Position numbers and translations under genes: made by a program
Part shown: positions 1 to 42,797 of the stretch, one piece after another
How the letters are laid out: the number at the start of each line of letters is the position of its first letter
How positions within the stretch are numbered: the first letter of the stretch is position 1
Notes under the pieces: model-generated
Seen by the model: the letters and a program-made list of their open reading frames with translations, nothing else
What the model was told of the DNA's origin: nothing
Database searches by the model: none
IMG/VR virus record: IMGVR_UViG_3300043438_000288
Span: 1 to 42,797 of that record
DNA: 42,797 nt
Origin: a virus
Reading direction: 5' to 3' (one strand)

Positions 1-1
1 T

Positions 2-1417
2 TTCGTTTCTGGTGCTCTTCGCCCAGGTACTAGCCCAGAGCAGATTCGTTCGCTTCGTGCTTCGGCTCCATCAGGAGACTGGCGACCAATCCGCGGGTCG
101 CTTGAACTTGTAGCCGTATGCCAAGTGAATGTTCCTGGCTTCCCGATTGCTCGTGCTCGTGTAGCGTCTGGTGCTGTTATGGCTCTAGTTGCTGCTGGCG
201 CGGCAACACTAGCCAAGATGAAATCTGACCCAGTAACCGAACTAAACGCTCGTATCAAGAAGTTGGAAGCCTACTCGGTTGCTGACAAACTTGACAAGGT
301 TGAAGAAATCAAGGCTAAGTTCGCTGAGTTCAAGACCGCTAAGGAAGTAAACCTAGTTGTAAAGGCTCAAGAACTATCTGAGCGTTTTCAGGCTGTAACT
401 GCTGGAGCACAAGAAGAGGATGTATTTGCGTACATTCCTATGATTGAGCGTCAGAAGTTGGCTAAGTCAGGTAAGGCTCTTCCAGGTGGCTCTTTCCCAA
501 TCCGAGACACTGAAGACCTACAAAACGCTATCCGCGCTTTTGGTCGTGCCAAGGAGTCAGACCGTGCCGATGTAAAGCGTCACATTATCAAGCGTGCTCG
601 CGCTCTTGGTAAGTATGACCTAGTACCTGAAAACTGGAAGAAGTTCTCATCTAAGGCTGTAACTGCCAGTGCCGACGAACTAAAGGCTCGTCTAGCATCT
701 GCGGAGGAACGCCTGGGAAAAGCACAAGCGACTGAGTTTGCTGAAGTACCTGCTATGCCTGGAACAACTGAAATTCCATCTGGAGTTTCTGCTGTCCCAC
801 AGCAGGTTGCTTACGACCCAGCAAGCCCAGTCGCACCCGCTCAGCCAGAAGCCCCAACCGAAGCACCATCTAACGATGTTGAGAGCGGTTTGAAGAATCC
901 AGAAACTGGAAATTACACACCGCAAACTCAGCCTCGCGACCAGAATGGAAAGTTCCGTCAGGTTCTTGCTCGTTTGAAGCAAGACCTCGGAACTGCTGGT
1001 CTACAGAGAGTTTTAGATGAGGCAAAATCAGTAGACAAACTACACTCTCTAGGTAGTTATGTAGAGGCAGCAAATGCCAGCGTCAATCTTCAAGACATTC
1101 TTGGAAGACTTGACTCTGGAGCCTTGAACAGTAAAGCCCTAGAAAATGTTCGTAATTCTGCTAAAGAACTTGGCACGGTAATTGCCAACCTACCATTAGG
1201 TTTCAATAACCAAGCCGAAAAGGTCAGATACTCTGACCTGCCACCAGCCCTACGCGACCTCATGGACAACATGATTGACAAGGTTGAGGCAAAAATTGGT
1301 AAAGAAGATGCTGACATTGCTACCGAAAAACTCAGACAATTCAAGAGTGGTTCCGATGTCTTCAACCAGAGCAACATTTCGTCAGAAATGTCGAAGATGC
1401 TCCGCTTGCTTACCTAA
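2..1417 (+). CDS. Capsid maturation protease, 5'-truncated, with DUF6582-like domain and helical tail
   Basis: The reading frame is open from the first bases of the window, so the gene starts upstream; 471 residues are visible. An in-frame GTG at 125 is probably not the real start because the frame before it is also conserved protein. The visible N-terminus (residues about 2-60, with SGALRPGTSPEQ, SAPSGDWR and VNVPGFPIAR) matches the core of actinophage capsid maturation proteases, which cleave scaffold and capsid during head assembly. It is followed by a charged helical stretch, then a segment (about residues 147-207; KSGKALPGGSFPI, FGRAKESD, HIIKRARALGK) resembling the DUF6582 domain, a Pro/Ala-rich linker and a helical C-terminus that could act as scaffold. 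It precedes the major capsid gene with a 145-bp gap. The protease family assignment rests on recognised motifs; the scaffold role is inference. The catalytic residues cannot be checked because the N-terminal part is missing. Confidence 0.75.
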   Translation, partial: FVSGALRPGTSPEQIRSLRASAPSGDWRPIRGSLELVAVCQVNVPGFPIARARVASGAVMALVAAGAATLAKMKSDPVTELNARIKKLEAYSVADKLDKVEEIKAKFAEFKTAKEVNLVVKAQELSERFQAVTAGAQEEDVFAYIPMIERQKLAKSGKALPGGSFPIRDTEDLQNAIRAFGRAKESDRADVKRHIIKRARALGKYDLVPENWKKFSSKAVTASADELKARLASAEERLGKAQATEFAEVPAMPGTTEIPSGVSAVPQQVAYDPASPVAPAQPEAPTEAPSNDVESGLKNPETGNYTPQTQPRDQNGKFRQVLARLKQDLGTAGLQRVLDEAKSVDKLHSLGSYVEAANASVNLQDILGRLDSGALNSKALENVRNSAKELGTVIANLPLGFNNQAEKVRYSDLPPALRDLMDNMIDKVEAKIGKEDADIATEKLRQFKSGSDVFNQSNISSEMSKMLRLLT

Positions 1418-1562
1418 AACTAAATAATAGACATAAGAAATCTATTGTAAAATAAAACTTAGGTGGAGTGCCTTCATACCTGTATTTGTGTATGTAGTCC
1501 CTTTGCTTAAACCAAGCAAGTGAGTGAAATACGCTCACTACAACTGTCCTTAAGGAGGAACA
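1418..1562 (+). promoter_or_regulatory. Leader region of the major capsid gene
   Basis: This 145-bp gap precedes the capsid gene. It contains an AT-rich stretch with GTAAAATA at 1447-1454 that could be a -10-like element (the same octamer occurs at 10032-10039 ahead of the tail chaperone), a small hairpin GUGAGUG/CGCUCAC at 1520-1538 with one G-U pair and loop AAATA, and a strong Shine-Dalgarno AAGGAGG just before the GTG start at 1563. A promoter here would suit a heavily expressed capsid gene, but no clear -35 box is visible, so this is a weak inference. Confidence 0.35.
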
Positions 1563-3581
1563 GTGGACCAAATTAAGTCGCAGGTCGATACCCTGTCTGA
1601 ACTTAGTGATGAGCAAGTCTCAGAACTTCAGACCGCTATCGTTAGCGAATTTGAGAAGGTCGAGTCTCAGGACATTTCTCCAGAAACAGTTGACGCTATG
1701 TCATCCCTCGCCGATATGCTGGACACCGTAAAAGGTGACATCCAGCGTAGAGAACTCCAAGCAGAGGAACTCGCTTCGCGTGCTTCTGAAGCCGCGATGC
1801 GCGTTAAGGGTGAGGGTGAAGGCGATGTGGCTCAGGGTGAAGGTAACGATGTTGCCCCAATGGAAGAAGTAGTTCCAACCGACGAGCCAGTCGTTCCTGC
1901 TGAGGAAGAACCAAAGCCAGAGGGTGAAATGGGCGAAATGCCTGTTACTCCTGAGGATGAGGATTCCCCAGTACCTGCTGAAGAAGAGGAAGAGAAAAAG
2001 CCTATGATGGGCGAATACTCGACTGACACTGCTGTAGAAGCGTCAATTACTACTGAAGAGACCCTAGAGTTCTCAACCGATGCTACCCCAGAGGTAGTAG
2101 AACCAACCGAGGCTGACGAAATCGTCACCGAGGAAGCAACCCCAATCGAAACTCCAACCGTTGAAGAAGTTCAACAGGAAGAACAGGTTCCCGTGACCGC
2201 AGCAGCAGAAGAGGGCTTCCAAGCCCCTGTTGACCGTCAGCCTGTTATCCAGGTTAATGAAGTTGCTACAGTGGCAATCACTGCTGGCGCAGACATCCCA
2301 GGATACACAGCAGGTAGCACAATTGACAGCATCCAAGATGTTGCTGTCGCAATGGAGAAGAGAATTCACTCTCTTCGCCGTGTAAATGGTGGAGATGGTG
2401 AACAGCACATCGTTGCTTCGTTCTCTACCTCTTACCCAGAAGAGAGAACCCTCTCAACCGACGCCGAGTCGAACAAGGCAAAGATTGATGCCGTAGTTGG
2501 CCAGCAAGCACTTATCGCTTCTGGTGGACACGCAGCACCATTCGAGGTCAAGTACGACATCTTCGGTCTAGGTTCGACCACTGACCGCCCAGTCCGCGAC
2601 CTTCTTCCGAAGTTCCAGGCTGACCGTGGTGGTGTTCGCTTCGTAACCCCTCCAACAATCATTAGCCTAACGAACGCAAACGCAAACGCTGCTTCGGTTT
2701 ACGACTACGCCAACGCTGTTGGTCTATGGAACGAAACCACCGCAACACCTAGCGTTGCATCGTTCACGAACGACATTGGTGACAGCACCACTACAGTCAA
2801 GGGAAGCCTTACTGTATCAGCCGCTGCCGAGAATGTTGCTCAGACTGACGCTGTAACCCTACAGTTGCAGTTCGGTAACCTAATGAGCCGTGCCTACCCA
2901 GAACTAATCGCTCGTCACAACGAGTTGGGTCTAGTACAGCACGCTCGTGAGGCAGAACTAAACCTAATCAACAAGATTGGAACCGCATCAAAGGCTGTAA
3001 ACGCCCACGCTGCTACCACTGAGGCAGCAAGCCTTATTGGTGTCGCTCGCGACTTCCTAATCCAAGTTCGCAAGGCTTCTGTTGCTTACCGTTCGCGTCA
3101 CCGTATGTCACCGCAGACTCGCCTAAAGGCGATTATTCCTGCGTGGATTTACGACGCTATGGCTTCTGACTTGGCTCTAAATATGCCAGGCGACGGAAAC
3201 CTAGGCGTAGGCGAGAACGAAATCAAGGGCTACCTAGCAGGAAGCAATGTCGACCTAGTCGCATCGCTAGACCTGAACTCGTTTGGTGCTCAGCCTGGCG
3301 CTTCTGCCAAGTTGCTTGAGTTCCCAGACTCGTTCTCTTGGTACCTATTCGCAGAGGGAACATTCTTGTTCCTAGACGGTGGAACTCTTGACCTTGGTAT
3401 TATCCGTGACTCATCACTGGTAAACACCAACGACTACAAGATGTTCATCGAAACCTTCGAGGGTATTGCCTTCGTTGGTGTGGAATCACTAAAGATTACC
3501 ACAAACATCAGCGTCAACGGTGTGGCTGCGGCTCTACGCGACACCACTGGTGGTGCAACCGCTGCTGCTATCGAAGAGTAA
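1563..3581 (+). CDS. Major capsid protein with long acidic N-terminal extension
   Basis: This 672-residue protein is the probable hexamer-forming major capsid protein (HK97 fold). The GTG start is supported by AAGGAGG a few bases upstream. Residues 1-75 are predicted helical and charged; residues about 80-215 are a low-complexity Glu/Pro/Val/Thr stretch (for example VPAEEEPKPE and EEEEEKKP); from about residue 219 (FQAPVDRQPV) the sequence becomes a globular capsid-like domain with typical capsid motifs such as TDRPVRDLLPKFQADRGGV and VGVESL near the end. Its position directly after the maturation protease and its length support the call. The N-terminal third resembles a fused scaffolding (delta) domain that the protease would remove; the cleavage site cannot be read from the sequence. 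Other actinophages have capsid proteins with this helical, acidic N-terminus. Confidence 0.8.
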   Translation: MDQIKSQVDTLSELSDEQVSELQTAIVSEFEKVESQDISPETVDAMSSLADMLDTVKGDIQRRELQAEELASRASEAAMRVKGEGEGDVAQGEGNDVAPMEEVVPTDEPVVPAEEEPKPEGEMGEMPVTPEDEDSPVPAEEEEEKKPMMGEYSTDTAVEASITTEETLEFSTDATPEVVEPTEADEIVTEEATPIETPTVEEVQQEEQVPVTAAAEEGFQAPVDRQPVIQVNEVATVAITAGADIPGYTAGSTIDSIQDVAVAMEKRIHSLRRVNGGDGEQHIVASFSTSYPEERTLSTDAESNKAKIDAVVGQQALIASGGHAAPFEVKYDIFGLGSTTDRPVRDLLPKFQADRGGVRFVTPPTIISLTNANANAASVYDYANAVGLWNETTATPSVASFTNDIGDSTTTVKGSLTVSAAAENVAQTDAVTLQLQFGNLMSRAYPELIARHNELGLVQHAREAELNLINKIGTASKAVNAHAATTEAASLIGVARDFLIQVRKASVAYRSRHRMSPQTRLKAIIPAWIYDAMASDLALNMPGDGNLGVGENEIKGYLAGSNVDLVASLDLNSFGAQPGASAKLLEFPDSFSWYLFAEGTFLFLDGGTLDLGIIRDSSLVNTNDYKMFIETFEGIAFVGVESLKITTNISVNGVAAALRDTTGGATAAAIEE

Positions 3582-3605
3582 AAACTCTTTTAGCAAAAGC
3601 AAAAC

Positions 3606-3651
3606 CGTCGTGTGCGGGGTGGCTCTTTCGGGAGCCACTCCAAACACCACG
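3606..3651 (+). terminator. Strong hairpin between the two capsid genes
   Basis: The arms GGGGTGGCTC (3616-3625) and GAGCCACTCC (3632-3641) pair over 10 bp with one G-U, around a 6-base loop. The outer arms CGTCGTGT (3606-3613) and ACACCACG (3644-3651) pair 7 of 8. An A-rich stretch and ATTTTTAT follow, so it may act as a partial terminator or as an mRNA-stabilising element that sets the ratio of major to second capsid protein. No T-run sits directly at the base of the stem, so full termination is doubtful. Confidence 0.55.
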
Positions 3652-3684
3652 AAAACTAAATTTTTATAAACCTAAGGATTTTAA

Positions 3685-4773
3685 ATGGCTTTCCCAAAGA
3701 ATGGCGTTGTAGAGGCAGGAAAAATTGTGCCCTCCGCTTTCGGCTTACTCGCCGTAATCAAGCCTGAAAATTCGGCTGACGAAGACCGCTGGGTTCGTGG
3801 CTTCTCTCAAGAATATGAGACCACTGTAAACAATTTGAAAAACTGGGATGACTCGGACACCGTTAGTTACACTCTTGTAAACAATGCAACCGTAAATTAT
3901 TACGATGAAATTAAACCTTTCTTTGTTGAAATTGATGAAGTCCGCTCTACTCTAGGTTTTCTAGGAATTGACAGAATTAGTCGCCTAAAGCGTCAACTTG
4001 AGGGAGTAACTCAAAAGGCTATAGAGCGTGAACTTTGGAATGGCGATATTCGCATCGCTGATGGACACGACAACAAGGCTTTAGTTGGAGGGGCAACTGT
4101 TGTAAATTCTGGAGTCGCACTTTCTGCTAAGCGTGCGCTAGCAGTATTAGAGCATTCAATTGCTGAAGTTTCTCATGGCGGGGAGCAGGGAATTATCCAC
4201 GCTACTCGCGATGTAGTTGCTCTTTTATCTAGCAACTCAAATATGCTTTTTCACGAAAAAGATAAAGACCACCTACAAACTATGGGCGGAACTCCAGTTA
4301 TTGTGGGCTCTGGCTACAGTGGCGATGGACCTCGTATCGCTGTTGCTACAGCAGCCATTTCGACAAACACTACTCTAACTCTAAACACTTCTTCTGCTCA
4401 CTACTTGGTTACTGGAGATACAGTCAGATTTGCAGTAGATGGCGCAAATGTTGACCAAAGTTCTGCCTCAGCAACAGTAACTAAGGTAGACGCAGATACT
4501 GTAACAATAACTATTGCCAGTGCCACTAACGCTACTTCCGAGGCAGTTACTGGATACATTCAGCAGTTGGGTACAGAATCTACAAAATGGGTTTACGCAA
4601 CTGGCAATGTCAAGGTCTACCTTGGTGATGTCGATATCGTAAATGACAACCTAGGTCAAGGTTATGACATAGCAGGAAACAAAAATGAAATCAGACTAAA
4701 GGCAATCCGACCTGCTGCGGTTTACTTTGGCACATCCATCCACCTCGCTGTTCGGGTCGACCTAACAGTTTAA
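3685..4773 (+). CDS. Second capsid protein, probably pentamer subunit, with inserted beta-module
   Basis: This 362-residue protein follows the major capsid gene and is preceded by AAGGA. Some actinophage groups carry a hexamer capsid protein of about 600 residues followed by a pentamer protein of about 360 residues; length and position match that pattern. The first 210 residues look like a compact capsid-type fold (VRGFSQEYETTVNNLKNWD, FLGIDRISRLKRQLEG, LFHEKDKDHLQTMGGTPVIV). Residues about 221-281 form a Thr/Ser/Val-rich insertion with the pattern SSAHYLVTGDTVRF, a beta-module that recurs in the tail proteins of this window. The C-terminus (IRLKAIRPAAVYFGTSIHLA) returns to the capsid-like domain. 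The pentamer role is inferred from gene order and family precedent; a decoration protein is the alternative. Confidence 0.55.
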   Translation: MAFPKNGVVEAGKIVPSAFGLLAVIKPENSADEDRWVRGFSQEYETTVNNLKNWDDSDTVSYTLVNNATVNYYDEIKPFFVEIDEVRSTLGFLGIDRISRLKRQLEGVTQKAIERELWNGDIRIADGHDNKALVGGATVVNSGVALSAKRALAVLEHSIAEVSHGGEQGIIHATRDVVALLSSNSNMLFHEKDKDHLQTMGGTPVIVGSGYSGDGPRIAVATAAISTNTTLTLNTSSAHYLVTGDTVRFAVDGANVDQSSASATVTKVDADTVTITIASATNATSEAVTGYIQQLGTESTKWVYATGNVKVYLGDVDIVNDNLGQGYDIAGNKNEIRLKAIRPAAVYFGTSIHLAVRVDLTV

Positions 4774-4792
4774 CAATAAGGAGAACAGCCCA

Positions 4793-5923
4793 ATGGCTAC
4801 TCAAGAATATGCTGCTAGCATCCAAGGCGTGTCAATCCGTGTCACACGCCTAGACGCTGCTGGCAACCTGCTAAACGGGGCTGGTGACTCTTACACTACT
4901 TCAGCCTTCCTACGCGTTTCGTTTACCCCAGAGTATGAGGAAGGCGATGAAATCACCGAGAAGTCAGCAAACGGCACGGTTTGTGTGACATACAAGGCTC
5001 CAGACACACTGAAGCGTATCACTATGGAACTCGCAATCTGTGAGCCAGATGCTGAACTCTCACAACTTCTATCTGGCGGTCTACTTCTTCGTAAGAATGT
5101 AGATGGCGTCGTAAAGAGCGTTGGTTGGGCAGCACCTGGTGTGGGCGATGACCCAGCAGGTCACGGTGTCGCTATCGAGGCTTGGTCTCACGCAGTCAAG
5201 GATGGTAAGCGTGCTTCTGTATTGCCTTACTTCCACTGGGTCTTCCCATATGCCAAGTTGCGTCAATCAGGTGACCGTGTAATTGAAAACGGTATGCTAG
5301 CCACAACCTTTGAGGGTTATGGTCTTGGAAACCGCAACTTCGAGTCAGGCGTAGATGGTCGCTGGGAGTTCCCAGTTGCCGCAGAGCGCCCTTACTCGTA
5401 TGCTCGCGCATCTTGGGCACCTGTGGGTCTACAAGGCTTCTACACTTGGACTGACAACTCTGGAGACGCATCGTTCTTTACCGCTGGTGGAAACATTCAG
5501 GGTCAGACCACTCCTTACATCACCTCTGTTACAGCAGTCAACACTACAGCCACTGTTATCTTTAGCGCGGCTCACAACATTGCTACTAGCGACAAGGTAT
5601 ATGTATCTGGCACTGGCGAGCCTTTCAACACCATCACTTCTGGTGTTGCTGCTACCAATGTCAACTCGACTGCAATCTCGTACACCATCGCAAATGTTGG
5701 TGGTACCACTCTTACAGCCACTCTTGACAAGTTCAGCCGTGTGTCACTTGTTGACTCTGCTACTGAGGGTGACCCTAGGTACCTTGCAGTCACTACCACA
5801 GCAATCGACACCAAGTACTCTAATGCTAGCGGAGATGTTGAGGCTGGTTACAATGTTCCTGGTAACTTGGACTACAACGCTGACTCGAATGTCGACTTTA
5901 TCATCAAGTCAAACGAAGACTAA
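4793..5923 (+). CDS. Major tail tube protein A
   Basis: This 376-residue protein is one of two adjacent paralogues. The start is preceded by AAGGAG. Residues 1-226 (MATQEYAASIQGVSIRVTRL to FYTWTD) are about 96% identical to the next gene and form the presumed tube domain. Residues about 242-302 carry a beta-module (FSAAHNIATSDKVYVSGTGE), and the last 70 residues (TATLDKFSRV to FIIKSNED) are again shared with the paralogue. Major tail proteins with a C-terminal Ig-like or beta-module decoration are common in siphoviruses. The assignment rests on position between capsid and tape measure, size and probable high expression; no tube-specific catalytic motif exists to confirm it. Confidence 0.65.
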   Translation: MATQEYAASIQGVSIRVTRLDAAGNLLNGAGDSYTTSAFLRVSFTPEYEEGDEITEKSANGTVCVTYKAPDTLKRITMELAICEPDAELSQLLSGGLLLRKNVDGVVKSVGWAAPGVGDDPAGHGVAIEAWSHAVKDGKRASVLPYFHWVFPYAKLRQSGDRVIENGMLATTFEGYGLGNRNFESGVDGRWEFPVAAERPYSYARASWAPVGLQGFYTWTDNSGDASFFTAGGNIQGQTTPYITSVTAVNTTATVIFSAAHNIATSDKVYVSGTGEPFNTITSGVAATNVNSTAISYTIANVGGTTLTATLDKFSRVSLVDSATEGDPRYLAVTTTAIDTKYSNASGDVEAGYNVPGNLDYNADSNVDFIIKSNED

Positions 5924-5938
5924 GGAGAACTGTTCTAA

Positions 5939-7498
5939 ATGGCAACTCAGGAATACGCAGCCAGCATTCAAGGTGTGTCTATTCGCGTAACGCGACTAGA
6001 CGCCGCTGGCAACTTGCTAAATGGTCCAGGTGACTCGTACACCACATCTGCGTTTATGCGTGTGTCTTTCACACCAGAATACGAAGAGGGCGACGAGATT
6101 ACCGAAAAGAGTGCCAATGGAACTGTATGTGTAACTTACAAGGCTCCTGACACTCTCAAGAGAATCACTATGGAGTTGGCTATCTGTGAACCAGACGCTG
6201 AACTTTCTCAGTTGCTCTCTGGCGGTCTCTTGCTTCGCAAGACCGTTGACGGCGTTGTGAAGTCTGTTGGTTGGGCTGCTCCAGGCGTCGGAGACGACCC
6301 TGCTGGAAATGGTGTAGCGATTGAAGCATGGTCGCACGCTGTGAAAGATGGAAAGCGCGCGAGCGTTCTTCCGTACTTCCACTGGGTCTTCCCTTACGCA
6401 AAACTTCGTCAGAGTGGTGACCGCGTTATCGAGAACGGTATGTTGGCTACCACATTTGAGGGCTACGGTCTAGGCAACAAGAACTTCGGTTCTGCTGTTG
6501 ATGGTCGTTGGGAATTCCCTGTAGCCTCTGAGAGACCGTACTCTTACTCAAGAGCATCTTGGGCACCTGTCGGACTTCAAGGATTCTATACTTGGACTGA
6601 CCAGGCTTCTTACCAGTCATTCTTCACTATCGGTGGGATTCAAGGTGCTACCACGATTGCTATAACTGGCATTAGTGGCTACGATAATTACCGCGCTGTG
6701 ACTCTAGGTAGTAGCACTGTTACCTCTGGAATTGCCAATGGAGACAAGGTTTATGTCAACAACTGTGGCGAGCCATTCAACACCAGCACAGTGGGCGAAT
6801 CAGTAACATCGTTGAACTATGTCGCTGGCACCGCTACGGCAAATGTGACAGCATCAAATACCACCATCACTGTTGCTAACACCGCTGGTTATGTTGTTGG
6901 TCAGGACATCTTCCAATTGAGTGGGACTGGGACACTTTCCAACACCACGATTGCCACAGTAGTAAATGCTACTGCTTTCACTGTAACCGCAGCACCAAGC
7001 GCAAGCGGTACTTTGACCTTTGGTCTAGTCGGTATGGGTGCTACTGCGAATGTGGCTGTATCAAATACTACTATTCAAGTGGTCAGCACTGCTGGTCTAG
7101 TTCCTGGTATGACTATTGCCAAACTCGTTGGTGGTGCCTCTCTTGCCAACACTACAATTGCAACTATTGTAAATGCAACAGCATTTACAGTAACTACTGC
7201 TCCTACAGTTCTTGGAAACCTAGCATTTAGCATCAATGGTGGAAACGCTTTCTACTATTCAAACTACCCAACCACTGCCAACTTGTCATCTGCTCTAACA
7301 GCAACCCTAGACAAGTACAGCCGTGTAAACCTAGTTGATAGCATCACCGAGGCTGGCTCTTACACCCCAGTCACCACAACTCAGATTGACACTCAGTATG
7401 CTAACGGTGCTGGTGAAGATACTTACAATGTCCCTGGCGGATTGAACTACAACGCCGATGCAAATGTTGACTTCATTATTAAGTCAAACGAGGACTAA
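5939..7498 (+). CDS. Major tail tube protein B, paralogue with tandem insert
   Basis: This 519-residue protein starts 15 bp after protein A, with TAAGGAG overlapping the preceding stop codon. Its first 220 or so residues differ from A at only about nine positions (for example A30P, L40M, N102T, H123N), yet most codons differ synonymously. The extra length lies in the C-terminal half: two tandem repeats of about 69 residues (nt 6827-7033 and 7037-7243; shared motif SNTTI, NTTIATxVNATAFTVT) are inserted inside the region equivalent to A's beta-module, after the shared motif GEPFNT. The C-terminus NVDFIIKSNED matches A. The two proteins probably co-assemble in, or differentially decorate, the tail tube; which one is the main tube protein cannot be told. 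Confidence 0.65.
   Translation: MATQEYAASIQGVSIRVTRLDAAGNLLNGPGDSYTTSAFMRVSFTPEYEEGDEITEKSANGTVCVTYKAPDTLKRITMELAICEPDAELSQLLSGGLLLRKTVDGVVKSVGWAAPGVGDDPAGNGVAIEAWSHAVKDGKRASVLPYFHWVFPYAKLRQSGDRVIENGMLATTFEGYGLGNKNFGSAVDGRWEFPVASERPYSYSRASWAPVGLQGFYTWTDQASYQSFFTIGGIQGATTIAITGISGYDNYRAVTLGSSTVTSGIANGDKVYVNNCGEPFNTSTVGESVTSLNYVAGTATANVTASNTTITVANTAGYVVGQDIFQLSGTGTLSNTTIATVVNATAFTVTAAPSASGTLTFGLVGMGATANVAVSNTTIQVVSTAGLVPGMTIAKLVGGASLANTTIATIVNATAFTVTTAPTVLGNLAFSINGGNAFYYSNYPTTANLSSALTATLDKYSRVNLVDSITEAGSYTPVTTTQIDTQYANGAGEDTYNVPGGLNYNADANVDFIIKSNED
6827..7243 (+). repeat. Tandem repeat of about 69 codons in tail protein B
   Basis: Two consecutive copies of a Thr/Ala/Val-rich beta-module are seen in the translation, both ending in a version of NTTIATxVNATAFTVTxAP. 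The copies are similar in protein but clearly diverged in DNA, so this is an old duplication. The copies lie at about 6827-7033 and 7037-7243. Confidence 0.75.
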
Positions 7499-7510
7499 TA
7501 GTTAGATAGG

Positions 7511-7554
7511 AAGGCGGCGAGATTGGTTGATTTTCTTCCAATTCTCGTCGCCTT
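7511..7554 (+). terminator. Long hairpin after the tail tube genes
   Basis: The left arm 7511-7526 (AAGGCGGCGAGATTGG) pairs with 7538-7554 over about 16 bp with one G-U and one bulged base. It lies in the 77-bp gap between tail protein B and the adaptor gene. The 3' side is only pyrimidine-rich (ACTTCTTACC), so it may be a weak terminator or a 3'-end stabiliser for the abundant capsid/tail tube mRNA. Confidence 0.6.
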
Positions 7555-7575
7555 ACTTCTTACCTAAGGATAGAT

Positions 7576-8682
7576 ATGACTGCTTTATGGATTCAGCCAG
7601 AAGAGTTGGGCGACTACGCCAACTCTGAGTATGCGCTGGAGGCTGCTAAGACTGCATCTCATCTTTTATGGGCTATGTCTGGTCGTAAATATTCAGGAGA
7701 AACTATTGTCACGGAACGCTACACTTGTGTACTTCGTCGCTCCCGTTTAGGCTCCTCCAACAAAAACACAGACGGCGTTTTGTTTGGTGGGACTGTCTAC
7801 AACATTCCGTCTGCCGATTTTGACTACGACGAGTACTCTTCTCTAACCGTAGACGGTATCTCACCTGAATCTAGAATCAAGTTGCGTGGCGGTCCAGTAA
7901 CTAGAATCATCACAATCAGAAACCGAAACGGTTCTTTGATTGACCCAACAAGTTATTACTTAGTGGACCACTCGACTATCCATGTGAGCCTAGCCACTCC
8001 TTGGACCCCTTGTAATACTGAAGTTACTTATGCTTATGGTCAGAACCCACCTACATCTGGAAAAATGGCAGCCCGCACGCTAGCCATTGAATTTGCCAAG
8101 TTGTGGTCTGACGATGAAACTTGCGCTCTCCCGCAACGCGTAACTTCTGTCTCGCGACAAGGTGTCTCTTTCACTATTCTTGACCAGCAGGACTTTATTC
8201 AAGAACTGCGTACTGGTCTTTATGCTGTTGACTTGTTCCTAAAGACTGTCAACCCAGATGGTGCTAGAAGGAAGACTAAGGTCTACTCTGTAGACACCCC
8301 GCGAGCCAGAAGATACAACCCTAAGGAACTGGTCTACACAACTGGCGTAAAAGACCTAATTGTCCCACCTGGTTCGGGCAACACTGGAACTGTGACTTTA
8401 GGCTTAGCAAACATCAATGCCACTTTCTTGACTAGCCAAGCAGGTTGGACACCAGCCCTAACTATCAAGAGTTACTCAGGCATTAAGTCTCAGACTCTCG
8501 CTAACACTTCGGCAAATGTCAATACCTCGGCTTCTACAATCACCCTGTCCTCTGGCTATTCAGAAACACTGGCCACCATAGGTATGGTCGACCCCGGCAC
8601 TTGGGACTTATACGCTACCCACACAAATAACAGCGTTGTGCTGATTACTAGCGGAAACCTAAAAATCAACCTAAACGGTTAG
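7576..8682 (+). CDS. Head-to-tail adaptor with C-terminal beta domain
   Basis: This 368-residue protein has AAGGA ahead of its start. Residues 1-250 resemble the adaptor (gp6/gp15-like) proteins that sit under the portal: a helical N-terminus (WIQPEELGDY, EAAKTASHLLWAMSGRKYSG), a central beta region (VTRIITIRNRNG, STIHVSLATPWTPCNTEVTY), and a helical section (GKMAARTLAIEFAKLW, RVTSVSRQGVSFTILD) ending at LRTGLYAVDLFLKTVNP. Residues about 260-368 form an additional Ser/Thr/Asn-rich beta domain of immunoglobulin type, probably exposed at the neck. It is unusual that the adaptor follows the tail tube genes. Assigned from motif resemblance and from the neck genes that follow it. Confidence 0.65.
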   Translation: MTALWIQPEELGDYANSEYALEAAKTASHLLWAMSGRKYSGETIVTERYTCVLRRSRLGSSNKNTDGVLFGGTVYNIPSADFDYDEYSSLTVDGISPESRIKLRGGPVTRIITIRNRNGSLIDPTSYYLVDHSTIHVSLATPWTPCNTEVTYAYGQNPPTSGKMAARTLAIEFAKLWSDDETCALPQRVTSVSRQGVSFTILDQQDFIQELRTGLYAVDLFLKTVNPDGARRKTKVYSVDTPRARRYNPKELVYTTGVKDLIVPPGSGNTGTVTLGLANINATFLTSQAGWTPALTIKSYSGIKSQTLANTSANVNTSASTITLSSGYSETLATIGMVDPGTWDLYATHTNNSVVLITSGNLKINLNG

Positions 8683-8720
8683 TTCTACAATAGAAGTAGC
8701 CCATAAATAGAAGGAACAAA

Positions 8721-8936
8721 ATGGTACACATTCAGACAAACTTCACCGCCGAGTCGATGAACACTGGTAAAAAGGCAGATGCTGTAGTAGCACCTGTAAA
8801 GGCAGAGCCTAAGAAAAAGGCTAAGCCAGAGCCAGTTGTAGTCGAGACCCCAGTTGTTGAAGAAGTAGTAGTGGTTGAAGAGACCCCTGTTGCTGAAGAA
8901 GCAGTTGTAGTCGAAGAGGCTCCAGTAGCCGAATAG
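8721..8936 (+). CDS. Small Val/Glu/Pro-rich low-complexity protein
   Basis: This 71-residue protein starts at an ATG with AAGGA upstream. The first 25 residues are ordinary; then comes a Lys/Pro-rich stretch (PKKKAKPEP) and an imperfect repeat of VVVEE(T/A)PVAEE that runs to the C-terminus. No known domain is recognised. The acidic repeat resembles in composition the N-terminal extension of the major capsid protein (about residues 80-215), so a role in head assembly or in joining head and tail is possible but unproven. It ends 9 bp before the tail terminator-like gene, which suggests co-translation. Confidence 0.6.
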   Translation: MVHIQTNFTAESMNTGKKADAVVAPVKAEPKKKAKPEPVVVETPVVEEVVVVEETPVAEEAVVVEEAPVAE

Positions 8937-8945
8937 TAGGCAAAA

Positions 8946-9449
8946 ATGTCCCTAACAACAATCGCAGATGTTTCGGAAGATGCCCTCAATCTAAAAAATA
9001 TGATGGATGGCATTATTTCTCGTATCGAGACTGTCTTCCAAACATACAATGTGCCACTACCCACACGCCGTTATTGGACAATGGGTGAAGTTGCTATTGA
9101 CTGCGAACAAGTTGTTGTGAACTTCCTACAGATGTACTTGGGTACTCCAGGTGATGAAGCATCTACCCCTCAGCGTTGCCATGTGCCACGCACCGCATCT
9201 GTTGTTATCAGCATTTCAAGACCCGTGGCGACCGTTGGTCAGAACGGCAGACCTCCTAGCGGCGATAAAATCACCGAAAGTTCTTACTCTTCTGCTATAG
9301 ATGCTTGGGTTTTGATGGAATGTATCCGCGAATTTGATATGTGGGATGATTCTGGATACGGCTTGGGAGTGATTGCGACTATTGACACTTCTGGTCCAGA
9401 GGGTGGTTTCCAAACTGTCAATATGCAACTAACACTAGCGGTGCCATAA
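8946..9449 (+). CDS. Putative tail terminator / neck protein
   Basis: This 167-residue protein lies between the adaptor and the gp10-like gene, the usual place of the tail terminator or stopper. Recognisable actinophage-type features are the helical N-terminus (LNLKNMMDGIISRIETVF), PTRRYWTMGEVAIDCEQVVV, then CHVPRTASVVISISRPV and the C-terminal beta strand GGFQTVNMQLTLAVP. No clear Shine-Dalgarno precedes the ATG. Its stop overlaps the next start (TAATG), so the two are probably translationally coupled. Terminator versus stopper cannot be separated without structure comparison. Confidence 0.5.
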   Translation: MSLTTIADVSEDALNLKNMMDGIISRIETVFQTYNVPLPTRRYWTMGEVAIDCEQVVVNFLQMYLGTPGDEASTPQRCHVPRTASVVISISRPVATVGQNGRPPSGDKITESSYSSAIDAWVLMECIREFDMWDDSGYGLGVIATIDTSGPEGGFQTVNMQLTLAVP

Positions 9450-10006
9450 TGCCTAGGGGGTTTCCAGACAGTTGGGGACTTTGGGCTGCTCAAAGAGCAT
9501 TTAGGGGCATAAAAGGTAGTGGTGCTAGAGCGGTTCGTGCTGCTGGCGGTGGCTCTTCTACTCACTACACATACAAATTCAGCCACCTAAACTTACATAA
9601 AATAAGACTTGACGCGTACACAAAAACTGCCAAAGGTCCAATTTGGGGGATTCTACAAAGAAGAGGAAAATTGGTAGTTGCTCTAGCCAAAAGGCAAGTG
9701 GGAGTGGACACTGGTCGACTCAAAAACTCTATAAATATGGAGCATAAGACTGCTCGCTATGGACAAGAACTAAGAATAGGCTCTAAAAATAAGATTGCTT
9801 ATTTACACCACGAAGGCACTAAGCCTCACCTAATTGTCCCTAAAACCGCTCCCCAACTTGTCTTTATGAGTAAGGGTAGAATTATCCGCACTCAGATGGT
9901 GAGACACCCAGGAACCAGACCGAACCAGTTCCTATCCGACCAACTTTTTGTATTCCAAGACTTAGGTGCCGTTTACACTGGAAAGTCCTTTCCACCAGTC
10001 AAATAG
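9449..10006 (+). CDS. HK97 gp10-like neck / tail completion protein
   Basis: This 185-residue protein overlaps the previous gene by one base. The middle and C-terminal parts carry the family's signature: VGVDTGRLKNSI, the motif LHHEGTKPHLIVP (conserved H-x-G-T-x-P-H), LVFMSKGR, and MVRHPGTRPNQFL (conserved HPGT and a following FL). Members join the head connector to the tail tube. The basic, Gly-rich N-terminus (residues 1-50) is longer than usual for this family. Confidence comes from the HxGT and HPGT motif pair and the gene order. Confidence 0.7.
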   Translation: MPRGFPDSWGLWAAQRAFRGIKGSGARAVRAAGGGSSTHYTYKFSHLNLHKIRLDAYTKTAKGPIWGILQRRGKLVVALAKRQVGVDTGRLKNSINMEHKTARYGQELRIGSKNKIAYLHHEGTKPHLIVPKTAPQLVFMSKGRIIRTQMVRHPGTRPNQFLSDQLFVFQDLGAVYTGKSFPPVK

Positions 10007-10093
10007 CCATAATCAGTAGTTTTTTTATAAAGTAAAATAGTCATAGGTTGAACCTCAACCTAATTACACATTCACAAGAAAGACTATACGAAT
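10007..10093 (+). promoter_or_regulatory. Intergenic region with 8-bp inverted repeat
   Basis: This 87-bp gap contains a T-run at 10020-10026, a -10-like GTAAAATA at 10032-10039 and a perfect inverted repeat TAGGTTGA (10044-10051) / TCAACCTA (10055-10062) with a 3-base loop. The T-run lies before, not after, the hairpin, so it is not a standard rightward terminator. A promoter with an operator, or an RNA hairpin upstream of the chaperone gene, are possible. Confidence 0.35.
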
Positions 10094-10429
10094 ATGGCTA
10101 GATTCAAAGACTTTGGAAACGGCGGAGACGCTGGAGAAAAGACCCCAATTTCATTCAAACTCTGGGACAAAGAGTTCCACTGCGTTCCAGTAATTCAAGG
10201 AAAACTTCTTTTAGAAATTGTTTCCGACTCCTCTTCAGAAGATGCATCAAAGTCCGCTCAGGTAATGGAAAAGTTTTTTTCTGCTGTCCTAAAGCCAGAA
10301 AGCAAAAAAGAGTTTGATGCAGTTCTATCTGACCAAGAGAAAATTACCAGCATAGAAACTCTTGGAGAAATTGTTGCTTGGTTGATGGAAGAGTACTCAA
10401 ACCGCCCAAAAGAGCAGTCGACGGACTAA
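10094..10429 (+). CDS. Tail assembly chaperone, short form (gpG-like)
   Basis: This 111-residue protein sits just before the tape measure gene, the standard place for tail assembly chaperones. It is small, mixed helical (FKLWDKEFHCVPVIQGKLLLEIV, MEKFFSAVLKPESKKEFDAVL, LGEIVAWLMEEYSNRP), as in other actinophage chaperones. The upstream Shine-Dalgarno is weak (AGAAAG). A slippery heptamer near its 3' end allows a -1 shift into the overlapping frame, giving the long form. The chaperone role, coating the tape measure during tail assembly, is inferred from position and the frameshift arrangement. Confidence 0.8.
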   Translation: MARFKDFGNGGDAGEKTPISFKLWDKEFHCVPVIQGKLLLEIVSDSSSEDASKSAQVMEKFFSAVLKPESKKEFDAVLSDQEKITSIETLGEIVAWLMEEYSNRPKEQSTD

Positions 10430-10824
10430 CGCAGTGGGCGGTCAGTATATGGCCGTATGTAAATGGGAAAGCGCTAATGAGTGGTCTACAACTTTCGAGC
10501 ATGGAAGCAAGCCAAATGCTAGATGTCATTCATTATCTTTTTGAGGATGATATGCGCTACTCTTCGGGAGAGCAAGCGGAAGCCGTCGGAAAGTCTAGAG
10601 AAATTCTTTATAGACAACTTTACGATGTCGAGTATATCTTTGCGGGTTCGTCAAGGTCGTCTAGGTCTGGCAATAACAGTAATTCTTTTGACGACTTTGA
10701 CAACCTACAACCTTTTGACCCAAAGAAGAAAGTAACAAAACCTTACATCCCTCCTACCCAGTTCGACCCCGATAGTGGACTTCCGATGAGTGGCAATGGA
10801 TTACTAGAAGCGCCACTCAACTAA
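10094..10824 (+). CDS. Tail assembly chaperone, frameshifted long form (gpGT-like)
   Basis: The second reading frame (open from before 10378 to the stop at 10822-10824) lacks a ribosome binding site and overlaps the end of the short form. Reading 106 codons in the first frame, slipping back one base at C CCA AAA (10405-10411), and continuing from AGA at 10411 gives a fusion of 243 residues. The added part runs RAVDGLTQWAVSIWPYVNG, then helices (LQLSSMEASQMLDVIHYLFE) and a disordered Ser/Asn and Pro-rich end. The equivalent long product in lambda-like and actinophage systems recruits tail tube subunits to the tape measure. Coordinates are those of the whole span with a -1 shift inside. Confidence 0.8.
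10405..10411 (+). other. -1 ribosomal slippery site C CCA AAA
   Basis: In the frame of the short chaperone the heptamer is read as cgC CCA AAA G, an exact X XXY YYZ pattern with X = C, Y = A, Z = A. Slipping back one base puts both tRNAs on CCC and AAA and moves translation into the downstream frame. It lies 18 bases before the zero-frame stop codon, the usual arrangement. Confidence 0.8.
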
Positions 10825-10839
10825 GGAGGTGAACAATAA

Positions 10840-13800
10840 ATGCCAGTAGTTGGTGAAGCCCATATTATTGTTAGGGCTATCACTACCAATGTTGCCAAAG
10901 ACATCAGAAATGGTTTCAATGGCGTAAGTGGTAGTGGTGGCAAGAACGCACAAAAAGCAGGTGAAAACCTATCTTCAAAGTTTATGCGTGGCTTTAACAA
11001 AGGCTCAGAAATAAACTTCTTGACTGGAATCTCTAAGGGCTTACAAGAGATGACCCCGAGTGCTCAGCAGGGGTATGAAACAATAAATCAGTTAATTGTG
11101 ACTGGCTATAAGGGTACAGTGATGGCTAGCGCCTTTGCTGGGGCTATTGGAGTCATAATTGGTGCTCTTGTTACATTAGTCGCTGCCGCTGCTGGTGCTG
11201 CCACATCGTTAACCGCAGTAATCGGTCTATTCATATCAATGAAGGCTGCTTCGGCGGTAGCCAAATTTGCCATGAATGGCGTAGGCGAAGCGGTTCAACA
11301 AGCAACACAGCAACAAAAAACTCAAGTAGAGACTCTAAAAAATTTACGAGAGGAACTACAGCAACTAAAATTTGATGCCGAAGACGCCGCTCTTGCCGAA
11401 GAAAACGCTGCCATTGCCTTAGAAAAGGCTCGTGAGGGTCTCGCCAGAACTGCTGATTTGCCAGCAGACTCCCGTGCTCGTCGCGAGGCAGAAATTGCTT
11501 ATAAGCAAGCGGACCTAAACTATCGTCGCGCTAAAGATAGAAGCGCTGACCTCAATGAAGAACTTAAGACTGGGGCAAAGGCTAGAGCCAAGGCTGCCTC
11601 TCAAGACCCATATGCCAACCTCACCAACACTCAAAAGGGGTTTGCCAAGTTTCTTGTAAAACTACAGCCAATTTTTAAGAACCTAAGGGAAGTGGTAGCG
11701 CAAGGTTTCTTGCCAGCGTTACAAAACGGGCTTACTCAACTAATTACTTCTGGGACTTTCAATGACATTTTTAACGGAATCAAAAGCATTGGTGATGCCC
11801 TAGGAAAAGCAACAAAAGTTGTATTTGACTTCTTCTCCTCGGCTGAGGCTGGAAGATATCTAAGAGAAATCTTTGAAACTATTTCTCAGGTTACAAAAGA
11901 GTTTGGACCTATTCTCTCTAAGTTCTTTAAAGCGTTCCTAAAAATTCTTGCCGCCTCCTCTCCAATTGTTCTGAGGCTTGCTAACTTTATTTCTAGAATT
12001 CTCGGGGACTTCAATGAATTACTAGATGCCACTGGCGATGTTGGTCTTCGCAAATTCTTTATCACAGCCGCTGATATGGCTGGCAAGTTTGGCAAGATTT
12101 TTGGCAACATTTTTGGCGGGTTTTCCAAGATTGTTATGGCTAACTTTGGTCCTGGTACTGGTGGAGACTATCTCCTCAACTGGTTGATTGAGGCTACTCA
12201 GGGCTTTGGCACAATGGGCAAGAGTGGTGGAGACCTAAAGACTTTCTTCAATGGCGTTGCTCTAAACGCTAAAAAAATGTTTAGCGGTATTGGTAGCATC
12301 ATCGAGCAAATTGTCAAGATTGGTGCTGACCCTAACATCGGTGCTTTCTTTGAAAAAATTAAGGAGGCTTCTCCATATTTCAGTAGCATCTTGAAAAAGG
12401 CTGGACAAGCACTACCTACAGTTGCAACTTTGATTGTAAAAATTGTTGAGATTATTGACAAACTTACAGACGACGCTGCTATTGACAACTTCTTCAAAAC
12501 CTTGGTTGCTGGTGCTGATGTGTTTAGCAACATACTTGGTAACCCAGTTGTGAAGAGCATTATGGCGTTTACTGGTCAAATCAAGGCTGTAACGCTAGGT
12601 GTTGGTGAAATTGGCAAAAAGGCTAAACCAGTATTTGACTTCCTGACCCAAACTGTTACAAATGTTACTGGGTTCTTCGGTAAAGCCCAAGAAGTAATTA
12701 CTGGCACAAAAGAAGCGTTTGGCACCGTTGTAACAGTAAACGCTGGGCTAAGGAGCGCTGTAAAGAAGACTACCGACAGTTTCAAAGCAGCAGCAAAGAT
12801 ATGGCCTAAGTTCTCAAGCGGTGTAAACCAAGCCAGAGACTTTACTGGACTTTTATCTAAGCAAACTGGAGCGTTTATGAAAAACGCTACAGAAGGTACT
12901 CGCAAACACCTTAACGGGAACACGATGCTTGTTAGAGGTTATGGTCGCCTAAAACTCGCCATTGAGACTACAGCCCTAAGATTCAAACTATTTAAGATTG
13001 GGTTCCTAAAAGGATTCACTCAGATGGCTGCTAGCCAGAACAAGTCTATTGCCCTGTTTGGAAGAATGGGTGTGGCTATGATGGCGGCTAACCCTATCCT
13101 GCTAATTATCGGTCTGATTGTTGCCGCCTTTGCTGTGTTGTTCACAACAAATGAAAAATTCCGCAATCAAATAATTGAAACATTCCAGCCAGCCCTAGAA
13201 GCACTAAAAGAGGCTTTTGCGACAATTATGGTTGCCCTACAGCCAGTGATTCTTTCTTTCAAGTACCTTATGGAGACTCTTTTTGGTGGCTCCAACGGCG
13301 GTGGCGGTCCCCTAACTAAATTCTTTGTAGTTTTGGCTGAAGTCATTAGCAAACTTGTAGTTGCCCTAGCACCACTTATTGCTAACTTGATTAGCAAGTT
13401 GATGCCAATTGTAGAGAAATTACTTCAAATTCTCATTCCGATTGTTGAAATATTTATGACGCTTGTAAGCGGAATATTAGAGGCACTTGCTCCTGTACTT
13501 ATCGTTCTTGCTGACGCATTTGGCGCAATTGTGACTGTAATTATGGACCTATTGATGCCAGTAATTGACGGTCTTATGGGATATCTGATGCCACTGTTCA
13601 CTTTCTGGACTCAGATGATTCAACTTATTGCTGGATTCTTTGAGGCTCTATTCTCTGGCGACTGGGATAAGTTTGGGAAACTATTCCGCGACTTGGGTCA
13701 AGGAATTGTTCAGTCTTTGGCTGATATGTTTACTGGGTTCATCAACCTACTAATCACCTTGTTGAATATGCTATTCAAGGTTGCAATGTTGCACCCGCTT

Positions 13801-14178
13801 ATCGGGTTCCTAGCAGACACTGTAAACGCTTTGTCTGGTGGTGCTATTGACATTAGGGCGGCCGTTGACCAAGGTCTAATTCCACCTGTGCCTCGCTTTG
13901 TAGTTCCGCAACTTTTCGCTGAGGGTGGTATTGTCTCCCCGTCTGCTGGTGGAACTCTAGGTATTATTGGTGAGGCTGGTAGACCAGAGCGCGTTGAGCC
14001 ACTTGACCCAGACGGACTTTCTAAGAGAGACAAGGCAATGATTGAAATGATGAGTGGCGGTGCTGCTGGCGGAATCAATGTCACCGTAAACGGAACTCCA
14101 GATATGGATGTCAACGCTCTTGCTGCCGAAGTAAGCCGAAGACTTGCTTTCCAAATGCGTAAAGGTGCTGCTATCTAA
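10840..14178 (+). CDS. Tape measure protein
   Basis: This 1,112-residue protein is preceded by a near-perfect Shine-Dalgarno (AAGGAGGTGA). It contains an N-terminal Gly-rich region, a hydrophobic stretch at about 93-145 (Ala/Gly/Val-rich), a coiled coil at about 150-247 (many Glu/Ala/Arg heptads), long amphipathic repeats with regularly spaced Phe/Ile (for example FGKIFGNIFGGFSK), a membrane-like segment at about 744-780, and a long hydrophobic stretch at about 843-937. The C-terminus has the classic tape measure ending (LFAEGGIVSPSAGGTLGI, GEAGRPERVEPL). The family spans the tail lumen and sets tail length; about 1.5 angstrom per residue would give a tail near 165 nm, a rule-of-thumb estimate. 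No lysozyme or peptidase motif was recognised in it. Its stop overlaps the next start (TAATG). Confidence 0.92.
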   Translation: MPVVGEAHIIVRAITTNVAKDIRNGFNGVSGSGGKNAQKAGENLSSKFMRGFNKGSEINFLTGISKGLQEMTPSAQQGYETINQLIVTGYKGTVMASAFAGAIGVIIGALVTLVAAAAGAATSLTAVIGLFISMKAASAVAKFAMNGVGEAVQQATQQQKTQVETLKNLREELQQLKFDAEDAALAEENAAIALEKAREGLARTADLPADSRARREAEIAYKQADLNYRRAKDRSADLNEELKTGAKARAKAASQDPYANLTNTQKGFAKFLVKLQPIFKNLREVVAQGFLPALQNGLTQLITSGTFNDIFNGIKSIGDALGKATKVVFDFFSSAEAGRYLREIFETISQVTKEFGPILSKFFKAFLKILAASSPIVLRLANFISRILGDFNELLDATGDVGLRKFFITAADMAGKFGKIFGNIFGGFSKIVMANFGPGTGGDYLLNWLIEATQGFGTMGKSGGDLKTFFNGVALNAKKMFSGIGSIIEQIVKIGADPNIGAFFEKIKEASPYFSSILKKAGQALPTVATLIVKIVEIIDKLTDDAAIDNFFKTLVAGADVFSNILGNPVVKSIMAFTGQIKAVTLGVGEIGKKAKPVFDFLTQTVTNVTGFFGKAQEVITGTKEAFGTVVTVNAGLRSAVKKTTDSFKAAAKIWPKFSSGVNQARDFTGLLSKQTGAFMKNATEGTRKHLNGNTMLVRGYGRLKLAIETTALRFKLFKIGFLKGFTQMAASQNKSIALFGRMGVAMMAANPILLIIGLIVAAFAVLFTTNEKFRNQIIETFQPALEALKEAFATIMVALQPVILSFKYLMETLFGGSNGGGGPLTKFFVVLAEVISKLVVALAPLIANLISKLMPIVEKLLQILIPIVEIFMTLVSGILEALAPVLIVLADAFGAIVTVIMDLLMPVIDGLMGYLMPLFTFWTQMIQLIAGFFEALFSGDWDKFGKLFRDLGQGIVQSLADMFTGFINLLITLLNMLFKVAMLHPLIGFLADTVNALSGGAIDIRAAVDQGLIPPVPRFVVPQLFAEGGIVSPSAGGTLGIIGEAGRPERVEPLDPDGLSKRDKAMIEMMSGGAAGGINVTVNGTPDMDVNALAAEVSRRLAFQMRKGAAI

Positions 14179-16913
14179 TGGCTACTGTATATAACTTGTT
14201 AACTAATCCGTCTTTTATTGCCAACACGACTGGTTGGAGTGGGCTGGCAATCAGCGGTGGCACTAACCCAACCATTAGCACGGACACTAGCGACCCTTTA
14301 TATGGTACTGGGTTCTCAGCAAAAGTAACCTTTGCCGCTACTAGCCCTTTTAGCGGTCTAATCACAGACGACTCTTACAGAGTTGCTGTAAACGGTGGTC
14401 AAAAATACACTCTTTCGGCTTATGTAAAAGTTCCTCTTGGACAGGCTTCATCTGAATTTAAGTTGAGGGCTTATTTCTACACTGCCTCTACTGGTGGCTC
14501 TAACACAACTTTAGACTCAGCGCCTACAAAGATTACTTCCCACGACGGTTGGGTCAGACTTGTATTCACCTTTGAGGTGCCAACCTCTGCTTCTTACACG
14601 CACTTTAGGTCTTATATTTTTAGAAGCACCACCACTGACCCAGGCGAGAACTATAACTTCTTGGTAGATGCTGTTCAGTTACAAACTGGCACTGAAGCCA
14701 CATCTCTTATTTATGACCAAGGTCAGAAGAACAAACTTGTAGATAAGGCTCTTTCCCCTGTCTACATCGACCACCTAACTGGTATGAAACTCAAGGCGGA
14801 CATCCGTCTTGGCGATTTTGTATTCAACCGCATCGACGAATACGGCGTGGTTTGGGTCGTTGACAATGTTCAAGGCTGGTGGTCATTGCCAGACATTGAA
14901 ATGCAGGACCTACCTCGTGGGTGGGGCGATGGTTCCTACACAACCTACGGCAGATACAGTGCTAGACAGATTACTATTACTGGAAGTTTTCTCGTGCAAG
15001 ACACAGACACGCAACTTGAAGATGCTAGAGGTCGCCTAATCAACGCCATCAACTTGGTGAAAAAAGACGCTTGGCTAATTCTCGATGAAGAAATTCCTAA
15101 GGCTCTAAAGGTAAGAATAAGTGGTACTCCCGAAATATCCACTACAAATGCCAGAGGTAGGACAGACTTCTCTATTGGTCTAGTTTCCGCTGACCCAATC
15201 AAATACAAGTGGGCAGACGCTAGAGATGACGGCTACGCTTTAGCGACAGCCAACTCCAACGCTGAAGTAGTTACCATCAGAAATGAGGGAAACACTCCAG
15301 TAAGCGCCGTTTTTGAAATTGTTGGACCAACCACTGGACCTGTGTCTATCTTTAATAGAACATCCGAGCAACTAATAGATGTAATTTACAAGTTGGATAA
15401 GTACAAATCTTTCACTGTATCTGGCTCTCAGGTTTCAGATGGCAACCTAGTATTCACTACATCCGATACCCACGGATTCACCGTTGGAGACGCCGTAGAT
15501 GTTGTAGGTGTTATTGACACTTTTGATATTGCATCTGTAGTTTGTTCTGTGGCCAACTCAATTGACATTGTCACTTCAATTAAGCACAATTTCTCTGTTG
15601 GTCAAGAGATACAGTTGACTGGTGTTGCTGCTTTATCTGGCACTACTTATGATGCTGTTACTAATGGTGTTTACTATATTACAAATGTATACGCATCTAG
15701 TGGCGACTATTACAGATTTAGAGCCACTAAAGTGGGTCTCACCTTGTCGGTCGCTGGTGCTCAAACCGTGACCGACGCAAGTGGGGAGAATTCCACCAAT
15801 ACTAGGTTTAGTGTTTTCGCTAACTTGTCAACCATCTCCTACAATGGCGACAGCAACATAGGTTTAGTAAATACCGATGATACGCACGGATTTATCGTTG
15901 GAGACCAAATTGTCTTGTCAAACACCAGCGACGCTTATAACGGAACATATGTGGTCGTAGGTACCCCGTCTACTACATCATTTGAAGTAAACATCTTTGG
16001 GTCCCAGAAAATAGTTGAAATTGATAACTACTCTTCTAGCCTCTCGCTGGGAACCATTACTTTTTCTTCTGGTGCTCTTGATGCTCAAGCAGATGATTCT
16101 GTGACTATTAGCGGTGTAAATGAAAATTTTAATGGAACTTATAAAGTAGTATCCGCCAACTCTACGGCAGTAACTTTCAACAAAACTTTTCCTAATGTAA
16201 CTACTAGCAGTACAACAGATTACGGCACCATCCAGATTTCTTCTCTAAGCACCAGAAGTTCTGTGGCATATGCTGACGGTAGGGCATACTACGGAAATAT
16301 TTATAATGGTTTCTATAATGTCGACTATGTCCCTACAAACACTTCAAAAGTGTTTAAGGTAATTAGACCTACTTTCTATGGCAATGTTTCAAATGCCACT
16401 CAGCAGAGTTATTACGGCTCAATAACCAATCCAGCCGTTGCCAGAGTGTACGGAGAAACTCTAAGCATCGATTCATACACTAGGGAAATAGCCCTAAATG
16501 GTGAACTTGGCGGTTACCGTTCAAAACTTGACACTGTTGTTGATTGGATTGAACTACAGCCAGGCGACAATGAAATCATTTTTGAGGATTTGAACAAGAG
16601 GTCAGTGGCAAATGTGCAGTACACGCACTCAACCACCACGGCAACTATAGTAACTAAGTCTGACCACAGTTTTGTTGTCGGCTCTATGGTGAAACTTATT
16701 GGTCTAAATACTATTGCTGGTGGTTCCAATGTATTTGCTAATGCTTCTATAGCAGAAGTACTTACGGTTCCAGACACTAAGTCATTTACCTTTACTCCTG
16801 ACAATGTCAACGGAGCATCAAACATCTCCACCACGGCGGTAACTTCTGGCTACATCTACGAGATTAGCCCTGCTTATGTAAACATCTACTACCGCTCAGG
16901 CTGGATTGGCTAG
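14178..16913 (+). CDS. Distal tail-like minor tail protein with N-terminal carbohydrate-binding-like domain
   Basis: This 911-residue protein directly follows the tape measure gene with a one-base overlap. Residues 1-185 look like a jelly-roll carbohydrate-binding domain (LLTNPSFIANTTGWSG, GGQKYTLSAYVKV, WVRLVFTFEVPTSASYTHF, YNFLVDAVQLQ). Residues about 190-360 resemble distal tail (Dit-type) proteins: SPVYIDHLTGMKL, VQGWWSLPDIEMQDLPRGW, GRYSARQITITGSFL, and a strand-rich section ending in GLVSADPIKYKW. Residues about 410-700 and 800-885 contain several beta-modules with the pattern T-x-x-HGF-x-VGD-x-(V/I) followed by NGTY-x-V. It is probably a ring at the tail tip that carries host-binding modules. 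Dit-like is supported by position and motif resemblance; sugar binding is inferred. Confidence 0.65.
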   Translation: MATVYNLLTNPSFIANTTGWSGLAISGGTNPTISTDTSDPLYGTGFSAKVTFAATSPFSGLITDDSYRVAVNGGQKYTLSAYVKVPLGQASSEFKLRAYFYTASTGGSNTTLDSAPTKITSHDGWVRLVFTFEVPTSASYTHFRSYIFRSTTTDPGENYNFLVDAVQLQTGTEATSLIYDQGQKNKLVDKALSPVYIDHLTGMKLKADIRLGDFVFNRIDEYGVVWVVDNVQGWWSLPDIEMQDLPRGWGDGSYTTYGRYSARQITITGSFLVQDTDTQLEDARGRLINAINLVKKDAWLILDEEIPKALKVRISGTPEISTTNARGRTDFSIGLVSADPIKYKWADARDDGYALATANSNAEVVTIRNEGNTPVSAVFEIVGPTTGPVSIFNRTSEQLIDVIYKLDKYKSFTVSGSQVSDGNLVFTTSDTHGFTVGDAVDVVGVIDTFDIASVVCSVANSIDIVTSIKHNFSVGQEIQLTGVAALSGTTYDAVTNGVYYITNVYASSGDYYRFRATKVGLTLSVAGAQTVTDASGENSTNTRFSVFANLSTISYNGDSNIGLVNTDDTHGFIVGDQIVLSNTSDAYNGTYVVVGTPSTTSFEVNIFGSQKIVEIDNYSSSLSLGTITFSSGALDAQADDSVTISGVNENFNGTYKVVSANSTAVTFNKTFPNVTTSSTTDYGTIQISSLSTRSSVAYADGRAYYGNIYNGFYNVDYVPTNTSKVFKVIRPTFYGNVSNATQQSYYGSITNPAVARVYGETLSIDSYTREIALNGELGGYRSKLDTVVDWIELQPGDNEIIFEDLNKRSVANVQYTHSTTTATIVTKSDHSFVVGSMVKLIGLNTIAGGSNVFANASIAEVLTVPDTKSFTFTPDNVNGASNISTTAVTSGYIYEISPAYVNIYYRSGWIG

Positions 16914-16953
16914 TGTATAATAATCATAAAGACAGATACATAGTTAGGTAGTT
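16914..16953 (+). promoter_or_regulatory. Perfect -10 box in the gap before the tail hub gene
   Basis: TATAAT is present at 16916-16921 in the 40-bp gap between two minor tail genes, 33 bp before the ATG at 16954. No good -35 box is seen at the right distance (16893-16898 reads CGCTCA). It may be an internal promoter, or chance in an AT-rich gap. Confidence 0.3.
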
Positions 16954-19900
16954 ATGGCAGAGAACGAAGTTACATATAGGTATTTCATTACCAACATTGT
17001 TACTAATGAAGTAATCGCTGAAATTCCCCTAACTGGGGTCTCCTACGACCGAGCCCTAAAAGATGCTGGTTCTTTTTCTGGAACTATTTCTCTAACCCCC
17101 GAGATAGAGGGTATTGATGTCTATGAGTCCACTATGCCGGGCAAAAACGCAATCTATGTTTTACGAAACGGCGAGTGTGTTTGGGGCGGACCAATTTGGT
17201 CTAGAAGTTACGATGTAGTTGGTAAAACCATAAGCATTAATGCTAACGAGTTCACAAGTTACTACCAGCACAGAAAAATTTGGAAAACTTGGAACCTAAC
17301 TCACAGCAACACTTTAGTATATGTAGACCCGAAAAAAAGTTCCCAACTGATTGTCGAGTTAAACCCTGACACTAAAGAAACCATCACCATTGAAGAGGGC
17401 GTGGCGGTCGAGTTATCTTTTACTGATAAAAAGGGCTACAACCTAAATGGTCATTTTAGAGTAAATAGGGACTTTGTAAACGCCACTAAAATTACGGTCG
17501 ATAAAGAGGCTCTGCAATGGAATGTGCCTAATGTTTCTCACACTTTTGCCACGGTGGGTAGCAGAATAAATGTGACAAAAAGGCAGGTAACTGCTGGCAG
17601 TAAAGAAGTAATTATTACCACAGACGATGCCCACTTGTTGGCTGTTGGGGATATGGTAAATATCAAAAATCTTGAATCCAAAGTGGATTTTGAGGGTTAT
17701 AAGACATACAAGACACTGCCTACCGAGTACCCGCTCGCTGCTTTCGACTCCACATCTATAAAATACATAGTCGGGGAGGTGGCTGAAGGCAGTTACACCG
17801 TTAATGTCCCTAGTACTAGGGGGATTAGCGAAGGTGCCAACATTACTCAGATTCCGTATGTTGGCGGAAAAATTACGGGAGCATCGCAACCAAAACTTAA
17901 TCCTGAAGGTGGTATTCCGACTGACGGATTTAGGACAACCGTAACCAAGGTAATAAACGCCACCAGTTTTAAATTTAGTGCTTACGCTGCTGGCACTGAT
18001 GTGAACAAGCCAGCCTATAGAGACGGAAAAGTATACCTAAAAATTCAAAATAAGAGTAGCGGATACAACGCTGGTACTAGGGAATACACTATGCAACCAG
18101 CAAACAACACTTGGAAGGGGAAAGTAGGCAAGGGCGGTTACATAAAGACGAATGGCGTACAAAAATATGACGGTAGCGGATTAGACCCAATCTTTGGCGA
18201 TTTACCTACTAATAATGTTTCTTTCAGCAATGTAAACGCCGTTCAGGGCGAAAAAGTCCTAACAATTTCTTCCACCACTGGGCTACAACAGGGTTTTGTT
18301 GTTGAGCAAGTCCCGCAGGAGGGAGTAGCAACTGTGCTTAGCGACTGCACAATTGAAGAAGTTATTGGGAACAATAAAATTAGAGTCAGTTCGGCACCGA
18401 CTTACGATGCGACTATAAAAATTGTAGTGAAGTCGCCAAGGTATCACAAGATAACTGGACTTACGACCGCTAAAATGCCTCAGTCTATGGGCGAGTATTA
18501 CTTTGAAAAAGGCTCTACGGATTTTGTCGGCGTGCCAGCATTTAAGTTTTACTACCCTAAGACAATTGTTAAGGGGGCAGGATATCAGTATCCGATATCA
18601 AACGCGACTTTTAATATAGTTTTAGAAGAGCAACACGAGTTTCCGTACACAAGAAGTAGGACTGCCGCTTGTGCCAATGGTGACCAGCCCGTAATAAAAG
18701 TTATTGACCGTAAAACTTTTGTTGTGAATGGAGATTGTGAGCCAGCAAAATATGACGACATCAACACCAATCAGCCCACGACAACCATTGCTTGGGATGG
18801 TAAGTATCAAGCAACTATGTACACTCACACTGACACTTATGAGCAGGTTCGCTATTTCTTGGGTAAAGTTCACGAAGACTTCGTTACCGTAAATGCCAAT
18901 AACCCGTTCCTAGGAAACTTAGAAAAGTATCAAATTAGAACTGCTAAGTACGACCCAGCGACCGACTTGGCTACAATTACTACTGGATTCAAGCAGTCAG
19001 TATATAGTAAAAAAATATACTGCGATTACAACAGTGGCGACCCTAGAATTGTCGCAAGAGTCTCTCTCTACGACCCATACACTCAGTTTGACACCACTAA
19101 TGATGTCGGCGAACTGATAAAAATTACTGGCTCTGACCAATCTATAAATGGCACTTTTTACATAAAGACCATAGAGCCAGTGACTAAATCTTATGTTGAG
19201 TACATTTTGAACTCAAAAGAGCAAGACTTGATTGGTTATTCTCTTTCTACAGTCAGCGCAAACGGCACCTACATAACTTTCACCACATCTTCTGCTCACG
19301 GCATCAGGGCAGGTAATTTAGTTACAGTGGGCGGTCTCAGTGTGACGGCGCTCAATGTTGACAATGCTCTAGTAGTCGATACTCCAACATCTACAACTAT
19401 TAGAGTTGCGTCTACCGTGGCAAACGGAACTTCAGACACTACTCCGCTGTCTAGTATTTTTACATCTGACCGCCTAGTCAACAACACAGTGCTACCGCTA
19501 AACTCTTCTATCGCCACCTTTGGGGCGCACGACTTGTCAGTTGGCAATAACTTTGAGTTGACTGGACTAACTATTGAAAATTATGACGGTGTTTGGTCAG
19601 TAAATAGTGTTATAGATGAAGTTACTTTTACCTATAAGCCTAGTTTTGAAAGACTAAATATTACTGATTTTAGGCTGGATTACACCACGCAAAACGGCTA
19701 CATGGTTACAGTAAAAATCCATAAGAAGCCAAACTTCCAAAAGTACTCCTACATCGCGGGTGAAACAAAAATCACGGTAACCGAGTTAGACGGTTCGGGC
19801 TATGACTATAACGGAACATTTGTCCTACAAAGTTTTAAGCCTACGGATGATACAGAAGATTACTACTACTTTAGTTACAAACTAAGTGGCGCAAACGGTA

Positions 19901-21594
19901 CTCGAAAAACTCACCCTTGGAGAAAAGTAGACTATGAAATTAGAAAAACGGGCTCTTCTAAGACAATTAGCGCCGCTTCCTATGTCAGACAACTCATAGA
20001 TGACGATAACAATGCTAAAACCGCTAAAAGCCCTAGCGGTAAGGGAGTAACTACTTACACAACAAGCGCTTCCCACTCGCTAAACGCTGGTGATTACGCG
20101 GTTGTCTCTAACATCGGTGGCGAGTTTACTCAAAAAACCGCCAATGCCAATGCTTTCTCCGAATACATAGTCCAAGTGTCTACAGTACCTACTGGCACCA
20201 CTTTCACTGTTAGCAACGAAACTGACGCAACTAATAGAAGCCTGTGGCAACTAGCAGGACTCGCAGGTACTAAAAAAGATGTTGGAAAGGCTAACACTAG
20301 CATCACCCCCACTGGTGCTACCGTTATTTCTTACGACCCGTCTCCGTCTAGACCTAGTTCAAGTTACCCGTCTCTAAAAATTGATGACTTGCCTGATGTA
20401 ACCGCAAAAACTGAACTTACTTCTCTTGTTACTGGAAAAGCGTTCAATGCTAAAACTAAGACCGTCTACTTACAGTTATCCAGCAACCAAGGATTTGTAG
20501 TAGGTCAAAATGTGATTGTAGAAGATGTAGATGACTACAAAAACGACATTTTTGACGGTACTTACAAAATAACTGGTTTTGAAAAAGTTGGAAACAAGTT
20601 CCAACTTAGGTATCAGTCGACAAATAAGTCGTATAAGAAAAACATAGGCGAGTTTGATTCTAAAAATAAATTAGAAGATTATTCACCACTGCTCGCTGCT
20701 TCTCCAGGAAAAGTTGTTGTAGACGCTGCCGTTTATGTTGGCAGTTATGGCTCATTTACTGGGAACTCAGACATTGACTTAGAGTTCTCGACATATGAAA
20801 ACTCAGGCAACTACCAAAGAGTCCCGTCTTACAGAGGGCACGAACTAAAAACTGTAGGCGATTACTTATCTGAGTACTCTGACAAGTACATAGTAAAACC
20901 AAACAGCACCAAAGTAGTTAGAAATGTATACGGCTTTGAGTACCGAATCGATTGTGTATACGACAAGGTAAATGGTTCTTTTAGAAGAATCTTCAAATTC
21001 CTGCCGATAAACTACCCGAATCCGCCTATCCACGGAGAGGTATCTCCTCCAAGCCGTTTTGGTGCTGACAAGTTTGTATTTGAGTACCCAGGCAACATCA
21101 GTAGTGTGACATTAGACGAGTCTGCTGAAGAGGCTTCTACTAGGTTCTTTATGGTCGGCAGTGATGGTGGTACTGGAACTAGCGATGCTTCTAAGTCATA
21201 TATTGGCGTTGCTCATAAGGAATTGTTGGCTAATAGTTGGCCACTACTAGACTCCACTGAATCTGACGATAAATTAGATTTTTTGAGAGATATTTCTGAA
21301 AATGCATACAGATACCTAAACGAAACTAAACCGCCATCTGGAGTTTTCCAAATTGGTGTTGTCGGAAATCTAGACCCGATAGTCAATACATACCAGCCCG
21401 GCGACTGGTGCAGTATTATAGTTAATGACAAGTTTGTTCAAGACAGACTAGCAAGCGACTTAGAGCCTAGAAATGATGTCATTGTGAGAAAGATTCTTTC
21501 GTATAGCGTTGGTGTTCCAGACGCTCCGTCAACGCCTGAATCTGTGTCTCTAAGTCTTATTACCGAGTGGGATGTGGATAACCGTGGCCAGTAA
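16954..21594 (+). CDS. Gp37-like tail hub protein split by an array of beta-modules
   Basis: This 1,546-residue protein has the two ends of an actinophage Gp37-like (tail hub/baseplate) protein. Residues 1-118 (VSYDRALKDAGSFSGTISL, KNAIYVLRNGECVWGGPIW, ISINANEFTSYYQHRKIW) match the N-terminal hub part. Residues about 1275-1546 (SYRGHELKTVGDYLSEYSDK, YEFRID-like YGFEYRIDCVYD, FEYPGNISSVTLDESAEEAS, YQPGDWCSIIVND) match the C-terminal hub part. Between them lies roughly 1,150 residues of Thr/Ser/Asn-rich beta-modules, many with an HG/HS-x(5-8)-G-(D/N)-x-V pattern (for example SSAHGIRAGNLVTVGG, ASHSLNAGDYAVVSN). Family members are usually near 500-600 residues, so the insertion roughly triples the length. 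It overlaps the next gene by about 11-23 bp. Confidence 0.7.
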   Translation: MAENEVTYRYFITNIVTNEVIAEIPLTGVSYDRALKDAGSFSGTISLTPEIEGIDVYESTMPGKNAIYVLRNGECVWGGPIWSRSYDVVGKTISINANEFTSYYQHRKIWKTWNLTHSNTLVYVDPKKSSQLIVELNPDTKETITIEEGVAVELSFTDKKGYNLNGHFRVNRDFVNATKITVDKEALQWNVPNVSHTFATVGSRINVTKRQVTAGSKEVIITTDDAHLLAVGDMVNIKNLESKVDFEGYKTYKTLPTEYPLAAFDSTSIKYIVGEVAEGSYTVNVPSTRGISEGANITQIPYVGGKITGASQPKLNPEGGIPTDGFRTTVTKVINATSFKFSAYAAGTDVNKPAYRDGKVYLKIQNKSSGYNAGTREYTMQPANNTWKGKVGKGGYIKTNGVQKYDGSGLDPIFGDLPTNNVSFSNVNAVQGEKVLTISSTTGLQQGFVVEQVPQEGVATVLSDCTIEEVIGNNKIRVSSAPTYDATIKIVVKSPRYHKITGLTTAKMPQSMGEYYFEKGSTDFVGVPAFKFYYPKTIVKGAGYQYPISNATFNIVLEEQHEFPYTRSRTAACANGDQPVIKVIDRKTFVVNGDCEPAKYDDINTNQPTTTIAWDGKYQATMYTHTDTYEQVRYFLGKVHEDFVTVNANNPFLGNLEKYQIRTAKYDPATDLATITTGFKQSVYSKKIYCDYNSGDPRIVARVSLYDPYTQFDTTNDVGELIKITGSDQSINGTFYIKTIEPVTKSYVEYILNSKEQDLIGYSLSTVSANGTYITFTTSSAHGIRAGNLVTVGGLSVTALNVDNALVVDTPTSTTIRVASTVANGTSDTTPLSSIFTSDRLVNNTVLPLNSSIATFGAHDLSVGNNFELTGLTIENYDGVWSVNSVIDEVTFTYKPSFERLNITDFRLDYTTQNGYMVTVKIHKKPNFQKYSYIAGETKITVTELDGSGYDYNGTFVLQSFKPTDDTEDYYYFSYKLSGANGTRKTHPWRKVDYEIRKTGSSKTISAASYVRQLIDDDNNAKTAKSPSGKGVTTYTTSASHSLNAGDYAVVSNIGGEFTQKTANANAFSEYIVQVSTVPTGTTFTVSNETDATNRSLWQLAGLAGTKKDVGKANTSITPTGATVISYDPSPSRPSSSYPSLKIDDLPDVTAKTELTSLVTGKAFNAKTKTVYLQLSSNQGFVVGQNVIVEDVDDYKNDIFDGTYKITGFEKVGNKFQLRYQSTNKSYKKNIGEFDSKNKLEDYSPLLAASPGKVVVDAAVYVGSYGSFTGNSDIDLEFSTYENSGNYQRVPSYRGHELKTVGDYLSEYSDKYIVKPNSTKVVRNVYGFEYRIDCVYDKVNGSFRRIFKFLPINYPNPPIHGEVSPPSRFGADKFVFEYPGNISSVTLDESAEEASTRFFMVGSDGGTGTSDASKSYIGVAHKELLANSWPLLDSTESDDKLDFLRDISENAYRYLNETKPPSGVFQIGVVGNLDPIVNTYQPGDWCSIIVNDKFVQDRLASDLEPRNDVIVRKILSYSVGVPDAPSTPESVSLSLITEWDVDNRGQ

Positions 21595-24500
21595 TAGAAG
21601 TAGAAAATTTAGGTCGATTACTGGTCGTATATCTGAATTAGATAAGCAAGTCGGTGAGATTAACAGAATCTCTCAGAGCGTCACCGACGGTCTTGGCTTA
21701 GACGCCGTATCTTCAGATGCTATCTTAAGCGGTGCCGTAGGCTCAGATGCTATAGAGACCCAATCTATTACTGCCGATAAAATTGCTCCCAGCGTGTTCC
21801 AAACCGCCTCATCTGGGCTACAAAGAGTGCCAGCACCACTAACAGCGGTAAACTACTGGAACTCGGCAATTTACGGAAACATTACTGCTTTCTCTGAGGC
21901 TTATTTTGCCGATAAAGAGAATAAAAATGTCTCGGTTTCTGCCTTAGGAATCACTTTTAGTCCTGAAAAAAATAGCAATGTAATTGTTAGCACTGCTGAA
22001 CTGCAAAGTGGCGGTCTAGTAATGATTGAGACTAGGATTGCCCACGGCTATGAAATTGGCGACTACATCACAGTAACTAACCTAGGCTCGCCTCTAGACG
22101 GCGAGTGGGTAATTACAGATGTACCAACTGCCACATCTATCTCATACAACATAAACCAGTTTGAAGAGGCAATTACAAACTTAGATTTTTCCGCTGGTGC
22201 TTACATAGATGTTGGAGAAAACGAGACAGACGGTTCTGGGTATAGACAGTCCATCATACAAAAATCTTTTATTGGTGGTGTAGCCACGCTAACTCTCTTT
22301 GACCCACTTGATAGTAATCCTGACACCTCATCTAGCCACGGATATACGGCTGGTTATGTTATAGATGTTGTCGGACTGGGCTCGCCTTATGACGGCACTC
22401 AAGTAATAACTGCTATACCCGATGGAGAACCTAACTCCTTACAGTATCGACCAGACGAAGGAACTATTCCTGAGTTCATTCCTAGGATAGTTTTAGACTC
22501 TGGCTGGGGAGACGGTGAGTCAATTGTTTACTCAACTGCTCGGGATGCTACTGCTACAGACATATTTCACGGTCTATCCGTAAATCAATATGTGGAGATA
22601 ACTGGATTTACAACTAACACTGGATACAACATCACAGGTCAGGTAAGCGGTGTCTTTGGTTCTGGCACCAGTTTTACTCTGCCCTCTACGGTTACTCCAA
22701 CTGTTGATGCCCCTGAAACTGGTGGAACTTATTACTGCTACAAGGGAGAGGTGAAAGCCGAGGCTGACGCTGTCTTGTTCCTTACTGGTGTCAATCCAGT
22801 CCCCGCCAGTAGAAATGTAGTAATAAGTTGGATAGCAGACAAACCTATAGATTTTAGGATTGTTGTGTGGGACTCCGAGCAACCAGACTCCCCCAAATTC
22901 TTGGAGGTGGATGCTGACACGACTGAGAGTATTTCTACAATTTTTGGTCTGAACACCTACATATGGGAAGTCCCTGAGGGCATATTCCAATACGCTGTCT
23001 ACGCTGAAGTGCTGTCTGGTAAGGAAGATGTCTTACTGGAGGAGTGTTATGTGTTTGAGTCTGTAGGTGACTCATCCAAGATGATAGAAAAAATCACTGG
23101 TGCTTATGTAGATGCTGTAGCAAATAACGCCAATAAAGTGACCTTTTTTACTGCCGCATCTCACTCTCACGAACTAGATGACGCTGTAAAAATTAGCGGA
23201 GTAGACATTATTTCTAACGCCGCTAGTCAAGAGTTCCGAGTAGAGTCTTTCTCAGACGATAAAAGAAGTTTTACTGTCTCGGTGCCAGTGGTAGACATTC
23301 AAGTTGCTACGGTTAGCGGTAGCAATGTCGTTACAACGCTAGGAACTTTGGACCCAGTATCCGAGACTGTAAAAAATCAAAACATCTCTGGACTAATTTA
23401 TGTCGGACAGCCTTACACTTCTAGCAACACTACCGCTCTGCCAAACGGCACTGTCACCGAGATACTTAAGAGCGAGTTATATAGCAACACTGCTACTAGC
23501 ATTGGTGCCACTCTCGTTGCTGGGAACACTACAGTCACCCTATCTAGTGGAAATACCGAAGGAATTACCGCTGGCCAGCGAGTAACAAAAATAAGTGGAA
23601 CTGGAGTCTTTGGTAATTCTGGAACAGTTTTTGTTGCTTCTGTACCTAATTCAACTGCCTTTATTGTCGATACTGCTCACGCTACCTCTGGGGCTGTGGT
23701 TTTCAACACAGCAATCACTTCTTTCAATCACGACTCTTTCTCTGTGGCTAATAACAGTGGTGCTACAAACTCTTCTGTAGTTCTATCTTTCTACTTACCG
23801 CAGACTGGTTCTACTCCTGCTAAAACTGGACTAATAGCGACACTAACTGCTGGCTCTAACGCTGTGACGCTAACTACAGGAAATACGGACACTAATTTTT
23901 CTGTAGGTCAGTTGCTGACTAAAACATCTGGCACTGGAGCATTTGGCAATACTGGTGCGGTTTATGTGACAAGTATTACTAGCAATACAGTGTTCACTGT
24001 AGATGCCAACCACGAAACATCTGGCTCTATAACTTTTGGGACCACGGCTCAGAACGCTGCCATAGCACTAAAAGGTTCTTCCATTGGTGGGCATAAAAAA
24101 AATCAGTCTGCCATCATCAGTCCTAGTGGGTTGGCTATCACATCTCTATCTGGTCAGGCTGTGAATCTTACTGACGACAGCACCGACAACTATGTTGCGG
24201 TGTACAACGCTAATTCTGTGGCAGTTGCTGAAATTTCAAATACTGGAACTGGGACATTTACAGGGATTATTGCTGGTCCAATAGAAGCCACAACTGTAGG
24301 CACAACTTTGCAACCAGTCGAAAGTATTACTAGCGATAATGTAATTTCTAGTTCTGCGACTATTCAAAATTTGACAGCCAATACTCTTAGTGCCACCACT
24401 CTTAGTGCCAATACAGACATCCTCATATCTAACACAAATACCTATGTAATTGGCAGTTTTTCTAATGCCACATACAATAACAACACTGCCTACACTGGCT

Positions 24501-26239
24501 CTTACCTAGACAGATTGGCTAGAGGAGTTATTTACCACTCCTACTGGGATATTCCAACTACTAACATCCCTAGCGGAATTATGTATTACGGACTTGCTAA
24601 CGGAACATTTAACCTTGAGAGTGGCAGAGCGTATCAAATGTTTGTTGGGGCTGGTGGTCTAAGACTTACCCCTAACCAAAATGTGGCTATGGAGTTGTTG
24701 CTCAGCCCTGCCCCAATCAAGGTTACTGACACTAATGAGTTTGGTCGTCTGTCATTTGTGCTACCCACTACTGGTGGCACTAACCAATACTTCAGGGATA
24801 TGATTGGCTACTTCCAAAGTGTTCCTGCCACTGGTTCTACTTTTGCTAGCGGGGTGACCACAAACCTGACTAGCGCGACAATTAGCAGTTGGTCTAAAGG
24901 CACTGGTAGCAGTACAGTAACAGTCACCCTCTCTAACGCTACTCCTCTAACTAACTACTTAAAAACTAATGACTATGTTTCTATTAGCAATGTTGTCCCA
25001 GCAATTTCTGGAGAGAGCGCCCTATACAACGGCATTTTTCAAATAACTAAAGTCAACAACTCGGCGTTTACATATGTACACGGCGGTGCTACAACTCCTA
25101 GCGCAAGCAATAGTGCTGGAAATGTTGTCCTAGTGGAGCCTCAATTGCTAGACACTGCTGCTACTTTTTCTAACACTTCAGGAGCCACTTCTACCGCAAA
25201 TACTATTTCCTTTGCAATAAGAAACTACTTTGTCCCCGGTCAAAGAGTAAGCGTTACTGGATTCTCCGCCCCTAACACTGCTTGGAATGTTACTGATGTC
25301 TTTGTTACTAGCGCAAATGCCACCAGTTTTACTGTATCTTCTAATGCTATTGCTGGCGTATGTACATCTCCTTGTGTAACTGCCACTGTCACTTGGACAA
25401 ATAATCAACTTGAAGTAAACAAGACTGTCTTACCAGCGCAGACCACAATTTATTGGATTTTGAGACTAAGACACGGCTCTAACACAAATTCGACTTCCAC
25501 CATTGTTACAACTGGACACCCTGCTGGAATCTTCTCTATCAGTGATATGGGTCAGGCTAAAACACTCACTTACTCAGCCCCTACTCAAGACTGGACAACT
25601 GGATTCCCACCTGCCCTCAAGTCTGGTGGTGCCACTTCCCCCGCGACAAACACCACTACCAGCACTACCACTACTTTTACCACTACTCTAACCGTCACAT
25701 CTGCGGACAGTGCTTACTACGATAACTACGGTAAGGGCGATGGCGGGACTTCAGACCCGTACACCAACGAGCAGAGCCTCTATCAAGGAAATCCTGGAAC
25801 GGCTTCTGGAACAAAGAAGTCGGCTGTACTGTTTACCGCATATTCTTATCCTGGTGCCCACGCAAATAACAGGGTAATTACAAAGGTAGAGGTTTATCTA
25901 AGAAATAGACACTCATACAACTCTGGAGGTCTAACAACAAGAATCGGTCTCTCTACTGCCACATCTTTGGGCTCTTCTATACCTACTACTGGAGTGACCG
26001 CTGGTCCAACCCCTACTAGCACCACTTTCACTAAGGGTCAAGGTAAGTGGGTGACTCTAGGTAGCGGATTCCACACATACGCTAACGCGACTTCATTCAG
26101 GACTATTCTCATCAGCCTCACTGACCAAAGTCCAATTACCTATGACTCAACTATTAGCAACTACGGATATTTTGATGGAGACCTACAATCTGACCCGCCA
26201 AAACTTCGTATTACCTATACCTACGATGTAACAACATAA
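21572..26239 (+). CDS. Very large minor tail protein / probable receptor-binding fibre
   Basis: This 1,555-residue protein could start at ATG 21572 or at the in-frame GTG 21584; neither has a strong Shine-Dalgarno and both overlap the upstream stop. The N-terminus (RISELDKQVGEINRISQSV, then SDAI/GSDAI/TADKIAPSVF) is typical of fibres that attach to a hub. The middle holds many beta-modules (for example IAHGYEIGDYITVTNLG, SSHGYTAGYVIDVVG) and a tandem pair at nt 23501-23709 and 23831-24042. The last 190 residues or so, from YDNYGKGDGGTSDPY, look like a separate beta-sandwich tip (FTAYSYPGAHANNRVITKVE) and are the likeliest receptor-binding part. Function is inferred from position, size and composition. 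Confidence 0.6.
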   Translation: MWITVASNRSRKFRSITGRISELDKQVGEINRISQSVTDGLGLDAVSSDAILSGAVGSDAIETQSITADKIAPSVFQTASSGLQRVPAPLTAVNYWNSAIYGNITAFSEAYFADKENKNVSVSALGITFSPEKNSNVIVSTAELQSGGLVMIETRIAHGYEIGDYITVTNLGSPLDGEWVITDVPTATSISYNINQFEEAITNLDFSAGAYIDVGENETDGSGYRQSIIQKSFIGGVATLTLFDPLDSNPDTSSSHGYTAGYVIDVVGLGSPYDGTQVITAIPDGEPNSLQYRPDEGTIPEFIPRIVLDSGWGDGESIVYSTARDATATDIFHGLSVNQYVEITGFTTNTGYNITGQVSGVFGSGTSFTLPSTVTPTVDAPETGGTYYCYKGEVKAEADAVLFLTGVNPVPASRNVVISWIADKPIDFRIVVWDSEQPDSPKFLEVDADTTESISTIFGLNTYIWEVPEGIFQYAVYAEVLSGKEDVLLEECYVFESVGDSSKMIEKITGAYVDAVANNANKVTFFTAASHSHELDDAVKISGVDIISNAASQEFRVESFSDDKRSFTVSVPVVDIQVATVSGSNVVTTLGTLDPVSETVKNQNISGLIYVGQPYTSSNTTALPNGTVTEILKSELYSNTATSIGATLVAGNTTVTLSSGNTEGITAGQRVTKISGTGVFGNSGTVFVASVPNSTAFIVDTAHATSGAVVFNTAITSFNHDSFSVANNSGATNSSVVLSFYLPQTGSTPAKTGLIATLTAGSNAVTLTTGNTDTNFSVGQLLTKTSGTGAFGNTGAVYVTSITSNTVFTVDANHETSGSITFGTTAQNAAIALKGSSIGGHKKNQSAIISPSGLAITSLSGQAVNLTDDSTDNYVAVYNANSVAVAEISNTGTGTFTGIIAGPIEATTVGTTLQPVESITSDNVISSSATIQNLTANTLSATTLSANTDILISNTNTYVIGSFSNATYNNNTAYTGSYLDRLARGVIYHSYWDIPTTNIPSGIMYYGLANGTFNLESGRAYQMFVGAGGLRLTPNQNVAMELLLSPAPIKVTDTNEFGRLSFVLPTTGGTNQYFRDMIGYFQSVPATGSTFASGVTTNLTSATISSWSKGTGSSTVTVTLSNATPLTNYLKTNDYVSISNVVPAISGESALYNGIFQITKVNNSAFTYVHGGATTPSASNSAGNVVLVEPQLLDTAATFSNTSGATSTANTISFAIRNYFVPGQRVSVTGFSAPNTAWNVTDVFVTSANATSFTVSSNAIAGVCTSPCVTATVTWTNNQLEVNKTVLPAQTTIYWILRLRHGSNTNSTSTIVTTGHPAGIFSISDMGQAKTLTYSAPTQDWTTGFPPALKSGGATSPATNTTTSTTTTFTTTLTVTSADSAYYDNYGKGDGGTSDPYTNEQSLYQGNPGTASGTKKSAVLFTAYSYPGAHANNRVITKVEVYLRNRHSYNSGGLTTRIGLSTATSLGSSIPTTGVTAGPTPTSTTFTKGQGKWVTLGSGFHTYANATSFRTILISLTDQSPITYDSTISNYGYFDGDLQSDPPKLRITYTYDVTT
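23501..24042 (+). repeat. Two related 70-residue modules in the fibre gene
   Basis: The module at about 23501-23709 and the one at about 23831-24042 share the order LVAGNTTVTLSSGNT / LTAGSNAVTLTTGNT, SGTGVFGNSGTVFV / SGTGAFGNTGAVYV and ATSGAVVF / ETSGSITF. They are separated by about 40 residues and are diverged in DNA. Confidence 0.65.
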
Positions 26240-26251
26240 GGAAAATAAACA

Positions 26252-26590
26252 ATGGCTATTGAAATTCAAGTCGGTGACTTTGTCCACGCTACGCACCACA
26301 ATCCAGAGACTGACGCTGTTCTTATCCAACAGTTTGTGGTTACTGAGATATACGACTCCACTCTATTCAAGGGTGGCGAGTTGGATTGCGACATTACTGG
26401 AAACTGGACAGTTGAACTTATTAGCAAGGGTCTGGGTAACCTAAATCTGCCTACCTCTATTAGTGAAATTATTGCCACAGACAAGCGTGGAAATAGCCAC
26501 AAACTCATTGGCAAAAACACTTCTTGGAGGACTGAAGACGGCAAGTCTTACGAAGTTTCGGAAATAGTGAGTTGGGTTGAAGAAGCCTAG
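26252..26590 (+). CDS. Hypothetical protein
   Basis: This 112-residue protein is not recognised. It starts at an ATG with AAGGAAA upstream and follows the fibre gene by 12 bp. The sequence alternates beta strands and short loops (IEIQVGDFVHATHHN, LIQQFVVTEIYDSTLF, GNWTVELISKG) and ends acidic (VSEIVSWVEEA). It has no signal peptide, membrane segment or cysteine cluster. The position after the fibre gene would suit a fibre chaperone or small tail-associated protein, or the first gene of the early region; nothing in the sequence settles this. Confidence 0.55.
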   Translation: MAIEIQVGDFVHATHHNPETDAVLIQQFVVTEIYDSTLFKGGELDCDITGNWTVELISKGLGNLNLPTSISEIIATDKRGNSHKLIGKNTSWRTEDGKSYEVSEIVSWVEEA

Positions 26591-26635
26591 CCGCCATTGT
26601 GCTAGTCTTTTACAAAGACAGATGAAAGATAACGA

Positions 26636-27106
26636 ATGTATGAAGTGAAAGATGGAGCCAGAACTTTACAGTTTGATGGCGCAGTTTTAGGTAAGTCTTC
26701 TTCTTGGCGAAGAGGTTCATACCGCTGGATTGAATTTGAACTATACAAGACCGAGAGCGGTTCTTATGTGCTCTCTAGGGTTGGTATATCTCTCATCTAC
26801 CACGGTGCTGGTTGCCCGCTTGTAAAAAAGTACGGGCTAAAAGAGTCCTCAGTGAAAGAACTACACGAAGACGCTATTCAGTGTGAAGAGTGTTACCCAG
26901 ACGAAAGCGTTGACCTAGTCTTCCCTGAAAATTACAGGCACTGGGCACAGGTTTCAGAGGACCCTAAAGCAGTTCTAGAAGCACTATATAAGTACGATGT
27001 AGGTGGTGCTAGATACCTTACAAATGTTGCTCAGAGGCTACTTGAAGTGGCGTCTAAAAAAGACTCAGGTATTGATTCTGTTTATAGAATAGAAGTAATC
27101 CCGTAA
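26636..27106 (+). CDS. Hypothetical protein, possible zinc-binding
   Basis: This 156-residue protein is not assigned to a family with confidence. The first 60 residues are beta-rich and basic (WRRGSYRWIEFELYKTESG). Then comes a His/Cys set, IYHGAGCPLVKKYGL with a downstream CEECYP, which could bind zinc (H-x3-C...C-x2-C). A similar YH...CxLV...CxxC arrangement occurs in small unassigned actinophage proteins as far as I remember. The C-terminal 50 residues are helical (PKAVLEALYKYDVGGARYL). It lies between the structural and replication modules. Confidence 0.6.
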   Translation: MYEVKDGARTLQFDGAVLGKSSSWRRGSYRWIEFELYKTESGSYVLSRVGISLIYHGAGCPLVKKYGLKESSVKELHEDAIQCEECYPDESVDLVFPENYRHWAQVSEDPKAVLEALYKYDVGGARYLTNVAQRLLEVASKKDSGIDSVYRIEVIP

Positions 27107-27120
27107 AGGAAGAAGTAAAT

Positions 27121-27399
27121 ATGTCGGACTCAGAACAACTCCCAACCGATGAGCAAAGCCCTGAACCGACATTGCCAGCAGATGCCGACATAAGGCACAT
27201 CGCTTCAGTAGCAATTCATATGAATGAGTTGTTCAATCATTTGAAGAAACACGGCTTTGAAAAAGAAGACGCTCTACATTTAGTTGGTATGGTTCTATCG
27301 TCTGGAGTTCTATACAAGTACGATGCTTATACCGATATGACCCTAGACATTGAAGACGGTGGAGACTTTGACTATCCAGATGGCGAAGACTTCGCATAA
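27121..27399 (+). CDS. Small acidic hypothetical protein
   Basis: This 92-residue protein starts at ATG with AAGGAAG upstream and lies 14 bp after the previous gene. It is strongly acidic at both ends (N-terminus SDSEQLPTDEQSPEP; C-terminus DIEDGGDFDYPDGEDFA), with a helical middle (HIASVAIHMNELFNHLKKHG, DALHLVGMVL). The acidic composition could reflect DNA mimicry or binding to a basic protein, but this is only a possibility. It sits directly before the DNA polymerase gene. Confidence 0.6.
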   Translation: MSDSEQLPTDEQSPEPTLPADADIRHIASVAIHMNELFNHLKKHGFEKEDALHLVGMVLSSGVLYKYDAYTDMTLDIEDGGDFDYPDGEDFA

Positions 27400-27432
27400 G
27401 TAGTAAACTAACAAAACGACGATTGGACACAA

Positions 27433-29256
27433 ATGACAAGTGGTTTGGCTAATACCCAACTTCACCTAGTAAACAGCGTAGAAAAGGCTGGGGATTTCCT
27501 AACTTGGCTAAGCCAGAGACGCCCTCACGATGCTATTGCTATTGACACCGAAACTGGTGAACTACCCGGTCGCCCCCGCAAAGATGCTTTATCTCCTTGG
27601 CACGGAAGACTCCGTCTAGTCCAAGTAGGAGACGGTGAGCAAGGCTGGTCTATCCCTTGGGATGAATGGTCTGGAGTTTTCTATCAAGCGATGGATAAGT
27701 TTGACGGTCAGATTGTTTGCCACAACATTGCGTTTGAGGCTAAGTGGTTTGAGATGCAATCCCGTTGGTCTATGCCGTGGCATCGTGCTCACGACACAAT
27801 GATTATGTCGCAGATTATTGACCCTATCGGCTCCGCTGCCCTCAAGCGTTTGACTTCTCAGTATGTCGACCCTAAGGCTGCTGCCCTACAAAAGCACTTA
27901 GATGATTCTCTACACGAGAACGGTTGGACTTGGGGTACTGTCCCAGTCAACTTTGAGCCTTACTGGTCTTATGGTGCGTTGGATACTGTGCTCACTATGA
28001 AATTGTTTGAGCGTTTTTGGGAGCAGTGCGGTCCCAATCAGATTTACTCCGTGCCTTATGAACTTGAAATGGCAACTCGCAAGATTGCTACTCGTATGGA
28101 ACTCAACGGTGCTCGTGTTGACCTTGACTACTCGCAAAAGAAGTTTGACGAACTAAACGACTATGGCGAAAGTGTCCGTAAGTGGGGTTTTGAAACTTAC
28201 GGTGGTTCCATCACAAGCAATATTCAGTTGGTTCGCATACTTGAAAAACTAGGTGCTGACATTACCGAGACAACTCCGTCGGGGCAGAAGTCGGCGTCTA
28301 AGGACCAACTGATGATGCTGGTTCGCGATGGGTCGCCTGAGGTTCAGCAGTTGGCTGAGGTTGTTCTAAAACAACGCAAAGCGGATAAGTTGGCAAACAC
28401 TTACTTCAAGAACTTCCTTGAGGGAAACATCAATGGAATTGTCCACCCATCTATTCGTACCCTTGCGGCACGAACTGGGCGTATGTCTATCACCGAACCT
28501 GCCCTACAGACTTTGCCGTCTGGAGACGCTACTGTTCGTCGTGCTTTTATTCCTAAAGATGAAGACCACCTAATCATTTCTTCTGACCTTGACCAAGTCG
28601 AGTTCCGTCTTACAGCGAACCTTAGCCAAGACCAAGACCTAATCAATCTGTTCAACGAGGCTGACCGCACTGGTGGAGATGTGTTTACTGAGATTATGCG
28701 TCAGGTATACCAAGACCCGACAGCGCAGAAGTCAGACAACCGACGCAAACTTATCAAGGGTGTAGTTTATGGAAAGTTGTACGGTGCTGGTGTAGCGACT
28801 ATGGCACTGACCGCTGGAGTAGCAGATGCTCAGATGAAGTCGGTTGTAGATGCTTTTGATTCTAGTTATCCTGGTGTCCGTCATATGGCTCAGGCTATTG
28901 AAGATGCTGGTATGCGTCGCCTCAAGACCGAGGGTTCTGGCTATGTAAAGACTAGAACTGGTCGCCGTCTGCCTTGCGATGATGACCGTGTGTATTCGCT
29001 GACTAACTATTTGATTCAAGCAAGTGCTGCTGAAATCTTCAAACAAAACCTAATCAAACTTGACCAAGCAGACTTGACTGAGTATTTGATTGTCCCTGTT
29101 CACGATGAAATTGTTTTGAATGTTCCAAGAGAGGGCTACGAAGACATTATGCAAACTGTAAAGCAATGTATGACAACTACAGAGGGTTGGGATGTCCCGC
29201 TCACCGCTGGTGTAGACGGTCCGTTTGAGAACTGGGGGAGCAAGTACGATGAGTAA
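27433..29256 (+). CDS. Family A DNA polymerase with 3'-5' exonuclease domain
   Basis: This 607-residue protein is a phage replicative polymerase of the Pol I family. The exonuclease domain has Exo I AIDTETGEL (D38, E40), Exo II CHNIAFEAKWFE, where Glu stands at the usual Asp place, and Exo III YGALDTVLTM. The polymerase domain has motif A SDLDQVEFRL (near residues 382-391), motif B RRKLIKGVVYGKLYGAG (near 436-452) and motif C VPVHDEIVL (H557, D558, E559). There is no separate 5'-3' exonuclease domain, as is usual in phages. The 3' end overlaps the RuvC-like gene by 8 bp. It leads the replication block in one direction with no gaps large enough for a separate promoter. Confidence 0.95.
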   Translation: MTSGLANTQLHLVNSVEKAGDFLTWLSQRRPHDAIAIDTETGELPGRPRKDALSPWHGRLRLVQVGDGEQGWSIPWDEWSGVFYQAMDKFDGQIVCHNIAFEAKWFEMQSRWSMPWHRAHDTMIMSQIIDPIGSAALKRLTSQYVDPKAAALQKHLDDSLHENGWTWGTVPVNFEPYWSYGALDTVLTMKLFERFWEQCGPNQIYSVPYELEMATRKIATRMELNGARVDLDYSQKKFDELNDYGESVRKWGFETYGGSITSNIQLVRILEKLGADITETTPSGQKSASKDQLMMLVRDGSPEVQQLAEVVLKQRKADKLANTYFKNFLEGNINGIVHPSIRTLAARTGRMSITEPALQTLPSGDATVRRAFIPKDEDHLIISSDLDQVEFRLTANLSQDQDLINLFNEADRTGGDVFTEIMRQVYQDPTAQKSDNRRKLIKGVVYGKLYGAGVATMALTAGVADAQMKSVVDAFDSSYPGVRHMAQAIEDAGMRRLKTEGSGYVKTRTGRRLPCDDDRVYSLTNYLIQASAAEIFKQNLIKLDQADLTEYLIVPVHDEIVLNVPREGYEDIMQTVKQCMTTTEGWDVPLTAGVDGPFENWGSKYDE

Positions 29257-29719
29257 GCGTCTAATTCTCAGTGTTGACCCTGGTAAAGCCAGCGGTATCT
29301 GCTTGTTTGAGTACGAAAAAGGCTATGAACCAAAACTTGTGTGGTCTGGTGAGTATCAGCAAAACGAGTATGCTCAGCCGATTAGAAATGCTTTTGTTTC
29401 TTACATTCAATACGGTATGCCAATAGACATAGTCTGCGAGAGATTTACTATCAACGCTCAGACTGTACGCAACGCTCAGGCTCCGTACTCGCTAGAGCAG
29501 ATTGGTATTCTCAAGCAGATTATGCTTGACCACAAAATTGACCCAGAAACAATTATTTTCCAGTCTCCAGCAGACGCTAAGGCTATGTTTAGCAATGAAA
29601 AACTTAAGACCTTAGGCTTTTGGCACAAAGGTGGCGAGGGGCACGCACTTGACGCAATCCGACACGCCGTGCTACGATTAGTGAAAATTGGTTGGATTCC
29701 TACTAAACTTCTAGATTAG
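29249..29719 (+). CDS. RuvC-like Holliday junction resolvase
   Basis: This protein is 156 residues from the ATG at 29249, which has GGGGAG upstream and overlaps the polymerase stop by 8 bp; a TTG at 29225 would add eight unlikely residues. It has the RNase H-like fold signature of RuvC: LILSVDPGKASGICLF (D10), DIVCERF (E64) and GHALDAIRHA (H132, D135, H139). Phage resolvases of this kind cut branched DNA before packaging or during recombination. The Asp-Glu-Asp set is complete. Clustered with polymerase, helicase and nuclease. Confidence 0.85.
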   Translation: MSKRLILSVDPGKASGICLFEYEKGYEPKLVWSGEYQQNEYAQPIRNAFVSYIQYGMPIDIVCERFTINAQTVRNAQAPYSLEQIGILKQIMLDHKIDPETIIFQSPADAKAMFSNEKLKTLGFWHKGGEGHALDAIRHAVLRLVKIGWIPTKLLD

Positions 29720-29798
29720 TTAGAGATACTATCGAAAAAAGTAAATAACTATTCGCGTTTCGTGATAGTATGTATGTAATGACGAAAGGAAGCCAACT
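29720..29798 (+). promoter_or_regulatory. Gap with inverted repeat and extended -10 before the helicase gene
   Basis: This 79-bp gap has TACTATCGAAA at 29727-29737 and TTTCGTGATAGTA at 29758-29770, which pair over 11 bp with a 2-base bulge around a 20-base loop. The right arm contains an extended -10-like TG-A-TAGTAT (29763-29771). No good -35 box is visible. An operator overlapping a promoter is a reasonable reading; there is no T-run for a terminator. AAAGGAAG precedes the helicase ATG. Confidence 0.45.
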
Positions 29799-31622
29799 AT
29801 GGCTATCAATGTAGAACTAGATTCAACGGGTTCAGACATTATTATTGACGCAGACTGGCGTTTCAAGGAACTCTGTAAGAGTCTTCCTGGCGCTACCTTT
29901 GACGGCTCAATCAGCAGGTGGAAAATTCCTGTGTCTTGGTCTGCTTGCCTAGCACTACGCTCAACATTCAAAGATGAACTTGTACTCGGCGATGCCCTAA
30001 AGTCTTGGGCTTCTAACGAGCGTGCTGTCAGGATTGACCCTGCTATGGCTCTACGCGACCTAGAAAACTTACCCGATGGTGAGACTGGCAATGAAGACCT
30101 ATTCCCCCACCAGCGTGCTGGAGTGAAGTATTTAGCCGTTGCTAAGCGAGCACTTCTCGCCGACGAACCAGGTTTAGGTAAGACCGCTCAGGCTATTCGT
30201 GGTCTAAAGCAGATTCAGGAAAATGGCGATGCCGTATTCCCAGCAATGATTGTTTGCCCTAACACTCTGAAGAAGAACTGGCAACGCGAGTTCAAGAGAT
30301 GGTGGCCAGAAGTAAAGGTACAAGTTATCTCTGGAACTGCTACGCAACGCCGTAAGCAGTTTGAAGAAGAGGCTGACATCTATGTAATCAACTGGGAATC
30401 ACTACGCACCCACTCACGCCTAGCACCTTATGGTGCGATTGCTCTTGCTCGCTGTAAGGCTTGTAAGGGTCACGACGACCGAGTAACTGAAACTCGATGC
30501 GAAGTTCACGAGCGTGAACTAAATCGTATTGACTTCAAGGCTGTGGTTGCTGACGAAATGCACCGCTCAAAAGACCCTAAGTCTAAGCAGAGCCGTGCCC
30601 TATTCGCAGCAAGCGGTAACGCTGAGATTCGTTTTGCTCTTACTGGAACTCCTGTGGCAAACAATGTCCTAGATATGTGGGCAATTCTTCACTGGATTAG
30701 CCCTAAGGAATTCCCTACAAAGAGTAAGTGGATTGACCGTATGGTCGACACTATGCTCAATGCGTTTGGTGGAATGATGGTTCTTGGACTAAAGCCACAT
30801 ATGGAAGACGAGTTCCACAAGACTGTCGACCCTATGATGCGTCGTATGCTCAAGGCTCGTGTACTTCCTTGGCTACCTGAGATTATGAACGAGCGTCGCG
30901 ATGTCGAGATGTCTACTAAGCAGAAGAAAGCCTACGAGCAGATGCGCGACAATATGATTGCGTTGCTTGAAGACCCGTCTGGCAGTGCTGACACTTTGGT
31001 AGCACCTAGCGTTCTTACTCAGACCACTCGCCTACTTCAGTTTGCTAGTTCATACGCTGAAATCAAGGCAGACGAGAAGACAGGTGAGCCTAAGGCTACT
31101 TTGTCAGCCCCCTCTTGTAAGGTTGATGCTCTAATGGATGACATCAAAAACGGAGACTTCGGCGACGACAGCGTTGCTGTCTGTGCTGTATCTCGTCAGT
31201 TGCTAGAACTTCTTAGTGAAGAACTAGATAAAGCGAAGATTCCACACGGAATGATTACTGGAGCACAGAACGAAGAAGAGCGTCAAGAATCTATTGACGA
31301 CTTTCAATCTGGTCGCACCAAGTGGATTCTGTTCACAGACAAGGCTGGTGGTGTCGGTGTAACACTTACCGCAGCACGCCGTCTCGTTATGCTACAGCGA
31401 CCTTGGTCGCTCGTAGACCACAAGCAAGCACTAGACCGTGTCCACCGTATCGGTTCTGAGATTCACGACTCTGTTGTGATTATGGATTATGTAACTGAGG
31501 GCACTCTCGAAGAGCGAGTTATTCAAGTTCTAGAAACTAAGGCTGAAAACTTTGAGCAGATTGTTCGAGACAAGAGTAAGTTATTAGAGTTGCTAAAAGA
31601 TGACAAGGCAGGTAAGTTGTAA
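29799..31622 (+). CDS. SNF2-type superfamily 2 helicase
   Basis: This 607-residue protein has an N-terminal segment of about 65 residues resembling HARP/SMARCAL1-type domains (LCKSLPGATFDGSISRWKIP). The helicase core follows: motif I ADEPGLGKTAQAI (about residues 120-132), motif II ADEMH (about 251-255; DEMH in place of DEAH), motif III ALTGTPVANN (about 280), and in the second lobe FTDKAGGVGVTLTAA and QALDRVHRIGSE (about 542). It remodels DNA or moves along dsDNA to help replication or recombination, by analogy with SMARCAL1-like fork-remodelling enzymes; the exact job is not known. A strong RBS is present and the next gene starts 3 bp after the stop. Confidence 0.9.
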   Translation: MAINVELDSTGSDIIIDADWRFKELCKSLPGATFDGSISRWKIPVSWSACLALRSTFKDELVLGDALKSWASNERAVRIDPAMALRDLENLPDGETGNEDLFPHQRAGVKYLAVAKRALLADEPGLGKTAQAIRGLKQIQENGDAVFPAMIVCPNTLKKNWQREFKRWWPEVKVQVISGTATQRRKQFEEEADIYVINWESLRTHSRLAPYGAIALARCKACKGHDDRVTETRCEVHERELNRIDFKAVVADEMHRSKDPKSKQSRALFAASGNAEIRFALTGTPVANNVLDMWAILHWISPKEFPTKSKWIDRMVDTMLNAFGGMMVLGLKPHMEDEFHKTVDPMMRRMLKARVLPWLPEIMNERRDVEMSTKQKKAYEQMRDNMIALLEDPSGSADTLVAPSVLTQTTRLLQFASSYAEIKADEKTGEPKATLSAPSCKVDALMDDIKNGDFGDDSVAVCAVSRQLLELLSEELDKAKIPHGMITGAQNEEERQESIDDFQSGRTKWILFTDKAGGVGVTLTAARRLVMLQRPWSLVDHKQALDRVHRIGSEIHDSVVIMDYVTEGTLEERVIQVLETKAENFEQIVRDKSKLLELLKDDKAGKL

Positions 31623-31624
31623 AT

Positions 31625-32605
31625 ATGAATGACGAAACTACAAATGAAGTAGAAGTTTCTCCTGAAGAGAAGAAACCATACACGCTCTCTAACTCAGAGA
31701 TTCAGGTATTCAAAGACTGCCGTCGCAAGTGGTGGCTTGGCTACTACCGCCGTCTACAGCCACGCACTAAGCAGTTCACTGGTGCTCTAGCGTTAGGTTC
31801 TCGTGTTCACGAGGCTCTAGATATGCATTATTCCAGCGGTCAAGACTTGCTTGAGGCTCACTCACAACTTGTTGAACGCGACCTAGCAAAACTCGTTGCT
31901 GAGTACCGCGACACATATGACCTTGAGGCTGAGGCTGAACTTGGTCGCATTATGCTTGAGGGCTACCTTGAGTGGATGGCGGCTGAGGGCATTGACGCAG
32001 ACCTAGAAATGATTTCTACTGAAGAGATTATTCAGATGCCATTGTTTGATGGCGATGTAGTTCTTCAAGGTAAGTTGGATATGCGTGTCCGTCGCAAGAG
32101 TGATGGTGTTCGTATGTTCCGCGACTTCAAGACTGTTGGTGGTTCGTTCTCGGACTTTGCTAATCAGGCTCAGATGAATGAGCAGATTCTTACTTATATG
32201 CTTTTGGAATCCGCTCAGAACAAGAATCCTGAAGAGCGTTCCGAGGGTGGCATCTTCACAATGCTAAAGAAAGTAAAGCGTACTGCTAACGCACGCCCAC
32301 CTTTCTACGAGCAGATTGAAGTCCGCCACAACCAGTACACAATGCGTTCTTTCTGGCAAAGAATCCACGGTACTATCTCTGACCTTATGAATGTCAAGAA
32401 GTCTCTTGATGCTGGGGCAGACCCTAATTTTGTCGCTTACCCAAGTCCTGGCAAGGACTGCAAGTGGAAGTGTCAGTTCTACACTATTTGCCCGCTTATC
32501 GACGACGGTTCCGCCGCCGAGGCAGCAATTAGTGAGATGTATGAGTCAGCCGACCCATATGGTTACTACAAATCAGAAGACGAAAAGAAAGGTAGTGAGA
32601 ACTAA
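31625..32605 (+). CDS. Cas4/RecB-like PD-(D/E)XK nuclease with Fe-S cysteines
   Basis: This 326-residue protein has the elements of RecB-family nucleases: SNSEIQVFKDCRRKWWLGYY at the N-terminus, GSRVHEALDMHY, then LQGKLDMRV and RDFKTVGGS (D ... D-x-K active site). Four cysteines fit an iron-sulfur cluster as in Cas4 and AddB: C32 plus C279, C283 and C289 near the C-terminus. Such phage exonucleases resect DNA ends for recombination. It overlaps the ATPase gene by one base (TAATG), so the two are very likely coupled. No CRISPR array or cas1/cas2 genes are present, so it is not part of a CRISPR adaptation module. Confidence 0.88.
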   Translation: MNDETTNEVEVSPEEKKPYTLSNSEIQVFKDCRRKWWLGYYRRLQPRTKQFTGALALGSRVHEALDMHYSSGQDLLEAHSQLVERDLAKLVAEYRDTYDLEAEAELGRIMLEGYLEWMAAEGIDADLEMISTEEIIQMPLFDGDVVLQGKLDMRVRRKSDGVRMFRDFKTVGGSFSDFANQAQMNEQILTYMLLESAQNKNPEERSEGGIFTMLKKVKRTANARPPFYEQIEVRHNQYTMRSFWQRIHGTISDLMNVKKSLDAGADPNFVAYPSPGKDCKWKCQFYTICPLIDDGSAAEAAISEMYESADPYGYYKSEDEKKGSEN

Positions 32606-33363
32606 TGTCAGAAGTACATCGTTCCCTTACTCTCATGGTCTATGGCGAGTCAAAAGTTGGTAAATCAACTTTTGCTGTCACAGCACCGTACCCTCGCCTG
32701 ATGCTAGATGTTGAGGGTGGACACCGTTTCCTACCCATCAATGTAAAGTATTGGGACCCAATGCGCGAAGAGCCACCTGTGGCTGACGGCACTTGGGACA
32801 CCGTAGTTGTTCAGGTTCGCGACTACGATGTAGTCCTAAAAGCGTTCCAGTGGCTACAGTCTGGTAAGCACCAGTTCAAGTCGCTTATCATTGACTCCAT
32901 CTCAGAACTTCAAGTGAAGTGTATGGATAACATCGCTGGTACAGAGCAGATGAAGATGCAACAGTGGGGCGAACTACTTCGCCACATGGGGCATCTTCTA
33001 CGCGACCTACGCGACCTAACCTCGCACCCTACTCAGCCACTTGAGGCTGTAGTTATGACTGCTATGGCTAGCCGTGGTCAGGATAATCGTATGCACCCTT
33101 ATCTACAGGGTCAGTTGAAAGTTCAGGCTCCGTACTTCTACGATGTTCTCGGATACATCTCTAACGAGACTATTCCAAACCCAGACCCAACTCAGTTGCC
33201 TTACAAGGCACGCCGTATGTATGTGGAACGCACGGATGAGGTTGAGGCTGGAGAGCGTGTTCAGGGTCGCCTTGGTGCGATTGTTGAACAGGAAAACCTC
33301 GGAATCGAGCGTATGCTCGACATGATTTTCGGTGTAAAGACCGAGAAAAAGAAATCTGCCTAG
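32605..33363 (+). CDS. Sak4-like RecA-fold ATPase (single-strand annealing/recombinase)
   Basis: This 252-residue protein has Walker A GESKVGKST at residues 14-22 and Walker B SLIIDSISEL at about 92-101. A conserved region follows (MQQWGELLRHMGHLLRDL and VVMTAMASRGQDNR), typical of the short RecA-core phage ATPases known as Sak4 or AAA_24. These bind single-stranded DNA with SSB and help recombination. The gene lies between the Cas4-like nuclease and the SSB-like gene, the same association seen in other phages, so the three are likely to act together: end resection, recombinase loading and strand protection. Confidence 0.85.
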   Translation: MSEVHRSLTLMVYGESKVGKSTFAVTAPYPRLMLDVEGGHRFLPINVKYWDPMREEPPVADGTWDTVVVQVRDYDVVLKAFQWLQSGKHQFKSLIIDSISELQVKCMDNIAGTEQMKMQQWGELLRHMGHLLRDLRDLTSHPTQPLEAVVMTAMASRGQDNRMHPYLQGQLKVQAPYFYDVLGYISNETIPNPDPTQLPYKARRMYVERTDEVEAGERVQGRLGAIVEQENLGIERMLDMIFGVKTEKKKSA

Positions 33364-33398
33364 AACCGTTCTAGCAGATAACACAACCCAAGTAAGGT

Positions 33399-33941
33399 AT
33401 GGTGAGTGCTATGAGTAGCATTAACTGGGCAGATTTAGTAAAGGATGCTGGCGATGTCGCTGGCGGAAGTTACGAGCCGTTGCCCGACGGCGATTACGAC
33501 CTCAAGGTAATTGAGGTAAAGAGCACAGTTACCGCTAGCGGTAAGACTATGTTCAAGTTGACTACGGAAGTTCAGGGTGGTGCTTACAACAAGCGTCGCG
33601 TCTGGGACAACCTAGTTATCTCCCCTGAGAACAAGAACGCCCTGGCTATCTTCTTCTCTAAGATGGCTGCTTTAGGACTACCTCGTGAGTTCTTCAACAA
33701 CAACCCATCAAACGCTCAGATTGAGGCATCACTTGATGGCAAGGTTTTCCGTGCCAAGGTTGGTTCTCGTACATGGAACGGTGACAAGCGTAATGAACTC
33801 ACCAAGTACTATGTTCAGAGCAACCAAGTTGCTGCCCCTGTAGCGAGCACTGCTGGTGCTGCGGTTCCACCGCCACCACCTGCACCTGCTCCTGCACCTG
33901 CTAGTGCGCCACTTTCGGCACCAGCAGACGCTCCTTTCTAG
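33399..33941 (+). CDS. Single-stranded DNA-binding-like protein (DUF669-like)
   Basis: This 180-residue protein has an OB-fold-like core at residues 10-145 (GSYEPLPDGDYDLKVIEVKS, MFKLTTEVQGG, RRVWDNLVISPENK, VGSRTWNGDKRNELTKYYV) and resembles DUF669-type phage SSB proteins. A Pro/Ala-rich linker follows (VPPPPPAPAPAPASAP), and the very end is DAPF, similar to the acidic Pro-Phe tip of bacterial SSB that recruits partners. The start could be ATG 33399 or ATG 33411 (MSSINW), which has GGTGAG upstream. It follows the Sak4-like ATPase by 35 bp. Confidence 0.8.
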   Translation: MVSAMSSINWADLVKDAGDVAGGSYEPLPDGDYDLKVIEVKSTVTASGKTMFKLTTEVQGGAYNKRRVWDNLVISPENKNALAIFFSKMAALGLPREFFNNNPSNAQIEASLDGKVFRAKVGSRTWNGDKRNELTKYYVQSNQVAAPVASTAGAAVPPPPPAPAPAPASAPLSAPADAPF

Positions 33942-33950
33942 GAACCACTA

Positions 33951-33997
33951 AAGAGGGACATCGCTCGCTATAATTAGTAGTGGGCGGTGTCCCTTTT
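33951..33997 (+). terminator. Terminator-like hairpin with a -10 box in its loop
   Basis: AGGGACATCGC (33954-33964) pairs with GCGGTGTCCCT (33984-33994) over 11 bp with one G-U, and the A/T flanks extend the stem to about 14 bp. A T-run closes the right side. The loop contains a perfect TATAAT at 33969-33974, with no clear -35 box. It may end the replication operon, and the loop may carry the promoter of the next gene. The hairpin is symmetrical enough to act in both directions. Confidence 0.6.
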
Positions 33998-34019
33998 CAC
34001 ATATACAAATAAGGAAATG

Positions 34020-35021
34020 ATGTCAAAGGTTTTTCTCACTGGTATGTCTGCGCCACAGGCTTCGCCTAGTGCAAACGAAAAGTCCCTAAGTTTTGCTGGG
34101 GCACTAAATAAAGTTTTGACCAGTGCTGGTCACGAAGTCACTTGGGCTAGTCCCAGCGTCTATATGACTGAAGAGACTCTAGATAAGTTTGATGCCGTGC
34201 TAGTTGGTGTAGCACCAATCAGTAGCGTCGGCTCTAATAGGGTCTACGGTGCTCTTAGTGTAATTAATACGCTAAAGAACTCCAGTAAGTTGACTCTATA
34301 CATTGACACCCCAAGCACAAGCCAGATTGAGCCAAGCCTAAAGTCTGTAATCTCTAATCCAGATAGCCTCACTAAGTCTTTCTTTTCTTATCGCAAAGAG
34401 TACTCTAATGTTGTTGCTGATAAAGATTTGCTCTCGTCGGTAATGGATGGAGTCAAATATCTATACGAGAGTCAGTGGATAACCACTATTTACCCTCAGT
34501 TGCCGTGGAAGTCGGAAATAAAAATTTGTATTAATGCTAGGAAAAACCTAGTAGGTATCAACTTGGACTCTCACTTGCTATCTTCAGAACTGGACAAGGT
34601 CGATAGAAGACAGAAGTGGGCAATTGATAGCATCTCCTCGCCTTGGGCTAAAAACACTGTTGACACTCTAAGTCTCCCTAACTCTCCTATGAAATGGAAT
34701 AAGGGCTGGACAGATGAGCAAGTGCTAGAGCAAATTGCCCGTTCTATTGGAGCAATTATCTCGCCTGATAAAAAAGATGGCACTTACTGGTCATATAGAT
34801 ATGTTCAATCTATGAACACAAATACTCCAGTAGTCACAGACTGGAAAGAAAGCCACGCTCTAGGTGATGCGTGGAATGTCTTGGCTACTAGCATTGATAC
34901 AATGAGTCAAGACAAAAGAGATTTGATTGCTACGGCTCAGCGGGAGATTTACATAGCCAGCATCCCTAGCAAGCAAAACGCTGTAGAAACTCTACAGCAA
35001 CTAATATTTAGGAAAGACTAA
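34020..35021 (+). CDS. Possible GT-B-type glycosyltransferase
   Basis: The best start is ATG 34020 (MSKVFLTGM), with AAGGA a few bases upstream, rather than the GTG at 33987 inside the hairpin; this gives 333 residues. The N-terminal half looks like a Rossmann domain (KVFLTGMSAPQASPS, LTSAGHEVTWASPS, FDAVLVGVAPIS), and the C-terminal half has IGAIISPDKKDGTYWSYRYV and NTPVVTDWKESHALGDAW, which resembles the nucleotide-sugar-binding lobe of GT-B enzymes. No confident family match can be made by eye. If correct, it would glycosylate DNA, capsid or another phage component. It overlaps the next start (TAATG). Confidence 0.45.
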   Translation: MSKVFLTGMSAPQASPSANEKSLSFAGALNKVLTSAGHEVTWASPSVYMTEETLDKFDAVLVGVAPISSVGSNRVYGALSVINTLKNSSKLTLYIDTPSTSQIEPSLKSVISNPDSLTKSFFSYRKEYSNVVADKDLLSSVMDGVKYLYESQWITTIYPQLPWKSEIKICINARKNLVGINLDSHLLSSELDKVDRRQKWAIDSISSPWAKNTVDTLSLPNSPMKWNKGWTDEQVLEQIARSIGAIISPDKKDGTYWSYRYVQSMNTNTPVVTDWKESHALGDAWNVLATSIDTMSQDKRDLIATAQREIYIASIPSKQNAVETLQQLIFRKD

Positions 35022-35443
35022 TGCCAAAAGTAGACATCGACTGGGTAAAAAACCAGTTTTCTAAAATCAACATCCACAAGGGTACTGGACTAGCAATCAT
35101 TGAACTACTAAAAGCGTGGGAGCAACTGGACATCAAAAAGCCAGATGTAGCAAAAACTGTACTTTCTGTGTTCTCGGAACTTGCTCAGGGGCACGCCATT
35201 GTTCCACCAGATAACTTCACTTGGGTTCAGGCTCGTCGTGGAGACATCAAGGTCAGAGACATTGTTCGTGTAAAAGCAGATGGATTTACTGGAGACGCTG
35301 GACACGCTCACAATGGGCGTACTGGAGTGGTAATCGCTATTCGCTCTGGAGACATTATCGTAGACATTACTGACGAGCAAGAGCCAGAACTAAAGGGCGC
35401 TCACTATCAGCCAGATGTTCTAGAAAAGAGAGTATCGGCCTAA
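35021..35443 (+). CDS. Hypothetical protein with KOW/SH3-like C-terminal barrel
   Basis: This 140-residue protein overlaps the previous gene by one base. The N-terminal half is helical (DWVKNQFSKINIHKGTGLAI, LKAWEQLDIKKPDVAKTVL). The C-terminal half has a KOW/SH3-like pattern, DIKVRDIVRVKADGF followed by NGRTGVVIAIRSGDIIVDI, a small beta-barrel common in RNA- or DNA-binding proteins. The family is unknown. Tight packing with the next genes suggests one transcript. Confidence 0.55.
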   Translation: MPKVDIDWVKNQFSKINIHKGTGLAIIELLKAWEQLDIKKPDVAKTVLSVFSELAQGHAIVPPDNFTWVQARRGDIKVRDIVRVKADGFTGDAGHAHNGRTGVVIAIRSGDIIVDITDEQEPELKGAHYQPDVLEKRVSA

Positions 35444-35634
35444 TGAAGACCAAAATTACTTTTGAAGTAGTTGGTAGCAATAAGTCAGATATCGAGCGCA
35501 GGGCAATCACTGAAATTTCTGAGTTTTTAGGAATTGAAGCGGGAGCCGTAGAGTCTAAATGCGACATTGAGTTACATATCGAGCCCGAAACAGCAGGGAA
35601 TTTCAAGGCAACCGTCTATGTGAGGGTAAAGTAA
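35443..35634 (+). CDS. Small hypothetical protein
   Basis: This 63-residue protein starts on the base that ends the previous gene and ends on the base that starts the next. It shows a beta-alpha-beta pattern (KITFEVVGSN, a helix SDIERRAITEISEFLG, then CDIELHIEPE and FKATVYVRVK). No domain is recognised. The one-base overlaps at both ends (TAATG) support a real coupled gene rather than chance. Confidence 0.6.
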   Translation: MKTKITFEVVGSNKSDIERRAITEISEFLGIEAGAVESKCDIELHIEPETAGNFKATVYVRVK

Positions 35635-36164
35635 TGGGTAATTCAGCACCAGAAAACAAGTCTTGGGCTGCTACTGTCATAAGCAAACTGAAGCCAAAAA
35701 GTGTTTTGGATATGGGTCCTGGTGAGGGTATTTATGGAAAAATTGTCCGCACATACTCGCCTAACACTGAAAAACTGGTAGGTGTAGAGATTTGGGCACC
35801 TTATGTAGAGCAGTTCCAACTTCGTGAGTTCTATGATGAAGTGTGGATTTGCGATGCTCGTATCTATTCTGACTTCAAATATGACTTAGTAATTCTAGGA
35901 GATGTTCTAGAGCATATGAGCAAAGAAGATGCTGTTGCTCTATGGAAAAAAATCTCTAAGCAAGCGAGGTACGCTCTTATCTCAGTCCCAATTATTCACT
36001 TCCCTCAGGGGATTCATCACGGTAATCCTTATGAAGTCCATGTAAAAGAAGACTGGACTAGCGAAGAAGTTATAGAAAGTTTTCCTGGCATAGTGGCTCA
36101 CGAAGACTTTGAAGTTACGGGCATTTACTTAGCAAAGTTTGACAATAGTAAGAAAAAGAAGTAG
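35634..36164 (+). CDS. Class I SAM-dependent methyltransferase
   Basis: This 176-residue protein has motif I SVLDMGPGEGIYG (residues about 23-35), an acidic residue at the end of strand 2 (LVGVEIW), and DLVILGDVLEHM at the motif IV/V area, followed by YALISVPI. This is the Methyltransf_11/23-like arrangement used for small molecules, lipids or nucleic acids; the DPPY or NPPY motif of DNA adenine methylases is absent. The substrate cannot be told. It sits next to the possible glycosyltransferase, so the pair may modify the same target, which is inference. Confidence 0.75.
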   Translation: MGNSAPENKSWAATVISKLKPKSVLDMGPGEGIYGKIVRTYSPNTEKLVGVEIWAPYVEQFQLREFYDEVWICDARIYSDFKYDLVILGDVLEHMSKEDAVALWKKISKQARYALISVPIIHFPQGIHHGNPYEVHVKEDWTSEEVIESFPGIVAHEDFEVTGIYLAKFDNSKKKK

Positions 36165-36195
36165 TATCTATAACACAAATGACAAAAGGACAATC

Positions 36196-36690
36196 ATGCA
36201 AACATTCGTACCACTTACCAGCACTGTAGACGACATTGCTAAGGTGCTTGACAACAAGCGTCTAAACAAGCAAGCCCTTGAGGGCTGGCAAATTCTTATG
36301 ACCCTGCTCGAACTAGACCCGCAAGGCAACCACCGTGTTCCTAAGGGCTGGTACAACCACCCTGCCGTAAAGATGTGGCGTGGACACGAGATGGCTCTCT
36401 TTATGTATGTCAACGCAATGGTCGAAGAGTGGAAGTCTCGTGGCTACAAGTCGACTATTGGGACTAAGGCTTGGGGCACTATCCAAGTTGCTATGTCTAA
36501 AGGCATTATTAGCGATAGCACACTAGATGCTCCGCAGTGGATTGAAGACAGAGACCTGTTTGAGCAAATAGCATCTAGCCACAGATTAGCCCTGCTCAAC
36601 AAAGACTACGAGTGGTACTCGCAGTTTGGTTGGGCTGAAGACACTGGCACTAAGCCAGAAACTTACGAATACATCTGGCCTGTGAACTAA
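36196..36690 (+). CDS. Pyrimidine dimer DNA glycosylase (T4 endonuclease V-like, Pyr_excise)
   Basis: The ATG at 36196 (MQTFVPL) is the better start: it begins at the family's usual N-terminus and has AAAAGGA upstream, whereas the 36139 start overlaps the methyltransferase and adds unrelated residues. This gives 164 residues. Key features of the Pyr_excise family (PF03013) are MQTFVP, VLDNKRLNKQALEGWQIL, GWYNHPAVKMWRGHEMAL and EEWKSRGYKS. T4 endonuclease V removes UV-induced pyrimidine dimers by glycosylase and lyase action. It would protect phage DNA from UV, which is plausible for a phage living in sunlit water. No second copy or photolyase is present in the window. Confidence 0.8.
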   Translation: MQTFVPLTSTVDDIAKVLDNKRLNKQALEGWQILMTLLELDPQGNHRVPKGWYNHPAVKMWRGHEMALFMYVNAMVEEWKSRGYKSTIGTKAWGTIQVAMSKGIISDSTLDAPQWIEDRDLFEQIASSHRLALLNKDYEWYSQFGWAEDTGTKPETYEYIWPVN

Positions 36691-36719
36691 ATAATAAACG
36701 GCGTGTTGCGCTGATTTAT

Positions 36720-36756
36720 TCTATAAAACAAGTTATTCTTTTATAGAGGTAATTCT
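36720..36756 (+). promoter_or_regulatory. 9-bp inverted repeat overlapping the ribosome binding site
   Basis: TCTATAAAA (36720-36728) and TTTTATAGA (36739-36747) form a perfect 9-bp inverted repeat around a 10-base loop. The right arm runs into the Shine-Dalgarno AGAGG (36745-36749) of the gene starting at 36757. Folding would partly hide the ribosome binding site, so translation could depend on temperature, a protein or upstream ribosomes. Alternatively it is an operator at DNA level, as TATAAA lies in the left arm. Confidence 0.5.
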
Positions 36757-37098
36757 ATGAAAGATTCACGCAAAGGCGAAACTCTATGGAGTGAGTGGTT
36801 CGGCAACGGCTACTCAAAAGAAACTCCAGAGTCGCTAGTCTTCTACACGGAAGACCATGTAGACATCCATAACGAAATAGTGAGACGCGCTCTAGCCTCT
36901 GCCATACAGCGAGACGGTACAACCGACTCTCTTGGCGAGGCTTTTCGTCTACTAGACGGTCCAGTATTAGTTAGTCACGGCTACGCTGGATTTATTGATG
37001 AAGAACTCACCCAATGTGATAAAGACGCAATGACAGCCTACGAAGACGAGGCAGAAAGCGTTCTACACATCACTTGGGTTGAGATAAATGGCAATTGA
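36757..37098 (+). CDS. Hypothetical protein
   Basis: This 113-residue protein is not recognised. It is acidic and rich in aromatic residues near the start (LWSEWFGNGY), with a helical middle (DIHNEIVRRALASAIQRDG) and a beta-containing end (AESVLHITWVEINGN). It has no signal peptide or membrane segment. It overlaps the whiB-like gene by 11 bp, so the two are probably translated together and may be functionally linked. The ribosome binding site is partly inside an inverted repeat. Confidence 0.6.
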   Translation: MKDSRKGETLWSEWFGNGYSKETPESLVFYTEDHVDIHNEIVRRALASAIQRDGTTDSLGEAFRLLDGPVLVSHGYAGFIDEELTQCDKDAMTAYEDEAESVLHITWVEINGN

Positions 37099-37555
37099 CG
37101 ACACTAACTGGCAAAGTGAGTCGCTCTGTGCCAAAAAAGAAAATGAGCACATGATTGAGTGGTTCTTCTCTGAAGAACCTGAGGAAAAGTATGCTGCTAA
37201 AAACTTATGCTTTAGTTGCCCTGTAAGAAAGGACTGTATCAAATATGCCCTTGAGCAAAAAGAAATTTGGGGTGTTTGGGGTGGCAGAGATGAAAACGAG
37301 ATTCGTAGGATTCTATCTGTCGATGCTAACGGTGACGAATATCGCAGAGGTCGCTACCCTCAGTGTCCTTTCTGTTTCGCTCGTACTAGCAAACTAAAGA
37401 CATACATTGTTGACTTGCCAGGTGGTGGTCGGTGGACTACCGCTCGTATGGTTGAGTGTACCGATTGTGGATTTGCTTGGCGTAGTCGCACAAGTGCCAA
37501 TGCGGTAAATGCTTATCACGCTCAGAAGAGCGACAAGAAAAAGCCTAAGAAGTAA
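37088..37555 (+). CDS. whiB: WhiB-family regulator fused to a C-terminal zinc ribbon
   Basis: This 155-residue protein has the four cysteines of a WhiB iron-sulfur cluster (C14, C41, C44, C50; FSCPVRKDC) and the hallmark turn WGVWGG (residues 61-66). WhiB proteins bind sigma factor SigA through the Fe-S domain and regulate transcription; phage WhiB proteins can alter host gene expression. After a linker there is a second metal site, CPFC (93-96) and CTDC (124-127) with Trp and Gly around it, as in zinc ribbons, and a basic tail (QKSDKKKPKK). Typical phage WhiB proteins end soon after the GVWGG region, so the ribbon is an extra domain. It ends 3 bp from the convergent metallophosphoesterase gene. 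Confidence 0.9.
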   Translation: MAIDDTNWQSESLCAKKENEHMIEWFFSEEPEEKYAAKNLCFSCPVRKDCIKYALEQKEIWGVWGGRDENEIRRILSVDANGDEYRRGRYPQCPFCFARTSKLKTYIVDLPGGGRWTTARMVECTDCGFAWRSRTSANAVNAYHAQKSDKKKPKK

Positions 37556-37558
37556 GTT

Positions 37559-38761
37559 TTACAGTCTTACTGGAATAACGCTAATGTTTTCGCGTGGGTC
37601 ATAATCTCCGCCAAACACCATTGTCAAAAGCCCTGGCTTTGATTCCATACCTGAACGGTCTCGGAACCACTCGCTACCAGGGTCAGTTGTTGGGCACTGA
37701 AGCCACAAGCGGTCGCCAATATCCATCGTGCGGAAGTTGTGGAAGTGTCCTGACACCCAAATGTCTGCCCCGCCTAGTGCGGTTTGACCAGCAGCGTGCC
37801 CAGACAAGAACTTCATAACATTATTCTGATTTGCTTGGTGTCCGTGAAAAAGTCCTAGCATTGTGCCGTTGACATCTACGGTAAGTGTTTGGTGCCCAGA
37901 TGATGGATAGCGAAACTCTACATGGGAGAGTGCTGGGTTTTCGGCGCAAGCATCTTGAACTGCTGAAGCAATCTCGACATTCCAACCATCTGCTGGGTCA
38001 GCGGCTACCTGACGAGTCACTTCATCGTGGTTTCCGTTGACTACTGGGACAATAATCCGCTCTGCTAGTGGGGCTAATGCTTTTATTTGAGCCATTAGCA
38101 ATCTTCTAGCAACACGCACCTGCTCGGTAAGTCCTAAGTCAGAAGATGCTAAACCTTGTAATCTTCCGTTCTGAGATACATTTCCCTCGACATGGTCGCC
38201 AGGTAGACCAAGAACAATAGTTCCTAGATTCATACCCATCTTTTGTAGACCCTTGAAGCGTGCTACTGATTGTTCGGTGAGGTTTAGTAAGCGGTCAATT
38301 GATTGCTGAGTACCGCCAGAGCCAGTCTTCTTACCGATTTGCTGGTCGCTAGGGAATACAGCATATGTGCCGTCGCCAGTAGCAATTTTGATTTTTCGGT
38401 CTGGTCGCCAATTCTTTACTTCATCAATAAGTTTCTCGGCGTCTAAGCGCTCTTCTTGCTCTACTGCTACTGGCAGTAGGTTTACTCGAACTGACTCAAG
38501 CCACTCTCCTGAGTAGGTCTGCCAGCGTGAGCGACGAAGTGAAGTCACTGACCAAGCGTTCGGGTCTAGGTCAAACTCTTCAAGAATAGTTTTACTATCT
38601 GGGACTTCCCCTGCGGGTCTTGGCTTAGAAATAACAAAACCACCCTTAGATTCATCTACATCTAAGCGTGGTCGCCAATCTTCTGGTGTATTCGTGTGTC
38701 GGGTATCAGAGCCAGATTTTCCTGGGCTTGACATATCCTCTAAACGGTCTGAAATAGACAT
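37559..38761 (-). CDS. Metallophosphoesterase (calcineurin-like, possibly Mre11-type)
   Basis: The best start is the ATG whose first base is 38761, overlapping the upstream stop (TAATG) with AGGA in front, giving 400 residues; an ATG 33 bases earlier would intrude into the neighbour. Metal-binding motifs are SDQQIGKK (about 138), GLPGDHVEGN (about 185-194), NGNHDEVTR (about 242-250), LFHGHQ (about 304-309) and WVSGHFHNF (about 335-343). This set fits the calcineurin-like superfamily, which includes the DNA nuclease Mre11 and cyclic-nucleotide or protein phosphatases; the aspartate of motif I sits in SDQQ rather than the classic DxH. The N-terminal 130 residues are a charged, partly disordered extension. 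It is one of three leftward genes. Confidence 0.8.
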   Translation of the reverse strand: MSISDRLEDMSSPGKSGSDTRHTNTPEDWRPRLDVDESKGGFVISKPRPAGEVPDSKTILEEFDLDPNAWSVTSLRRSRWQTYSGEWLESVRVNLLPVAVEQEERLDAEKLIDEVKNWRPDRKIKIATGDGTYAVFPSDQQIGKKTGSGGTQQSIDRLLNLTEQSVARFKGLQKMGMNLGTIVLGLPGDHVEGNVSQNGRLQGLASSDLGLTEQVRVARRLLMAQIKALAPLAERIIVPVVNGNHDEVTRQVAADPADGWNVEIASAVQDACAENPALSHVEFRYPSSGHQTLTVDVNGTMLGLFHGHQANQNNVMKFLSGHAAGQTALGGADIWVSGHFHNFRTMDIGDRLWLQCPTTDPGSEWFRDRSGMESKPGLLTMVFGGDYDPRENISVIPVRL

Positions 38762-39033
38762 TATTTTCCTGTCACTAGGTTGAAGCAACCGCAATCTTTG
38801 CGTCGGTGTCTGTCAACAGTACTTAGACTAATATCATAACCCTCTTCGCGAAGTATTCTGGAGAGCGCGACATTGCTAACTCTGCCTGGAACTCGGTCGG
38901 GGATTTCAAAAGTTTCAATGAGACTTTTCTTATCGTTTTCTGACAGGGCATCTCCCGAAAGCATTAGACCGATTTTGCAAGGTCTGATACTAGATTCTTT
39001 AGATGCTGACTGAAGTCGTTCTGATAGAGACAT
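38761..39033 (-). CDS. Small helix-turn-helix protein
   Basis: This 90-residue protein has AAAGGA upstream of its ATG. A helix-turn-helix-like region lies at about residues 50-80 (RVSNVALSRILREEGYDISL, STVDRHRRKDCGC), typical of small DNA-binding proteins including regulators and terminase small-subunit-like proteins. The N-terminus MSLSERLQS resembles MSISDRLED of the next gene. It is translationally coupled to the metallophosphoesterase through a TAATG overlap. A repressor or a DNA-targeting partner for the phosphoesterase are both possible. Confidence 0.65.
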   Translation of the reverse strand: MSLSERLQSASKESSIRPCKIGLMLSGDALSENDKKSLIETFEIPDRVPGRVSNVALSRILREEGYDISLSTVDRHRRKDCGCFNLVTGK

Positions 39034-39083
39034 AAGTAAATCCTTTGGTCAGTTGTGTCATTTTTTATCCTACCTTATAGCGG

Positions 39084-39425
39084 CTAGATATTAGTTTTTA
39101 TTTCCTGCTTCTTTGAGCGGCGTGTCTTTGTCGCTTCTACGGGCTGGGTTGGGATAAGAAACTCTTTTATAAGAGCCAATTCAGTTGTTGTTTTTAGGGC
39201 GTGAGACTCGATGGTGTTTACTCGGTCTGCTAGAGATGTGCCACCATTTTCCCAGAGTTGGTGCTCTACTCGGTCTAGGCGTTCAGCCAGTGTGCGACCA
39301 TTTTTATCAACGCCGATGGATTGACCGATTCGATTAGCAACTCTATAGATTGCTACTAGGGAGCCAATGATTACACCGACTGCCGTAATTACCGCTGCTA
39401 TGGTTAAAATAACTTCTTGAGGCAT
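39084..39425 (-). CDS. Membrane protein with coiled coil (DUF2746-like, possible holin)
   Basis: This 113-residue protein starts with a short N-terminus and one clear transmembrane segment (residues 4-28, EVILTIAAVITAVGVIIGS). It is followed by a helical, probably coiled-coil region (LAERLDRVEHQLWENGGTSL, ADRVNTIESHAL) and a basic tail (TKTRRSKKQEIK). The ENGGTSL motif and layout match DUF2746-type actinophage proteins, which are often placed near lysis genes. No endolysin is visible in this window, so a holin role is uncertain. Confidence 0.6.
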   Translation of the reverse strand: MPQEVILTIAAVITAVGVIIGSLVAIYRVANRIGQSIGVDKNGRTLAERLDRVEHQLWENGGTSLADRVNTIESHALKTTTELALIKEFLIPTQPVEATKTRRSKKQEIKTNI

Positions 39426-39629
39426 GGGCTAAAATAGAACTCTCACTTTGGTCTTCATAATGAAGAAGTCTTATGTATTAGTTTATCTAATAAACGAAAA
39501 GCCTATTTTTTCTTTTTGAAATTGGCGGCTTTGCTTGCTCTTTCTGAAATACAAAGTGCTACTATGGTGAGACTAGAACAACAAAAAATGATTGAGAGAC
39601 GGGTACCGTGGAGAGGCTTTTAGACACTG
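39426..39629. promoter_or_regulatory. Divergent intergenic region between leftward trio and prim-pol gene
   Basis: This 204-bp region separates the only leftward genes from a rightward gene, so it should contain promoters for both. It has a palindrome CTTCATAATGAAG at 39453-39465, an inverted repeat GTTTAT/ATAAAC at 39481-39495, a T-rich run at 39505-39516, and an extended -10-like TG-C-TACTAT at 39557-39565 on the plus strand. A -35 (TTGCTC) is possible at 39535-39540, but the spacing of 19 bp is long. A 19-codon ORF at 39564-39623 just before the prim-pol ATG may be chance. Confidence 0.5.
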
Positions 39630-42257
39630 ATGTCATCTGACCACATTGAAAGATTAAAAAAGGCAACCGATTGGTATGCCAAACAGGGGTGGAAAGTTCT
39701 TCCTTGCTACGGAATCAATGATTCTGGTCGCTGTACCTGTAATGGGCAACACGATGAACCTAAAGATGTGGGTAAGCACCCAGCCATTGGCGATTGGAAC
39801 ACCCGTGCTACCGATGAAGAAAATGTAGTACAGACTTGGTGGAACAACTCCCCTGAGCACAACATTGGCGTTGTCTGTCAGAAGTCTGGATTCTTTGTAA
39901 TTGATGTTGACCCTCGTTCTGGTGGCATCGACTCTTGGGAAAAGTTCCAAGAACTTATGGAGTATGACTTACCTGAAACCGTGGAAGCCTACACTGGTGC
40001 CTACACATACAGTGGTAAGAACTCTCGTGGTCGTCACATCTACTACAGAATTGCTGATAGCGAGAAACTAATCGGAAACCTGAAGACTCTAAATCTTCCA
40101 GGTATTGACATTAAGCACAACGGCTATGTCTTGCTTGCCCCGTCTCGCCACTTCTCTGGCGTGAACTACGAGTGGGTTGACGGTAAGGCTCCTTGGCAGA
40201 TTCCTATTGCGGAAGCCAATGAAAAACTGCTTTCAGTTTTGCGTAAAGGTGGTCGTAGAAACAGCGGGACTTCTCTTGGGGTCTATGACTGGGACTCTAT
40301 TACTGACTTAGAGTACCGCGGTGAGTCTGTAGACATCGCCAAGTTCCTTGAAGAAGGAATTGAAGAGGGCTCTCGTGCGGTAGATATCTATAAGTTGGCT
40401 TGTGCGCTTGCGAACAAGATGGGCGTTGACACTGAATACAAGCGTATGGCAATTGAAACGCTGATGATTCGCTTCAACTATGAAAAAGTTCGCCCGCCTA
40501 TGGAACTTGAGGGACCTAACTCTCTGCTAATGCACACTCGTCGTGCGATTGAGTTTGTCTCTGAAAATCCTGTCACCGAGCGTATCTGGCCAGGACTACA
40601 AACTTGGGCTGAGCAGAATAAGTCCCAAAATGGGATTACATATCAAGGTCAGACTGAGCGCGAAAGCACATCTGACCCAGATGATATGGAGATTTATCAG
40701 AGCACTGACTTACACGGAACCGTTGGCGGTGCTGTAGACGAGGCTGCTCGTAATGGAATCTCTATTGCCGAGGCTTTTGGTTCTGGCGATATCGATATTC
40801 CTAAAGACCCAGACGCAATCACTGAAGCAGAGGGTGGAACTCCAGGCAAGCGTTCACTCTCCGACATCGGTAATGGTCGTCGTCTTGTGGATTCTTTTGG
40901 TTCTTCTATCCGCTATACGCCTGGCATCGGCTGGTTTATTTGGAACGGTCAGTATTGGAAATCTGATGCTGAAGATTTAGGTATGCAGGAGTTGGCTAAG
41001 AAATTGGCTCCTATTATTGCTTCCGAAGTGTCGCAGTATGACGACCCAGATAAGAAAAACGATGTAGTCAAATGGGCTAACCAAGCCAAGGCTAATGGTC
41101 GCCTAAACGGTGCCATTGAGAGTTCCAACTCTGACCCCAGAATCACCACTTCGGTTGACAGTTGGGATGGCGACAAGCACCTGCTAGGTGTCGCAAACGG
41201 CGTAGTAGACCTCAAGACAGGCGAACTAATCAAGGGTAAGCCAGAACTCCACATCACCAAGAGAGCGCCTGTAGGGTACACACAGGGGCTCCGTAATGTG
41301 CGTTGGGAGCAGTTTATCGACTACGCCACTGGTGGCGATAAGGAACTTCAGGAGTGGCTACAGCGTGCTGCTGGGTACACCCTCACTGGGTTGAATACCC
41401 AAGATGTTATGTTCTTGGTTTACGGTCCACCAGGCTCTGGTAAGAACACATTTGTTGAAGCACTTGTAAAAGCATTAGGCACTCAGCAATACTCTTGGCC
41501 TTTGGATTCAAGCATCCTTGCTGCCAATGACGGCAACTCCAGTAGCACAGATTTATACCACTGGGCTGAGTTGCGTGGTCGCCGTATGGTTTGGGTTGAC
41601 GAGTTGCCAGACTCTGAGCGTCTAAAAGAGAACTCCGTGAAGAAACTAACTGGTTCATCTGAAATCTCTGCTCGTTCTCCGGGTGAGAAGCCGTTTACAT
41701 TTGAGTCCAGTGCCAAGTTGTGGGTTACTACTAACCACCGACCAATCATTACTGACGAGGCTATGTGGCGTCGTCTTCGACCGATTCCTTGGAGCAATGT
41801 TCCTGAGTCTCCAGACCCAGACCTAAAGGCTTACTTGTTTGACCCAGAGGGTGCTTTACCTGCTGTCCTGTCTTGGGCAGTCGAGGGTGCGATTCGGTAC
41901 TTGGGTTCTTCTGCTCGCGACCCTCTTGGTATGTGTTCTGCTGTCAAAGTTGCTAGCGAGATGTATCAAAAGAATGAAGACCGTATTGGTATGTTCCTTG
42001 AAGAAGAGACTAAAGAATCTAATGGTGGAGCGTTGGCAGTAAAGTCTCTATTCTCTGTCTACCGTATGTGGTCTGAAGACCGAGGTGAGCGGGCTATGAC
42101 TCAGATTGCGTTCCAGCGTAAATTGTCTGACCGTGGGCTGGACATTGTTGGTCAAGGTTCTCGTGCCGAGATTCAGAATATGGTTCTGATACCTAAGGCA
42201 GTACCGACATCGACTGATGTCAACTGGGATGCCATAACTAGATTTAACCGTTTCTAG
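39630..42257 (+). CDS. Primase-polymerase fused to D5-type superfamily 3 helicase
   Basis: This 875-residue protein carries a bifunctional primase-polymerase domain at residues about 10-200 (WYAKQGWKVLPCYGIND, HPAIGDWNTRATD, the catalytic VIDVDPR at about 90, and LPGIDIKHNGYVLLAPS). After a linker, residues about 430-800 form a D5_N/P4-type primase-helicase: VYGPPGSGKNTFVEAL (Walker A, about 597-612), MVWVDELPD (Walker B), ARSPGEKPFTFESSAKLWVT and the sensor TTNHRPI. Such proteins both unwind DNA and make primers. No strong Shine-Dalgarno is seen near the ATG at 39630. It sits far from the polymerase block but is likely part of the same replisome. Confidence 0.9.
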   Translation: MSSDHIERLKKATDWYAKQGWKVLPCYGINDSGRCTCNGQHDEPKDVGKHPAIGDWNTRATDEENVVQTWWNNSPEHNIGVVCQKSGFFVIDVDPRSGGIDSWEKFQELMEYDLPETVEAYTGAYTYSGKNSRGRHIYYRIADSEKLIGNLKTLNLPGIDIKHNGYVLLAPSRHFSGVNYEWVDGKAPWQIPIAEANEKLLSVLRKGGRRNSGTSLGVYDWDSITDLEYRGESVDIAKFLEEGIEEGSRAVDIYKLACALANKMGVDTEYKRMAIETLMIRFNYEKVRPPMELEGPNSLLMHTRRAIEFVSENPVTERIWPGLQTWAEQNKSQNGITYQGQTERESTSDPDDMEIYQSTDLHGTVGGAVDEAARNGISIAEAFGSGDIDIPKDPDAITEAEGGTPGKRSLSDIGNGRRLVDSFGSSIRYTPGIGWFIWNGQYWKSDAEDLGMQELAKKLAPIIASEVSQYDDPDKKNDVVKWANQAKANGRLNGAIESSNSDPRITTSVDSWDGDKHLLGVANGVVDLKTGELIKGKPELHITKRAPVGYTQGLRNVRWEQFIDYATGGDKELQEWLQRAAGYTLTGLNTQDVMFLVYGPPGSGKNTFVEALVKALGTQQYSWPLDSSILAANDGNSSSTDLYHWAELRGRRMVWVDELPDSERLKENSVKKLTGSSEISARSPGEKPFTFESSAKLWVTTNHRPIITDEAMWRRLRPIPWSNVPESPDPDLKAYLFDPEGALPAVLSWAVEGAIRYLGSSARDPLGMCSAVKVASEMYQKNEDRIGMFLEEETKESNGGALAVKSLFSVYRMWSEDRGERAMTQIAFQRKLSDRGLDIVGQGSRAEIQNMVLIPKAVPTSTDVNWDAITRFNRF

Positions 42258-42320
42258 ACTTAGATACTTACAGATATGTTGTAGAGTAAAAGAGTCTGGT
42301 TGCGGGAGAGTAACAAGACA

Positions 42321-42347
42321 GGGACTGGGGTCACAAGACCCCAGCCC
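42321..42347 (+). terminator. GC-rich hairpin after the prim-pol gene
   Basis: CTGGGGTC (42325-42332) and GACCCCAG (42337-42344) pair perfectly around the loop ACAA, and GGG (42321-42323) with CCC (42345-42347) extends the stem past one bulged A. No T-run follows (ACCTAATAG), so it may be a stabilising or processing element rather than a full intrinsic terminator. It lies in the 114-bp gap between the prim-pol gene and the glycosyltransferase. Confidence 0.55.
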
Positions 42348-42371
42348 CACCTAATAGAAAGATAAATACGC

Positions 42372-42797
42372 ATGAAAATTGTTATAGCGACACCTATGTA
42401 TGGTGGAAACTCTAAGAGCGTCTATGTATCTTGCCTCACTCAGTTGACTGGTGAATTGGCAAAGGCTGGGCACACTGTAAACATTATGTCCATCACCAAT
42501 GAAAGCCTCATTACTAGAGCGCGAAACACTCTTGCTCATATGTTTATGAAGAGCGACGGTGATGCTCTTCTATTCATCGATGGAGACCACGGTTGGGTAT
42601 CTGAAGACATCGTAAAGATGATTAACTCTGGTAAAGACCTTATCGGTGCCATCTACCCAATGAAGTCCATCAACTGGGACAACATCCGTGCCGCAGCGCT
42701 TGCTGGTAAGGAAAACCTAGAACTCTACTCTGGCAACTTTGCCGTCAACTTCCTACCTGAGCCTCAGAACTTCAAGGCTGATGAACCTTTCAAAGTT
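42372..42797 (+). CDS. GT-A-type glycosyltransferase, cut by window end
   Basis: The gene starts at ATG 42372 with AGAAAG upstream and remains open to the last base, giving 142 visible residues. MKIVIATPMYGGNS, then SLITRARNTLAHMFMKSDGD and LLFIDGDHGW (the D-x-D motif) match the phage-type GT-A glycosyltransferase fold. Such enzymes transfer sugars to phage DNA, tail or capsid proteins or host surface molecules; which one cannot be told. The 3' part is missing. With the possible GT-B enzyme near 34020 the phage would have two glycosyltransferases. Confidence 0.75.
   Translation, partial: MKIVIATPMYGGNSKSVYVSCLTQLTGELAKAGHTVNIMSITNESLITRARNTLAHMFMKSDGDALLFIDGDHGWVSEDIVKMINSGKDLIGAIYPMKSINWDNIRAAALAGKENLELYSGNFAVNFLPEPQNFKADEPFKV

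Follow-up and report, generated by a model that had tools for sequence, protein, structure and literature searches.

Stepwise erasure of many putative restriction sites in a lineage of uncultivated tailed actinobacteriophages

A fragment of a tailed actinobacteriophage genome

The stretch of DNA analyzed here (the window) is the complete IMG/VR record IMGVR_UViG_3300043438_000288, which comprises 42,797 bases and 36 predicted genes. Genes for capsid, tail, polymerase, helicase, recombinase, and primase proteins identify it as part of a tailed phage, and the host, judging from a WhiB gene, is an actinobacterium. This actinobacteriophage is uncultivated, and the window holds only a fragment of its genome. 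Given that the records of several relatives span 120 to 136 kb, it probably covers about one third of a ~130-kb genome. The features referred to below are the following.

1563..3581, plus strand: major capsid protein (phrog_777)
10840..14178, plus strand: tail tape measure protein
27433..29256, plus strand: DNA polymerase I, the marker for finding relatives and building the tree
37088..37555, plus strand: WhiB-family transcription factor (Pfam PF02467, E = 1e-16)
39630..42257, plus strand: DNA primase/helicase, among the genes of the site-fate alignments

The nearest matches of the WhiB protein are in phage DSL-LC01 and Microbacterium phages. The closest annotated relatives of the window are DSL-LC01 (OQ999401) and the Microbacterium phages Pumpernickel and Big4 (polymerase identity of 70%, 62%, and 59%, respectively), all of which share its gene order downstream of the polymerase. 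DSL-LC01 is an Actinomycetia phage of lake origin assembled from a metagenome (PMC10611076). The original prediction placed the host among low-GC freshwater actinobacteria; only the actinobacterial part is borne out, by the WhiB gene and by the closest annotated relatives, whose hosts are Microbacterium or Arthrobacter or are predicted to be Actinomycetia. Megablast of the first 25 kb of the window against phage records gave no match, and PADLOC found nothing in ten small window proteins. Two adjacent genes (4793-5923 and 5939-7498), the first of which matches major tail proteins, encode nearly identical N-termini (MATQEYAASIQGVSIRVTRLDAAGNLLNG...); this looks like a tandem duplication in which the second copy carries a diverged, longer C-terminal part.

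Absence of GATC, AGCT, ACGT, and further motifs

Inspection by eye had suggested that AGCT and ACGT, along with GATC, are missing from the window to an extent far beyond chance. Exact counts bear this out: all three are at zero, with 211, 107, and 109 copies expected, respectively, under a second-order Markov model. Permutation of synonymous codons over the 36 predicted genes, with every protein and the codon usage unchanged, yielded on average 234 ± 12 AGCT, 149 ± 9 ACGT, and 126 ± 9 GATC (z = -20, -17, and -15), so that random coding sequence of the same codon usage does not reproduce the avoidance. The three motifs are missing from all genes, in every reading frame, and from non-coding sequence. 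The palindromes listed in the original prediction as present do occur (CTAG, 204; AATT, 197; GTAC, 109; TCGA, 85; CGCG, 60; GCGC, 59; TTAA, 50), with TTAA, GCGC, and GTAC at 0.3, 0.47, and 0.61 of expectation, respectively. Counts fall short of expectation for most palindromic tetramers of the window; CTAG, AATT, and ATAT are close to it, as are the hexamers TCTAGA (15 observed/17.5 expected) and CAATTG (16/15).

The earlier observation nevertheless understated the phenomenon. It missed the strong depletion of CCGG (6/74), GGCC (14/119), CATG (21/126), and TGCA (43/171), the complete absence of GGACG/CGTCC on both strands (56 expected by codon permutation), and seven more motifs at zero, namely, DCCGGH, RCATGY, RGGCCY, ACTAGT, GCMKGC, GGSSCC, and CTGCAG. 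Also at zero are TTCGAA, CTCGAG, TGCGCA, GGCGCC, and CCATGG, for which expectations are smaller and some of which overlap other zero motifs. The 14 residual GGCC sites of the window (2499-41497) and those of its near-copy G001 are mostly TGGCCA, at 9 of 21 expected vs 6 of ~118 for GGCC in other contexts, yet TGGCCA stands at 0/74 in G009/G010.

We calibrated these absences by searching palindromic hexamer patterns, with some degeneracy allowed up to a limit; a motif was called when at least 12 copies were expected and no more than 2% of them seen. In the window genes, ten motifs were called, all at zero (AGCT, GATC, ACGT, DCCGGH, RCATGY, RGGCCY, ACTAGT, GCMKGC, GGSSCC, and CTGCAG), with expectations ranging from 12 to more than 200 copies each. 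The identical search called no motif in 20 synonymous permutations of the window genes or in the non-avoiding relatives G012, G014, L055, and L058, and five control sets of non-palindromic patterns of equal size produced a single call, CCGGTA, which is a piece of DCCGGH. The eliminated motifs are thus mainly palindromic, GGACG being the exception. In a 20-kb positive control from Staphylococcus phage K, GATC was found at 0/41 expected; like the window, this phage has no GATC, but it was the only motif called there. Calls of AGMKCT and GMGCKC were discarded as by-products of AGCT and GCGC avoidance. For bipartite (gapped) motifs, calibration against non-palindromic motifs of identical shape showed the excess to be mostly noise; GCCN5GGC (7/69 over three lineages), CCTN5AGG, and GATN4ATC remained low.

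Nested loss of motifs among relatives

Viral contigs yielded eighty relatives, and the erased set varies among sister phages, being empty in some of them. In two 135-kb relatives, G003 and G005, the observed/expected counts were 0/346 and 0/310 for GATC, 0/676 and 0/655 for AGCT, 0/338 and 1/353 for ACGT, and 0/74 and 0/86 for GGACG. Relatives G007 to G011 are also devoid of GATC and AGCT but retain near-normal numbers of ACGT (420/471 in G009) and GGACG. G013 and G014 avoid nothing, G012 displays only a partial depletion of GATC, and sister phages with ~70% nucleotide identity to the window have normal counts.

In the polymerase tree, loss of GATC and AGCT, together with DCCGGH, marks the base of a 13-row clade (support 98/94), and loss of ACGT, together with GGACG, marks an 8-row subclade that includes the window (support 100/98). 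The motif matrix places the losses of ACTAGT and GCAGGC at an intermediate node, and GCGC was lost separately in two places. The motif states require 11 changes on the tree, vs a mean of 18.7 after shuffling, and none of 200 shuffles was as low. Other branches again have no or almost no copies of GATC (L015, L022/L023, L043, and L064), and the same holds for TTAA in L043 and DSL-LC01. The subclade of the window is the only one in which ACGT and GGACG were seen to be lost completely. The original prediction had proposed either several restriction enzymes or one enzyme with a relaxed pattern. Because the motifs were lost at different nodes, with ACGT near normal in G007 to G011 despite zero GATC and AGCT, and with GCGC lost separately, a single relaxed enzyme does not explain the absences, and the proposal of several enzymes is supported.

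Codon alignments reveal the fate of individual sites. Of the ACGT sites present in G008 (53) and G009 (60), the window keeps not one, vs 11 of 52 kept between G008 and G009, neither of which avoids ACGT, and 25 of 57 for the pair G009 and G012. Most one-step losses affect third codon positions, and most are synonymous; for AGCT, 56 of 64 are synonymous, compared with 10 of 22 for AGCA. Of 26 inferred ancestral ACGT sites, none is left in the window, G003, or G005, and the replacement is usually identical in all three, as expected if the loss of ACGT preceded their divergence.

CCGG is spared only within CCSGG

The residual CCGG sites of the window follow a simple rule.

8594 (8594..8597), 17137, 21398, 25236, 27566, and 41679: residual CCGG, all inside CCCGG or CCGGG

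In the large relatives G003, G005, G009, and G015, CCGG outside of these contexts (that is, DCCGGH) is at zero, vs 132, 140, 136, and 86 expected, respectively (0/~494 in total), whereas CCGG inside CCCGG or CCGGG occurs 56, 66, 50, and 59 times, vs 64, 68, 68, and 51 expected, and is thus near normal (231/~250 in total). In the window, the exempt context is itself low (6/24). Tolerance of CCGG only inside CCSGG matches what protection by overlapping CCSGG methylation would predict; under such protection, selection would have removed unshielded CCGG only. We tentatively entertain, without placing even odds on it, the extended reading that site erasure was accompanied either by a CCSGG methylation shield, provided by the host or by an unrecognized phage enzyme, that hides overlapping CCGG from the cutter, or by a host enzyme with a hitherto undescribed DCCGGH specificity. 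Which of the two accounts for the exemption is unresolved. The string 'DCCGGH' was not found in a search of the open literature, and the exemption may be new.

PF01555 methyltransferases with a DPPY motif, as is typical for adenine methyltransferases, are encoded in G003, G005, and G009; the motif suggests that they target adenine and, hence, they are not obvious sources of a CCSGG shield. No matches to C5-cytosine (PF00145), D12 (PF02086), or Dam methyltransferases were detected in these three genomes, and no PF01555 enzyme was found in G015, a partial record. Avoiders also carry methyltransferases: G003 and G009 each encode one large PF01555 enzyme, and G005 has two adjacent large genes of this family (G005:C1:51265-54496, in L090; 427 and 651 aa). 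Phage methyltransferases were rejected as the cause of motif loss since PF01555 enzymes are present not only in strong avoiders but also in G017/G019, which are low in GATC alone.

Origin of the erased sites

Elimination of sites is an established anti-restriction strategy of phages, complete or nearly complete in about one tenth of the viral genomes surveyed (Rusinov et al. 2018, PMC6286503). We consider it very likely that the lineage of the window, an actinobacteriophage with a ~130-kb genome, purged the sites of many host Type II restriction enzymes. An unprotected site would expose the genome to cleavage on entry, such that mutants lacking it would be favored until none was left, mostly through synonymous changes at third codon positions, and newly arisen sites would then be purged by selection. 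Successive ancestors would have met new enzymes and added motifs, presumably starting with GATC, AGCT, and DCCGGH, followed by ACTAGT and GCMKGC, then by ACGT and GGACG in the subclade of the window, and by GCGC in separate branches. Absence of the motifs, its calibration, phylogenetic nesting, and synonymous replacement are direct observations; the agent and the identity of the hosts are inferred. The inference of host Type II enzymes is a strong one because many of the motifs erased in this phage family coincide with known Type II specificities (GATC, AGCT, ACGT, GCGC, TTAA, RCATGY, CTGCAG, ACTAGT, GRCGYC, GRGCYC, and RGCGCY), but no host enzyme has been identified, and a polymerase scan of genome contigs for the host returned only weak, distant matches in Bacteroidota and no actinobacterial host. 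Several further points count against this explanation. GCMKGC, GGSSCC, and DCCGGH are not known to match any enzyme, and the partial depletion of TTAA, TGCA, and CATG (0.2 to 0.3) requires a weaker or past pressure. Furthermore, GGACG is asymmetric, while known avoidance mainly concerns orthodox Type II sites (PMC6286503). A Type III system for GGACG was considered and disfavored: such systems need two sites in opposite orientation, which argues against one here, given that GGACG is at zero in both orientations.

The alternatives fare poorly against the same data. Codon usage, codon-pair bias, or dinucleotide composition could in principle empty a genome of motifs without selection on DNA, and the high coding density of the window and the membership of AGC and ACG in common codons lend this idea some initial appeal; however, permutation restores 126 to 234 copies without a single call in 20 replicates, the absence ignores reading frame and extends to non-coding sequence, and sister phages have normal counts, so that we give it virtually no weight. 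The same applies to a general avoidance of palindromes, whether as hairpins, cruciforms, or recombination sites: it would fit the deficit of most palindromic tetramers but not the near-normal CTAG, AATT, ATAT, TCTAGA, and CAATTG, the lineage-specific and sometimes empty erased sets, the non-palindromic GGACG, or the sparing of CCGG inside CCSGG, and can be practically dismissed. An artefact of assembly, library preparation, or masking, for instance, restriction digestion before sequencing, might be suspected because every record with the absence set of the window is a metagenome assembly. Yet L076, which shares its metagenome of origin (3300023174) with the avoiders L003 and L008, is unaffected (GATC 69/63, AGCT 41/34, ACGT 79/81), which excludes a library artefact; moreover, avoiders come from several different samples, and aligned orthologs span the lost sites with mostly synonymous changes, leaving hardly any room for this possibility.

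Mutation at methylated bases, which would remove sites by deamination rather than by selection, draws on the observation that, between G009 and the window, C-to-T outnumbers every other one-step change at ACGT (24/45). At GATC, however, T-to-C leads (24/46), with only two of 46 changes being C-to-T or G-to-A, which argues against cytosine deamination as the cause, and the changes that removed AGCT include A-to-T, A-to-G, and T-to-A. For the non-avoided ACGA, the share of C-to-T is similar (22/40), yet 31 of 86 sites are kept, and zero copies in 270 kb are not expected from mutation pressure alone; we therefore regard this route as extremely improbable. Slightly less remote, albeit still very unlikely, is that nucleases of the phage itself cut host DNA at these motifs, such that the phage genome must lack them. 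Phage nucleases that attack the host are known in general, and the genes of the 135-kb relatives are not all annotated, but at least ten specificities changing from lineage to lineage would be needed, and no endonuclease of these specificities was seen among the window genes searched.

Comparison with known cases and implications

As in the cases surveyed by Rusinov et al. (2018), palindromic Type II sites are wholly eliminated here from a double-stranded DNA phage; unlike in those cases, at least ten motifs are at zero in one genome, losses accumulate in a nested manner, an asymmetric motif (GGACG) is included, and CCGG is sharply exempted in one context. Site erasure itself is known. What sets the present case apart is how many specificities are involved, the nested order of their loss, and the exemption of CCGG; these features and the asymmetric motif go beyond the known cases that could be found, in the open literature only. 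With respect to potential hosts, the available portion of a study of freshwater actinobacterial phages mentions restriction enzymes in the genome of the host 'Ca. Planktophila' LanE-43, without specificities there, and reports 'Ca. Nanopelagicales' strains to be without CRISPR-Cas (PMC10202952). The Lake Biwa metaepigenome reported no methylated motif for hgcI genomes (PMC6329791).

Erasure of restriction sites is usually described motif by motif. The present phage family, with at least ten specificities erased in one genome, nested on the tree, and next to sister phages with none, makes the restriction arsenal faced by each ancestor inferable, and erased sets could help in pairing phages with hosts that offer no CRISPR spacers. 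As the CCGG exemption suggests, absence patterns alone can disclose methylation or the flanking-base specificity of an enzyme; if either the shield or the DCCGGH reading is true, motif erasure reveals, to the single base, the restriction and modification specificities present in uncultured hosts. Synonymous choices at erased sites are fully constrained, which is relevant to codon-usage analyses of such phages.

Erased sets also differ among the more distant relatives. DSL-LC01 has erased TTAA and ATAT (0/80 and 0/96 expected, respectively, in 100 kb; L144-L145) but, unlike the window, has normal GATC, AGCT, and ACGT. Pumpernickel and Big4 have erased RGATCY, GRGCYC, CTCGAG, and others, sets that differ from that of the window. 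In G020 (L135-L136), TTAA and GATC are both at 0/96 expected, so that G020 and DSL-LC01 have separate erased sets within one family. In G019 (L128-L134), GATC is erased only as DGATCH (0/223), and all ten leftover GATC sites have C before or G after them, a second context exemption resembling that of CCGG. Finally, the 135-kb relatives encode a tmRNA (G003, L083 12691-13036; G005, L090 8972-9311), with the tag peptides AESRSAFALAA and AESRSAFALVA, respectively, which could aid host identification.

Follow-up and report, generated by a model that had tools for sequence, protein, structure and literature searches.

Ig-like domains of phage structural proteins are promiscuous beta domains found on surface virion proteins, to which they are mostly appended. 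In the coat proteins of P22, CUS-3 and Sf6, a six-stranded beta-barrel, the I-domain, is inserted in an HK97-fold capsid protein; the available text on P22 ascribes to a domain of this kind roles in folding, assembly and size control rather than adhesion (PMC5701804). The 936 lactococcal siphophages carry modules on the neck, tube and Dit in varied combinations, and in GFP-fusion assays the CBM decorations that siphophages bear on neck and tube bound the host, as described in the available text of PMC6669499.

We analyzed a 42,797-nucleotide stretch of DNA, hereafter the window, from an uncultured phage (IMG/VR record IMGVR_UViG_3300043438_000288, positions 1 to 42,797). All features described below lie on the + strand and are given in window positions. 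Like the P22-type I-domain, the module found here is a six-stranded beta-barrel, in this case predicted, inserted in an HK97-fold capsid protein. At ca. 70 residues, however, it is about 50 shorter than the P22 domain (ca. 123 aa), which has a D-loop and an S-loop with intercapsomer contacts; it also lacks the stretch ahead of the barrel, and, unlike the P22-type domain, it is present in some close relatives and absent from others. The modules are as promiscuous as Ig-like domains but are inserted in loops, and no Ig-like family led their matches. The likeness to the 936 phages is one of description, and the available text of PMC6669499 describes no capsid insertion, unlike the situation here.

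The initial annotation had proposed that one FCCH-like module, marked by the pattern T(S/T)xxHG, spread through six consecutive structural genes. Across the 27 window proteins that we searched, this literal motif occurs only three times, always in tip proteins and never in the capsid or tubes; we replaced it with profiles. An HMM seeded with the tube modules of Pumpernickel, Cece and Big4, without any window sequence, was iterated over 3,735 ORFs. This produced 13 window copies of the module (module A) at i-E<1e-4, spread over exactly the six proteins named: one in the capsid-type protein, one in each of two tail tubes, and four, four and two in the three tip proteins, with no copy in the remaining window ORFs of at least 60 aa. 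These six genes do not form an uninterrupted row: between them lie the adaptor gene, the tape measure gene and three small genes, none with a copy. The strongest reversed-ORF decoy scored 0.35, and the profile largely survives leave-class-out tests. When capsid-type proteins were removed, the window capsid copy was still found at 7e-4 (top decoy 0.29), and the same capsid-free profile gave 37 matches below 1e-3 among 111 homologous ORFs. Removal of the tip proteins left window tip copies recoverable at 1.6e-9 and 1.7e-8 (decoy 5.4). The tube-free profile returned 85 tube matches below 1e-3 (decoy 1.9), with window tube 1 reaching only 0.016 and tube 2 absent among the matches listed. One module family is common to the capsid-type, tube and tip proteins. 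Scans of whole window proteins with Pfam and NCBIfam matched no module family. Tube 2 and the last tip protein each have two copies of a second, related type (module B). Carriers of the family are all proteins that should lie at the virion surface: none of 85 major capsid or 18 tape measure proteins has it.

The capsid copy lies in the second capsid-type protein (362 aa; 3685..4773; phrog_779, 3.7e-18), which is predicted to adopt the HK97 fold: its AF2 model (pLDDT 84.6) gave VIA Z scores of 13.6 (242 residues) to a P. acnes phage capsid and 13.4 to HK97. The module spans aa 217-294 in the model (4333..4566; i-E 2.2e-14; profile match aa 220-292), rather than the aa 221-281 originally assigned, and has six strands, at 217-226, 230-235, 246-253, 257-268, 272-276 and 283-294. 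After truncated and short sequences were removed from 105 distinct capsid-type ORFs, 95 homologues remained. In 29 of these the ca. 70-residue module is an internal, clean insertion; the other 66 have a linker of 10-15 residues at the same site.

The two tail tubes, both assigned to phrog_792 by family match and alignment, share a core that is 95.5% identical and a diverged end. Tube 1 (376 aa; 4793..5923) carries module A at aa 243-310 (5519..5722; i-E 4e-14). In tube 2 (519 aa; 5939..7498), module A appears to be split. Its first part, at ca. aa 225-297 (6611..6829; profile match aa 254-311, i-E 5.2e-9), is FCCH-like in the model, and its closing part, at ca. aa 433-470 (7235..7348), is placed from the structural match range of 225-466 and the tube alignment. 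Between them lie two type-B modules, at aa 298-363 (6830..7027; i-E 2e-30, although it seeded its own profile) and aa 367-432 (7037..7234; likewise a seed of its own profile). From the tube alignment, the tube-2 model and the structural match range, the first of these is apparently nested within module A. The tube-2 model is poor overall (pLDDT 56.1), and we used only the module region, where pLDDT is 74-89.

The tip proteins hold most of the copies, all located by HMM. The Dit-like protein (911 aa; 14178..16913; SPP1_Dit C-terminal domain 1.9e-6; phrog_5577 1.4e-18) has module A at aa 416-464 (15423..15569), 556-608 (15843..16001), 618-682 (16029..16223) and 814-891 (16617..16850). The Tal-like minor tail protein (1546 aa; 16954..21594; phrog_1885 4.9e-28) has it at aa 211-273 (17584..17772), 765-830 (19246..19443), 1025-1092 (20026..20229) and 1165-1217 (20446..20604), along with a weak candidate at aa 849-895 (19498..19638; i-E 0.01). 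The third minor tail protein (1555 aa; 21572..26239) matched no Pfam, PHROGs or NCBIfam family at the limits used. It carries module A at aa 139-208 (21986..22195) and, in part, at aa 252-285 (22325..22426), a weak candidate at aa 1113-1179 (24908..25108; i-E 0.0038), and two type-B modules that seeded their own profile, at aa 645-713 (23504..23710) and 755-824 (23834..24043).

By structure and profile comparison, the module is linked to the FCCH domain of E1 enzymes, to endosialidase barrels and to the I-domain of the P22 coat. E1 enzymes fill the first five places among the structural matches of the tube-2 module region (Z 6.5-7.1). The match to UBA1 residues 215-295 (77 aligned, rmsd 2.8) has a Z of 7.1, which is within the range that common folds reach, and the E1 residues matched are presumably the FCCH domain. 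Among 53 modules hand-picked from 113 thinned ones for alignment, Pfam E1_FCCH (PF16190) was the commonest family match (17/53 at E<=1, best 1.3e-4). These matches support the FCCH-like label, with the difference that the module sits in a viral virion, and not in an enzyme such as human UBA1. The window capsid module matched E1_FCCH at E 0.12 and 12.9 bits, under the gathering cut-off of 29.5; in 12 whole window proteins the family gave no match at E<=1. The endosialidase barrel (PF12195) matched 9/53 modules at E<=1, best 1.9e-4, and is not among the three Pfam matches of the window capsid module; its solved structure, PDB 4hiz, was the top sequence match among solved structures (2e-4). That barrel belongs to a tailspike enzyme, whereas the modules here occur in many copies in structural proteins.

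For the I-domain, scans of viral contigs with the P22 and CUS-3 coats gave near-copies only, so diverse coats were drawn from named phages. From the 158 phage records that the P22 coat matched, eight were taken by match and combined with P22, CUS-3 and one viral contig. In hhalign, the module aligned to this profile with Prob 94.6 over 51 columns, scoring 43.2 where the highest of 40 shuffles reached 12.3, and in the reciprocal HMM search 39 of the top 40 I-domain matches fell in modules, which make up 3% of residues. Capsid modules alone reached only Prob 41.7. Flank profiles of the capsid slot and the P22 slot aligned at the right offset, but with Prob 0.5, which is not significant. The link to the P22 coat I-domain came unexpectedly. 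No title or abstract in the literature searched connects it with FCCH-like tail modules, a search whose coverage is incomplete and which leaves novelty unproven; the same literature yielded no use of the term "major capsid pentamer".

The capsid slot has changed repeatedly. The tree of capsid-type homologues requires at least eight module gains or losses, and the grouping of module-bearing capsid proteins as one clade was rejected (p-AU 1.2e-134). Between two phages, L057 and L062, the capsid module DNA is 96% identical in genes that are 70% identical, and the raised identity is limited to ca. +660 to +920 of the gene, which indicates a recent cassette transfer. Exchange thus runs between phages, slot by slot. 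The capsid modules of three further phages (L099, L104 and L155) stand outside the main capsid cluster in the module tree and are 50-61% identical to their nearest tube and adaptor modules.

We favor, with a probability of about 0.55, an explanation in which ca. 70-residue beta-barrel cassettes, kin of the FCCH domain of E1 enzymes, the barrel of endosialidases and the I-domain of the P22 coat, are swapped slot by slot in outward virion loops and serve mainly in adhesion. Loops expected to face out would hold the cassettes in the tail tube, in a second capsid protein of HK97 fold and, in some relatives, in the head-tail adaptor; the tail tip would bear several of them, and each insertion point would be a slot. 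The allele of the capsid slot, either empty or one of several diverged modules, would be gained, lost and replaced again and again, at least once through recombination of the cassette alone between phages. Family, insertion, repeated gain and loss, and one recent transfer are all seen by computation; that the barrels point outward is our inference. By analogy with the decoration modules of other siphophages, their likeliest main job would be low-affinity, many-copy adhesion to host-envelope or extracellular polymers, for which weak sugar binding, as first suggested, is plausible.

The barrels might instead be chiefly structural, the capsid module helping subunits fold and bracing capsomers as in P22 and the tube module stiffening ring contacts. 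We consider this unlikely, although it draws on the profile link to the I-domain and on Foldseek, which ranks the I-domain-bearing Sf6 and CUS-3 coats first for the capsid-type protein (7e-8 to 7e-7), ahead of HK97 chains (ca. 4e-4 to 1e-3). The module's near-universal presence in tubes (110/116) also fits a structural role. Its absence from 66/95 capsid homologues, some of them 88-92% identical in the remaining protein, shows that it is not required for folding or assembly in general, and tip proteins carry many copies at varied places. Variation by segment recombination at conserved flanks, with the module a passenger of little function, would explain why the DNA flanking the slot is conserved across the 11 aligned sequences and why L105 and L172 are 92% identical in the right flank and 72% in the left. 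We regard it as improbable, since the highest identity between L057 and L062 covers the cassette only, and since the module's dN is well under its dS in each of three pairs (0.069 vs 1.26, 0.199 vs 2.02 and 0.221 vs 1.19), a sign that the module is under selection.

The remaining alternatives concern how the copies came to be alike. Duplication inside this phage, giving one self-made coat, is suggested by the presence of the family in six proteins of one genome, and the initial annotation had leaned toward such a spread. We give it very little credence, as it is already contradicted by the module tree (191 modules, reduced to 185 by length and 134 at 80% identity), on which the 12 window copies need 12 changes, so that none are sisters. 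The closest relatives of the capsid and tube-1 copies (89% and 85%) occupy the corresponding slot in other phages, and, the twin tubes aside, a search for direct DNA repeats turned up none above 42 nt. Nor is a phage's own tube module preferentially the nearest tube relative of its capsid module (3/32 in the top 5%), leaving an own-genome donor of the capsid module unsupported. The window copies are thus not recent duplicates: the single FCCH-like family in three protein classes stands, and its spread within the phage does not. Least probable of all, in our judgment, is convergence, by which Ser/Thr/Gly/Val-rich beta structure would let unrelated domains resemble one another to a loose motif. 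The literal motif is indeed loose, with its three occurrences, and the Prob of 41.7 for capsid modules alone leans the same way, but decoys at best reach 0.35 where leave-class-out matches reach 1e-14, Prob against the I-domain stayed <1 for column-shuffled profiles as well as for seven control families from the same genomes, and cassette transfer is visible in the DNA.

It is possible, though we would stop just short of betting on it, that the insertion domain of the P22 capsid represents a single capture from a promiscuous family of virion barrels with further members at work in tail tubes, neck and tail tip. Among these actinophages, capture would be ongoing: the capsid slot would be a mobile cassette site that different module lineages, including one near tail-tube and adaptor modules, have filled on at least three occasions. 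Promiscuous beta modules at the phage surface are known, as are insertion domains in capsids, and the literature searched treats them apart; here, one module family plays both roles. The capsid slot reveals a site that tolerates a 70-residue insert, and its change can be observed among phages that are 70-92% alike, which makes the origin of P22-like insertion domains testable with natural module-plus/module-minus pairs.

The structural genes of this virus (GC content of the 42,797-base window, 45.6%) are actinobacteriophage-like, encoding a major capsid protein (phrog_777), a second capsid-type protein (phrog_779), an adaptor (phrog_783), two tail tubes (phrog_792), a tape measure protein and three large tip proteins. 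In its capsid-type protein the window phage is closest, among named records, to Actinomycetia phage DSL-LC01, with Microbacterium and Arthrobacter phages next, and its host is therefore probably an actinobacterium. PMC10611076 describes the DSL-LC01 genome as derived from a lake metagenome assembly and Actinomycetia as its predicted host. At the tail assembly chaperone position, a CCCAAAA slippery site (10405) lies in a two-frame overlap (10378-10432), a sequence arrangement typical of programmed frameshifting. The third tip protein (21572-26239, 1555 aa) had no Pfam, PHROGs or NCBIfam match at the limits used.

A profile HMM for a ~70-residue, predicted FCCH-like beta-barrel (module A) was seeded with tube modules from three other phages and iterated across 3,735 ORFs from the window and related loci. 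At convergence, 13 window copies were detected at i-E < 1e-4, with the best reversed-ORF decoy at 0.35. These lie in the capsid-type protein, both tubes and the three tip proteins, bearing out the initial annotation's proposal that all six carry one module; the same HMM found no window copy elsewhere. When a protein class was excluded from the profile it was generally refound, although without the tube class tube 1 of the window reached no better than 0.016 and tube 2 went unlisted. Tube 2 and the last tip protein each also contain two copies of a second module, type B, which is probably related to module A (profile comparison, Prob 68.4). Both B copies of tube 2 seem to be nested within module A, because an FCCH match covering residues 225-466 encloses them in a structure model of poor overall quality.

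The same annotation had held that the module spread within this phage, which the module phylogeny contradicts: 12 changes are required for 12 window copies. The capsid copy shares 89% identity, and the tube-1 copy 85%, with modules in the corresponding slot of other phages, but identity to any other window copy reaches 50% at most (the twin tube). Across phages, a capsid module's own tube was not favored as its relative, falling in the top 5% in only 3 of 32 cases (median rank 0.23). A cleanly bounded extra stretch sets the window's capsid-type protein apart from its counterparts in DSL-LC01 (64% identity) and four other named phages. Of 95 distinct complete homologues, 29 carry a ~70-residue module; the remaining 66 have 10-15 linker residues instead, and the site is in every case flanked by a conserved GP and a conserved W. 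With the module columns excluded, the homologue tree needs 9 state changes, of which well-supported branches force 8, and the nearest module-plus/minus pairs are 88-92% identical over the rest of the protein. A tree constrained to a single clade of module bearers was rejected (p-AU 1.2e-134). In the module tree the capsid modules occupy three places, and the L099, L104 and L155 modules share 50-61% identity with their closest tube and adaptor modules. Between loci L057 and L062, module DNA is 96% identical, versus 70% for the remaining gene, with high identity confined to about +660 to +920: a recent transfer of the cassette itself.

Of 116 distinct tube ORFs, 110 contain the module (the DSL-LC01 and Atuin tubes lack it). 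Among complete tip proteins it was present in 6 of the 9 that are Dit-like and in all 3 that are Tal-like. Four of 108 adaptors carry it (L157, L178, L184 and L186), inserted within the C-terminal domain; the window adaptor with its C-terminal domain is encoded at 7576-8682. None was found in 85 major capsid or 18 tape measure proteins. This distribution fits putatively outward-facing proteins. DSL-LC01 has modules only in its Dit-like (one) and Tal-like (two) proteins. Pumpernickel (L003 29426-39791) has long arrays in two tip proteins (8 and 9 matches, some short). Two adjacent tube genes occur in 10 contigs, including the window (4793-7498), whereas the other relatives examined have one. 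The window pair has near-identical cores (95.5% protein identity, with saturated synonymous sites; pS 0.835, pN 0.059) and diverged ends, identity dropping to 57% past residue 222. Selection is maintaining both cores as other parts diverge, and we infer that one tail is assembled from two tube proteins bearing different barrels. In L041 (5001-6176), the first tube gene shifts frame in its end, through a frameshift of natural or sequencing origin, giving 392 aa and no module.

The modeled capsid-type protein (pLDDT 84.6; module region about 87-94) matches HK97-fold capsids, aligning with a P. acnes phage capsid (Z 13.6, rmsd 4.5, 242 residues) and HK97 (Z 13.4); in Foldseek, the Sf6 and CUS-3 coats ranked highest (7e-8 to 7e-7), with HK97 chains at about 4e-4 to 1e-3. 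For the tube 2 model, the five best aligned chains were E1 enzymes (Z 6.5-7.1), over residues that we take to be their FCCH domain. Pfam scans matched 17 of 53 modules to E1_FCCH and 9 to End_beta_barrel; two of the 53 matched the P22-like coat family phrog_283. Searched against all PDB sequences, the 53-module profile matched an endosialidase (2e-4), a phage tail protein (4.7e-4), designed double-psi barrels (0.0052), the P22 I-domain (0.024), the CUS-3 coat (0.054) and a tail tube (0.068), and E1 chains more weakly (0.44 and 1.3).

The P22 coat likewise carries a barrel within an HK97-fold protein, as is predicted here: its I-domain, according to PMC5701804, is a Greek key barrel of six strands whose insertion point is the five-stranded sheet of the A-domain. 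An 11-sequence profile of P22-like I-domains matched the module profile with Prob 94.6 (P 6.5e-8, score 43.2), versus a best score of 12.3 among 40 column shuffles and Prob < 1 for seven control families from the same genomes; capsid modules alone reached only Prob 41.7. In the reciprocal search, covering 2,915 ORFs, the top 20 matches of an I-domain HMM, and 39 of its top 40, fell within modules, which make up 3% of residues (best single match 1.4e-4, best decoy 0.75). Four I-domains scanned with Pfam gave no E1_FCCH match. Because the flanking sequences gave no significant alignment, a common insertion slot is only plausible.

The main rival to a binding function is a structural role; for the P22 I-domain, roles in folding, assembly and size are among those suggested in PMC5701804. 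That the module has been gained, lost and exchanged repeatedly at the capsid slot indicates that it is dispensable for assembly there and useful under changing conditions, and dN far below dS indicates that it is kept functional. Our best guess, by analogy with lactococcal siphophage decoration modules, for which PMC6669499 reports host binding in fluorescence assays, is low-affinity polymer binding. With small barrels entering virion-protein loops, the particle would display many copies from head through tail tip, and these may bind host-envelope or extracellular polymers at low affinity.

Follow-up and report, generated by a model that had tools for sequence, protein, structure and literature searches.

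The window analysed here is the whole 42,797-nucleotide stretch of IMG/VR virus record IMGVR_UViG_3300043438_000288, and all features described below lie on its plus strand. Two consecutive genes for major tail (tube) proteins (MTPs) sit between the gene for an upstream 362-aa protein (3685..4773; phrog_779, function unknown) and the head-tail adaptor gene (7576..8682; phrog_783, E 3.6e-34), with the major capsid protein encoded at 1563..3581 (phrog_777, E 5.3e-71); these three neighbours served as clocks. MTP-A (4793..5923), the plain isoform, has 376 aa and matches phrog_792 in its tube part at E 3.9e-23. MTP-B (5939..7498), an isoform with an inserted, putatively beta-rich module, has 519 aa and matches phrog_792, likewise in the tube part, at E 1.5e-22, with phrog_6005 (virion structural protein, E 4.9e-11) as its second profile match. 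The position between capsid and adaptor is that of the MTP in other phrog_792 relatives. The earlier note had placed the pair at 4793-6620, which takes in the whole of gene A but only the tube part of gene B. Pfam has no family for A or B, a PDB sequence search with the MTP returned no match up to E 1, and the structure model of B (mean pLDDT 56.6, too poor to use) matched nothing in the PDB at E 0.001. The assignment of both proteins to the tube therefore relies on profile matches and gene order.

At the A-B junction (5921..5938) the stop codon of A overlaps the AAGGAG ribosome-binding site of B, a layout that is the same in eight B-type leaders (the window, L006, L007, L010, L012, L018, L028 and L046). 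As each copy has its own ribosome-binding site, these are two separate genes and not a frameshift product. We found no hairpin between the copies at this junction, and a stable RNA hairpin follows B at 7512..7553, where the stretch 7496-7575 folds at -30.7 kcal/mol (z -4.9). Together, the overlap of B's ribosome-binding site with the A stop codon and the presence of a hairpin only after B suggest that A and B are co-transcribed. Strong folding downstream of the last MTP gene was seen in all 124 distinct relatives listed (MFE -29.9 to -43.6); the consensus hairpin has 14 pairs, 12 of which show two-sided changes, in 21 sequences. The hairpin lacks a classical T run and occurs in the twin phages after B only. 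It is probably a conserved terminator or attenuation point, or an RNA-stability element, closing the capsid-MTP unit.

The two tube parts (codons 1-221 of each gene; 4793..5455 in A and 5939..6601 in B) are 95.9% identical in amino acids and 75.4% in nucleotides, in agreement with the identity of about 96% over some 220 residues that the earlier note had read from the sequence. Its count of 17 synonymous differences and no amino-acid change in the first 29 codons is exact. In a tube alignment of 228 codons, 214 residues and 86 codons are identical, and third positions agree at 89 of 228. Over the 221 residues, the same codon is used at 40.1% of identical residues and 69.3% of 114 4-fold sites differ, which is the opposite of the low silent divergence that would have spoken against the note's reading. 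We compared codon identity with an independence expectation obtained by shuffling the codons of B between positions with the same residue, and found 76 of 203 identical codons where 80.5 +/- 5.6 were expected. NG86 gave a dN of 0.074 and a dS beyond estimation. What the note had called nearly saturated is thus at the random level, and the silent sites of A and B are fully saturated.

The same pattern recurs in the other phages with two copies. The 4-fold difference was 0.598-0.717 in all nine within-phage rows compared (three of them the same pair, one partial), at about 96% protein identity, and six pairs shared 72-86 identical codons where 78-93 were expected under independent codon choice. 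The longest exact run between the copies is 20 nt in the window and 15-21 nt across the six pairs. Single-copy pairs at 95-96% protein identity differ at a mean of 26.6% of 4-fold sites (17 pairs, maximum 42%), and even those at 80-85% protein identity differ at a mean of 46% (1099 pairs, maximum 62%). Codon identity exceeded independence in 300 of 300 sampled single-copy pairs (minimum z 1.88, median 4.97). For the 4-fold and independence comparisons we removed from the single-copy set the locus L012, which carries the last part of an A gene at its upstream end. No orthologous pair examined among the single-copy relatives combined near-identical protein with randomised codons as A and B do.

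The pair, or its B-type member, is present on at least 12 IMG/VR contigs. At least ten besides the window show both copies (L004, L005, L006, L007, L008, L010, L012, L018, L028 and L046), among which L012 retains only the end of A, L028 only a later part of A, and L008 a cut B; in L086 and L094 the B-type gene is cut by the contig start. Six distinct pairs have both starts present, with a start-to-start spacing of 1127-1146 nt. In L046 (6001-7179), the first 660 nt of the A gene are the same as in L010; after about nt 690 the frame shifts and the gene runs into B, through either a sequencing error or a real variant. Five scans of viral contigs, from each of which the best 80 of 505-529 relatives were kept, together yielded 368 loci, the window among them and several to a contig. 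Among the matches listed, 18 loci had two hits, all from the same twin contigs, and a second MTP copy was absent from 109 of 109 distinct single-hit N-domain DNAs with flank room on both sides (135 distinct single-hit sequences in total, of which the 26 others, including L012, stood outside this count). The nearest named phages, Actinomycetia phage DSL-LC01 and the group of Microbacterium phage Pumpernickel, share the family and the gene order (capsid, unknown gene, MTP, head-tail adaptor) but, unlike the window, carry a single MTP gene. An Actinomycetia host is predicted for DSL-LC01 in a lake metagenome paper (PMC10611076). The twin phages probably form one clade of siphophages, and their hosts are probably freshwater actinobacteria; for the window, an actinobacterial host follows solely from kinship to DSL-LC01.

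The copies also differ in their C-terminal parts. That of A is colinear with the single-copy proteins and 52-53% identical to those of L009 and L011 over 160 columns. Residues 286-455 of B (6794..7303), the stretch that holds the inserted module, comprise two repeat units in the window and one in most relatives, and their extra length is absent from A and from single-copy L009 and L011. Accordingly B is 519 aa long in the window and 445-446 aa in L006, L007, L010, L012, L018, L028 and L046, and A is 371-376 aa long (392 in L046 through the frame change). The low-confidence structure model suggests that the module is beta-rich. Residues 286-455 also resemble stretches of the 1555-aa product of 21572..26239, in local matches that reach 30% identity over 160 aa (E 3e-13, with neither composition correction nor masking). 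This ORF had no match among PHROG families; from its position and its B-insert-like repeats it is a probable tail fibre or baseplate protein.

Long MTPs (446-629 aa) also occur in single-copy L092, L106, L121, L135, L169 and L171, with C-terminal parts that, except in L092, are largely unrelated to the B insert. By sequence, tube decoration appears to vary widely across the MTP family. A and B were the only close paralogues among the 35 ORFs of the window that we compared. The long adjoining ORFs at 16954-21594 and 21572-26239 and two 607-aa proteins were considered as second duplications, and neither set proved to be close paralogues.

We built trees with homologues from sets that omitted L004, L005, L084 and L085, whose copies are identical to the window pair, as well as L008's truncated B, L028's partial A, L086 and L094. 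The third-position tree, the protein tree and the silent path lengths used 26 of 69 distinct single-copy rows, and in these later sets the L010 pair consists of A of L008 (the same DNA) and B of L010. At third positions A and B fall into separate clades, each with 100/100 support, and forcing them together costs 1.3 log units (AU 0.47, not rejected). The protein tree keeps A and B together at 90/90. With the two held together, the silent root-to-tip length was 0.60 for A and 1.01-1.03 for B, compared to a single-copy bootstrap mean of 0.63 from the neighbouring fork; A's path thus equals that of single-copy genes and B's is about 1.6 times as long (bootstrap difference B minus A 0.06-0.81).

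The stem shared by A and B is zero at third positions and 0.047 in protein, so the order of duplication and radiation does not come out cleanly. A protein stem with no silent counterpart could reflect erasure by saturation or parallel replacement in both copies. Parallel replacements do occur: both L006 copies have Pro at codon 2 and still differ at its silent site (CCT, CCA), and L007 and L018 each have Ser at codon 87 in both copies. Most simply read, the duplication falls near the origin of the twin lineage and is of about the same age as the radiation of the family. An old duplication with both copies under purifying selection, one of two accounts that the earlier note had offered, is supported by the presence of the pair across a diverse clade, by the separate A and B clades and by the absence of gene conversion tracts, as within-phage windows do not exceed cross-phage windows.

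We also asked how tightly the protein is held. The protein/silent ratio of the twins amounts to 0.28 (0.19-0.40) times the single-copy value, and the same quotient between twin clade and single-copy relatives is about 0.66 for the capsid (2 pairs), 0.66 for the adaptor, 0.31 for a 167-aa gene and 1.04 for the upstream gene. The low ratio of the MTP is therefore partly lineage-wide, since neighbouring genes are lowered too. Per unit of adaptor or 167-aa-gene protein divergence, the MTP diverged by about 0.36-0.49 in the twins versus 0.45-0.48 in the singles. Purifying selection on the MTP is strong in general, and a tightening specific to the twins is not clearly seen. As a separate observation, distant relatives differ less at silent sites in their capsid (1563-3581 and orthologues) and MTP genes than in the adaptor and the genes after it, which points to codon selection on highly expressed genes or to their exchange between phages.

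The other account in the earlier note was that divergent DNA was itself selected, because it stops the copies from recombining. Here silent changes that lower A-B identity would have been favoured against copy deletion, mostly early and mostly in B. Our tests of runs, odds ratios, independence and clade rates gave this no firm support. The longest identical runs, short as they are at 15-21 nt in the six pairs, are no shorter than in permuted codings, and A departs from the family codon independently of B (odds ratio 0.84-1.41, near 1 rather than below it). Codon identity lies below independence in four of six pairs but above it in the other two (L010 and L046); the lowest P was 0.036 by amino acid and 0.009 with the family codon held, and within family-codon strata two of six pairs (L006 and L018) have less codon identity than independence predicts, at P about 0.01. 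Among the twin phages themselves, A and B change at silent sites at the rate of neighbouring genes with no excess, the MTP/adaptor silent ratio being 0.80 among A and 1.00 among B (single-copy 0.71, 10-90% range 0.33-0.97). Two observations lean weakly toward selected divergence. When A and B copies are paired across phages, most pairings share more codons than the within-phage one does (rank 5 of 120). The silent stem of B is also long: its stem/crown ratio of about 1.9 slightly exceeds the range of three neighbour genes (0.51-1.75), in which the ratio of A (about 1.3) falls. The fast silent change of B is, however, explicable by lower expression: in the window, codon adaptation is 0.673 for A, near the capsid's 0.693, and 0.576 for B, and it is lower in B than in A in five of five pairs (0.515-0.630 versus 0.631-0.719; single-copy mean 0.712). 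Weaker codon selection on B, if it is expressed less, is enough to account for its long stem, but room is left for early selected divergence there. We regard selection for divergent DNA as quite improbable overall, and doubt to the same degree its specific form of codon scrambling, by which silent changes in B were favoured after duplication until no usable shared run was left (now at most 21 nt) and then returned to the normal rate.

The remaining alternatives concern where the second copy came from. B (or A) could have been acquired from an unsampled relative of the single-copy phages, with the proteins alike through fit to the same tube. The trees do not show such a transfer, which the earlier note had named as a refuting case, but the protein data do not reject a grouping of B with the nearest single-copy genes (AU 0.14); moreover, B joins an unresolved backbone via its long stem, and acquisition would also accommodate the lack of a shared third-position stem. 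The same grouping is rejected for A (AU 0.03), and L011, the closest single-copy gene compared, is only 90-92% identical to the A and B copies, which are 94-97% identical to each other. Single-copy pairs at such protein identity show a 4-fold difference near 0.27, not 0.67. Acquisition is therefore unlikely in our estimate. An assembly artefact joining two related strains in one contig must be considered because all twin records are metagenome assemblies, with no isolate among them, yet it is hardly credible: the same order, spacing and isoform asymmetry recur in six distinct pairs from separate metagenomes, and a silent distance this large at this level of protein identity is matched by no strain pair in the collection.

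Multiple MTP genes in actinophages are already known. Several clusters are reported to have two (PMC11080557 and PMC10652937), and the former paper names clusters EL, AM, AU, AW, BI, CC and DJ as having multiple major tail protein genes; the pair resembles EL-type actinophages in having more than one MTP gene, close together, in the structural operon. Microbacterium phage Camille (MH153800; L371 10906-14404) has three annotated homologous and nearly adjacent MTP genes that are 42-48% identical. Unlike the window pair, which belongs to phrog_792 and is about 96% identical in the tube part, the Camille proteins belong to phrog_2645 and have no significant similarity to MTP-A, and Camille is a separate case of MTP multiplication. 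Phage SPP1, according to PMC8718954 and PMC7666168, makes two tube isoforms (gp17.1 and gp17.1*) at 3:1, the long one by translational frameshift and with a C-terminal FN3 domain that is dispensable for infection and proposed to contact the cell wall. As in SPP1, two predicted isoforms share a common tube domain here and one has an extra, putatively beta-rich domain. In contrast to SPP1, there are two complete genes here instead of one gene with a frameshift, and the extra module lies inside the C-terminal part rather than at the C-terminus. Searches of open-library literature for twin or duplicated tail tube genes, and for duplicates that diverged in their codons, returned no title or abstract describing the pair, which is a further instance of MTP multiplication with a distinct pattern.

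Taken together, we think it probable that an old tandem MTP duplication, kept as a plain A and a decorated B under purifying selection while silent sites drifted to saturation, supplies a tube of two isoforms. The MTP gene would have been duplicated in tandem in the ancestor of one siphophage clade; A would retain the ancestral form, and B would have gained in its C-terminal part a putatively beta-rich module related to repeats of the same phage's fibre-like protein. If the tube parts of A and B fit the same hexameric rings, the protein would stay near constant as silent sites drift, and such co-assembly would explain why the tube parts remain alike. The virion tube would then consist of plain A, probably the major form, and decorated B, probably the minor one, comparable to SPP1. 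We infer this co-assembly, as well as the ratio of the two forms and a function for the decoration; codon adaptation hints that A is the major form. Since the two copies in a phage are only 75% identical in DNA and share no exact run above 21 nt, homologous recombination would be unlikely to remove one of them, a stabilising effect that we also infer and that would be a by-product of age.

The pair points to a second route to a plain and decorated tail tube, by gene duplication instead of frameshifting. It also offers a natural gauge of how long about 96% protein identity persists after silent sites have been randomised, which is useful for judging claims that recoding stabilises duplicates. 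If the scrambling was selected, the pair would represent a selected solution for keeping near-identical structural proteins in tandem.

Follow-up and report, generated by a model that had tools for sequence, protein, structure and literature searches.

According to the DNA-binding passages of a 2018 review of the Wbl proteins, WhiB7 was the only member of this family with a recognised DNA-binding motif, and it was difficult to explain how the others locate specific promoters (PMC6282962). The same passages describe this motif as an AT-hook, C-terminal to and beyond the WhiB domain, which contacts AT-rich DNA upstream of the -35 element (PMC6282962). In WhiB3, replacement of F31, F32 or W76 by alanine abolishes binding to region 4 of σA (σA4) (PMC10245118). 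The only phage WhiB studied experimentally is that of TM4, which according to a 2021 survey regulates host whiB2 in a dominant-negative manner and has a link to superinfection exclusion (PMC8612146). The phage protein described here shares with WhiB7/WblC and WhiB3 the Fe-S cysteines, the G(V/I)WGG turn, the σA4 aromatics and a C-terminal region that may contact DNA, but where WhiB7 has the AT-hook RGRP and WhiB3 an arginine-rich motif it carries a four-cysteine ribbon and a basic helix. Like TM4 WhiB and other phage WhiBs it is a phage-borne Wbl protein, whereas the mycobacteriophage WhiBs seen here are plain, without a ribbon. The Wbl family is known, and the ribbon-bearing form with a basic tail is apparently new and widespread in one large lineage of actinobacteriophages.

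The gene, hereafter whiB-ribbon, lies in a virus record of 42,797 bases with a G+C content of about 42-50%; this whole stretch of DNA is called the window, and the features of the locus are collected in Table 1. Residues 8-73 of the protein matched the Pfam WhiB model with an E-value of 1.2e-16 and a score of 61.4 bits (cut-off 23.6 bits), and all four Fe-S-type cysteines (C14, C41, C44 and C50, spaced C..CxxCx5C) are in place, with GVWGG following at residues 62-66. An earlier note on this DNA was therefore right to call the N-terminal half a complete WhiB domain, which by its cysteine pattern would bind a [4Fe-4S]-type cluster; the redox sensing that the note ascribed to this domain is putative. 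All 25 family members compared with the Pfam WhiB model matched it at E ≤ 0.1. The note had also placed a CPFC...CTDC site and a basic tail in the C-terminal half; both are present and correctly located (C93-x2-C96...C124-x2-C127), the cysteines being found in every one of 66 homologues. Its account of this half was nevertheless incomplete, as the half also holds two further elements, a strongly conserved linker (consensus LSVxxxGxExRRxR[YF]P) and, after the ribbon, a helix (consensus RTSANAVxAY), and so goes beyond a pair of CxxC knuckles. The AT-hook RGRP was sought in the window protein and was absent, RRGRYP occurring instead; unlike the AT-hook of WhiB7, the family linker RRxR[YF]P has a variable third residue and no conserved glycine. 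Net charge is partitioned along the window protein, the WhiB half carrying -5, the ribbon +3 and the tail +6; from residue 134 onwards, the tails of family members average +7.2 and none falls below +3.

Table 1. Positions in the window of the whiB-ribbon gene, its protein parts and its upstream region.
Feature	Position	Strand	Details
whiB-ribbon gene	37088..37555	+	ATG start, 155 aa
WhiB domain, aa 8-73	37109..37306	+	Pfam PF02467; conservation
Conserved linker LSVDANGDEYRRGRYPQ, aa 76-92	37313..37363	+	R86, R87, R89 invariant (66 sequences)
Zinc-ribbon-like domain, aa 93-135	37364..37492	+	C93, C96, C124, C127, 66/66 each; AlphaFold2
C-terminal helix RTSANAVNAYHAQ and lysine-rich tail, aa 134-155	37487..37552	+	net charge +6; AlphaFold2 helix 134-150
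Upstream partner gene, 113 aa	36757..37098	+	overlaps whiB-ribbon gene by 11 nt; AlphaFold2 alpha/beta protein
Operon promoter region	36691..36756	+	GCGTGT 36701-36706; -10-like TATTCT 36734-36739, 27 bp apart; no TTGACA -35

Conservation was assessed on 66 distinct, non-redundant homologues. C14, C41, C44, C50, C93, C96, C124 and C127 were each present in 66/66, and since all eight are invariant the second cysteine site is not due to chance. The invariant residues other than cysteines included R73, R74, R86, R87, R89, R115, W116, F129, W131, R134, N138 and Y143. The ratio dN/dS was about 0.11 for the WhiB half versus about 0.06 for linker plus ribbon, indicating stronger purifying selection on the ribbon half. 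These data bear on the idea that the protein is an ordinary phage WhiB in which the ribbon merely stabilises the fold and has no function of its own. Many WhiB proteins do have variable tails, but here conservation of the ribbon, the linker and the helix that follows equals or exceeds that of the WhiB domain, and R86, R87, R115, R134 and N138 are invariants of the surface type, so that we hold this idea to be improbable.

The AlphaFold2 model of the ribbon reached a pLDDT of about 80, while the WhiB half was poorly modelled (46-69). Two CxxC knuckles sit on a small β fold with strands at 103-109, 118-124 and 130-132; the C-terminal half is thus predicted to be folded as a zinc ribbon rather than unfolded, and its four cysteines would bind zinc. 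The ribbon model aligned weakly (Z ~3) with the ribbons of Rpb9, A12.2, TFIIS and NrdR. Its top viral structural match was a 142-residue protein (E 3.8e-7), of the same length as the homologue in Racecar, and viral Lar proteins came next among the Foldseek matches, with weak E-values. Lar restriction alleviation proteins were also the best Pfam/NCBIfam matches of the ribbon, below threshold in 10 of 12 members. Classification of the ribbon as Lar was rejected, its scores lying below the curated cut-offs (21.4 versus 28.6 bits for PF14354, 23.2 versus 39.6 bits for TIGR03655). The Lar and VdcD-ShdD ribbons share with it the CPxC...CxxC pattern, a similar spacing and the W-R/S context; it differs from them in scoring below these cut-offs and in being joined to a WhiB domain in every member read. 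Both the profile and the Foldseek matches could speak for a Lar-like counter-defence or protein-binding module mounted on a WhiB scaffold, with no promoter recognition. This seems very unlikely to us: besides the low scores, the likeness may be that of a generic ribbon, as the ShdD/VdcD decarboxylase ribbon also resembles Lar, and joining a sigma-binding domain to restriction alleviation makes no obvious sense.

Close relatives of the whiB-ribbon gene were found at 27 IMG/VR loci. A profile search with the linker and ribbon patterns gave 450 pattern matches, at least 391 of which encode relatives, all of them viral-contig loci. In GenBank, the full-length form occurs in eight phage records and a shorter form of the ribbon in four Arthrobacter phages (Atuin, Racecar, Talia1610 and Mimi), and none of these phage homologues has an annotation beyond WhiB family. 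The full architecture is shared by the metagenome-assembled phage DSL-LC01, at 56% identity, and, at 42-50% identity, by six Microbacterium phage records, among them Pumpernickel, Big4, Zooman, Cece and A3Wally. A search for the same architecture in phages and actinobacteria, which the earlier note had proposed, thus recovered many phage loci; a scan of 396 Actinomycetota genomes with a ribbon profile did not find it, and the genomes of 84,980 species held no confirmed relative. In a positive control this profile recovered viral records at 1e-41 to 1e-44 but not the short Arthrobacter ribbon; strongly diverged ribbons could therefore have escaped the scan. With zero occurrences in both genome sets, a cellular origin or common bacterial occurrence was rejected. 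The ribbon is not common to other phage proteins either, as tblastn with the Pumpernickel ribbon against 50,697 phage records returned only WhiB-ribbon genes. Within the sets searched, WhiB-ribbon is restricted to phages. The earlier note had asked whether the architecture is already common in WhiB proteins; it is so to the extent of hundreds of contigs in one phage lineage, but it was not found in the cellular genomes searched.

A tree was built from the WhiB domain alone, excluding the ribbon and comprising 88 columns only. It grouped the family with the Microbacterium and Arthrobacter forms (91/95) and placed the WhiB of Streptomyces plasmid pS1D4-14.2 and gp44 of phage Bogota outside this clade. 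Other Rhodococcus and Streptomyces plasmid matches were discarded: those read were plain WhiBs, pS1D4-14.2 excepted, and several tblastn matches overran the gene. The pS1D4-14.2 protein is a WhiB with a CPVC...CLACG ribbon and Bogota gp44 a WhiB with different knuckles. Both resemble the window protein in that a C-terminal cysteine-knuckle module follows the WhiB domain, but their knuckles are different, shorter or double. Because of their position outside the family clade, these modules are probably separate fusions. It would seem from these comparisons that one WhiB-ribbon lineage arose in phages and that similar additions happened at least once more.

Full-text searches of 5.39 million open-licence papers brought up nothing relevant on a WhiB with a zinc ribbon, a zinc-finger fusion or sigma appropriation. 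A ribbon-bearing WhiB is not described in the DNA-binding passages of the 2018 review (PMC6282962), the words "zinc" and "domain architecture" do not occur in the text of the 2021 survey of WhiB in actinobacteriophages (PMC8612146), and the part of the Dishui Lake paper that names two WhiBs in DSL-LC01 mentions no ribbon. An architecture that is conserved in 66 homologues has no account in the open-licence texts searched, which supports the novelty anticipated for it. A third WhiB-domain frame, within a 178-aa open frame, was noticed at 12815-13018 of DSL-LC01 (OQ999401.1).

The best PDB matches of the protein were WhiB proteins, including WhiB7 in 7kif/7kim. By alignment, F26 (65/66 homologues), F27 (66/66) and W64 (65/66) are the counterparts of WhiB3 F31, F32 and W76, and the turn itself is conserved, with G62 in 66/66. 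That the N-terminal half is a σA-binding domain, as first claimed from the window alone, is well supported by inference from these interface aromatics. In four loci of Microbacterium phages the turn reads GTRGG or GTRAG, so that they retain the ribbon and lack the tryptophan of G(V/I)WGG that contacts σA in other WhiB proteins; the sigma contact is thus not conserved throughout and may differ in these phages. Conservation of the sigma interface would also suit a host-takeover inhibitor that occupies σA region 4 and displaces or antagonises host WhiBs, leading to growth arrest and superinfection exclusion, with the ribbon strengthening binding to polymerase or sigma. TM4 WhiB provides a precedent for such a protein, and ribbons are common folds of RNA polymerase subunits. 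We nevertheless consider it unlikely, as the long basic C-terminus and the promoter box described below point to DNA, and a TM4-like job could be done by other WhiBs of the same phages: one or two additional short plain WhiBs (79-120 aa, no ribbon) were seen in most phages examined. The presence of these short proteins beside WhiB-ribbon suggests a division of labour.

A gene of about 113 aa precedes nearly every family member. It mostly overlaps the whiB-ribbon gene, and in a few cases abuts it or is separated by a gap of about 40-50 nt. DSL-LC01 has it at 50% identity and the Microbacterium phages carry a diverged version, while in Atuin and Racecar a small gene occupies this position with only 15-17% identity. 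The AlphaFold2 model of the protein was confident (pLDDT 86.5). No Pfam or NCBIfam match was obtained for it and its PHROGs matches were all insignificant; the search for a fold relative gave only weak uL23-like matches (Z up to 3.8), which were rejected, and no significant viral match. The partner gene is conserved and undescribed and its operon linkage to whiB-ribbon is plain; its product looks like a dedicated, phage-only partner.

Inspection of the operon promoters of the close lineages revealed a GCGTGT box in 14 of 18 (shuffle mean 0.1, a comparison that overstates the significance of the box because the promoter copies are related to each other), together with a -10-like hexamer and no TTGACA. 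Where measured, the box lies 25-30 bp upstream of the -10 hexamer. None of 27 operon promoters of more distant lineages had it. In the window and three relatives of about 133-135 kb, CTTGAC -35 elements were found in intergenic regions 46 times versus 5.5 expected, and GCGTGT or ACACGC occurred within 40 bp upstream of 11 of these 46 intergenic sites versus 5 of 313 elsewhere. By analogy with other Wbl proteins, a box upstream of the -35 element is where their DNA contacts would be expected. Across the whole window plain GCGTGT is not enriched (17 versus 17.5 expected). A shared late-promoter motif was rejected, the inspected orthologous regions upstream of structural genes showing no common GCGTGT box. 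WhiB-ribbon is a candidate reader of the box, and other regulators, such as the short WhiBs of the same phages or a host factor, could also read it. Two further elements were noticed. Promoter cassettes with a CTTGACA -35 followed by AATGTCA are repeated in three relatives (G001, G002 and G003, seven loci in each), and TTGACAaATGTCA in these cassettes is a partial palindrome over the -35 that looks like an operator. An inverted repeat, ATACTATC...GATAGTAT with a loop of about 30 nt, lies at 29720-29798 of the window, ahead of a gene at 29799; both arms are changed together in G001 (ATACTAGC...GCTAGTAT), and this covariation may reflect conservation of a structured or regulatory element.

We favour, with a probability of about 0.55, the reading that the protein is a σA-docked phage Wbl transcription factor in which the ribbon module stands where host WhiB proteins have their DNA-contacting tail. 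The N-terminal [4Fe-4S]-type domain would dock on region 4 of the host primary sigma factor, like WhiB1, WhiB3 and WhiB7, and the C-terminal module (RR linker, ribbon, basic helix and tail) would substitute for the AT-hook or basic loop that, in host Wbl proteins, touches DNA immediately upstream of the -35 element. We infer this docking, and a DNA contact near -40, from the interface aromatics, the WhiB7 analogy and the partitioned charge; the ribbon and basic tail come after the same turn and helix as the C-terminal DNA contact of WhiB7. Zinc ribbons also mediate protein contacts, which counts against a DNA-reading role. Holoenzyme carrying WhiB-ribbon would be guided to phage promoters, including, in lineages near that of the window, the -35-less promoter of its own operon, and the co-translated 113-aa protein probably modulates it. 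WhiB-ribbon would thereby bind DNA, activate transcription and probably steer host RNA polymerase to viral promoters. In the sigma appropriation of phage T4, AsiA/MotA present one surface to sigma region 4 and another that reads DNA near -35. The proposed action of WhiB-ribbon resembles this in its working principle, with no homology claimed, but both functions would be joined in one polypeptide and activation here is putative. The odds are rather against the most complete version of this scheme, which we put forward tentatively: the WhiB half would hold σA region 4, the ribbon would read GCGTGT upstream of the -35 element and the phage-only partner would regulate, so that no phage sigma factor or polymerase would be needed.

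In this phage lineage, Wbl proteins would thus come with a folded module that is a candidate for reading DNA, with a defined candidate site and with a partner of their own. Because such phages infect cultivable Microbacterium strains, the promoter specificity of sigma-docked Wbl proteins would become directly testable. These results suggest a way for large actinobacteriophages to control host RNA polymerase.
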